This document shows, in pieces, positions 1 through 64,000 of a stretch of DNA of 64,000 nucleotides. A program made the translations under genes and the position numbers. Each line of letters begins with the position of its first letter. Position 1 is the first letter of the stretch. Source of the stretch: Argyresthia goedartella (lineage: Eukaryota; Arthropoda; Insecta; Lepidoptera; Argyresthiidae); assembly GCA_949825045.1 (NCBI GenBank), contig OX463813.1:9486001-9550000 (forward strand), read 5' to 3'. Under the pieces are notes generated by a model. The model did no database searches and was not told the origin of the DNA. It worked only from the letters and a program-made list of their open reading frames with translations.

Positions 1-1415
1 TGCAAGTACTTCAGTACTCTTGACCTTGCTTCCGGTTTTCATCAGATCCCAATGGCTGATAACGATGCTTCAAAAACCGCGTTCTCAGTCCCTCAGGCAC
101 ATTTCGAATTTACGCGAATGCCCTTTGGTCTAAAAAATGCTCCCTCAACTTTTCAGAGACTAATGAATTTAGCTCTTTCAGGCCATCAAGGAATAGAATG
201 TTTTGTCTATATCGACGACATTGTCATCTATTTTTTCGATTTGGAAACTCACATCAAAAATCTATCCGAAATTTTCCAAAGGCTCCGTGACTTCAATCTG
301 AAACTTCAGCCGGATAAGTGCGAGTTCCTCCGTAACGAAGTATCTTATCTTGGTCATATCATCACCGATCAAGGTGTCAAGCCAAATCCTGAGAAAATCA
401 GAGCCGTTCAAGAATTTCCATTACCCAAATGTCCTAAAGACATAAAATAATTCCTTGGGCTCGTGTCTTATTACCGGAGATTTATCCCGGAATTATCTAA
501 AATCGCCAAAGCCCTAACTTCTCTCCTTAAAAAGGACACTCCATTCAATTGGGAACATGAACATCAATTATCATTTGAGACTTTAAAAAATTCATTGACA
601 TCGGCTCCCTTGTTGGCATACCCCGATTTTTTCAAACCATTTGTACTCACCTGTGACGCATCAAATTATGCGATTTCAGCTATCCTTTCTCAAGGGCCTA
701 TTGGCAAAGATCGCCCTATTGCCTATTCATCTCGGACTTTGAATAAAGCCGAATGTAAAAGGAATGTTTGGCTATCATTTTTGGTACCAGAGTCTTCCGG
801 GCATATCTCTATGGCCGCCATTTCAAAATCGTGACCGATCACCGCCCATTAAAATGGCTTTTCAATTGTAAAGAACCCGGTTCTAAATTAGTTAGGTGGC
901 GACTGAAATTAGAGGAATGTGACTATGAAATTGAGTATAAAAAGGGTAAAATCAATAGCAATGCCGATGCGTTGTCTCGTTACCCTGTAAATCCGATTCT
1001 CCATAATGATACTGATCCTGAAGCCTCAACCTTACAAACACAATCTAATGAGCCACAACCATCAACGTCAACTCAAGACCCTGATCTTGACTCAATTCAA
1101 TTGAGTGACTTAATAGATCTCGGCGATGATAATATAAGCCCTTACGGCGATAACATAGATTTCACTCCCCCGGATCTTCCATTTTCACCACACCCTGAAA
1201 CGCCAGCCGAATCACCTCAAATCATACACTCTCCCAACAACGACTACTCCCAATTTCTGAAATCATTTTCCAACAAAAACGAAACATATAACACACACAT
1301 AAACGAATGTAATGAAAATTTGCTGAAAACTCAATACAAAACCATCCTTGTTCCCACATCAATAGATCTTGACGAATCAAATTATCTGAAATGGAAAATC
1401 CAACAGAACTTCTAA
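1..1415 (+). pseudogene. pol: Gypsy-A pol: reverse transcriptase and RNase H (broken)
   Basis: This is the polymerase part of the Gypsy-A polyprotein, which copies element RNA into DNA. The frame is open from base 1 with LDLASGFHQIPM, which holds the first catalytic Asp. The YIDD box is at 208-219. A TAA at 448-450 interrupts the frame just before FLGLVSYYRRF. The same frame then continues through the RNase H start (TCDASNYAISAIL, about 650-690). Near 765 the reading frame changes, and RNase H resumes with VTDHRPLKW and NADALSRY up to about 985. The stretch after it, to 1,415, is rich in Ser, Pro and Asp, as in linkers before the integrase. The stop and the shift make this a pseudogene. The 5' end is cut by the window. 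Confidence 0.9.
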
Positions 1416-2755
1416 ATAGCGAGAGAGAGCTACATTCGCTCAAAAAAATTGAAAACAAAGGAAAAACTTATTACTTACTATTCACAAAAGTCTATCATTT
1501 TGATTCCTGCAATTATCCAGAAATATTCCAATGTCTGAAATCGGTTAAAAATGATTTATCCGAAAATGTTACGGAAATTGCTATATCAGACTTCCAAAAT
1601 CCATTCGACAAACATGCTTTCACAAAAATCTATGGCATGATTATGTATTTATTTCACAATAGCCAGATCAATGTCAACATTTGCCACAACACCATAATTT
1701 ATGCCGTCCCTTCAGAAATAGCAAAGATTTTAAAAGAGAATCATGATATACCAATTGCAGGCCATTTAGGTTCCACCAGGATGTACAATAGAATCATACA
1801 GCGTTATTACTGGAAAAATATGCGATCAGACATTGAACTGTATGTAAAAAACTGCAAGTTATGTCAATCCAACAAAGCCTTTCGTAAAATAAACAGATCT
1901 CCTATGCAAATAACCACAACATCAACTCGTCCATTTGACCGTATCAGTTTAGACATAGTTGGACCATTACCTGAAGCCGGACCTTCGAAGCTAAGATTTA
2001 TTCTTACCCTCCAAGATGATTTGACAAAATACTCGATTGCTTACCCTATCTCGAATGCCACAGCAGAAGAATGCTGTGAATGCCTCGTTCATTTCATATC
2101 GCTCTTTAGAATCCCCAAAATGATTTTAACCGATCAAGGGACTAACTTCACTGCCGACCTTTTTAAACGTACTTGCGAATTCCTTAAGATAAAACAAATC
2201 TGGTCTTCACCATATCACCCTCAAACCCAAGGCGCAATTGAAAGGAGCCATTCTACGCTGAAAGAATACTTAAAATCGTATGTTAATGAAAACCAAAATA
2301 ATTGGCATAAATTTGTGTACACAGCAATGCTAGCATATAATAGTAATACCCACTGCACAACCCAATTTACACCTTTCGAGCTGATGTTTGGACATAAGCC
2401 ACATATCCCTGACTCTGTCTTTAATCTACGCTCAGATGTTACTTATCCAGAGTATGTAAAAATGCTTAACCACCGATTAAAACTATCCCGCAAAAAGGCT
2501 TTAGAAAATATCCGGCTCTCCAAAGAAAGATCCAAGGCTTATTATGACAGACAAACCAGAATCTCTACATACAAAGTTGGCGATATGGTATACTTAAGAA
2601 ACCATCTCAGATTGCGAAAAGCCCTTTCACCAATCTGGAAAGGCCCATATAAGGTGGTTAAAATACATGGAAACAACACATTGTCATTGCTAATAAACAG
2701 ACGCCATGTTAAACACCACTATGACCAAGTGAAACCAGCACATGAATGTGAATAA
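1391..2755 (+). pseudogene. pol: Gypsy-A pol: integrase domain
   Basis: This 454-codon open frame encodes the integrase part of pol, separated from the RNase H frame by a frame change near 1,400. The zinc-binding HHCC module is visible (HLGSTRMYNRI followed by CKLCQSN, about 1,750-1,870). The catalytic DDE core follows: SLDIVGPLP for the first Asp, LTDQGTNF for the second, and HPQTQGAIERSH for the Glu. The C-terminal GPY/F-type segment is present (IWKGPYKVVKI, about 2,633-2,665). The domain itself is intact and about the usual length. The ATG at 1,391 is probably not a natural start, because integrase is normally made as part of the polyprotein. Confidence 0.9.
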
Positions 2756-2819
2756 CCCCTTAGATAGGTAAGATATGTAGTTAAGTTCTAATTTTAATGT
2801 AGTTATTAAATTTTTCCAG

Positions 2820-2934
2820 ATTTATTGTGAACAATCACAATCAAGTTCTGGCTACTAGCGTCGAACCGATCACCAAGGGTCCTGGGATACTCCTTAACCC
2901 AATTGGTACATTACGTGTCGTGGATGACCATTTT
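2820..2934 (+). pseudogene. env: Gypsy-A envelope gene, 5' fragment
   Basis: A pyrimidine-rich acceptor ending in AG at 2,818-2,819 precedes an open frame that includes EPITKGPGILL and runs to the LINE insertion. In errantiviruses env is translated from a spliced RNA, so an acceptor at this place, about 65 bp after pol, fits. The frame stops being env at 2,935, where a LINE has been inserted. The rest of the gene continues after 4,931. No signal peptide is visible in this piece. Confidence 0.6.
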
Positions 2935-4925
2935 AGATAGATAGATAGATAGATAAATTAATTTATTCATTGCAACATGGTACACACACAAATACATAAT
3001 TTTAACTCAAATTTTAAGAAGAAAAATCTGCAAATTAAAACAAAACACAGCAGTTAAATAAAACAAACAATAAATAATAAAATTATACAAGCAAAACATT
3101 AAGGTACGGTAAGGATAACTATGTGGTATTGTGACTGTACCGCGACAATGAAATGGCCCTGACTCAGCAATGTCACAGACGAATCTGTGACGCTGATATT
3201 CTGCCAGAGCCAGTACGGACAAGACAACGGTTTGCTCAAGTACACATTTAACAACGTAAAATATGATGATTTTAATAAAATTGTTGAATAAAATAAATTG
3301 TATTCTAGAAGATTGTATTAAAATTATAGCATTAAAATTATATCATTAAAATGTATAGTAATAAAAGAAATAAAATTAAAAAAAATATATAGTAATATGT
3401 AATAAAATTTATGTCAGGGTTACAAGTAAGATTAAATTGAAAATGTCATTAGGATTATAAAATAATAATAATCAGAAGGGAATTAATCATAGTAATAATA
3501 TAATTGGAAACAATATAAATATCACAGGTAACAGGTAGATTAGCTTCGTGCCGTTCCCTAAGTTTTCTGCTGTAGTATCAAATACTTTCTATAGGCACTT
3601 ATAAACCCAGCCTTACTAGTAAGCAGCCGAAGGGGTGGTGGGATGTTATTCCAGCACTTTGTGGCACGGTACTTAAAACTGCCACGGAAAACTGCACCCT
3701 TGTGTCGAGGCATTGAGAGAAAAGGAGCAACTCTCTGGGACATACGCCAGGTAAGTTTGTCATAAAGATAAGAAGGTGTCCTCTTCACTATAACCTCAAA
3801 CAACAGCGTTGAAAAATACAAATCCTGTCTAGCTTTCATCCTTAAAATATTTGCCCTGTTTAAAAATGGAGTAATGTGCGTTTTGGGGGGAATTACGAAA
3901 CAGAACCTGGCACAGGCATTTTGTACTCTTTGTATGAGTTTTTGTGTTTTCTCAAATAGACACGCTCCATACACTGTAATACAATAGTTAAGCTTGGATA
4001 GTACTAAGGCTTCACTTAACTGTATTCGCAGGTCAACGCTAAGAAGGTAACGGATTCTATACAAAACTTTAAGCCTATAGAAGCAATTCCTTACAACCTC
4101 AAGGACATGTCCCTCAAAACAAAGTTTGTCATCCATAAGAAGACCCAGGTTTCGTGCTTCCCGGACCCGTGTAATGGCGACCCCATTTACCAGGACCTTC
4201 GGATCATGCATAGCTATTGCCTGTATTTGATTTTTTTGAGCCCAATATCATACACTTCGATTTATTTGGGTTAAGGACTAGAGTGTTAGAAGACGCCCAT
4301 TGCGATATACGGCCCAGATCTTCATTCAGAGCCTCCACTCCCATACGGGGATCATTGACAACTGATATATAAATTTGAAGATCATCGGCATACAAGTGAT
4401 AACTACTGTTAATTATACTTCGAGTGATGTCTGCACTATATATTATAAACAGAAGTGGTCTAAGCATGGATCCTTGTGGGACTCCTCTATTAAGGGTAGC
4501 TAGCTATGACTGCATCTGAGATCCGTCTGTCTTATCCAGCACTACCCGTTGACAGCGATTGCTAAGGTAGCTACTAAACCATTTTATGGTAGGAACATCG
4601 AAGCCATAGAAAGCCAGTTTTGACAGCAGTAGTGGAATGTTTAAAGCATCAAAAGCCCTGGAAAAATCTAGGAGAGCGAGTATGGTTCCCCTGCCCTGGT
4701 CCTGAGAAGACAGGATATTATCCACCACATCTAACAGGGCCGACGCAGTGCTACGCCCCTTTCTGAACCCGAACTGGCACTGAGGCAGGATGTTATTACT
4801 CTCACAGTACTTTGAGACCTGGTTATATATCACTTTTTCCAAAATTTTAGATAGATACGGTAAGATAATTATTGCACGTAGGTCACTTATGTTTACAGGG
4901 TTGTCAATTTTCGGTATAGGACGGA
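2935..4925 (-). mobile_element. LINE-B: 5'-truncated non-LTR retrotransposon inserted in env
   Basis: The element lies on the minus strand with its 3' end at 2,935, where a TAGA-repeat tail (2,935-2,955) is seen. Both sides carry the 6-bp duplication CATTTT (2,929-2,934 and 4,926-4,931), the expected mark of target-primed insertion. It is truncated at the 5' end inside the reverse transcriptase domain. About 620 bp of AT-rich 3' untranslated sequence separate the coding part from the tail. Confidence 0.85.
3558..4842 (-). pseudogene. LINE-B reverse transcriptase, C-terminal part
   Basis: The minus-strand frames give a non-LTR reverse transcriptase in order: FGFRKGRSTASALL, LLDFSRAFD (first catalytic Asp region), then after a break near 4,490 LYADDLQIY (the catalytic ADD box), and a long C-terminal thumb region with LSKLNYCITVYGA and RVQNACARF. 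At least two frame changes occur (about 4,490 and 4,208). The style is that of the Jockey/CR1 group. The upstream part, EN and ORF1 are absent, so the copy is 5'-truncated. Confidence 0.85.
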
Positions 4926-4931
4926 CATTTT

Positions 4932-6611
4932 CACGTAGTTATTCCAATAGACATCTCTTACGTTAACCATCACCTAGAAAATATTCGTGAAACCTTTAGT
5001 ACTGTCAGATTCCTATGTCAACAGAATGAACCCATTAGAGGTCAATGTCACAACATGATGCAACCACTCGATTCCCTCTTCAGCGATATTCTACGAGACC
5101 ATAACTCTATTTCCCATCTCACCTCAAGTAGTCCAACTAGAAGGTCAGCCTGGTTCTCGGGCGTCGGAACTGTATTTAAACACATATTTGGCACCCTAAG
5201 TGAAGAGGATGCTGAAAAATATAATAATGCTATTCGAATACTTTACGATAACGATAGTAAACTTACAAATTCTTTGACGGACAGCATTATTATATCTCAA
5301 TCGGCAATTTCAAATCTTAACCGATCCCTGTACGAACTAAATAGAAATGAAGCCATACTGGACGCCACTCTTGAAAATTTAACCCATTCATTAAACAATG
5401 TTTCCAAAATAATGAATGAACTTGCAATCGAAAATCAAATAACTCACACATTGAACAGTTTGCAAGCCAATATGATCACATTGTCATTTAAAGTTGAAGA
5501 TATTGTAAATTCTGTACTATTTACTAAAACAAATACTTTGCATCCTTCAATAATTACTCCTAAACAGCTGTATAACGATATTTTAAAACATGTCAATTTA
5601 ATGCCTAAATATAAAGACTTCCCTGTTGATTTACACCTGAATAATATACATTTACTGATGAATCTTTCAGAATTGATATCATACTTCTTAGATAATAACC
5701 TATTTTTTATAGTGAAGATTCCTTTAGTTACACTCACAGAGTTTAATCTGTTTAAAAATATACCTGTGCCTACACCCTTAAATGTTAATAAATTAAACAC
5801 ATTTTCAATGATTTTATCTGAAAAACCATTTATTGCCTTAAGTAAAGACAAAACTGTGTATGTGACTCTGGAAAACCTTCAGAAATGTAAAACTATCTTT
5901 GAGAACAAATTTATGTGTGACGAAACCGAAATCTTCAGTGTTATTGGGTATCCATCCTGTGAAACCGAAATTATGACAAAAGCTATCACTCATATGCCTA
6001 ACCAGTGTAACCATAAATTTCTCTTCGGATATATAGACATTTGGCACAGATTAAGTAATGACAAATGGATTTTTATCCAATCTGAATCTACTAAGCTTTC
6101 GATAGACTGTAATAACAGCCTCACGGAATTAACAATATCCGGTGCAGGCGTACTGAATATTGAACCTGAGTGTATAGCGTATTGTAGAAGCAATAAGCTA
6201 TTAAGTAAATCTAACCCTAAGGTATCTATAATTAACATAAGACCTGAATATAGTATAACTGACGACAAATGCTGTAACATACAAAAATTCAAAGATTTAA
6301 ACTTGGACACTTCACATCAGAGTATTTCGAATATCAACCTAGATAATCTTAAATATTTAAAATTACTCTCTGATCAAAATATCGAAAACCTAAAATCTGT
6401 AAAACCATCACAACAATTTGTAAACCATGTCAGTTTTCCAATTTTTAGTGTATTATCAATTATCTTTTGTGTTAGTGTTATAATTTTATATTTTTGCAAA
6501 AAGTATGAGTGTCTACAATTCCTTATCTGTAAAGATCAAAGTGATCCTGAAAACCCAGAAATTCAAATAGCCGATGAATCTGATCCTGGTCCGCGACTTC
6601 GTATTGACTGA
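4932..6611 (+). pseudogene. env: Gypsy-A envelope glycoprotein (Baculo_F-like), main part
   Basis: This is the membrane fusion protein of an errantivirus-type element, acting at the virion and cell surface. The frame is open from the LINE duplication at 4,932; the longest ATG-started part is 5,055-6,611 (518 codons). A basic cleavage-like TRRS precedes a hydrophobic Gly-rich stretch (WFSGVGTVFKHIFG, about 5,150-5,190), as in F-type fusion proteins. Heptad-like Asn/Leu-rich sequence follows. A Cys-rich region lies at about 5,880-6,190. One membrane segment (SVLSIIFCVSVIILYF, about 6,448-6,496) precedes a short cytoplasmic tail. No stop is seen here, but the gene is split from its 5' end by LINE-B, so it cannot be expressed whole. 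Confidence 0.85.
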
Positions 6612-6664
6612 ATTTCATCTGAAACTTACATGAAATTCGGTAAGTTTCATCTCACGCAGGGGGC

Positions 6665-6885
6665 TGTTATATCCCCTCTATGTATGGTGAATTGCTGATG
6701 AACCTGCTTCATCATCATTTAACTAGGCCCTGTACTGATGAAGTCGTTGGCGAGGAGTCAGTCTCTCTCCGCCGGTCATACCGTAGACACACATATTTCT
6801 AATCCCGATCTTTGAATATATTCTATTATTATAGTTTAAAAGTGTTTCTTTTTTTAAAAAGAGAATTCGCGGACCCCTTATAACA
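6665..6885 (+). repeat. Gypsy-A 3' LTR
   Basis: A purine-rich tract (CGCAGGGGGC) ends just before 6,665. The LTR begins TGTTATATCCCC and ends CCCCTTATAACA, giving a terminal inverted repeat. Its length is 221 bp. The partner 5' LTR is outside the window, so identity and age cannot be judged. Confidence 0.8.
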
Positions 6886-7560
6886 GTACGTAGTATCTTA
6901 GAGTACGCATCCCCGGTCTGGTCACCTAGCTATGTAACACATATTAGGAAAAGTATACAAAATAGCTTTATAAGAATGACAAAGAGGTTTATAAATTTCC
7001 GCGACTACAGATCAGAACTCAAACTTGACTCCCTAGCGAACAGACGCATAGTGGCCGACATGAAACTGCTTTTTGATGTAACCCATAACCTGATTGACTG
7101 CAACGATTTGACTTCGCGTGTCGGTCTGAGAGTACCGCGAAGGAGTGTGCGACGAGTGCCTAGGCCTATTTTTCATCGACCACACTTTCGTACTAACTAT
7201 CACCGAAATGCAACTATCAATAGGTGCATTGACCTCTACGAAAGACACTTCTCTTCCCTAGACATATTTACCTTGAGAGGCCGCGATTTATATCGGAGGT
7301 CCGCAGATGTCTTAAACCTGAAGAAGACAGTTGAAATGTACGGTCGACGGAACACCAACCTTAACATGCCCAGCCCAATTTATTATAATACTTTTTTAAC
7401 CATATGTTTGCACTTGCGGGCGGGATTGTGCCAGTGGTTGTTCTGCTGCCGACTGTATGCATACCACTATCTGTTTGTAGGTATTAAAATTAAGATAATC
7501 TTTACATTCTCGACTCCAAATAGGTATACAAAAACATAATAACATCGGGGTGCGGGCGGT
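6886..7560 (+). pseudogene. LINE-D: C-terminal fragment of a non-LTR reverse transcriptase
   Basis: One frame is open from about 6,899 and reads LEYASPVWSPSYVTHIRKS, the familiar start of the LINE post-RT region. It continues through the ORF starting at 6,976 (RMTKRF, RRIVADMKLLFDVTHNLIDC, RVGLRVPRRSVR, FRTNYHRNATINRC) to about 7,540. This is the last 200 or so residues of an ORF2 of Jockey/CR1 type. It starts directly at the end of the Gypsy-A LTR, so Gypsy-A probably inserted into this older LINE and its 5' part lies left of the window. Confidence 0.8.
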
Positions 7561-7675
7561 GGTGGGTTGTCCCCTGCACTTGCACTTAGGTTACTTACAT
7601 AATTATAGTGAGACCGCATTTATAAATGGCAACAAATATAGTGACCACCAAAATAATTTGTCTTACCCAAAATGG

Positions 7676-7838
7676 GTAAATGATCACCAAAAGTTGCAGA
7701 AAGTATCAGGGCAAAATACTACGATAGCTTGGGTGAGGTAGTGCCTTCGTGTTGGGTTGAACATGTAAGAGCAACAAAGGATACTTCAATCATAAACTTA
7801 AGAACACAAAACACAAAAGAAGTTTGGTGATCATTTAC
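7676..7838. repeat. Inverted repeat, possible small MITE remnant
   Basis: GTAAATGATCACCAAA at 7,676-7,691 is matched perfectly by its reverse complement at 7,823-7,838, about 130 bp away. Short TGATCACC-type inverted ends are compatible with a small non-autonomous DNA element, but no target duplication was identified. Confidence 0.4.
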
Positions 7839-9426
7839 TAATTCTGGCAGTCCTTTCGAATTTATTGATAGTACACTTTTAAATTTTTTGGTAATCGTTT
7901 CAACACAAGGCCTAATAAATGGCTGATAGTGTCTAGGTGTAGGCTGAGGCTGGGGTACTGACGACTGTACACCCAGCTCGGTGCTAATCATGTGCGTGCG
8001 GGTATGGCGGGGTAGGTACCTTGTTAATTGTTAACTGATGAACTGAATTCTATTTACCAATCAATAGAAATTCTGCTGTGTTTCTTTTAAGTGCCAGAAT
8101 AATAGAAACGTGTTGTTAATGCGTAGTGTTCTAATTTACAAACCTTGCCCTGTATTATAGGTATATAAACTCATTGTGAGTAGGAACATAGGTGCAACCC
8201 TAGTAGGTAACGGATAGACCATGTTATCAGCAAATATTCTTTCCTTTGTCTGTGTTCAAGTGTGTGTGATATGTATAAACTTAATTAGAAGTAAGAAAAG
8301 GATATTTAACCAAAGTACATAGTACATAGGTACAATATACTTAGATTAAACCATATTGTCCTAAGTAGGGTGCGCGAGCTGTTTGTGTTGGGTAGCGCTG
8401 CATAGCCGTGGTCTCTGAGAACCTGATGGTGTTTTTCTCGTGTAAGTTTTTACAGATGGATTCTCGGATATTAGGGTCGTGTGGTGTCCCTTAATACGGA
8501 CAGCCCGTGTTCTCGGATATTACGGCCGGCCACCTTTCATACAGCCCAATCTGTTAAAAATACTCCTAAGATTCAGAAACAAAATAAATTTCCAACTCCT
8601 GGCTCCGCTGACTACGACTATACTAATGTGACAGCTCAAGTCCTTCTCAAAGACCCGAAATCGTCTCTGAATCTTGGACCAAGTGTAATTTTTATTTTTC
8701 ATGTTTATGCGCTGATGGTCCCGGATTGCGCTCAGCCGAATGTTGCGGCGGGGCATGGTGCGGGGGGCGGGGGTAAAGCATTGCTATTGCCAGCCGCATA
8801 GCTCCATCCTAGTCCCCCGTTCCATGAATCTCGTGTTGCGCGCGTGGATGTGCGTGGTCCGGGGGTATCAGGAAAAATATTCTTTCATGCAACCTCTTTA
8901 GTTCTCCACTACCGCATACATTAAAAATACTATACTAGTTATATAGGCTATCCTGTAATTGGCATTAATACAAAGTAATTAATTAACTCTGCGATAGATT
9001 AAGTACATATATGCTGTGGGATACAAATAAACAAATACAAATACAAAATAATACCGAGTGCGCAAAACAGAGAAGCACTAGAACGTAAATGACAGCGCCC
9101 GGTATGGGAGGGACGGGCGAGCTGTGATTTTTTCATCTACCTTATTTTTCTCCAGATAAAGTACGCGAAATGGCTAGCCTATGAGTGAAACTAAATTTTA
9201 TTTCTAACCTGATATTGAGAACAAAGCTTGATGTATATTGTCTTTTATACTTTATGATGTTTTAAATTGCGTTTTGTTTTATATGTTACTTTTAAATTTG
9301 TTTGTGTTTGTACAGCAAATATTCCATCTATCAAATTGTAAGGAAAAATCCGACAACCATAAATTTGTATTACCGTTGCATAAAACTATTTTTTGTGCGG
9401 AACCCTCACCCGGGCCTGACCCGCAT

Positions 9427-9461
9427 CTGGCCACGTGCGGGCCTGACCCGCACGTGGCCAG
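9427..9461. promoter_or_regulatory. Perfect 15-bp-arm hairpin with two CACGTG boxes
   Basis: The left arm CTGGCCACGTGCGGG (9,427-9,441) pairs with its exact reverse complement (9,447-9,461) around a 5-nt loop, CCTGA. Seven T follow. Each arm carries the E-box CACGTG. A partial extra copy of the arm (CGGGCCTGACCCGCATCTGG) lies just upstream. The site is about 180 bp upstream of the TATA box at 9,643. Its function is unknown. A role as a bHLH-type binding site is possible. Confidence 0.5.
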
Positions 9462-9642
9462 TTTTTTTCCTTCAACAATTAAATTGCACGAGTGTTTTTT
9501 TATTATAAACATGTCAAAGGATAATTGATATAATAATGTGATGATTAGTTTCTCACTCTATTGGTTTCTTATCGTTTATTCGGTGTTTCAAATTAATTAT
9601 TCATCCTTTAATTGATACATGTGGGTATTTACAGCAAAAGGG

Positions 9643-9650
9643 TATAAATA
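9643..9650 (+). promoter_or_regulatory. TATA box of the micro-exon gene
   Basis: TATAAATA lies 38 bp upstream of the ATG at 9,688. With the usual spacing of about 30 bp, transcription would start near 9,673, leaving a 5' leader of only about 15 nt. Short leaders and strong TATA boxes are common in abundant secreted-protein genes of insects. Confidence 0.65.
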
Positions 9651-9687
9651 ATCGATTTTTTAATACCTTAGGTGAATATTGAGAAAG

Positions 9688-9750
9688 ATGAAGTCAATCC
9701 TAATACTTGTTTTTGTGGCTTCGGCCCAGCTTGCAATAGCATCCAAATTG
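9688..9750 (+). CDS. Micro-exon gene, exon 1: signal peptide
   Basis: The 63 nt encode 21 residues beginning [10 protein letters not shown], with a short basic n-region, a hydrophobic core and an AIA cleavage-type end followed by SKL, so the product should enter the secretory pathway. The exon ends in phase 0 at the donor GTAAATCTT. The ATG is the first after the predicted transcription start. Confidence 0.8.
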
Positions 9751-12700
9751 GTAAATCTTCTTTTTTTTAAATATTATATGTTAAATTAGGCAGAGGCACA
9801 GTTATGTTTGTTTAGCGAGTAAATCAGTTCTCAAAATAGCGTTATACTGAGCTGGCCCATCGCCGCATGTATGGAATTATTAAGGTTTCTTTTCCTTTCG
9901 ATTTTCTTTCCTAGCCGCTCGATTGACTTTTGGGACCCCGAAGGGCGGTTCTCCAAGAAAGGAGATGACTGAAACATATTTTTGGCCACCCGCACTATCA
10001 GTTTCACAATTTACACCGAAGTACTAAAACTGATTACTCTACTTGAATCATATAGCTGTGTTTAACTTTTTAGTGATTTCTTGTGCAACGTATTAAAGCT
10101 ATACAAATAAAAACTCGGCATGTACGTTGATATGTTTTATATTTTATTTAAAAGCTTGATCTGTGCATATGTGACGTACCCACTCAGTGATATTGCAACA
10201 GACGAAAAATAAACATAAGTATTTTTTATTTTTCAGAATTGGGAGGACTCTACCTCGGAACTTGTGAGTAATAATCATTAATATGTTTTTGCAGTTAAAC
10301 ACAAAGATAATACTATTTTTATCATTGCCCCTCGAAAAAATGCATTTTATTCATCGATAACAGTGAATAAAACGATTTGTAAGACAGTTTCTGCTGAATG
10401 GTTTTCCCGTGCCGTTCAGTAAAAAAAGAAAATATCTAGTAAAAGCAAGGAGTAATATTCCCGTTTACAAATTTTATCAAGGATTTATGCAACTTGAATT
10501 TAAATACACCAGAAAAAATATGCGAATTATAATATGTCCGATTATAAAAACAAGATGTTGAGAAAATTTGCTATTAAAAAACCTGCAATCGAAAACAAAA
10601 GCGATTAAACATTTTCGCTACTAAAAGTCGGACCAAGAAATTATACAAGTTGAAAAAAAAACATCGCGGAATAATGCGAACGCTGAATGCCGCTACACTG
10701 CAAAGCGATTCAGCTGAAGCTGTCTAACAAACCAATGAAACGCTCTATCTCTAGTGAGTAAAAACTCACTAGAGATTAAATGACATTTGAATTTGGAATA
10801 AGCTTCAATCTACGAATTATGAACCTACTAAAATAAACGCGCTGAACTGAACTACTACTGGCAGGTTGAATATAGCTAGTCCCATTGATAAAAAAAAGAG
10901 AAACACAACCCGGAAATTTTAGAATGTATTAGGTTCTTTTCTGTTACTTATCGCGGTGTTTCATTGGAAAATATATTAGCTACCTAGTATAATTAGTTCT
11001 TCCAGTTATAAAAATTAACCACTTACTCTGGAATAATTTCGTTCAAAAGTAGCAATTATGTGCGATGCCAAAAACGATTGCCACATTCTTGAATCTATTA
11101 AACCCCGAACAGTGCACAGGACATTGCTTTCGTAGAAGCTCTGCCACCATTTTAGGAAATTCAGGTGCGGATCCTATAGTTGGGGTAACGGTACAGTAGC
11201 ATAAATTTATATCGAAGATTCGCCATATAAAGCGTAAAACGAACAAAGCTAAAAGATGCAGCCAAATAGTTGAGAGTATAAATCTTAAGCCGTCTATTGT
11301 TGATTCTTGCACGCCACTATCTCCGGGCCGCCCTTCAACATCGAAAGAAAATACTTGTGAAGCAACTATATCACAGCTTTCTCAGCAACATCAATAACTA
11401 AATACGAAGACTTTGCCAAATATCCAAGTCTTTTCTAATATGACTATTTCAAAACCAAACAAGAATATAACACTTAATTTCCAAAGCTGTTCAAATTTCA
11501 TAAAATATTTCTTATGTTAACACTACTTTATTTCCGATTATATAATAAAATGTGACATTTATAATTTATACCTCTACTTAGTTTCTCGTAGTCAATGGTA
11601 TAAAGTAGAGTACACAACTCGTGAAAGAAATATTTTTATTTTGGACCTTGTATCTCTCGCTCCGCTCAGGATTCTACTTTAGAATATCTCGCTACGCTCG
11701 GGATTCTACTCTAGAATCCTTCGATACTCAAGGGATCCAACTATGTGCCTCGAATTAAATACCCTTTTTATTCACTTGTTTTATCATCTACTATTTTATT
11801 TTTATTACAATTGAGACTTTTAAGACAATGAAAACATTCTTAAAGTTATAATTTTAATAAAAAAACATATAAAGACAAGAATTCCCTATTTCAAAGCCCT
11901 AACAGAGACACAAAATGACCGGATTTCTAGACTCAACGAGCTTATGTATAATTTGACCTGTGGTCATCGGGACCGAGTATTATATTTTGATACGAATAAG
12001 TTTATTCGAAATTTTATACTGACTAGGGATACATTGTATGTACCTGCGTCATCTAAGCGACAGATTGTAAAATTATTGGCATATAATATTTATGACCCTG
12101 TTATTGTTGAGAAAATAACTAGGGTGCCAGTGGGATATGACGAGTGTAGAAATAATTATACTAAACCTTTGTATGTTAAGAGTAATGTGACATGCACCCC
12201 TATTGGGAATTCACCTGTTAATCATACTTAGCATGCAACGTTGGAATCTGTTCCAAGTAATTTAAATTAGTTCATAAGACAATAGAGGAAATCTCTAGCA
12301 TACAAGAGCCCCAGTTATATATTGCCCATCAAAACATCCAGGGGCTACCTGGAAAAGAACATGTATTAGAATTATTTCTAAAAAATTCTGACATTGATAT
12401 TATTTGTGTTACAGAACACTGGTTGAAGGAAAATATGATGTCTTTTAACATAAATAATTACAAAATTGTCAGTTGTTACAATAGAAAGACTGCTGATAGA
12501 GGTGGGTCTTTAATCTTTGTGAAAAATACTTAATATTAAGGTGAAACAACGCAAAGATATTCTTGCACTTGCTGTTGAAATACAAATAGAGGTATCCTGT
12601 GTTGAGTTGGAAAGCCATATTATTGTTTGTGTCTACTGGCCACCGAGGGATGAAAAAGGCCATGGCAATTTCGAAATATTTGAGAAAATTATGGAGGAAG

Positions 12701-15700
12701 CCTTCAATAAACTATGTAATAACAGAAAAAAGTTAATTATTTGTGTCGATCTTAATGTAGATTTGCTTGTAGGAACAACAATGAAAGAACGATTAATAAC
12801 TTTATTCAAATCGTTTAACTTATGTCGTGTATTTTTAGAGCCAACTAGATTTACACTTACCAGCCAAACTTGCTTAATTAACATTTTTTGTGACAAAGTG
12901 TAATTAACTGCTTACCTTCCGATCACAGTGGTCAAACAGTTACATTCCCAATTGCTATTAAGGATAAGACTGGTCCATCATTTTATAGGCCTATTACATG
13001 CCATAGACTAGAGACATATACGAAAAACTTAGATATAAATTTGCCAGTACCGGATTTTAATGAACAGAACCCAAATAAATCTACTCAGACTTCATCAACA
13101 TTATTCAGACAGAATTCAAAAAAGTTTTTAAATTAAAGAAAGTCAGTGACTAGAACGGTAAATCTAAATTTAATAACTGGGCAACGTTTGGAATTCGTAA
13201 AAGTAGAGTTATCTTGTATGACCTTTATGATCAAAAAACCTATAACTTTGAGCGAAAATTTCATGACTATGTTAAAAAATATTCCAAAACTTTCAAGTTG
13301 GTTTGTAGAACTGCAAAAACTTTACACATTAATAGAAAAATTCAAAATTCAAATAATAGAATGAAAACAGTATGGCAAATAATAAACCGTGAAACTGGCA
13401 AAGTTATGCCAAGGGACAATGATTTCTGCCTAAAGATAGGTGATGATGTTGTTAAATCCAGCGATGTTGTTGCTCGAGCTTTTGAAACATTCTTCACCAA
13501 TGTACCCGTACTCTCGACAGATCGTCTAAATTCATCTCCATATGAAGCAGAGACTTTATTAAAAAATAATACTAGCGTAAGTAAGGTATATTTAAAATTT
13601 CATCATGTATATCTCCAGGACATTGTAAAACGTTTAAATTAGAGGGTATGTTGCGTATATCAGTCAAAGTCATTGGTTCAGTAATTCTAGTTATAGCCCC
13701 ACACTTAGCTTATATATTCAATAAATGTGTTGACGATGGGGCTTTCCCAGACCTCATGAAACACAGTAAACTGATACCTCTGTTCAAATCGGGAGATAAG
13801 GGTGATCCTTCAAATTTCAAACCAATATCTGTTCTTCCAACACTAAGTAAAATATTTGAAAAGAATATACTCAATCAAATGCTCTCACACTTCAACCGTA
13901 CAAAACAACTTCACGCCAAACAATACGGTTTCACTAGGGGTAAATCGACTACGGATGCAGGTATTACCCTTATATCTCATATTTATTCTGCATGGGAGGC
14001 CGCACAGGATGATTTCGGAGTTTTTTGCGACCTGTCGAAGGCGTTTGATTGTGTTGATCAAAATATGATATTAATTAAATTAAATCATTACGGAGTTCGA
14101 AATAAAGCGTTGGATCTACTAAGATCATACCTAAGCAATAGAATTCAAAAGGCAGAAGTTAGCGGCGCTAAATCTGATGAATCGGCTGTAAAAATTGGCG
14201 TTCCACAAGGTTCCATATTAGGTCCTTTCTTATTCCTGGTATATATTTACGATCTGCCTTTCATGGTGGAGATATTAACTGACATAGTGTTGTTTGCTGA
14301 TGATACTTCAATGATCTTCAAAATTTAAAGACAAAAAGAAGAGTTTGATGATGTTAATTGTTTATTGTCTTTAACCTTGAATTGGTTCACAGTTAATAAT
14401 TTATTGTTAAACGCTGGTAAAACCAAGTGTATCAAATTCTCACTTCCTAATGTCAGGCAGTTTGAGACCAGTTTAGTGTTAGACAACAGCACGTTAGAAT
14501 TAGTAAATGATACGAAGTTTCTTGGAATAACCATTGATAGCAAACTGCAGTGGGGACCCTAAATAGATAAATTAGCTGGTAAATTAAGTTCTGCGGTTTA
14601 CGCTGTTAGGAACATCAGACAAAACACGGATGTGGCTACATCTAGGCTAGTAGATTTTAGTTACTTTCATAGTGTGATGTCCTATGGTATCTTGTTGTGG
14701 GGGAAAGCAGCGGATATTCAAACTATTTTTATTTTACAGAAAAGAGCTATTCGAGCAATTTATAATTTAAAACGAACAGACTCCTTAAGAGAGCTTTTTA
14801 AAGAAATTGACATACTAACAATAGCTAGTCAATTTATTTTCGAAAATATAATGTATGTACGCAAGAACCTTACAACATTTTCCAAACTTAGCGATAGCTG
14901 TAATGTTAACCTAAGAAATAATCACAGACTGTGTGCACCCCGATTTAGATTCGCGAAGGATAGCAATTCTTTTAAGGGTCAGTGTATTCTCTACTATAAT
15001 AAGATACCTCTGGAGATTTTGAAATTGCCATTTGAGCAATTTAAAAAGCATGTTAAAGCGACTTTGTCAAATAGGGATATTACAATGTTCAAGATTACTT
15101 AAATGACAGGACTGTATGGTGTTAATCTAGCTCAACACAGGCCTTGCTGTTAATAATTTTGTAATTATTTATTCCTGCTTATTAATTATAATAATAAAAT
15201 TTTTCATATTTGTAATTTTTCATATCTAAAAATCAATCTGTGGGAGTTTCTATGCCCTTCTTCTCCCACAGTGGTCCAACGTAGAGAAGAGGCAAAATTT
15301 ACGTTTGCTAAGTAGATGTAAAAATCTACAGTAAAAAAAAAAATTAAGACTTTTGCGATCCCGAAGGGCGGTACTCCAAGAAAGGAGTTTACTGAAACAT
15401 ATTTTAAGCCACCCGCACGATCAACTTTACAATGTACACTGAAGCACTAAAACTGATTAATCCACTTAAATCATATTGCTGTGTTTAACTTTTTAGTGAT
15501 TTCTAGTGCAACGTATTAAAGCTATACAAATCAAAACTCGGAATGTACGTTGATATGTTTTACATTTTAGTGAAAGTATGATCTGTATATGACGTACCCA
15601 CATAGTTATATTACCTCGGACGAAAAATAAACATAAGGATATTTTATTTTTCAGAACAGGGAGGACTCTACCTCGGAACTTGTGAGTGACAATCATTATT

Positions 15701-18700
15701 TTTTTTTAGTTCAACATTGCCCCTCGAAAAAGTGCATTTTATTCATCGATAACAGTGAATAAAACGATTTGTTATACAGTTTCTGCTGAATGGTTTTCCC
15801 GTGCCGTGCAGTAAAAAAATAAAATATCAAATTAAAGCAAGGAGGTATATTCCCGTTTACAAATTTTATCAAGGAATTATGCAACTTGAAATAAATACGC
15901 CAGAAAAATTTGCGAATTAGAATATGTCCGATTATAAAAACAAGATGTTGAGAAAATTTGCTATTAAAAAACCTGCAATCGAAGACAAAATCGATTAAAA
16001 ATTTTCGCTACTACATTAAAGTCAAGGCAAGAAATTTTACAAGTTGAAAAGAAGACAGCGCGAAAAAATGCGAATGTTGAAAGTCACTACTCTGGAAAAC
16101 GATTCAGCTGAATCGGTCTAATAAACCAATAAAACGCTCTTTTACTCACTAGAGATTTAATGACATTTGAATTTGGAATAAGCTTCAATATACAAACAAA
16201 TAAACCTACTAATATAAACGCGCTCAACGTGTCAGGCTGAATAGAGCTAGTTCCATTGTATTAGATTCTTTTCTGTTATTTATTGTAGTGTTTCATTGGA
16301 AAATATATTAGCTACCTAGTAAAATGAGTTCTTGAAGTGATGAAAATGAATTATTTACACCGGAATCATTTTGTTCAAAAGTAGCAATTTTGTGCGATGC
16401 CAAAAATAATTGCCACATTTTTGAAACTATTAAATCCCGAACAGTACCCAGGATATTGCTTTCGTTGAAGCTCTGCCACCATTTTAGCAAATTCAGGTGC
16501 GGATTTGACATAACTGAAACGCTGCGGAGGTTAGGGGTCCAGCACAGTAGCATAAATTTATATCGAAGATTTTCCATATGAAGCATATATCGAACAAAGC
16601 CAAAAGATGCAGCTGAATAGTTGAGAGTATAAATCTAAAGCCGTCTATTATTGACTATTGCACGTCACTATCTCCGGGTCGCCCTTCAACATCGAAAGAA
16701 AATACTTGTGAAGAAATTATATCACAGCTTTTTCAGCAACACCAATCACTAAATACGGAGACTTTGCCAAATATCCAAGTCTTATGCGACCATTTCAAAA
16801 CCAAACAAGAATATAACACTAAATTTCCAAAGCTGTTCTAATTTCACAATACATTTCTTATGTTAAACCTACTGCCCATTATGACTATTGACCTTACTAA
16901 GGATGACCCAGTGTGTAATGTGGCAGCCAGCAGCAGGGACAGCACACACAAACTGAAACTGAGTAAAAATAAGTTGAGAAAATATGTCAAAATTAATAAG
17001 TTTATACAAAAAAACAAAAACATGTTAAAAAATCAAAAAAAGGTTGTAACAAAGCATCGTAATAAAAGAAGGGTTTTAGATAAACTGGAGATGTGTACCG
17101 CTCAGCTTAATTATAACCAGATTAGATATGAGGACAAAATGCATGAGCTAAGATGCAAACTTGACCAGGCGGAGCGCACCCTGGGGCACTGCATTGGCCT
17201 CTATGACAAAACCAGAGCGGAAACCAGGGAACTGAATCTAGCTATGGATGCAGTTCTCAGTAGCCAGGTTAGCCTAGAAACTAAAATAATGGAGAGCTGC
17301 TGTTGTGTGCCGGACTATGCTCCGTCGGCTTCTTCCCTTCTGGATGTCAGCCCTTCATATCCAGATATAAAAACAATTATGTACAGCGATGAACTTGGAA
17401 AAAATGCGGGTGAATTATTAAATATGAATATGGAGCATACGGTAATAAATAATTGTTTACCAAACTGTAATCTGCATGATATTGTACAAAAAGTAGATAA
17501 CGTTACATATAATGATGGCTCTTATTAAATCATATGTCTCGATAATAGGGGTAATGTAAACAAGTCTGACTAAATTAAATATTTAGACAAGCTCTGTTCT
17601 TTAAAAGTAAAACAAATTGTTATGTTCACATTGCCTTACAGCGACAGCCTACCACAATCATAAAACAACCTTAGATATAAGCTGAATATGACCTTGCATA
17701 CTATATCATGCAATAATAATATACATGTAATGGATACTAACAGTTTTGTTAGTAGAAATAAATAATATTTGACTAAAGGTAAATATTACCTTCCTAGTTA
17801 TTACAAAAGACAAGTAGCAAATTCGCTATCCTATTATTTTAATATAACAGCCAAAAATTTGGCTACAGATAATGCCTTTATTGACCATTATACTGAAACA
17901 AAACCTTGGAAGTTTTTCCAAGTCATTTAAATCCCAAAAAAATATTCTGTAAAAAACTGCCCAAGTCTCGATGGAGCTGCTTGTTTATCTCTAAAAAGTA
18001 ATGAAATCTAGACAAAGTCGTGCCAAGTCTAAAGTTCCTTACAACGATTTCTTTATTATTATAGTTAATGTTGTGTAACTTGGCCGTTGAACATTCATAA
18101 AGAATGTATAAAACATTAGTAGGTATAAGTCAATTTTGTTAACACGTAATGTTATATCTGTTGTAACTACCTATGTTATATCTGTTACTCTCAATGTCTG
18201 TTTAATATTTATGCGTCGGAAACGCACCGGTTTTTTGTTGCGCGAATCGATCGCGAGTAATCGAGACATCACTAGCGAAAACGGCCCTAGCAGCTGTCAC
18301 TCGTATCGGAAACGAGATGTAAAATTGGAGGTTAATCTTCCTCTTGGTCTGGTCTCATCGGTGAGAATAACATGGCGGCTCGGGCCCCGTGATGGTATTT
18401 CGGTGTACCAATTATCATACAGGCATCGGGCCTGGTCAGAGTGTAAATCTACCTCATAGCGTCGGGCTATTGATTGTAAGTAGATTCGCGTCAGCGGCCA
18501 AGTGATCCCGGTTGTTTGGACATCGTCGCATCGGTAGCGGCGACTCCACGGTCACGGCAGGCAGCACGCCGGCGACAGCGTCGGCAGCAACGATAGGTTT
18601 CGATTCACTCCATATCCTATCCCAAACTGTGCCCCTTTCCCGTATTCCCGTCTCGAATCGAGCTTTCGATTTCCTGCCTACGGAGACAAGGTCAGTAACC

Positions 18701-21700
18701 AATTTCATCACTTCTTTTCTCTCACGTGGCAAAGGCACATCCCCCTCAGGATTCCACTCCGTTCGGTAGGCGTGGGAAATTAATCATTTTGGTAGCAGAA
18801 GCGCGGTTTCCTAGTGGGAAATCATCGATTCACGGTAGAGTTGCCTTTGTCACATTGTAGTTGGGAGAAAAGAATATCCCAGATTGGCTCAAGTCGGCAA
18901 TGAGTCTGTGGTCGGTATACCACGATTAAAGTTCATTTTCGGTAAGTGAAAGTATAAGTGCCAATTTAGTTAACAGTTGTTATAAAATTGTAGTCGGAAC
19001 TACTGTTGTTGAGCATAAAAGATTGAACAGTCATTCTGCGAAGTAACTAGATTGTATTACTTGCGATAGAACGTCGGGTTCTATAGTCCTACAGTGTTAT
19101 TTCGGTTTGCATAGCAGGGTCGGGCTATTTAAGGGGTATTAAGCTGATTTTGCTGACCTCAAAGGAAGTGTGGTTCCTATCGGAGGGGCCACTACTAGAA
19201 AAATAGTTTTTTTTATAATAACCTTTTGTGTGTTATTTGGATTGTACCACATGGTGGCATTCTCTAATTTCTTAGGCGTCCAGTACCAGCCGGTGTCAGA
19301 CATGTTCTCGTATCGGGTCGATTTGGACTCCCCGAAGGTCTGGACGAAACGGAACGTCCTTTCAACGGTGGCTAGGACATTTGATCCAAACGGGTGGATC
19401 ACCCCGGTAACATTTCAGCTCAAGTGTTTTATGCAGCAATTGTGGTCTGCTGAGCTGAAATGGGACGACCCGATCGGCGGGTCATTGAGCTCGGAGTGGG
19501 ACTCGTTCTTTTCGACCCTCCCTGACATTAATCGGATTTCACTGCCACGGAGGTTGGTCCCCACCAAACGATACACCGCCACCCTGCATGGGTTTTGCGA
19601 TGCCTCGGAGAAGGGCTACGGAGCTGCGGTGTATCTGCGTACGGTCGACTCCTCGGGGGAGGTTGATGTGCGGTTGGTCATGGCCAAGAGCAAGGTTGCG
19701 ACGTTGCGCACTCGCCTGACCATTCCCAAGTTAGAGCTTTCGGGAGCGGCTCTCCTGACTCGTCTGCTCAACCACACGATGACGGTTCTTCGTGGGTCAA
19801 TAGCGTTGGAAGATACGGTCTACGCTTGGACGGACAGCCAGATCGTGTTATGCTGGCTGAAGGCTTCAGTTCACAAGCTGGAGATTTTTGTGGCGAATCG
19901 GGTTTCGCAGATTTTGACTTCGGAGGTTCCCTTGATCTGGAGACATGTTCCAGGGGAAATGAACCCAGCAGACTGTGCGTCTCGTGGGTGTCACGCTCCG
20001 GAGTTGGTTGGACATCCCTTGTGGTGGGGTCCAAAATGGTTGACTCAAGCCGAATCGGATTGGCCAATGAGTCCACGCGTTACCACGGCGAACGGCGCCT
20101 TGACAGTCGGTGTCTGTACGACGCAGCCAGAGCCGGAAGAGGAGTTCAGCCTGCTGGAACGGTACAGCTCGCTCGACAAGCTGGTCAATGTGACCGCCTG
20201 GATCTGCCGATTTGCGCGGAATTGTCGGAATTCTGAGGCGCAACGAGTGCGGACACCGGTCCTGACACCACGGGAACGGAACCATGCGTTGTTCGCATTG
20301 GTACGGAACGTGCAGACGGTGCACTTTAAGTCCGAATTGGACATTCTGAGACGCGGACGCGTCCAACTGAAGGGAGCTGTGGCTCGGCTCAACCCGTTTA
20401 TTGACCCTCAAGGATTGCTGAGGGTAGGAGATCGGCTGCGGAATGCCAACCTGCCTTATGCGGCTCGCCACCCGTTGTTACTCCCTCGGAAAGGGAAGTT
20501 GGTCGAACTGTTGATACAGGATCGACACATTCGGAATGGGCATATCGGATGCCACGCCTTGATGGCGTTTCTCCAGCGCGAGTTCTGGATTCTATCGGGA
20601 AGACGCTTAGTGCGTAGCGTCGTATTTCGGTGCCTGCCTTGTTATCGGGCCAAGGCGGCTACGATGCAGCCCCAGATGGGCGATTTGCCCTCGGATAGGG
20701 TTAACGAAATCCGGCCCTTTGCGGGTGTCGAAACGGATTTCGCGGGACCATTCATGGTCAAGTCTTCACAGCTACGGAACGCCAGATTAGTGAAGGCATA
20801 CCTGTGCGTCTTCGTGTGCTTTGCCACGAAGGCAGTCCACTTGGAGGTGGTCAGTGACCTCACTACAGAGGCATTTATCGCTTGTCTAGATCGGTTCGTC
20901 TCACGAAGGGGCCTCCCGACATTAATCCGTTCGGACAACGGCACAAATTTTGTCGGAGCCAGGCGATATCTGCAGGAGGTCACTCAATTCCTGAACGGTA
21001 ACCAGGACGCCATCGTTACGGCTTGCTCCCGACGAGGGATTGAATGGGTTTTCAGTCCGCCGGGATGTCCTCATTGGGGAGGAATTTTTGAGGCTGCGGT
21101 TAAATCGGCCAAGTCTCACCTGACGAGGATCATCGGTGAGACCTCTCTACGCTTTGAAGAGCTTGCGACGCTGTTCTGTAAAATTGAAATGACACTGAAC
21201 TCGCGTCCGTTGTGCCCGCTCAGTTCGGATCCAAATGATTTGGAAGCGTTGACGCCGGGTCACTTCCTGATAGGTCAGCCCCTTAACGCCCTGCCAGAAT
21301 ACCCATTCGGTGATGTTAAGTTAAGTCGGTTAACTAGGTGGCAGATGTTGCAGCAGATGGCTCAAGATTTTTGGAAACGGTGGTCCCTTGAGTACTTGCA
21401 CATCTTGCAGCAGCGCCTTAAGTGGACTGACCGGACGAGCCCCCCTCAAGTCGGTGATTTGGTGCTGATTAAGGATGCGAACCTGCCATCATTGAGATGG
21501 AGACGAGGACGGATCGTCAATTTGTACACGGGTCGGGATGGCACGCCTCGATCAGCAGAAGTCAGGGTGGGGGACTCGGTCCTCAAGAGAGCGGTCGCAA
21601 CACTTTCTCGCCTTCCTATTGATTAGGGACAGGTTCGGGCCTGTCCGGGCGGGTGACTGTTTAATATTTATGCGTCGGAAACGCACCGGTTTTTTGTTGC

Positions 21701-24700
21701 GCGAATCGATCGCGAGTAATCGAGACATCACTAGCGAAAACGGCCCTAGCAGCTGTCACTCGTATCGGAAACGAGATGTAAAATTGGAGGTTAATCTTCC
21801 TCTTGGTCTGGTCTCATCGATGAGAATAACATGGCGGCTCGGGCCCCGTGATGGTATTTCGGTGTACCAATTATCATACAGGCATCGGGCCTGGTCAGAG
21901 TGTAAATCTACTTCATAGCGTCGGGCTATTGATTGTAAGTAGATTCGCGTCAGCGGCCAAGTGATTCCGGTTGATTGGACATCGTCGCATCGGTAGCGGC
22001 GACTCCACGGTCACGGCAGGCAGCACGCCGGTGACAGCGTCGGCAGCAACGATAGGTTTCGATTCACTCCATATCCTATCCCAAACTGTGCCCCTTTCCC
22101 GTATTCCCGTCTCGAATCGAGCTTTCGATTTCCTGCCTACGGAGACAAGGTCAGTAACCAATTTCATCACTTCTTTTCTCTCACGTGGCAAAGGCACATC
22201 CCCCTCATGATCCCACGCCGTTCGGTAGGCCTGGGAAATTAATCAATGTCAATAAAAAATAAGTCATGGCAAAGTTATTTTTATTTTACATACTAATTTG
22301 CTTAAAATAGAATTCCTTTATATACCCTTAACGTGCAGCATAAAACGATCACGGAAGGCGCCTGCAGTCATTTTCTAATATTTCATAACGTGTCCCTATC
22401 AGGAAACTTGCAGCTTGTAATTTATTGTAATTAAATACGACGCAGTTCAAAATTGACGTGTACCCACTAAGGTATAAAGAATGTTCAACGGCCAAGTCAC
22501 ACAACATTAACTATAATAATAAAGAAATCGCAGTAAGGAACCTTAGACTTGGCACGACTTTGTGTAGATTTCATTTCTTTTTAGAGATAAACAAGCAGCT
22601 CCATCGAGACTTGGCTAGTTTTTTTACAGAATGTTTTTGGTGGGTATTAGGCAGTAAATTATTAGAGTTGGAATTCTGTTCGTGGAGGCTCTCTAATATT
22701 TCTTAATAAACACTTAAAGTACATAAATCGTACTATGTTTATCAGTTGAAAGCCACATTAAAGTAGCATGTGTTGAGTTGGAGTGCATAATTGTAAAAAG
22801 CGACTACAGCCCACTCTCAGCTTCATTTGATGTTTTTGAAAAAGTCATGGATGACATATTATTTAAAGTATATGTGAAGACTTCAATGTAAATTTATTAG
22901 AAACTTACTCCCTTAGTACGAGACTAACTAACTTATTTAACTCTCACAACTTAAAGGCCACTTTTCATGGAACCTACTTGAATAACTGAAACCTCAGAAA
23001 ATTGTATAGACAATGCATTTACTTATCCAAATGAAAAAATTGTACTAAAAAAAATATATGTAATTTAATGTCAGACCATTTAGGTCAATACATTAGACTA
23101 GAAATTCAACTTCAACAAAATCTTCAAGAAATATAAAATACATACCTATGACTGCACATCAGTTTGAAAAGTTTAGATTGAATTGGGATAGCAAACTACC
23201 TATCAATTACTCTAATAATAACCCTAATGAGTCATATTGTATTTTTTTTTACAAATTCAGCAATGCGTTCAAGGCAATATTTACTACCTGATCGATTGTG
23301 GTCTCAGACAAACTTGACTTTAGTTAGTGGGCCACAGTAGGTATACTTAAAAGTAGACAAAATTAATATGATTTATATAGTGGAAAACAATGGAATCATA
23401 GTGAAGAGTTTAATGATAACGTAAAAAAGTACTCAAAAATCTTTAGAAAAGTTTGTCATATTGCAAAATCAAATTATATCAGATCTAAAACAACAAAAAG
23501 TGAAAACAAAATTAAATCAAATTGGGATATAATTATAAGTGAGACTGGAAAGGTTATATATTATTATTTATTTATTGGTATTACTTTCAAGAATGATATT
23601 GATGTAGCTAAAGCGGTTTTTTATTTACTGACATCCCAATCTCTACTAGGAAGTCTTTAGACTCTTCCAAAGTAGTCGCTGAATCTTTGCTAAAAGACTA
23701 TGTACCTAGATGTGAAAATCAATTCTTGTTTAATTATGCAGATGATAAAGATATTATTAAGGCCTATAAATCAATAAGTGTTAAGAAAACTGCAGTCCTC
23801 TGGGATATTTCTGTTCATGTGCCCCTAATAAATGTAATTGCACTTGATTTAGCTTACATACTTAATGCATCTATTGAAACTGGCATGTTTCCTTATTTAA
23901 TGAAACACAGTAAAATAGTTCCTTTGTTTAAATTGGGTAGTACATCTGACCCTTCTAACTTCAGACCGATATCGGTGTTTTAGTATAGTTTTGAAAAATA
24001 ATTTTAAATCAACTTCTTACACATTTCAACACCAACAAACAATTTGATTTTACACAAGGCAAATCAACTACTGATGCCGGTATTGAGTTAATATTACATA
24101 TATATGATGCCTGGGAGGAGTCGCATGATGCTCTAGGAGTTTTTTTGCAATTTTTCTGAGGCTTTTGATTGCGTTGAACATCGGACATTGATCAGGAAAT
24201 TACATCACTATGGGATTAGGGATAACTCTTGAGATCTTCTCTCTTCTTATTTAAATGACAGGATACAGAGAGTTGACATTAATGAAAAATGATCTCCAGG
24301 TCTGTTGTCACTATGGGTGTACCGCAGGGTTCCATATTCGGGACATTCCTATTTTTGGTTTAAATAAATGCCCTGCCACATCTTGTCAGACATAATCATG
24401 AATTGTACTATTTGCAGATGACACTTCACTTTTGTTTAAAATGAAACGACGCAGTTTGAACTTTGACGATGTGAATAATGCAATCTCAAAGATACTATTA
24501 TTATATATATTTTTAGTGTTGACATTGGCATAATGTTCGCTTTTATAACAAAATCCCAACTGAGTTACAAGAATTGTCTGTTAATAAATTTAAAAATGTT
24601 GTTAAAAATCACTTATGTAAAAAGGCTTACAACAAAATCTCAGATTAAGTAGAAATCAAGAAAGCTTGGAAAGGTGTTTACTCTAATTCTGTAAAAAATA

Positions 24701-27700
24701 ACGTATAAAGCTGGAGGTTTCTTGTCGCCTCTTTGCCTCCAGCATCTAAAACATTGAGGTGACGGAATTAAAATTGTGTTCTATATTTCCCTACACCTTA
24801 TATATGTGTTAGTTTAAGATTTTACATTCTCCAAATGTAACCTATGTGTTTCTTATAGAAATAAACTCTTTTTGAATTATGAATTTTGAATTTTACTTTA
24901 TTTCCGATAGAATAATAAATTGTGATAAATATAAACTAAATCTCTATTTATTTTCTCGCAGTCAATGGCAAAAAATTGAGTACACAACCGAGAGTTCGCA
25001 ATATAGATGTACAGGTCCGCCACTCTCCAGGTGCGAATGCACATTTGAACCAACCCCGTTCCGTGGGAGTCCGCCAAGGAGATAATCTTAACAATGTCCT
25101 AGAGGGAGCTTTGAAGACTTTGGACTGGAGCGAAAGAGGTCTCAATGTCAATGGCGTGAATCTTTCGCACCTGAGATTCACTGACGATCTGGGCCTGGTG
25201 GTTGAGAACGTTGCGGATCTCCAGTCCATGCTCGCAGAATTGCATGAAGCATCCCTGAAGGTCGACCTCAAGATGATCATGTCCAAGACAAAGATGTTGA
25301 CAGACACTCCCACAAGCAACGGTATCGACATTATTGTGGATAACCTTCCCCTAGAAGTGGTTGAGGAGTATATCTATCTTGGACATTGTTTGTCTTTTGG
25401 TCGACAAAGCCAGGTAAAGGAGATAGCTAGACCAGTCCAGCTAGGATGGGCTGCTTTCGCAAAACTAAGGGATGTTCTAACCTTTAACATCCCTCAATGC
25501 CTGAAGACAAAGGTATTTCACCAATGTGTACTAACGAAGGAGATGGTACACAAAGTCACGGTAGCACAAAGAGCCATGGAGCGTGCCATGCTAGGCATCA
25601 GGCTGTCAGACCGTATCCGTAATACCGAAATCAGACGGCTTAAGTGGAAGTGGGCAGGACACTTGGCAACGCGAGAAGACGGAAGATGGACCAGATCGTT
25701 GACAGAGTGGTGGCTAAGAGGAGGCCATAGATCGGTCGGCAGACCATCCGGTCGGACCATGGTCCGATGATGTGGGGAGGGTGGCAGGAAAGCAATGGAT
25801 GCGGGTTGCGCAGGAGCGTTCTGAATGGCATGTTTATGACGAGGCCTATACCCAACTGTGGGTCCCCTGAGAGGCTGATGATGATGATGATGATGAGAGT
25901 ATACAACTCGTGAAAGAAATATTTTTATTCTGGACCTTGTGTCCCCGCTCCGCTCAGGATTCTACTTTAGAATATCTCCCTACGCTCGGAATTCTACACT
26001 AGAATGCTTCGAACTCTCGGGATCTTACTTCGTGCCTCGCATTAAATTTCCTTTTTTTTTCACTTGTTGTATGATCTACTATTTTATTTTATTACAATTG
26101 AGACATTTAAGACAGTAAAACATTCTTAAAGTTATAGTAAAAAAACAAACATATAAATACAAGAATAAGCAGTAAGCAGAGGCTTCCGGCGAAATTCACT
26201 AAAAATCTTATCGTTCGTTTTTCTTTCCTAGCCGCTCGATTGACTTTTGGGACCCCGAAGGGCAGTTACCCAAGAAAGGAGTTGACTGAAACACATTTAA
26301 AGCCCCCCGCGCGATGAGTTTCACAATTTACACCGAAGCACTAAAACTGATTACTACACTTAAATCATATTGCTGTTTTTAAAATTTTATTGATTTTTTA
26401 TGCAACGTATTAAAACTATACAAATCAAAACTCGGCATGTACTTTGATGTGTTTTACATTTTATTGAAAGCATGATCTGTATGTAATGTACCCACATAGT
26501 TATATTGCCACGGATGAAAAATAAACATGAGTATATTTTATTTTTCAGATCAAGGAGGACTCTACCTCAGAACTTGTGAGTGATAATCTATAATATTTTT
26601 TTTGCAGTTCAACACAAAATTAATACTATTTTTACCACTGCTCCTCGAAAAAGTGCATTTTATTCATCGATAACAGTGAATAAAAAGATTTGTCAGACAG
26701 TTACTGCTGAAACGTTTTCCTGTGCTGTTCAGTAAAAAAAGAAAATAGCAAGTAATAGCAAGTAATAGCAAGTAGTTATATTCGTGTTTACAAATTTTAT
26801 CAAGGATTTATGCAACTTGAAATAAATACGCCAGAAAAAATATGTGAATTAGAATTAGTCCGATTATAAAAACAAGATGTTGAGAAAATTTGCTATAAAA
26901 AAACAATCGCTTTTGTCTTCGATCGCAGGCGCAAAATTTTCGCTACAACATAAAAGTCAAGCCAAGAAATTTTACAAGTTGAAAAAAAGACATCGCGGAA
27001 AAATGCGAATGCTGAAAGTCACTACACTCGAAAACGATATAGCGAAAGCTGTATAACAAATTAATGAAACGCTCTTTTAATCACCAGAGATAACATGACA
27101 TTTGAATTGGAATGAGCTTCAATATTCGAATGATTACCTTCTAAAATAAACGCGCTGAACTTAACTACTACTGGCAGGCTGAGTAGAGCTAGTTACATTG
27201 ACAAAAAAAAGAGACACACACAACCCGCCAATTTAAGGTTGTATGAGGTTCTTTTCTGTTAATTATCATGGTGTTTCATTGGAAAATATATTAGCTACCT
27301 AGTAAAATGAGTTCTTCCAGTGATGAAATTGAATCAGTTACTCCGGAATCATTTCGTTCAAAAGTAGCAATGATGTGCGATGCCGAAAACGATTGCCACA
27401 TTCTTGAACCTATAAAGCCACGAACAGTACACAAGACATTGCTTCCATAGAAGCTCTGCCACCATTTCAGAAAATTCAGGTGCGGATCTTACAGAACTAA
27501 AACGCCACGGAGGATGGGGGTCCAGCACATTAGCATCCATTTATATCGAAGATTCGCCATATAAAGCATATATCGAACAAAGTCAAAACATGCAGCCGAA
27601 TAGTTGAGAGTATAATTCTAAAGCTATTTTTTGTTGACTCTTGCACGCCTCTATCTCCGGGGCGCCCTTCAACATCGAAAGGAAATACTTGTGAAGCAAC

Positions 27701-30700
27701 TATATTACAGCTTTTTTAGCAACACCGATCAGTAAATACGAAGACTTTGCTAAATACCCAAGTCTTTTCTAACACGACCATTTCAAAACCAAACAAGAAT
27801 TGAATTTCCAAGGCTGTTCTAATTTCACGATACCTCTCTTATGGTAACCCAATTTTTTTTCTAATTAAATAATAAAATTTGATAAATAGAAACTTAACCT
27901 CCATTTATTTTTTCTCAGTCAATGATAAAAAGTAGAGTACACAACCCGTGAAAAAAATATCTTTATATTTGACCTTGTATCCCTTCCTTTGCTCAAGATT
28001 CTTTTTACGAATATCTCGCTACGCTCGGGATGCTACTCTAGTATCCTTCGATACTCTCGGGATCAAACTTCGTGCCTCGAATTAAATTTCATTTTTTTTT
28101 CATTGATTGTATAATGTACTGTTTTATTTTTATCACAATTGAGACATTTAAGACAGTTAAAACATTTTTAAAGTTATAATTTTAATAAAAAAACATAAAA
28201 AGACAAGAAAGTTAGCAGAGGTTTCCGGCGATTTTCACAATAAATCTTATCGTTCGTTTTTCTTTCCTAGCTGCTCCATTGACTTTTGGCATTCCGAAGG
28301 GTGGTTCTCCAAGAAAGGAGTTGACTTAAACATATTTTAAGCCACCCGCACGATCAGCTTCAAAATTTACACCGAAGCACTAAAACTGATTACTCCACTT
28401 AAATCATATTGCTGTGTTTAACTATTTAGTGATTTCTTGTGCAACAAATTAAAGCTATACAATTCAAAACTCGGCATGTACGTTGATATGTTTTACATTT
28501 TATTGAAAGCATGATCTGTATGTGACATACCCACTCAGTTATATTGCCACGGACGAAAAATAAACATAAGTATATTTTATTTTTCAGAACAGGGAGGACT
28601 CTACCTCGGAACTTGTGAAGGACTCTACCTCGGAACTTGTGAGTGATAATCATTAATATTTTTTTTGCAGTTCAACACAAAGATAATACTATTTTTCCCA
28701 TTGCCCTTCGAATAAGTTCATTTTATTCCTCGATAACAGTGAATAAAACAATTTGTTAGACAGTTTCTGCTGAATCGTTTTGCCGTGCCGTTCAGTAAAA
28801 AAAGAAAATATCAACTAAAAACAAGTAGTTATATTTCCATTAACAAATTTTATCAAGGAATTATGCAAAATGAAATAAACTCGCCAGAAAAAATATGCTA
28901 TTTAGAATATCTCCGATTATAAAAACGAGATGTTGAAATAATTTGCTATTAAAAACCTGCGATCGAAGACAAAAGCGATTAAACATTTTCGCTACTACAT
29001 AAAACTCAAGCCAAGAAATTTTACAAGTTGAAAAAAAGACATCGCGGAAAAATGTGAATGCTGAAAGTCACTACACTCGAAAACGATTTAGCGAAAGCTG
29101 TATAACAAATTAATGAAACTCTCTTTTAATCACCGGAGATTAAATGACATTTGAATTTGGAATAAGTTTCAATATTCGAATTATATACCTACTAAAATAA
29201 ACGCGCTGAACTTAACTACTACTGGCAGGCTGAGTAGAGCTAGTTACATTGACAAAAAAAGAGACACACACAACCCGCCAATTTTAGGTTGTATGAGGTT
29301 CTTTTCTGTTACTTATCATGGTGTTTCATTGGAAAATATATTAGCTACCTAGTAAAATGAGTTCTTCCAGTGATGAAAATGAATCAAATACTCCGGAATC
29401 ATTTCGTTCAAAAGTAGGAATGATGTGCGATGCCGAAAACGATTGCCACATTCTTGAACCTATAAAACCACGAACAGTACACAAGACATTGCTTCCATAG
29501 AAGCTCTGCCACCATTTCAGAAAATTCAGGTGCGAACATAGTCAAAACATGCAGCCGAATAGTTGAGAGTATAATTCTAAAGCCATTTTTTGTTGACTCT
29601 TGCACGCCACTATCTCCGGGGCGCCCTTCAACATCGAAAGGAAATACTTGTGAAGCAACTATATCACAGCTTTTTTAGCAACACCAGTCAGTAAATACGA
29701 AGACTTTGCTAAATACCCAAGTCTTTTCTAATACGACCATTTCAAAACCAAACAAGAATATAACACTGAATTTCCAAGGCTGTTCTTATTTCACGATACC
29801 TCTCTTATGGTAAACCAACTCTATTTCTAATTAAATAATAAAATTTGATAAACAGAAACTAAACCTCCATTTATTTTTTCTCAGTCAATGATAAAAAGTA
29901 GAGTACACAACCCGTGAAAAAAATATCTTTATATTTGACCTTGTATCCCTTCCTTTGCTCAAGATTCTTTTTACGAATATCTCGCTACGCTCGGGATGCT
30001 ACTCTAGTATCCTTCGATACTCTCGGGATCAAACTTCGTGCCTCGAATTAAATTTCCTTTTTTTCACTGATTGTATAATGTACTGTTTTATTTTTATCAC
30101 AATTGAGACATTTAAGACAGTTAAAACATTTTTAAAGCTATAATTTTAATAAAAAAAACATATAAAGACAAGAAAGTAAGCAGAGGTTTCCGGCGATTTT
30201 CACAATAAATCTTATCGTTCGTTTTTCTTTCCTAGCTGCTCCATTGACTTTTGGCATTCCGCAGGGTGGTTCTCCAAGAAAGGAGTTGAAGTAAACATAT
30301 TTTTAACCACCCGCACGATCAGCTTCAAAACTTACACCGAAGCACTAAAACTGATTACTCCACTTAAATCAAATTGCTGTGTTTAACTATTTAGTGATTT
30401 CTTGTGCAACAAATTAAAGCTATATAATTCAAAACTCGGCATGTACGTTGATATGTTTTACATTTTATTGAAAGCATGATCTGTATGTGATATACCCACT
30501 CAGTTATATTGCCACGGGTGAAAAATAAACATAAGTATATTTTATTTTTCAGAACAGGGAGGACTCTACCTCGGAACTTGTGAAGGACTCTACCTCGGAA
30601 CTTGTGAGTGATAATCATTAATATTTTTTTGCAGTTCAACACAAAGATAATACTATTTTTACCATTGCCCTTCGAATAAGTTCATTTTATTCCTCGATAA

Positions 30701-33700
30701 CAGTGAATAAAACAATTTGTTAGACAGTTTCTGCTGAATCGTTTTCCCGTGCCGTTCAGTAAAAAAAGAAAATATCATCTAAAAACAAGTAGTTATATTT
30801 CCATTAACAAATTTTATCAAGGAATTATGCAAAATGAAATAAACGCGCCAGTAAAACTATGCTATTTAGAATATCTCCGATTATAAAAACGAGATGTTGA
30901 AAAAATTTGCTATTAAAAACCTGCGATCGAAGACAAAAGCGATTAAACATTTTCGCTACTACATAAAACTCAAGCCAAGAAATTTTACAAGTTGAAAAAA
31001 GGACATCGCGGAAAAACGTGAATGCTGAAAGTCACTGTGCCAGCCATCCCTTATCATCACGGACTAAAGTATCGTCGAGATAAGTTATTGGCTGACACAG
31101 AAAATCGACATCACGTACCGGTTTTGGTACGTGATGATTATCGAGGACGATTTATATATAAGAAGAGTTATTTTTTAAATAAAACTAGACTGTAACTGAG
31201 CATATTCCAAGCCTTTTATTCCGTCTCCCGTAGGTTGCCACAACGTTGGCAAAGTGGTGACCCCGACGTTTGAATATCAAGCAACCTTCGGTTAAGCAGC
31301 AGCATGTCGTCGCCTGTGAAACAGAACCCGTGTGCAGCTACCCTAGAAGTGCAAGCAATCAGCACTTCGTCTAAAATCGCAGACTTCTGGAAAGACAAGC
31401 CCCGGTTATGGTTCGCACATTTTGAAGCAGTAACCACCCCCCAGAAGTTAGGTGACGAATCCAAATTCCACCTAGTCCTTACCAAACTAGCCAAAGAGGA
31501 AATCGAACAAGCCAGTGACATAGTGATTTCCTTATCAGACAGCGGAAAGTACCAGAAGTTAAAAGACAGATTGATTTCGACATATGAAGAATCCCCGCAT
31601 CGCAAATTCCAGAGATTATTCACGGACACCGACCTCGGAGACAGAAAACCATCACAGTTATTAAGAAAAATCAAGGAGCTTGGGGAAGGTCAAATCAACG
31701 ACGAAACTGCAAAAATGTTTTGGCTAAAACAATTACCGACCTCCTTAACCTCAATACTTTCGGCAAATAAAGAGAAAGGAATTGACGATTTAGCCCAGAT
31801 GGCCGACAATATTTACGAAGTCTCGAGCTTCGAACAAGTTGCTGCGCTAAGCAGGGTCGACGACCCAGTAACGCAACTAACTGCCGAGCTAGCGAAAGTA
31901 AAGATTGAGTTAGCTGCAATTCATAATAACAACAATCGTCGGCAGTTTTATCGCAGTAAGCCATTCTCAAGTTCACGGTCAGGAAGCCCGTTTCCATTCC
32001 GGAGAAACTCGAAGTTATGCTTTTATCATTCACGTTTTAGCAAGAGAGCTTTCAAGTGCGAGGCTCCGTGTTCCTGGAAGCAACAGGGAAACTAAAGCGG
32101 GCATGCACTGAGGCGGAGCTGTGTGCTTTTTCACAATTTCATCGCCTATTTATCACAGACAAGAAGACTGGAGAAAAATATTTAATCGATACTGGCGCGA
32201 ACATATCTGTACTTAAACGCAAGCTGAAGCATTCCGGGAAAACAGATTACTCATTACATGCTGCCAACGGTTCAAAGATCAGCACATATGGAGAACGATG
32301 TTGTGCCCTTGATCTCGGGCTTCGAAGAACTTTTAAATGGAACTTCGTGATCGCCGATGTCAATACCTCTATCATTGGAGCAGATTTTCTGGAGCATCAT
32401 GATTTATGGGTTGATTTACGCAGAAAAAGGTTGATTGACAACACTACCAAACTATCATCCAGAGGTAGAACCATAATAGCAAACCAAGCCACTTTAAGTA
32501 CCATTGATGGGAGTCTTGTTATCGCAGACTTACTTCGGAGATATCAGCGCATCACCGTACCCACATCTTTGAAGATTAGTCCCAAGCACAACGTTCAACA
32601 TTTCATAGAGACGCAAGGCCCTCCGGTCGCTTGTAGAGCCAGGCCTCTCCCTCCAGAAAGGTACAGGACGGCTCAAAAGGATTTCCAGGACATGATGGAT
32701 ATGGGAATATGTCGACCGTCAAACAGTTCATGGGCCAGTCCTTTGCATATGATGAAGAAGAAAAATGGTGAATGGAGACCATGTGGAGATTATAGAGCCC
32801 TGAACAATATAACAGTCCCTGACCGGTATCCACTCCCACGGTTACTAGATTTCACTTACATTCTCGAGGGGAAACGCATTTTTAGCATAATCGATATCCG
32901 GAAAGCATATCATTGCATACCAATGGCTCCAGAAGATATTTCCAAAACAGCCATCATCACCCCCTTCGGTCTTTTCGAATTTCCGAGAGTGACATTTGGA
33001 CTTCGGAACGCCGGTCAGACTTTTCAACGATTAATGGACTCAATATTCAGACATCAAATATCTTCACAACGCGGCGGAGCATCTTATCAAGTGCCAAAGG
33101 ATGAAAACATATCAGATTTCACATTTTGTTTCGTCGACGACATCCTTTGTGCATAAGAAAATGAAGAGCAGCGTTGCAAACATTTGGAGATAATTTTCAA
33201 GAAATTAGATGAACATGGTCTTACAATGAATCTGGAAAAATGCGAATTCATGAAGAAGGAAATAGATTTTTTGGGGTATCATGTATCCTGTAACGGGATT
33301 TCCCCCACTCAAGAAAAACTTGAGGCTATAACCAACTTTCCTAAACCAGAAAAGGTGAACATGTTGCGAAGATTTTTGGGTATGGTTAATTTCTATAGAA
33401 GCAGCATCCCAAAAGCGGCATTTTATCAAGCAGAGTTGAACAAATATTTACATGGCTGCAAGAGGAACGATAAGAGTGTAATTAAATGGACCAAGACAGG
33501 GGAAGAGTCTTTCGAAAAATGCAAGGAGCTTATGAAAAATTTAGCAAGTTTATCTCACCCTGCTAATAATGCATCCATCTCGCTTATGACTGATGCTAGC
33601 AATGACTGCGTGGGCGCCGTTTTGCAACAAAAGGAGGATGGTGAATGGAAACCCCTCGGATTTTTTTCAAAAAACTTGACACAGACGCAACAAAAATATT

Positions 33701-36700
33701 CTACGTATGATCGAGAGCTTTTGGGTATCTACCTAGCTGTGAAGCATTTCCAAAGACTCGTGATAGGACGAGATTTTACTATCTACACAGACCATAAACC
33801 AATCACTTTCGCATTTTCCAAAAAACCAAATATTGATGACCCACCTCGGAGAATTCGTCAACTAGACTACATATCACAGTATAGCACAGACATAAGGCAT
33901 ATTAGCGGATTAGACAACGTGGTTGTAGATGCCTTATCAAGGGTGATCGAGGAGATAATCACTCCTTCAGAAATTGACTTCGAGGAAATGGTCGAATTTC
34001 AACGCACGGATGCAAATCTTAAAGAGCTTTTCAAGAAATCAAATCTGACATTATCCAAGTTTAGTGTGCCCGGCAGTAATTCCCAGCTATATTGCGATAC
34101 CTCAACCGGGCAACCGAGACCGTATGTTCCTGCAGTATTTCGGAAGAAAATTTTCGACGCGATTCAAGGTTTGAGTCATCCAGGAAAACGAACCACACGA
34201 AAAATGATTTCAAAAAGATTTGTTTGGGATAACATGAACAAGGAAATAAACGAGTGGTGTAAAACATGCCTATCATGCCAGAAATGCAAGGTTACTAGGC
34301 ACACTATTTCACCTATCGGCAAATTCATGCCCGCTCAGCGTTTTGAGCACGTGCATATAGATATCGTCGGCCCCCTACCTACAAGCCAAGGTTACAGATT
34401 TCTGCTGACTATGATTGACCGTTGCTCTTCTTGGCCTGAGGCATTTCCCTTGAAGGAGATTACTGCGGAAAAAGTCGCTTCATGTTTATTCCAAGGGTGG
34501 ATCTGCAGATTTGGCCCCCCCTCCGGCTTTCCTCGGACCGTGGAAAATAGTTCGAATCTGAGCTTATTAAATCCTTGGCGAGGTTAATGGGAACGGAAAA
34601 ATTACGAACAACAGCCTACCACCCGCAATCCAATGGAATGGTGGAGAGATGGCATCGTTCGCTGAAGGCGTCTCTCATGGCAAGGAACAGTAAGGAAAAT
34701 TGGGTAAAAGAATTACCAATCGTCCTTCTTGGCCTAAGAAGTTGTTTACGAGACGACACGGGTTTGAGCGCCGCGGAAATGGTTTATGGAGAAGCAATAA
34801 GGCTTCCCGGGGAATTCTTTGGTGGTTCTGGCTTGCGATCAACGTATCACGACTACGTGCAAGATTTGAAACAACGAATATCAAAAAACTGCTCCGTTCC
34901 GAGGAGAGAGAATCACCAAAACAAGTATTTCGTCCACCCCGAGTTAAGCTCCTGCTCTCACGTTTTCATCAAGAGAGAAGGTGTCGCCAAAGGTCTAATT
35001 CCTCCTTATGAAGGGCCTTAAGAAGTTCTACGACGAACGGCGAAATATTTCGTCATCAACAAGAACAACACCGTCGACACATTTTCGATTGATAGATTAA
35101 AGCCAGCTTTCCTACCAGCAGATCAGCCGAGTTCCATCACGTTCCCGCAACCAACGAGCAAAACGGAAGACTCAGTTGTCGAGTCAGCACGACCAACAAC
35201 GTCCAAGTTTGGTCGAAAGTACAAACAAACGTTAAGATTCCAACTTCCGACGGCACTCGTTTGGTATAAATAGCGAATTGGTAAATCATAGAGTATCATT
35301 CGCTATTCAGTAAACCAGCAGGAAACGCAACGAAACCACCATGGGCGGATATAACTCCAAGGAACAACTAACCATGACCCAAAACAACGGGATACAAGAC
35401 GCCACCAAATTGACGGAAAATATCGCCGAGCGGAGGTGATAAAAGAGTTCAACGGTCATCGGGAGATGATTCTTGCGACGCTCGGGATCCTCACCATACT
35501 AGCGGCCATCGTGTTCTTCATGGTGGCCAACCGTTTTTTTAACGGAAGAGTTGGCGCCGCACTCCGGAAGAGGGGGATTACCTCAGCCTAGCTAGTCGCA
35601 AAATATAGTATTATTTAATTTAAATGTTTTCGTGCTTTGTTTTTTTTACTTTTCCATTTATCGTAATTTACTTAATATTGCCTTTTTGTAAGGGGGGGAG
35701 TATCTGTGCCAGCCATCCCTTATCATCACGGACTAAAGTATCGTCGAGATAAGTTATTGGCTGACACAGAAAATCGACATCACGTACCGGTTTTGGTACG
35801 TGATGATTATCGAAGACGATTTATATATAAGAAGAGTTATTTGTTAAATAAAACTAGACTGTAACTGAGCATATTCCAAGCCTTTTATTCCGTCTCCCGT
35901 AGGTTGCCACAACGTTGGCAAACTCACTACACTCGAAAACGATTGAGCGAAAGCTGTATAACAAATTAATGAAACTCTCCTTTAATCACCGGAGATTAAA
36001 TGACATTTGAATATGGAATAAGCTTCAATATTCGAATTATATACCTACTAAAATAAATGCGCTGAACTTAACTACTACTGGCAGGCTGAGTAGAGCTAGT
36101 TACATTGACAAAAAAAGAGACACACACAACCCGCCAATTTTAGGTTGTATGAGGTTCTTTTCTGTTACTTATCATGGTGTTTCATTGAAAAATATATTAG
36201 CTACCTAGCAAAATGAGTTCTTCCAGTGATGAAAATGAATCAAATACTCCGGAATCATTTCGTTCAAAAGTAGCAATGATGTGCGATGCCGAAAACGATT
36301 TCCACATTCTTGAACCTATAAAACAACGAACAGTACACAAGACACTGCTTCCATAGAAGCTCTGCCACCATTTCAGAAAATTCAGGTGCGAACAAAGTCA
36401 AAACATGCAGCCGAATAGTTGAGAGTATAATTCTAAAGCCATTTATTGTTGACTTTTGCACGCCACTATCTCCGGGGCGCCCTTCAACATCGAAAGGAAA
36501 TACTTGTGAAGCAACTATATCACAGCTTTTTTAGCAACACCAATCAGTAAATATGAAGACTTTGCTAAATACCCAAGTCTTTTCTAACACGACCATTTCA
36601 AAACCAAACAAGAATATAACACTAAATTTCTAAAGCTGTTATAATTTCACAATACATTTCTTATGTTAAACCTATTTCATTTCCGATTAAATATTAAAAT

Positions 36701-39700
36701 TTGATAAATATAAACTAAACCTCTATTTATTTTCTCGCAGTCAATGGTAAAATGTAGAGCACTCAACTCGTGAAAAAAATATGTTTATATTTGACCTTGT
36801 ATCCCTTCCTTTGCTCAAGATTATTTTAGCGAATATCTCGCTACGCTCGGGATTCTACTCTAGTATCCTTCGATACTCTCGGGATCAAACTTCGTGCCTC
36901 GAATTAAATTTCCTTTTTTTTCACTGATTGTATAATCTACTGTTTTATTTTTATCACAATTGAGACATTTAAGACATTTAAAACATTTTTAAAGTTATAA
37001 TTTTAATAAAAAAACATATAAAGACAAGAAAGTAAGCAGAGGTTTCCGGCGATTTTCACAATAAATCTTATCGTTCGTTTTTCTTTCCTAGCTGCTCTTT
37101 TGACTTTTGGCATTCCGAAAGGTGGTTCTCCAAGAAAGGAGTTGACTTAAACATATTTCAAGCCACCCGCACGGTCAGCTTCAAAATTTACACCGAAGCA
37201 CTAAAACTGATTACTCCACTTAAATCATATTCCTGTGTTTAACTATTTAGTGATTTCTTGTGCAACGAATTAAAGCCATACAATTCAAAACTCGGCATGT
37301 ACGTTGATATGTTTTACATTTTATTGAAAGCATGATCTGTATGTGACGTACCCACTCAGTTATATTGCCACGGACGAAAAATAAACATAAGTATATTTTA
37401 TTTTTCAGAACAGGGATGACTCTACCTCGGAACTTGTGAAGGACTCTACCTCGGAACTTGTGAGTGATAATCATTAATATTTTTTTGCAGTTCAACACAA
37501 AAATAATACTATTTTTACCATTGCCCTTCGAATAAGTTCATTTTATTCCTCGATAACAGTGAATAAAACAATTTGTTAGACAGTTTCTGCTGAATCGTTT
37601 TCCCGTGCCGTTCAGTAAAAAAAGAAAATATCAACTAAAAACAAGTAGTTATATTTCCATTAACAAATTTTATCAAGGAATTATGCAAAATGAAATAAAC
37701 GCGCCAGAAAAAATATGCTATTTAGAATATCTCCGATTATAAAAACAAGATGTTGAAAAAATTTGCTATTAACAACCTGCGATCGAAGTCAAAAGCAATT
37801 AAACATTTTCGCTACTACATAAAAGTCAAGCCAAGAAATTTTACAAGTTGAAAAAAAGACATCGCGGAAAAATGTGAATGCTGAAAGTCACTACACTCGA
37901 AAACGATTAAGCGAAAGCTGTATAACAAATTAATGAAACGCTCTTTTAATCACCAGAGATTTAATGACATTTGAATTTGGAATAAGCTTCAATATTCGAA
38001 TTATATACCTACTAAAATAAACGCGCTGAACTTAACTACTACTGGCAGGCTGAGTAGAGCTAGTTACATTGACAAAAAAAAGAGACACACACAACCCGCC
38101 AATTTTAGATTGTATGAGGTTCTTTTCTGTTACTTATCATGGTGTTTCATTGGAAAATATATTAGTTACCTAGTAAAATGAATTCTTCCAGTGATGAAAA
38201 TGAATCACATACTCCGGAATCATTTCGTTCAAAAGTAGCAATGATGTGCGATGCCGAAAACGATTGCCACAATCTTGAACCTATAAAACCACGAACAGTA
38301 CACAAGACATTGCTTCCATAGAAGCTCTGCCACCATTTCAGAAAATTCAGGTGCGAACAAAGTCAAAACATGCAGCCGAATAGTTGAGAGTATAATTCTA
38401 AAGCCATTTTTTGTTGACTCTTGCACGCCACTATCTCCGGGGCGCCCTTCAACATCGAAAGGAAATACTTGTGAAGCAAATATATCACAGCTTTTTTAGC
38501 AACACCAATCAGTAAATACGAAGACTTTGCTAAATACCCAAGTCTTTTCTAACACGACCATTTCAAAACGACCCGACGACCCGAATGACGACCCGAATGG
38601 CCGAGTCGGCAGTGACCCTGCCTACGAAGCCAAGGGTCCCGGGTTCGAGTCCCGGTGGGGGCAAATATTTGTTTCATGAGAACGGATGTTTATACCCTAG
38701 TCATGGTTGTTTATCTATCTATGTATAATATTTATCTATATAAGTATGTGTATCGTTGTCTAGTACCCAAGATACAGGGAATCCTAGTTTGGGGCTAGAT
38801 CAATGTGTGTAAATAGTGTCCAAGGTATTATTATTATTATTATAAAACCAAACAAGAATATAACACTGAATTTCCAAGGCTGTTCTAATTTCGCGATACC
38901 TCTCTTATGGTAACCCAACTTTATTTCTAATTAAATAATAAAATTTGATAAATTATAACTAAACCTTCATTTATTTTTTCTCGGTCGATGGTAAAAAGTA
39001 GAGTACACAACCCGTGAAAAAAATATCTTAATATTTGACCTTGTATCCCTCCCTTTGCTCAAGATTCTTTTTACGAATATCTCGCTACGCTCGGGATTCT
39101 ACTCTAGTATCCTGCGATACTCTCGGGATCAAACTTCGTGCCTCGAATTAAATTTTCTTTTTTTTTCACTGATTGTATAATCTACTGTTTTATTTTTATC
39201 ACAATTGAGACATTTAATACAGTTAAAACATTTTTAAAGTTATAATTTTAATAAAAAAAACATATAAAGACAAGAAAGTAAGCAGAGGTTTCCGGCGATT
39301 TTCACAATAAATCTTATCGTTCGTTTTTCTTTCCTAGCTGCTCCATTGACTTTTGGCATTCCGAAGGGTGGTTCTCCAAGAAAGGAGTTGACTTAAACAT
39401 ATTTTAAGCCACCCGCACGATCAGCTTCAAAATTTACACCGAGGCACTAAAACTGATTACTCCACTGAAATCATATTGCTGTGTTTAACTTTTTAATGAT
39501 TTCTTGTGCAACGAATTAAAGCTATACAATTCAAAACTCGGCATGTACGTTGATATGTTTTACATTTTATTGAAAGCATGATCTGTATGTGACGTACCCT
39601 CTCAGTTATATTGCCACGGACGAAAAATAAACATAAGTATATTTTATTTTTCAGAACAGGGAGGACTCTACCTCGGAACTTGTGAAGGACTCTACCTCGG

Positions 39701-42700
39701 AACTTGTGAGTGATAATCATTAATATTTTTTTGCAGTTCAACACAAAGATAATACTATTTTTACCATTGCCCTTCGAATAAATTCATTTTATTCGTCGAT
39801 AACAGTGAATCAAACAATTTGTTAGACAGTTTCTGCTGAATCGTTTTCCCGTGCCGTTCAGTGAAAAAAGAAAATATCAACTAAAAACAAGTAGTTATAT
39901 TTCCATTAACAAATTTTATCAAGGAATTATGCAAAATGAAATAAACGCGCCAGAAAAAATATGCTATTTAGAATATCTCCGATTATAATAACAAGATGTT
40001 GAAAAAATTTGCTATTTAAAACCTGCGATCGAAGACAAAAGCGATTAAACATTTTCGCTACTACATAAAAGTCACGCCAAGAAATTTTACAATTTGAAAA
40101 AAAAACATCGCGGAAAATGTGAATGCTAAAAGTCACTACACTGGAAAACGATTCAGCGGAAGCTATCTAACAAATCAATGAAACGCTTGACATTTGAATT
40201 TGGAATAAGCTTCCATATACGAATAATGTACCTACTAAAATAAACGCGCTAAACGTAACTACTACTGGCAGAATGAGTAGAGCTAGTTCCATTGACAAAA
40301 AAAAAGACAAACACAACCCGCCAATTTTAGATTGTATTAGGTCCTTTTCTGTTACTTATCGTGGTGTTTCATTGGAAAATATATTAGCTACCTAGTAAAA
40401 TGAGTTCGTTCATTGATGAAAATGAATTACTTATCCAGAATCATTTCGTTCAAAAGTATCAAATATGTGCGATACCAAAAACAATTGCCACATTCTTGAA
40501 TCTATTAAACCCCGAACAATTCACAGGACATTGCCTATGTAGAAGCTCTGCCACCATTTAAGCGAATTCAGGTGCACATCTTATAGAACTGAAACGCCGC
40601 AGAGGTTGGGTTACGGTACAGTAGCATAAATTTATATCGAACATTCGCCATATAAAGCATATATCAAACAAAGCCAAAAAATGCAGCCGAATAGTTGAGA
40701 TAATAATTCTAAAGCCATCTTTTGTTGACTCTTGCATGCCACTATCTCCGGGGCGCCCTTCAACATCGAAAGGAAATACTTGTGAAGCAACTATATCACA
40801 GCTTTCTCGGCAACACCAATCAGTAAATACGAAGACTTTGCTAAATACCCAAGTCTTTTCTAATACGACTATTTCAAAACCAAACAATAATATAACACTA
40901 AATTTCTAAAGCTGTTATAATTTCACAATACATTTCTTATGTTAAACCTACTTCATTTCCGATTAAATATTAAAATGTGATAAATATAAACTAAACCTCT
41001 ATTTATTTTCTCGCATTCAATGGTAAAATGTAGAGCACTCAACTCGTGAAAAAAATATATTTATTTGGACTTTTTATCCCTCGCACTGCTCAGGATTCAT
41101 CTTTATAACATCTCGCTATGCTCGGGATTCTACTCTAGTATCCTTCGATACTCTCGGGATGAAACTTCATGCCTCGAATAAAATTTCCTTTTTTTTCACT
41201 TATTGTATACTTAGACTTTAAAAACATTCTTGAAGTTATAATTATATTAAAAAAAACATATAACGGCAAGAATGTAAGCAGAGGTTTCCGTCGAATTTAA
41301 TTATAAATCTTATCGTTTGTTTTTCTTTCCTAGCCGCTCGATTGAATTTTGGGACCCGGAAGGGCAGATCTCTAAGGAAAGGAGTTGACTGAAACATATT
41401 TTAAGCCACCCACACGATGAGATTCACAATTTATACCGAAGCACTAAAACTGATTATTCCACTTAAATGATATTACTGTGTTTAACTTTTTAGTGATTTC
41501 TTGTGCAACGTATTAAAGCTATACAATTCAAAACTCGGCATGTACGTTGATTTGTTTTACATTTTATTGAAAGCATGATCTGTATGTGACGTACCCACTC
41601 AGTTATATTGCCACGGACGAAAAATAAACATAAGTATATGTTATTTTTCAGAACAGGGAGGACTCTACCTCGGAACTTGTGAGTGATAATCATTAATATT
41701 TTTTTGCTGTTGAACACAAAGATAAAGAGAAATATATTTTAACCATTGCCCCTCGAAAAAGTGCTTTTTATTCATCGATAACAGTGAATAAAACGATTTG
41801 TTAGGCAGTTTCTGCTGAATCGTTTTCCCGTGCCGTTCAGTAAAAAAAGAAAATATCAAGTAAAAGCAAGGAGTTATACTTCCGTTTACAAATTTTATCA
41901 AGAAATTATGCGCCAGAAAATATGCGATTTTACTCTTGAATCCTTCGCTGCTCTCGTGATCCAACTTCGTGCCTCGAATCAAATTTCCTTTTTTCACTTT
42001 TTGTATAATCTACTATTTTATGTTCATTACAATTGAGACATTTAGGACAGTAAAACATTCTTAAAATTATAATTTTAATAAAACATACATAAAAAGACAA
42101 GGATGTAAGCAGAGATTTCCGACGAATTTCACAATCAATATCATCGCTCGATCGACTTTGGGTACCCTGATGGGCGGTTCTCCAAGAAAGGACTTGAATG
42201 AAACAATTTTAAACTACACGTGTGACCAGCTTCACTGTATACACCAAAGCACTTAACCTAATTACTCCACTTAAATCATATTGCTGTGAGTAACATGTTA
42301 GTGATTTCTTTTGCAACATATTAAACAATCAAAACTCGCCATGTACGTTGTTGATGTTTTATAATTAATTGAAAGCAGGGTCTGTGTATAACACACCCAC
42401 TCAGTTATATTATAGACTAAAAATAAACATAAGTATATTTATTTTTCAGAACAGGGAGGAGAATAAATGTTGTTTTTATATCAATATATATAATATTATT
42501 ATCTTTATTATATTATTATCATACTAATTAACTACTGTATTGGAAATACGGTATTTGACTGCTGTTCAAAAAACATGCTTTTTAGGAACTGTCCAAACAG
42601 TAATTTTGTTCATGAGTGTGATTCTCCATAAACTGAACATATTAAATAGGGTTAAAGAGGACCCTATTTTAAAGACAAAAAATGTTTAAAAAAAATCCCA

Positions 42701-45700
42701 TCCCCCTTATTTATTTTTTACATCCATTTGATTATAAATTTTCGTGAACCATGCACCAAGTGCAAAAAAAAATATAACTTCGGACTGAAGGGTTTTTCCT
42801 GGTCAAATCAACTGGATTGTAATTACGAAGAGCAGGCAAAACTGCCAGTTACAAAAAATGCTGAAAAAAATGCTTATTAAAATTACGCTTTGTTTTTGAA
42901 CGATTGTGATTCTTCGACTACTTTTTTTAGTAATTGCAGTTTAATTCAGAATTTCGTGCCCAAAAAAATACTATGATATGACGAAATATTATTTTACATC
43001 TCATTAGCTTCCAAATAGCACCTACATTTTGTTTCTAAGTTAATTACTTATTATTTTTTATATAAGACCGTGATACCCCTTTTTAACTTTTCGGAACTAA
43101 GATTAATCCTAGCCTGATGATAATTCCAGTGGATTATTGAGGTGAGATAAATAAATCTAGTCCATAAATGTCCCCACCGAGGGGCACGGGCCTTTAACCG
43201 GATACGAGTAAGATTGAGCCATACTCCATCACGCTGGCTCAGTTGGGGTTGATGGATGGGTATTACGATACTTAATGCCAAGTAGCGATAGTACCCTTGA
43301 CCTGCGCTTAAGAAGTGTGAAACCCTCTAGACTAGACCATCGAGAGCTAATGTAATAAAACAATAAAAAATATTATGTACAATTCATATCATTTATTTTA
43401 TTAGAAAAAAACATATGTAAATAAAATAAAAATACATGACGTAAATTAAACGATTTGAATAAAGTTATTCATCGTTGTTTTATGTTGTTCCTTCAAGCAA
43501 ATCTACATTAAGATCGCCACAAATAATTAACTTTTTTCTGTTATTACATAGTTTAATGAGGGCTTCCTTCATAATTTTCTCAAATAATTCGAAATTGCCA
43601 TGGCATTGTTCATTCCTCGGTGGCCTGTAGACACAAACAATAATATGGCTATCTAACTCAACACAGGATACCTCTATTTGTCTTTCAACAGTAAGTGCAA
43701 GAATATCTTTCCGTTGTTTCACCTTTATATTATTTTTCACTAAGATTAAAGAACCACCTCTATCAGCAGTCTTTCTATTGTAACAACTGATAATTTTGTA
43801 ATTATTTATGTTTAAAGACATCATATTTTCCTTTAACCAATGTTCTGTAACACAAATATCATCGTTGTCTGATTTTTTTTGAAATAATTCTAATACAAGC
43901 CAGGTAGCCCTTGGATGTTTTGATGTGTAATATTTAAGTGGGGCTTACATTTTGACATATTTAGTGACTCTTGTATGCTAGAGATTTCCTCTATTGTCTT
44001 ATGAACTAATTTAAATTACTTGGAACAGATTCCAATGTTGCATGCAAAGTATGATTAACAGGTGAATTCCCAATAGGGGTGCATGTCGTATTACTCTTAA
44101 CATAAGCTGATGTCAAGTTGAACTTAGTTAAACCATCTACAGCTGCGTCACATATATTATAAGCTAACAATGTAGCTAATAATTTTCAATATTTATTAGA
44201 CAGGTACAATGTATCCTGTGTCCGAGTAAAGTTATGAATAAAATTATTCATGAATGAAATGAATATTCATTCTATGCATAGATTTGTTCTGTAGTTCTGT
44301 CAAATTACAGGCATATGGAAAATTGCATAGTAAAAATTTGCATTTCATCCTACTATGTAAGTCTAGAAGTGTTTCAACACTTTTATTCAAATCATCCGGG
44401 TAATGTTTGAATCATTTCCCACCATAAATACAATAGTGCTGTACTCATCATAGTTACCGCGACTAATTATCTTCACAAGATCTACAAATGAACTATTTGG
44501 AAATACGACCGAGCAGCTAAAGACCTAAGAGTCTCATTCACCCCACTAGTTATTTCATGCGATGGAGCCCTAGGAACTGAATATGACAGTTTTTTTTAAA
44601 AAACCGCATCAAAGCTTAACGGGAAATGGGGAAAAGCGTATTCTCAAATAGTGTACTGGCTGAAAGTGAAAAAACAAATTTCAGTTATAAGAGCAGTTTC
44701 CATGAGAGTAAGAGGCACGAGAAAACATGTCAGGGCCTTTCAATGCGAAGATGGAGCAGGAATACTTTGGTGACAGATTGATCTCTTAAAACAGAAATAC
44801 TTACATAGGTTTTATTTATATTTACTTATAAAGTCAAAGTCAAAGTACTTTATTACTGTAGATATTTACATATACTTAGCAAACGTCATTTTTTGCCTCT
44901 TCTCTACATTGGACCACTGTGGGAGAAGAAGGGCGTAGAAACTCCCACAGATTGATTTTTAGATCTCTTTTAAAAATAGGTTGTGCTTAACTAATACAAT
45001 AATGATTTTTTTAATTTAATAAGCAGGCAATAATAAATAATTACAAAATTATTAACAGCGAGGTCTGTGTTGAGCTAGATTAACCATACAGTCCTGTCAT
45101 TTAAGTAATCTCGAACATTGTAATATCCCTTTTTCGACAAAGTCGCTTTAACATGCTCTTTAAACTGCTCAAATGGCAATTTCAAAATCCCAGAGGTATC
45201 TTATTATAGTAGAGAATGCACTGACCCTTGAAAGAATTGCTAACCTTCGCGAGTCTAAATCGGGGCGCACACAGTCTGTGATTATTTCTTAGGTTAACAT
45301 TGCAGCTATCGCTAAGTTTAGTAAATGTTGTAAGGTTCTTGCGTATATACATAATATTTTCGAAAATAAATTGACTAGCTACAGTTAGTATGTCAATTTC
45401 TTTAAAAAGCTCTCTTAAGGAGTCTGTTCGTTTTAAATTATAAATTGCTCGAATAGCTCTTTTCTGTAAAATAAAAATAGTTTGAATATCCGCTGCTTTC
45501 CCCCACAACAAGATACCATAGGACATGACACTATGAGAGTAACTAAAATATACTAGCCTAGATGTAGCCACATCCGTGTTTTGTCTGATGTTCCTAACAG
45601 CGTAAACCGCAAAACTTAATTTACCAGCTAATTTATCTATGTGGGGTCCCCACTGCAATTTGCTATCAATGGTTATTGCAAGAAACTTCGCATCATTTAC

Positions 45701-48700
45701 CAATTCTATCGCGCTGTTGTCTAACACTAAACTGGTCTCAACTTGTCTGACATTTGGAAGTGAGAATTTGATACACTTGGTTTTATCAGCGTTTAACAAT
45801 AAATTATTAACTTTGAACCAATTCAAGGTTAAAGACAATACACCATTAACATCATCAAAATCTCCTTTTTGTCTTTTAATTTTGAAGACCATTGAAGTAT
45901 CATCAGCAAACAACACTATGTCGGTTAATTTCTCTACCATGAAAGGCAGATCGTTAATATATACCAGGAATAAGAAAGGGCCTAACATGGAAACTTGTGG
46001 AACGCCAATTTTAACACCCGATCCATCAGATTTAACGCCGTTAACTTATATATATTTTACAAATTATAGGTATGTAATATTCTATGCCTACTTGTTATCT
46101 TCTAAGTTCTATTTGGTGTATTATTTGTATTGAATAAATTATATTTATATAAAAAAAAAAAAAATTGGACAGCAAATGTTAGTTACTTTTTGGTTAAGCC
46201 GGTAATGTAATAGAGGCCCAAGTCCTGCACCTACTTTGTCGGAGAACAACAGAGTTTTTCTCTGAGCACATATTTTGGTAGCTGGCGGTACACGAGTGGA
46301 GGTGAGTGGCGGGACACATGTGTTGGAGTGCGGTTTGATGCACGTGGCGGCGGTTGGCGCGGCATCCGCGGCAGCAACCGTCGCAACGTGCACAACGGCG
46401 AACGGCGCGGCCCTCGGGGCAGCGTGTGGCATGACACACGCCTCAGCAGGCAGCGCGATACGCGCGACAGTGAGCGGCGCGGCGCTCGCGCTGTTGAGTT
46501 GAGTTGAGTTGTATAGTATACCAATCCATCAACCCAAACTGAGCCAGCGTGATGGAGTATGGCTCAATCTTACTCGTATCTGGTTAAAGGCCTGTGCCCC
46601 TCGGTGGGGACATTGATGGGCTAGATTTATTTATCTCACCTCATTAATCCACTGGAAGTATCATTAGGCTAGGATTAATCTTAGTTCCGAAAAGTGAAAA
46701 AGAGGTATCACGGTCTTATTTTATTAAAATAAGTAATTTACTTAGAAACAAAATGTAGGTGCTATTTGAAAGCTAGTAAGATGGAAAATAATATTTCGTC
46801 ATATCATAGTTATTTTTAGGGACCAAATTCTGAATTAAAATGCAATTACTAAAAAAAGTAGTCGAAAAATCGGACGGTCTCACCTTGATACCGTGGGAGA
46901 GAGGTCGTTGCCTTTTGTAGGATGTGACTTGTGTATGCACGTTCGCGACGGCTCCACCATGGCAATACCTGGGGCTTCAGTGGAGTAGGCGGCGCGGCAG
47001 AAATGCCTAAAATGGGGATGGGGAACTACCTGTTTGTTCCCTTGGCTTTCGAGACCACGGGTATTTGGGGTGTTCAGGGCTGGACATTTGTCAAGGACAT
47101 TGGGCGACGCTTGAGGGACCGAGGTTTTGACAATCGTTTCGGAGCGTTCCTGATCCTAAGGAGCTCACTCGCCGTGCAGCGCGGTAATGCTGCCAGCGTG
47201 ATGGGTACCTTTGGGTCGGGCATGTCCTGGGGCGGTTTATATGTTTAGTATTGTGTTTTTTTATTGTACTCAGTATTTATGCGTGTGTAGGTTTAAAATA
47301 TCTGATACTTAGATTATTTTAATTGACGATGCACTTTGCGGATTCTTTATTTTATCACGTCGAAAAATTACAATTGTTCAAAAACAAAGCGTAATTTTAG
47401 TAAGAAGTTAACACTTTTTCAGCATTTTTTTGTAACTGGTAGTACTGCCTGCTCTTCATCCTTACAATCCAGTTAATTTGACCACGACAAACCCTTTTAG
47501 TCCGTTTTTTTTTCAATTGGTGCATGGTTCACGAAAATTTATAATCAAATGGCTGTAAAAAAAGGGGGAGGGTGGGATTTTGTTAAACATTTTTTGTCGA
47601 TAAAGGGTCCTCTTTAACCCTATTTAATATGTCCAGTTTATGAAGAATCACACTGTATATATATATTATCTGAAATGGGTTCAGTAGCTATAGGTGAACT
47701 CACAATTCTGCTTCGTAAAGAGGATGCTGTCTCTTTCCATACCTCTTTTCAGAAAAAAAACAAAGAACACATACACATGTTTTAGGTATAGTAACTGTCC
47801 CTTTATGTTATACTTATAATTGTAGCTTTTGACATCAAGGTCTTCGAGGCGGGCATTTATAGAAATGTGACGTCAACGAAGCAAGTGATTTTTTTAATTC
47901 ACTTCCAGTAAGGTAGGGATGAACTTTGTATGGCAATAAAAGCTACTTGACCGATTAAGCTATTTTAATTTGGCAGGTAGGTAGTTTATAGTATGTAAGA
48001 CATCAATTCAGTAAAGTTTATATTGAAATTCAATCCCATTGGGGGTTTGGAGTTTGTAAGAAAATCAGAATCTTCTTGAACTATGAATCTGTTAATTTGG
48101 CAGAAGGGAAGTTGAACATTCAGGCGATTAGCAGTACGAGATTTTAAAAACTCTGGCCCCCACAAGTTGTAAAAGGGTAGGAGGGTAGGACTGTTAGCGA
48201 TCTATGTAACTCAAAGACTGTGTATGGACATGTCCGGTAGGTAAAGAGGCGTTGTCTAAATGGCTGATTAGGGCTTAGTGACAGGGCCGTATTGAGCGAG
48301 AGGAGAATGGTGGAGGTCCTCCCGCACAGGAGACTGGCTTTTTTACACGAGTTTGCGCGAGAAACGCCGGGGGCATCTTCTAGTTGTAGATATAATATAA
48401 CATTTAAGTTAATCAATTATGTGACAATGATTGAGATAGGTACTACAATAATTTTATGAATCCTATATTAATACTACACTTTTGTAGGGACTTGCTTATG
48501 TTAACAATAAGTTACAGTGTAGCGAGTGCGCTCTTCTTTCAATTCAGTCGTCCCGTCGTAGCGTTCTAAGTAACTGGTCTCCACTTGTGTTTTCCTATGT
48601 GTATCGTGTATGTAAACTGAACTGCAATAAAAGGATCTTTACTAAGTGAATATTATTGACACTCCTAAATTGGTGACCCTCGACTTTTTCTGGAATCAGT

Positions 48701-51700
48701 GCAGTGACAAGTGTATACGTACCTACGAACGAGTGGCGACGGGGCGACTCCCGGCTAAGTAACCACGACTTGGCCGGACTTTCAACGTGGAACAATGAGT
48801 AAGTGATTGGGCCAAGACAAGGCCGGAATCACCGCCGGACCCAGCAAAGAAGAGCAATCATCTGAAATGGCGTCAATTTCGGTGTCGGCAAGAATCCCTG
48901 AATTCTGGCAGGAACAGCCGCGTTTATGGTTCGCGCAGTTCGATTCGATAGTCAGCCCCCAGAAACAAGGTGACGAATACAAATACTAACTGGCAGTGTC
49001 AAAGCTAAGTAGGGATGCATTACAACAGTGCTCAGACATACTTTATACACCACCAGCAGAAGAGAAATATAATCCAATCAAAAAAAGGCTTCTCAAGGTA
49101 AACGTAGGGTCTCCAGAACGACAATATCAGCGGCTGGTCGGTGAAATAGATTTGGGATCACAAAAACCCACGCAGCTGCTACGAAAATAGTGACCTTAGC
49201 AAGGAACTGCCAAGCGAGTGATGAAACAGTTCATAGATTAAGGATGGCATGACTACTGACGTTTGTAAGAGCGGTGTTGACAGCGAGTTAAGATCAGAGA
49301 TTGGAGAACCTGGGTGTGCCGGCCCGTCCGCCCGCCACAGATATGCGGAAATATCTCATCACGTACTATGTCTTACGCACGTCATTAATAATATGTACCA
49401 TCCTAGTATATAAGCTAGGATTTTATTCCAATCAATAGACACTACATTAACAGAGCATGCAGTGACAAGCCTTTTATTACGTCTCCCGTCGGTTGCCACT
49501 CTGTCGGCAAAGTGGTGACACCGACAGTGAACATCGAGCAACCTTCGGTAAAATCTTCATCGAAGTGAAGAAATAAGCTGGATTCGCCTTTCAAAATGTT
49601 TCCGCAATGGAGACTAAGGCGCCAAGAAGACTGCATCATCAAGTTGCCGAGATATCAGTGAAATAGTTCCTGCCTTCGGTCGCATATCCTAAGCCAATGA
49701 ACAACAGTGGAAAATACGCAGCCCACCAGCAACCTCAACTGTGGACCGCAGGTCAATGATCGGTTGATAGCGAGTTATGAAGACACCCCACCACATAATA
49801 TCAACAATTACGGCGATATAGCCAAGAATAGAGAAGATTAAAGAACAAGCTATGCTTCGTTCCATAGTTCCGGTACAGACAAACGTTCTACAACCAGAAG
49901 CAATCATCATCATCATCATAAGTCATCTCATCGAGCACTTCGTCGTGACAGAGTACAGTGACTAGTACATGGAGAGGCCTATCCATGACCGCTGACCCTG
50001 CACCCCAGTCTGTGAAAAAAGAGATGACGTTGAGAATATCATACAACGTCACGTGCAACATCAACCCCATACGAGGAGCAGAAGATGGAGCAATCACCAC
50101 GCAATTGACCTCGCAGACTAGATCCATGCAGAACAAAGTAGCACTAAACCCCAATAAGAACAACTTTGGACATAAATCATCGAGTGAGGAGCGCAAAGTC
50201 AAGACAGCATAACTACATACCTGACCTTGCACGCAAGAAATGTGATTTCAAGAGTAAGTAAATGGGCTGTCATTGTCTACGAATCACAACATGCAACTGC
50301 TGAACTCGCAAAATCAAGATTGAACTCGCAGCATTATATCAAATGTGTAACATGTCTCGTAAAATATTTTATTTTTTGTTATGTTTTGTATTTTGGAGTC
50401 CAGTGTTTAAATTTTTGTAAAGGGGGGAGTATCTGTGCCAGCCCGTACGCCCGCCACAGATATGTGGAACTATCTCATCACGTACTATATCTTACGCACG
50501 TCATTAATAACATGTACCATCCTAGTATATAAGCTAGGATTTTATTCCAATAAATAGACACTACATTAACTGAGCATGCAGTGACAAGCCTTATAATACG
50601 TTTCGCGTCGGTTGCCACTCTGTCGGAAAACTGGGGACAATTGCAGATAAGGTAGTAGAAAACATAACAAGTGTGAACGAGGTAGCGTCGGTTAGCAGTA
50701 GTGCAGCAAACTTCGCGATGCAGGAGATTATAATAACTATGAACAAATTGGTCCTGGAGGTAGCTTCTCTGCGCGGCGAGATACGTGGCAGCTCACAAAC
50801 AATATACCAGAGTAGGGGCAGATCAGTGTTAAGGGGCAGGTCGCCAACACCTAACAGAATTCCAGAGAGTCCGGACTGGCTCTGTCGCTACCATTTCCGA
50901 TGTAGATCAAGAGCGACCAGATGTGAGAAACCCTGCGCATGGAAAGAACCGGCGGAAAACTAGAAGCAGCCTCAGGAGACGGAGGAAATACCGTTCTGCG
51001 GGAAAATCGTCTCTGTGTGTACGATCGTAAAAACGCGTTGCGGTGGTTAGTGGATACTGGTGCGAACATTTCAGTTATTCCAAAATCAAAAGTGAACAAA
51101 CATTTGCGTTGTGGAAATGTATCTTATAAACTATATGCGGCAAACGGTTCCGAGATACAAACGTACGGAACTGTAACTTTAGAATTCGATTTAAAATTAA
51201 GAAGAGCATTGAAATGGTTCTTTGTAATTGCCAATGTTAGCAAACCAATCTAGGGGGCAGATTTTTAGAGCATTATAAGCTGTTAGTTGATGTAAGTGGG
51301 TAATGTTTGCGAAATAAAATGACTGATTTAAAAACAACAGGAATTTTGGTTGATAAGGGGGCTACTACAGTAAGCACTTTTGATAGCGAAATCTCCTGTA
51401 GCGAAATTTTGGTTAGATACCAAGCCTTTTAAGCTGAAATATGACACTAAACACCCACCTGCCCACCTGTCCACGCAAAGGCGAGACGTTTACCCCCAAA
51501 TAGGTATGATAAGGTCAGGGAGGAATTTAGGATTATGCAAGAATTAGGTATTTGCCGTTCATCGAAGAGCGAATGGGCAAGCCCGCTTCACGTCGTGCCC
51601 AAGAAAGATGGGAAAATCCGACCCTGTGGTAACTACAGGCAGCTGAACGCGGCAACCAAGCCGGATCGTTACCCCATCCCAAGACTGCAGGACTTCACAC

Positions 51701-54700
51701 ATGGACTTTCAGGTAAGTTTTTTTTTCGCATATTGATGCAAATAAAACATTCCATAATATCCCAATCAATCCTCAGGACGTCGAAAAACGGCAATCACCT
51801 CATTTGGGCTCTTCAAGTTTCCCAGAATGACGTTTGGCCTATGTAACGCAGCCCAGACATCTATCTATCTTCTATCTTCTAGAGGGGGTTGTAGTGCCTG
51901 CACCTGGCCCACTTGAGCGGGGCCTTTGTGCATGTCCCCTTCGCCTGCACATCTACTTCTGCCATCACAACTCCTGCACCAGCTGGAGAAGGAGGCCTGG
52001 GTGTTTAAGGAGCTCGTGGGGGTTTGTTGTGTCTCCTAGGATAGCCTGGTTTCTGTTGTGGATGGACATGCCAGTAGCATATGCTCTACTGTTTCATCCA
52101 CTTCCATGCACCCCCTGCACAGGGGGCTGTCCGTTGCACCTGTAATTGTCAAGTGTTTGTTTAGTGTACAATGGCCTGTAATAAGGCTTGTTAGTATTTT
52201 TATTTTACTGCGCGGCAGTCTCATTAAGTAATTCGTAAATTTATGGTTATAATTGTCTATAAAAAGTTTTGTGTTTTTGCAGTCTTCTCTGCTAGACCAT
52301 AATAGGTTTTGTTGCTGTACTGTGGCTTCTCTGAGCTTATTTTGTAGAGCTTTCACTGATAAGGGCGAGAATGGTGGAGGGCCGATTGCTGGCCTTTCTG
52401 CCCCTAATTTTGCTAGCTTGTCTGTCTGCTATTTGTCTTTTCCATTTTCCAGTACTGTATAGCCTTATGGTCGCCGATTTGGCCTCCTGCTGTACGAATA
52501 GGTCCAATGGTGGTATGTCTAGCATGATTTACAGTGCCGCTGATGGCGTTGACCTCATGCAGCCTGTCATGGCCACACATGCCATTCTCTGGAACTGCTG
52601 TAGTTGTGTTGTAGTTGTGCATAGTGTTGTTCGTTGCCACCATACCAGGGAGCCGTATGTGATGATGGGTCTCACCACAGCCATATACATCCATCGACAT
52701 ATTTTGGGCTGGAGTCCCCATCCGTTCCATACCATCTTCCTACACTGGAAGAACGATATGGTGGCTTTTTTAAGTGTTGCTTCCATGTGCTTGCTCCAAC
52801 TTAATTTGTGGTCAAGCCATACACCTAAATATTTCACTTCTTTTTATAAAGTTAGTGTTTTATTTAAGAGTTTGGGCAGCCTGTAACTGCCGTGGTTTTT
52901 TTTTTGTAAATAGTACCATCTCAGTTTTGGCGGGGCTTACTGAGAGTTCGTTATTTTTGCACCATGTTTCTAAGTACCGTAGTGCTAGTTGCATGCGGTC
53001 AAATATCGTGCTTATAAAAAGGCCGTTCACGAGTATTGTCACGTCATCGGCGTATGCTATTGAGTAGAATCCTCTTGTGTTGAGTTGTGTCACCAGGTCG
53101 TTGGCTACTAGTACCCACAGTAGTGGTGATATCACACCCCCCTGTGGACAGCCCTTGGCCACTTTGCATTTGATTTTATCGCTGATTTCCAGAGAGATTA
53201 TTCTTGATTCTAGCATTTTTGTTATCCAGGTTATCATGTAAGGGTTGGTGCCTAGTCTCTCCAATCCAGTTCTGATGCTACTGAAGTTTGTTTTATCAAA
53301 AGCTCCTTCGATGTCTATAAATACCGCCAGGCACGACTGTTGGCTTAGTATTGAGCTTTCTATTCTTCTGAACACTACGTGTAAGGCGGTCTCTGTAGAT
53401 TTTCCCGCTTGGTACGCATGTTGGTTTGGGTGTATAGGGTTGGTTCTCATGGGGCCGTCCCTTATAAATCTATCACACACTCTTTCTAACGTTTTCCGAA
53501 TAAATGATGTGAGACTTATAGGTCTGAAGGGTTTAGGTTCAGTTTAGTCGTCCTTGCCTGGTTTCAGCAGGAAGACTACTTTCACTTCTCTCCAGATCCT
53601 GGGCATTATTTTTTTTTACAAGTTTTGGTACAATGAGCTTTTTTTCCTATTGCAATAGAGCTGGTATTACGCCGTCTGGTCCTGGTGATTTATACGGAAG
53701 GAAAGAGCTGATCGCCCATCTCACCTTCTCATCATCTATCAGCTTTTTTACTTCCACCCATGCTTCCGGCGGGGGTGTTTATGTTTGCGAGGAGCTTGGT
53801 GTTTCCGCCGGTGTCTCTACCTCTTTTGCGGGTAGGATTGTACACCCCGGGAAATGCGTTTGTAGCAACACACTACAGAGCTCTTCTTCACTCTTGGTGT
53901 ATTCTCCATTCGGTTTCTTTATCGAACCAGGTTGGTGTTGTGGGTCTTTACTTATTAGCTTTTTGATTAGTGAGGCCTGCAACTCGCTGTTTATCGAGCT
54001 GCAGACATTTCTCCACGATTCTCTAAAATTGCACCTAGTTTGTTTTTTAAACTGGTTACGTGCTTTTTGAAAAGCTTTCCAGACGTCCTCTGCCTTCGTG
54101 TTGATGGCATGATTGAAAAGCTTTCTCATATTAACCCGCATTCTCTCCAGTTTGTCTTTAGATGGCTTCGCTGTCATTAGAGGGCAGGATTTGTTGTAGC
54201 TCTCATTTATCGCTCCCTTGAGTTGAATGACCGCTAATTCTATTTCTTCTGTTGTCTCCAGTTTGATGTTGTACTCCGTTCTAGATAAGTCCGTCTCTAG
54301 GTGCTGATAATACTCACCTATGTTGGTTTTTCTATGGTTACGAAATTGCCTAGGTTTCAACTTTATATTCTTCAGGCTGAAGGTAATCCATCTGTGATCC
54401 AAACACGATGCTTCTGATGAAACTCTCCATCCCGATATTAGGTCTAGAGCCAAAAAGTTGGCAATTGTTATGTCTGGTATTGTTTGTGCCTTTCTTGTGA
54501 CAAATGTGGGTTCTGATCTTCTATTTAGTGTCGACAGTTCGTATTTTGAGAGAAATTCCATGAGATCCTTACCTCTTTTGTTTATGTCCTTTCCGCCCCA
54601 TACGGTGCTGTGCGCGTTGGCATCGCATCCTATTACGAGGGGTATGTTATTTTCTTCACATTCTCTGACTAGCACCTCCAGTTCCTCCATAGGTATCTCC

Positions 54701-57700
54701 CCTTCGCCTGGCTGGTATGCCGAGGCGAGGTATAAGGAGAGACCCCCTTGCCCCGTGTCAATGTTCACCACGGTTAGAAGTGTTATTAACGTGGTTTTGT
54801 AGTGATTCGGGGCATATATGGCCGCCCTCACTTTTATGTTTGAATAGTAGGTATATATATTTCCAAATAAGTTATTGAAACCACATAGCCTGCTTTTATA
54901 AATTGCTGGCTCTTGTATAAGTGCGATCGTCTTCGGGTACTCTTCGAGAGTTCTCCGAAGGGCCGCTGCACCGGAGGAGCTATGTTGGATGTTGGCTTGT
55001 ATGATATTTGTGTTAGCGCCTTTTGCTATTGTTATTATATGTAGTGTGAATGTTTTTTTTTAATACATGTATACATATATTATATATATGTAAGTTATTT
55101 TATTATGTGTGCAAAGCATGTTGTGAAAGGACACATAATTATTATTACTCCCCCTCTGCTGGAGTTGAACTTTCGTCCTCGGAGCCGAGAAGCGCCTCGA
55201 CCTCGTCGGACATCGGTGAGCCAATCGCTAGGTTTCGGATACCTAGCGCTTCCCCCACGCTGCCCGCCGAGGCCCTGCGTGTTGGCAGAGTGTTGCTGCT
55301 ACCTTCAGCGTCACTCGGTGCGGGCTGCACCTCACTCGGCTGGCCGGCTGGAGCGGGTCTGGACCCAGTTCCGCCTGCCCTCCGTTTGAGCTCCACCTTC
55401 ACCGAGCCACACTTGTAGCAGACCTTCATCTGCCTTTTCTCCAGCTCCGGGATATCCGACTCGGGGATTCCGAATACCATGATGGCACCCTGAAGCTCCG
55501 AGTCGGTGTTTTTTAGCTCCCCCTTTAGAAGGCGCCAGCGACTCATGTCGATGCCGCGCTGACGGTTTGCCCTTATCAGTCGGAGCCTCAGCCCCTCGAT
55601 GTCAGTTCCCTGAACATCGGGAAGCCAGACCACCCCTTTGATGAGTTTTGGCAACTCCGTCATGCCGACCGCCATGAACTAGCAGCCTTCTTCCCATAGG
55701 GGGGGGGGGAGGGGGGGGAGGTTTGCTGTCGTGACCTTAAGCCACGCCACGGTTTCTTGGTCGAGGCTGGTGAATTTAAGTCCGCCTTGCGGCAGACGTT
55801 GCGGCATATGATCGAAGCCCGGGATAAGGTCTTGGGTCAGGTCATCTACCGCTTCTTCTTGTTGCTTCTCCATCTCTAGACGGAGAAGAACGCCTTGTTC
55901 GGCCGTCATATCTTGACCGTCAATGGGGACGATCACCATGATCAGGTGCGAGTTAGCAGCCTTGGCATAGGATAGTCCAGGTTGGACTCACTTGTCCCTT
56001 ACATTTGGGCCTGAATTACAGGGTCTTTTGAACGGTCCCCTAATCAACTCCCCGTTCGGCGACACCTGGTCATCAGACCTCATTCTTTTTGTTTAGGGTC
56101 TGCTTGTCCTGGCCACAGAGCTTGCCCCATGTGCTTGCTCTGATGACCCCTCCGATCTGCCCTTCCCCACCCCTTTGCCCTTACGGCGCCGAGGCGGCAG
56201 ACGGGGGAGGGCCCGAGTTTGCGCTTTCCCCAGTTAATTTTTCTTTTCCCGCAGGCACCTGCCCCTCCCCTTGGGCTGGTTGCTGCGAGAATGTATTTCG
56301 CCGTGATGTGGCTTGATTTAGGGGGTGGTGCTGTCCCGCACGCGGTCCCATAAAAGGAGCGTTGTGAGCCTGCCTTCCTGACCTTTTGGTGTTGTGGTGC
56401 TGTCCCGCACGCTTTCCCGTATGGGGAGCGGTGTGAGCCTGCACCACAGTTTCGTTGGTGTTGTGGTGGTGCTGTCCCGCACGCGATCCCATATTGGAAT
56501 TGGTGTGAGCCTGCGCCACAGTTCCGTATGTTAAGTGTTGGTGCTGTCCCGCACGCGGTCCCATGTTGGGATCGTTGTGAGCCGGCACCTCCACTTCCGC
56601 AAGGTTGAGGTTAGAGGCATCCGTGGCCCTAAGACGTATGGCCGCGACTATAGCAAGCTCCTCTGCAAGGCGCTGCTTCCTCTTCTTTGTCTTTGAGGCA
56701 CCACTTCTATCGTGCCTCTTATTTTTTGACTCATTTATCCTCCGAGGCGAGCGCGTGTCACCACGCGAGCAAATAGGTTGTTGGCCCCCAGAAAACGACC
56801 CACCGAGAACCTGCGGGGGGGGGGGGGGTCCAGTACTGGTAGTACAGGAACCCTCCTGGGGTATTAGATGCCCCGTATTTGACTCCATGGTTTTAACCCT
56901 TTCGGGCCCCATCTTTCAAGTTTGCAGTACGTTACGTACCGTTGCTGACGACTAGGCGTTGTCCGGCCAGTAAACCGGCACGGTACTGCGGACGCTGCGC
57001 ACTTACCGCCCGCAGGTCGTGATTTTTTAGAGTGCGCACGTACCATACACTTTATTTTCACCGCCAATCTTTGTCCCTCTGAAGGAGGCCGGATGGGCTG
57101 CCTTACGCCCTTACTTTAGAGTGTTCGCGCCGGAGAAAACTAAAACGCCGATCGTCATACCTGGAGGAGGTCAGATGGGCTCCCCTTGTCCGCGGCTACC
57201 TGCTCATGGAACAGGCAGCTGACCCTCCGATTGGGGGGCCATTCGCCATCCGCAACCTGCGACGCGCTTGGTCCCATGGGAAATGGGTCCTTCTAGATCA
57301 CCATGTCGGTCACCCGGAGGCATTTCGGGAGATGTTGACATATGTGGGTCCGTCAGGCAAGAGCAGCCCAGACTTATCAAAGGTTCATGAATGACGTAGT
57401 ATTAAAAGGCATAGAACAGATTAAGTGCGAGTCTACCAGGGAATCGAGTACCGAAAAATCGCATCTGTTACATTGATGACATCGCTATATTGAGTCACTG
57501 TGTGGAATGCCATAAGAAACACCTATATGTGGTTTGCCAAAGGTATAGTGAGTGCGGGCTAACCATCAATATGGCAAAGTGTGAATTTGCAAAAGATAAA
57601 GTAAAATTCCTTGGTTACGAAGTATCGACGGAGGGTATCAAACCCGTCCAAATTAAAGTGGAGGCCATCATGAATTTTCCCCGCCCACAAACAGTAGAAC

Positions 57701-60700
57701 AACTGAGAAGATTCTTAGGGATAATTAATTTTTACAGATCACATCTGCCCAGAGCCGTGGAACAACAGCAGGAACCACAGTTCCTGCTGTTGTTCCACGT
57801 TTCTGCAAGTTTCTGCACAACACTAAGAAAAGAGAGAATACCAGAATAACGTGGACGGAGGAGGCGTGTAAAGCATTTGAACAATTTAAGGTGAGCCTTA
57901 GAAACGCTATCACCTTAGCTCATCCATTAGAAGGCGTTCCTTTAGAACTGATGTCTGATGCATCTGATTCATGTATCGGCGGAGTACTACAGCAGTGGAA
58001 TGGTAAGTCGTGGAGACCGTTAGGATTTTACTCAAAGAAACTTTCCGGTACTCAGACTAAATATAGTACCTATGACAGAGAACTTCTAGCAATATACTTA
58101 TCAATCCAACATTTACAGAACATGATCGAAGGCCGACCATTGATAATCTTCACAGACCATAAGCCGCTATCATTCGCATTTACAAAGCCCGACAACGGCA
58201 AGGAGTTAGCTAGAAGAGTTAGACAATTAGCATACATGAGTGAGTTCTCAAAAGATATAAGACATATAAAAGGCGACCTCAACATTTTAGCTGACGCCTT
58301 GTCCCGTGTTGAAACAATAGAATGCCCCACTGTGTTCTATGTCGCAGACTAAGCAAGAGCGCAGGAAGCCGATACTCAGATTACATTACTGCTAAATGAA
58401 GCAAGCGATAAAAATAGATATGAATTGAAACAATGTAGCATGCCCAACTCAGACAGCAAGGTATATTGTGAAGAAACTCAAACAATATTAGACCATACGT
58501 CCCGGAAAATATGAGGAAACAAGTTTTTGGTGTAATTCATGGCATCAGCCATCCAGGTATTAAGACAACAAGGAGAATGGTAGCTTAGAGGTACTTTTGG
58601 CCAGATATGAATAAGGAAGTAGGCCTTTGGGCCAAAACTTGTATCGCCTGTCAGCGAGCCAAAGTAGTGCGTCATACCAGCTCCGGGATAGGGCAGTTTG
58701 AGAAGAAACAACGTTTTGAATATATTCAAGTCGACATAGTAGGCCCACTACAGACAACTCAAGAGGGTTACAGGTATGTAATGACAGTTATAGACAGATT
58801 CACCAGGTGGCCTGAGGCTTTCCCACTGAAAACAATAACGGCAGATATAGTTGCAAAAACGCTGTACGAGGGCTGGATTTGTTGATTTCGAAATTGTATG
58901 GTAATAACCATAGAGCAAGGCTGGCAATTCGAGAGTGATTTGTTAACAAAACTGATGAATATGTTGAGTGTAAAAAGAATCAGAACAACCGCATACCACC
59001 CCGAGAGCAACGGCATGATAGAACGCTGGCACCATAGCCTTAAGGCGGCGCTAATGGCAAGGTTATCGCAGACCTCGTGGGTGGACGAACTTCCAACGCT
59101 CCTGCTTGGATTGAGAACAACGATTCGTAGTGATTCAGGGATAAATACCGCCGAACTGGTATACTGACAGACAATCACATTACCGGGAGAAATGTATGTA
59201 CAAAGTCCGCAGAGATCGTTAGACGAACATGAGTACTTAGAAACACTGCATAAGGCAATGGCACAGAATCGGCCCCAGCCCAAGTCACACTCGAATTCTA
59301 GAGCCGTGTTTGTTCATCCGGACCTAAAATTATGTGAGTATGTAGTTATTAGAAACGACGCCGTACGCATACCTTTAGAGCCACCGTATGACGGACCGTA
59401 CAAAGTGGTAAGTAGAACAGATAAATATTATTCGATACAGTTGCCCAATAGAATCACGCAAGTTTCAATAGACAGGCTTAAACCTACATATTTAATTAGG
59501 GAAGACGAAGATACTTTTGACAGAAACCCAAAGGTAGCATCGAGAGTAAGGGACAGACAAACCAACAGACAATAGACATGCCACCCCCTTTTTCAAAGTC
59601 CGAGCCCGCGGCAGATTTAGTACCCGCTGGCGAAAAGTGCACACGTGGCGGCCGTATCGTCAAGCGACCCGTGCCCTTCATTAATTGAGCACACGAAATA
59701 GGTATAAGTTTTGAGTACATAAGAATATAGTTTTAAATACAGACATTGTCAGATGTTAAATGACGGAGGTTGTTGTAAGAAAAATGTTAACCTCAGCGGT
59801 CAGCACCATTATTTAGAACAGTCTATAGTTTAAATATAGTTGTACGAGAGTAAATCGACATTATTAACGCAATCTTGGTAAGAGGTACTTATTGGGCGCA
59901 TAGCGCATCAATTGCATCGAGTAAACAAAATTGCTATTTTTTTTGGAACATAATGGGTGGAAATCAAAGCAAGCACGAGGAAATACTAATTGCGCAAAAC
60001 GGAGCTAATAATGCGAGTCCGCGCATCAAAGAGGTAGAAACAAAAGTTAATAGTAATTTTATGGTGTTAATAGTGCAGACAGTGGCTGTAGTGTATATGT
60101 ATTTGTATATGGCCTTCAGACTTTACAAGAATCATCTAAGAAAATTATTTAAAAAGGACATGAATGCAGCATCCCAAAATGTGTAGCGATTAAGAAGTAG
60201 TCTCGTAAGTTTTTATTTTATTGATTGTATTCGCAATGTACGTTTGTACGTAATAAATGTATTTAATTTCAAGTCGGGCTTGAAACACATGCACCGCAAT
60301 GTATCGTTGGCTTGGGGACACAAAATAAATAGGTATACGTTTGTTTTTGTGTCATGCAATTTAATATGAAATGTACTAAGGATGGGTATTTTATGTTAGA
60401 CTTAAGTGGGTTATCCTCAGTTCAGCTTTGTATAACTGCAGTATTTCGTCAAAAGTAGTTTGATAACGTATTGTTGGAATGAGTATCAACGTAGGACTTT
60501 CGTGGGATTGTGTACTTAGTATGACGCTAAGGAGGTACTCATTCCAACAAGTTTTAAATAACGTATTTAATTTCAAATGTAATTTCTAATCTTTGAAATA
60601 GAAAGAAATATTATTTATTGAAACCTCAATGTTTTAGATGCTGGAGGCAAAGAGGCGACTAGAAACAATTTTTCAATTTAGTCGTTCCGTCGTAACGTTC

Positions 60701-63249: not shown

Positions 63250-64000
63250 GTAAATATACTTATCTAATTTACATATGTACAGCTGATATCATTTTGTCAA
63301 AAACTATTGGACTGCGGCAGTGCTCTACTAACGACATCTATTGATGGAAGGATTTTTCTATTTTTCGTCCGTTCTTCCTAAGACTTCATGTTAGTTAGTT
63401 TTAAAAAGTTCATCGAAATCAGTCCAGTCGTTAGAGAGATTCACGGTTATATTTATCGATAAATTTTTATCTGACTTCAAAGGTGCTTTCAATTTGGTGG
63501 TATTTTTTTTTCTTACATAGTTATAACACTACCGTATTGATGGATACTATTTCGTGTTAGCCTTTGCAATAGACGTTGTAATGGGGAAGAATTCATTTAA
63601 CTTTTTGGCAGAGGTGGACTGTGTATCTAAGACTTGTCAAACATTATTGTGACTTGCCAACAAAAAAGTTCTATGGATATTGACAATTCATTAGTCTGAT
63701 TAACGAAAACATTGCTTACTCTGTAATTAATTTGCGACCTTAGAAGGAAACTGTTTGCTTAAACTTAGTCTTACTTTATTTGCAACATCGGATGAAAGAA
63801 ACTCTTAGCTTAATTACTCTTCATTAGGCACAAACACTTATGCCTTCTACGTGGAACTAATTTAACAGCTAACCGCCCCATTGCAAGACATAATTTGTGA
63901 CTAAATAGTTAATTGTCGTAAAAGCTAGAAAGTGAGCAATAGATGGATAAGTGAGTTTATAACTAGTCTATCTATCACACTTTTGGCCAAGACATTACAC
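63250..64000. other. End of window, no recognised gene
   Basis: AT-rich sequence with several weak acceptor-like sites but no acceptor/donor pair that I would support. If the gene model holds, this is the intron after exon G. Confidence 0.4.

Follow-up and report, generated by a model that had tools for sequence, protein, structure and literature searches.

We found that a chain of micro-exons in a moth genome is probably a real lepidopteran gene, which encodes one large, repetitive, secreted protein. The predicted gene consists of 57 coding exons from 9688 to 178629, all on the + strand, and only 1,731 nt of its 168,942 bp (1.0%) are coding. The window, i.e., the whole stretch of DNA that was analyzed, comprises 64,000 nucleotides (bases 9,486,001-9,550,000) of a 1.1-Gb genome. 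Its edge cuts the predicted gene and leaves 13 of the 57 exons inside; the window numbering is continued into the adjoining chromosome on both sides, giving coordinates above 64,000 or below 1.

The exons of the model, their phases, the + strand chain, and the terminal stop are demonstrated at the level of the DNA sequence. Transcription would begin from the TATA promoter just upstream of exon 1, and splicing would yield a coding mRNA of roughly 1.7-kb. The cell would then secrete a hydrophilic, cysteine-free, and probably disordered repeat protein. The sequence also shows that the modules of the chain multiplied through tandem and segmental duplication.

Structure of the predicted gene

The original prediction had proposed at least twelve micro-exons spread over 53 kb. 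All 13 exons listed in it were present (Table 1), with AG/GT borders (for exon 1, a GT after the exon) and fitting phases; its extent was too short, as the predicted gene spans 169 kb with 57 exons. Inside the window, the final exon ends in phase 2, and therefore the chain must go on beyond the window. Downstream exons were identified with a splice-and-frame scan over the next 119 kb and by homology among its repeats. Homology alone recovered the C exons at 81692, 116405, 138982, 141621, and 171213 and the A exons at 124477 and 152692, which the splice scan had missed. The weakest splice sites in the model were an acceptor of 4.8 bits and a donor of 3.6 bits. A recheck from the raw sequence revealed no border faults, no phase faults over 56 junctions, and a stop as the last codon only; because the exons were picked to fit the frame, this perfect phase is partly by construction.

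Table 1. Features of the predicted gene inside the window, with its terminal exon
Feature	Coordinates	Strand	Description
TATA box	9643..9650	+	TATAAATA, read directly; 37-44 bp upstream of start codon
Exon 1 (S)	9688..9750	+	63 nt, signal-peptide-like, donor GTAAAT
Exon a1	10237..10263	+	27 nt, NWEDSTSEL
Exon a2	15655..15681	+	27 nt, NREDSTSEL
Exon a3	26549..26575	+	27 nt, IKEDSTSEL
Exon a4	28588..28638	+	51 nt, 24-nt tandem duplication
Exon a5	30553..30603	+	51 nt
Exon a6	37409..37459	+	51 nt
Exon a7	39655..39705	+	51 nt
Exon a8	41652..41678	+	27 nt
Truncated ninth a copy	42450..42460	+	Acceptor and first 11 nt retained; remainder and donor gone; not counted
Exon A	60929..60952	+	24 nt, DADDTVVK, phase 0 to 0
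Exon B	61557..61582	+	26 nt, phase 0 to 2
Exon C	61739..61787	+	49 nt, phase 2 to 0
Exon B	63221..63249	+	29 nt, phase 0 to 2; C partner outside window at 67778-67826
Terminal exon T	178552-178629	+	Good acceptor, 25 codons, stop

The model comprises one S, eight a, 13 A, 17 B, 17 C, and one T exon, and the grammar S a8 (A (BC)+)+ T matches the entire 57-exon string. Among the 13 A/B/C blocks, nine hold a single B+C pair and four hold two. The a exons are 27 or 51 nt long, the A exons 24 or 48 nt, the B exons 3n+2, and the C exons 3n+1; homologous B exons in the downstream array measure 20, 17, and 11 nt, differing by multiples of three. The 55 internal exons range from 11 to 51 nt; 38 of them start in phase 0 and the other 17 in phase 2. 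Introns range from 156 to 19,250 bp.

It had been claimed that any of the exons could be skipped without a frameshift. This holds for the 21 exons (8 a, 13 A) that are 3n and in phase 0, whereas the 17 B and 17 C exons keep the frame only as pairs, which are jointly 3n in 17/17 cases (pair length 42-78 nt). As A is 3n and B+C is jointly 3n, the gain, loss, or skipping of whole modules preserves the frame, which is not so for B or C alone. Judged from these lengths, in-frame skipping of single A exons and of whole B+C pairs is possible. The length and content of possible isoforms could therefore vary and evolve quickly.

Within the gene span, two kinds of candidates were rejected as exons. A B-type exon at 178123-178145 (AKRLHSS, 23 nt) has good splice sites and was excluded because no C partner was found at any reasonable score. 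In the 4-kb units, a 33-nt NKAPRKQEYSK string and a 48-nt FLIGMH string showed stops in sister copies or borders that were not conserved.

The TATA box likely represents the core promoter of the predicted gene, judging from its sequence and position. Exon 1 was signal-like by hydropathy, in agreement with its earlier description as a signal-peptide exon. The case for the terminal exon amounts to a single acceptor, 25 codons with a stop, and ATTAAA 46 nt past that stop, a limited basis. The predicted protein has 576 aa and no cysteines, with S, G, V, and A abundant; units such as SANPGESR-VNAKYYG-QDRGAADGYV recur in its second half. Assuming cleavage after residue 19, the mature part is hydrophilic (GRAVY -0.85), and no 19-aa segment exceeds 0.56. 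The product is most likely a gland secretion (silk, saliva, accessory gland, or similar), and the choice among the glands is a guess.

It is rather unlikely, if worth serious consideration, that the locus instead holds several shorter tandem genes, e.g., one with the a array and the first modules and another with the array of 4-kb units and an unseen first exon. The exons do form three distinct arrays, separated by long introns of 19,250, 13,543, and 17,559 bp, yet the module grammar continues unbroken through them and no in-frame terminal exon is required before 178552. Similarly, another signal-like exon, preceded by a TATA-like box, lies 80 kb upstream (-69732), whereas in the scan of the + strand from 9688 to 178629 exon 1 was the sole good signal exon, beside just one weak candidate at 118190 (47-nt, phase-2). 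Moreover, the intron blocks that flank the in-window modules were found again flanking downstream modules, tying the two parts together. The single gene is thus the preferred reading, and it may have alternative first or last exons.

Evidence for coding

We defined a strong micro-exon candidate by an acceptor plus donor score of at least 17 bits and a loose one by 13 bits. The 169-kb region contained 25 strong candidates on the + strand versus 3 on the - strand, and 12 first-order Markov resamples gave a mean of 7.5 and a maximum of 12; the + strand count is inflated by tandem copies, and the same tandem repeats are present on the - strand. The best phase-consistent chain scored 144.3 on the + strand, compared with 14.5 on the - strand and at most 53.8 in 12 resamples. 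These values bear out the earlier expectation that chance would rarely produce such a chain. At the loose cut-off, the + strand density was 67.4 per 100 kb in the gene and 65.3 upstream, indicating that single weak candidates carry little meaning. With strict cut-offs the chain control clearly favors the + strand, but with loose ones the preference nearly disappears.

The eight a exons lie within repeated units of ~2 kb and had been described as near-identical. Their 21-nt core together with the 6-nt donor showed a mean pairwise identity of 99.1%, compared with 85.6% in the aligned flanks, and was matched by 0/306 flank windows. The identity of the whole 27-nt exon was 95.4%, a value reached in 14/306 flank windows; therefore, the conservation is strong for the core only. 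The 51-nt form arose from a 24-nt duplication spanning the donor, in which GTGAGT of the first copy became GTGAAG, lowering the donor score from 7.1 to 2.1 bits; its GTG is now a Val codon.

The C and A exons were compared in diverged copies (seven of the 12 C31 and seven of the 11 downstream A24 exons), with near-identical copies dropped. Exon identity was 0.883 versus 0.747 in the flanks for C, with 0/110 flank windows as high, and 0.815 versus 0.562 for A, with 0/26 as high. The third codon position was the most variable in both, as the identities at positions 1/2/3 were 0.924/0.952/0.784 for C and 0.964/0.792/0.690 for A. The RGAADGYV core is encoded by 12/12 C31 exons, and all differences within it are synonymous. 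A degenerate pattern of this motif plus a donor gave 13 matches in the 1.1-Gb genome (12 exact), 13/13 of them at the locus of the predicted gene and on the + strand, and the reversed-pattern control gave 0 genome matches. The pN/pS ratio was 0.40 for C and 0.59 for A. The flank comparison, the core of the C exons with the pN/pS of C and A, and the motif test agree on coding status, which does not rest on frame choice alone.

The B20 exons differed from this pattern, with a pN/pS of 2.19 (7 distinct sequences of 18 nt, few sites), which is not purifying. The high ratio was seen, e.g., from 80984-81003 to 115461-115480, beside neighboring C exons at 0.40. The B exons appear to be relaxed or diversifying, and diversifying selection is possible on this small sample.

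A decaying gene, which once coded, became swollen by retroelements, and no longer makes the full protein, is an improbable explanation. Many retroelement ORFs lie in the introns: the window holds 24 ORFs of at least 150 aa, and 8/10 of those scanned for domains carry reverse transcriptase, integrase, RNase H, Pao peptidase, or endonuclease domains (the others, one baculovirus F-like domain and one DUF7041), and retroelements therefore make the introns longer. Decay would also fit introns of up to 19,250 bp, the truncated ninth a exon, the orphan B exon at 178123, and the isolated, partnerless C exons upstream. However, 1,731 nt in 57 exons run without an internal stop or frame break, and recent duplicate units (94-97% identical) retain their frames. 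The variable third codon positions and the RGAADGYV core kept in all 12 C31 exons likewise argue against decay. That the micro-exon-like strings were drawn from repeats by chance is highly implausible, as the equal density of loose candidates upstream is outweighed by the strong-candidate and chain controls, the codon-position pattern, and the confinement of the motif to the locus.

Relation to known micro-exon genes

Homology searches returned no relatives of the predicted protein. The first protein search gave no homologue at E <= 10 among 71 candidates, the protein collection none at E <= 1 among 7,992 scored, and Pfam 0 families at E <= 10. As a control, a Pao/BEL piece of the window matched 204 proteins at E <= 1e-20, and the best 11 of 120 listed were all from Lepidoptera, indicating that the collection holds lepidopteran proteins. 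In a protein search of the same genome, 6/7 matches lay inside the window; the seventh was on contig C17 (E 1.4, one stop). The literature matches listed included no lepidopteran micro-exon gene.

Schistosome micro-exon genes (MEGs) are described as having a signal peptide, exons of 6-81 bp that are mostly 3n, and long introns; their products are secreted and often disordered, retroelements lie nearby, and alternative splicing has been proven (PMC10526429, PMC5825161). According to these sources, 35 MEGs of S. mansoni contain 10 to 20 short exons, which mostly measure 15 bp. About 80% of the coding region of a MEG lies in symmetric exons of 6-36 bp (PMC5825161). As the original prediction had proposed, the layout of the moth gene resembles this one in its N-terminal signal exon, its chain of very short exons, its long introns, its predicted secreted and probably disordered product, and the retroelements around it. 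All 55 internal exons are at most 51 nt, of which 21 (a, A) are symmetric singly and the B and C exons only as pairs. The moth gene differs in its 57 exons in one gene, its paired 3n+2/3n+1 exons, and its phylum; moreover, alternative splicing is proven in MEGs and a predicted possibility in the moth. The collection-wide protein search found no sequence relation to schistosome MEGs at E <= 1.

The aphid bicycle genes, as reported, contain many micro-exons and a signal sequence, have no known homologues, and evolve fast; their internal exons begin almost without exception in phase 2, and Cys-Tyr-Cys motifs occur in many of the proteins, though not all (PMC9168663). The moth gene is likewise an insect micro-exon gene with a signal-like exon and without homology to known proteins. 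However, its internal exons begin in phase 0 in 38/55 cases and in phase 2 in 17/55, its 576 aa include no cysteine, and the published bicycle classifier gave a score of -147.3. By this classifier, the moth gene is not a bicycle gene. The megacycle gene, described in the same source, has over 100 microexons; in Melanaphis sacchari, 118 exons occupy about 100 kb. Its secreted protein of 2,092 aa has 15 internal repeats, expression in the salivary gland is strong, and the account given there reports no orthologues outside aphids (PMC9168663). The moth gene shares with it a large repeat protein of the secreted type (secretion is predicted in the moth) from a chain of micro-exons, but it has 57 exons and 576 aa, and repeat unit, phases, and sequence are all different.

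By this comparison, bicycle and megacycle genes are the nearest described insect cases. The earlier statement that no described insect gene has this sequence agrees with the searches made here, which found none that shares it; insect genes of this architecture, however, have been reported from aphids (PMC9168663).

Parasitic flukes, as well as aphids and their kin, have micro-exon genes for secreted proteins, whose suggested role is to provide variable or host-acting secretions. A lepidopteran case with a different phase grammar and no common sequence would suggest that the architecture originated repeatedly. Automatic annotation easily misses such genes; therefore, the class may be larger than known.

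Growth of the locus and its surroundings

Two units, at 104.5-108.6 and 109.0-113.1 kb, share 97.1% identity. Parts of 114617-124596 match 139916-152811 at about 93-95%, a segmental duplication of several modules. The locus thus presents steps of exon birth side by side, i.e., the donor-spanning 24-nt duplication, the 97%-alike units, and older, diverged modules. Tentatively, we entertain an independent lepidopteran micro-exon system, in which free A and B+C cassettes would be spliced into many variants, duplication of 2-kb and 4-kb units would add new ones, and a second, older gene would lie just upstream.

The upstream signal-like exon (-69732 to -69667, MNTVMIIFFVISAVVAITSAVP) is 66 nt long, in phase 0, and has the donor GTAAGT; a TATA-like box (TATAAATAAA) lies about 70 bp 5' of its ATG. 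Judged by sequence, this exon may start a second gene of the same kind, ~80 kb upstream. A signal-like ORF at -9136 was rejected as, by eye, a piece of reverse transcriptase in another frame. Two upstream exons resemble the C exons of the array in blastn, YRGAADIFV at -50664 to -50637 (E 1.8e-8) and QLRGAIDSAYP at -27311 to -27278 (E 1.2e-10). Upstream, the -50664 exon had no clear B partner, -27311 and -24324 had none, and the exons could not be joined into a consistent chain. The exons at -50664 and -27311 show that C-like exons can occur outside a clean chain, a point against the predicted gene.

Inside the window, positions 1391-6608 hold an errantivirus-like retroelement; its ORFs include an integrase and, at 5055-6608, a baculovirus F-like envelope.
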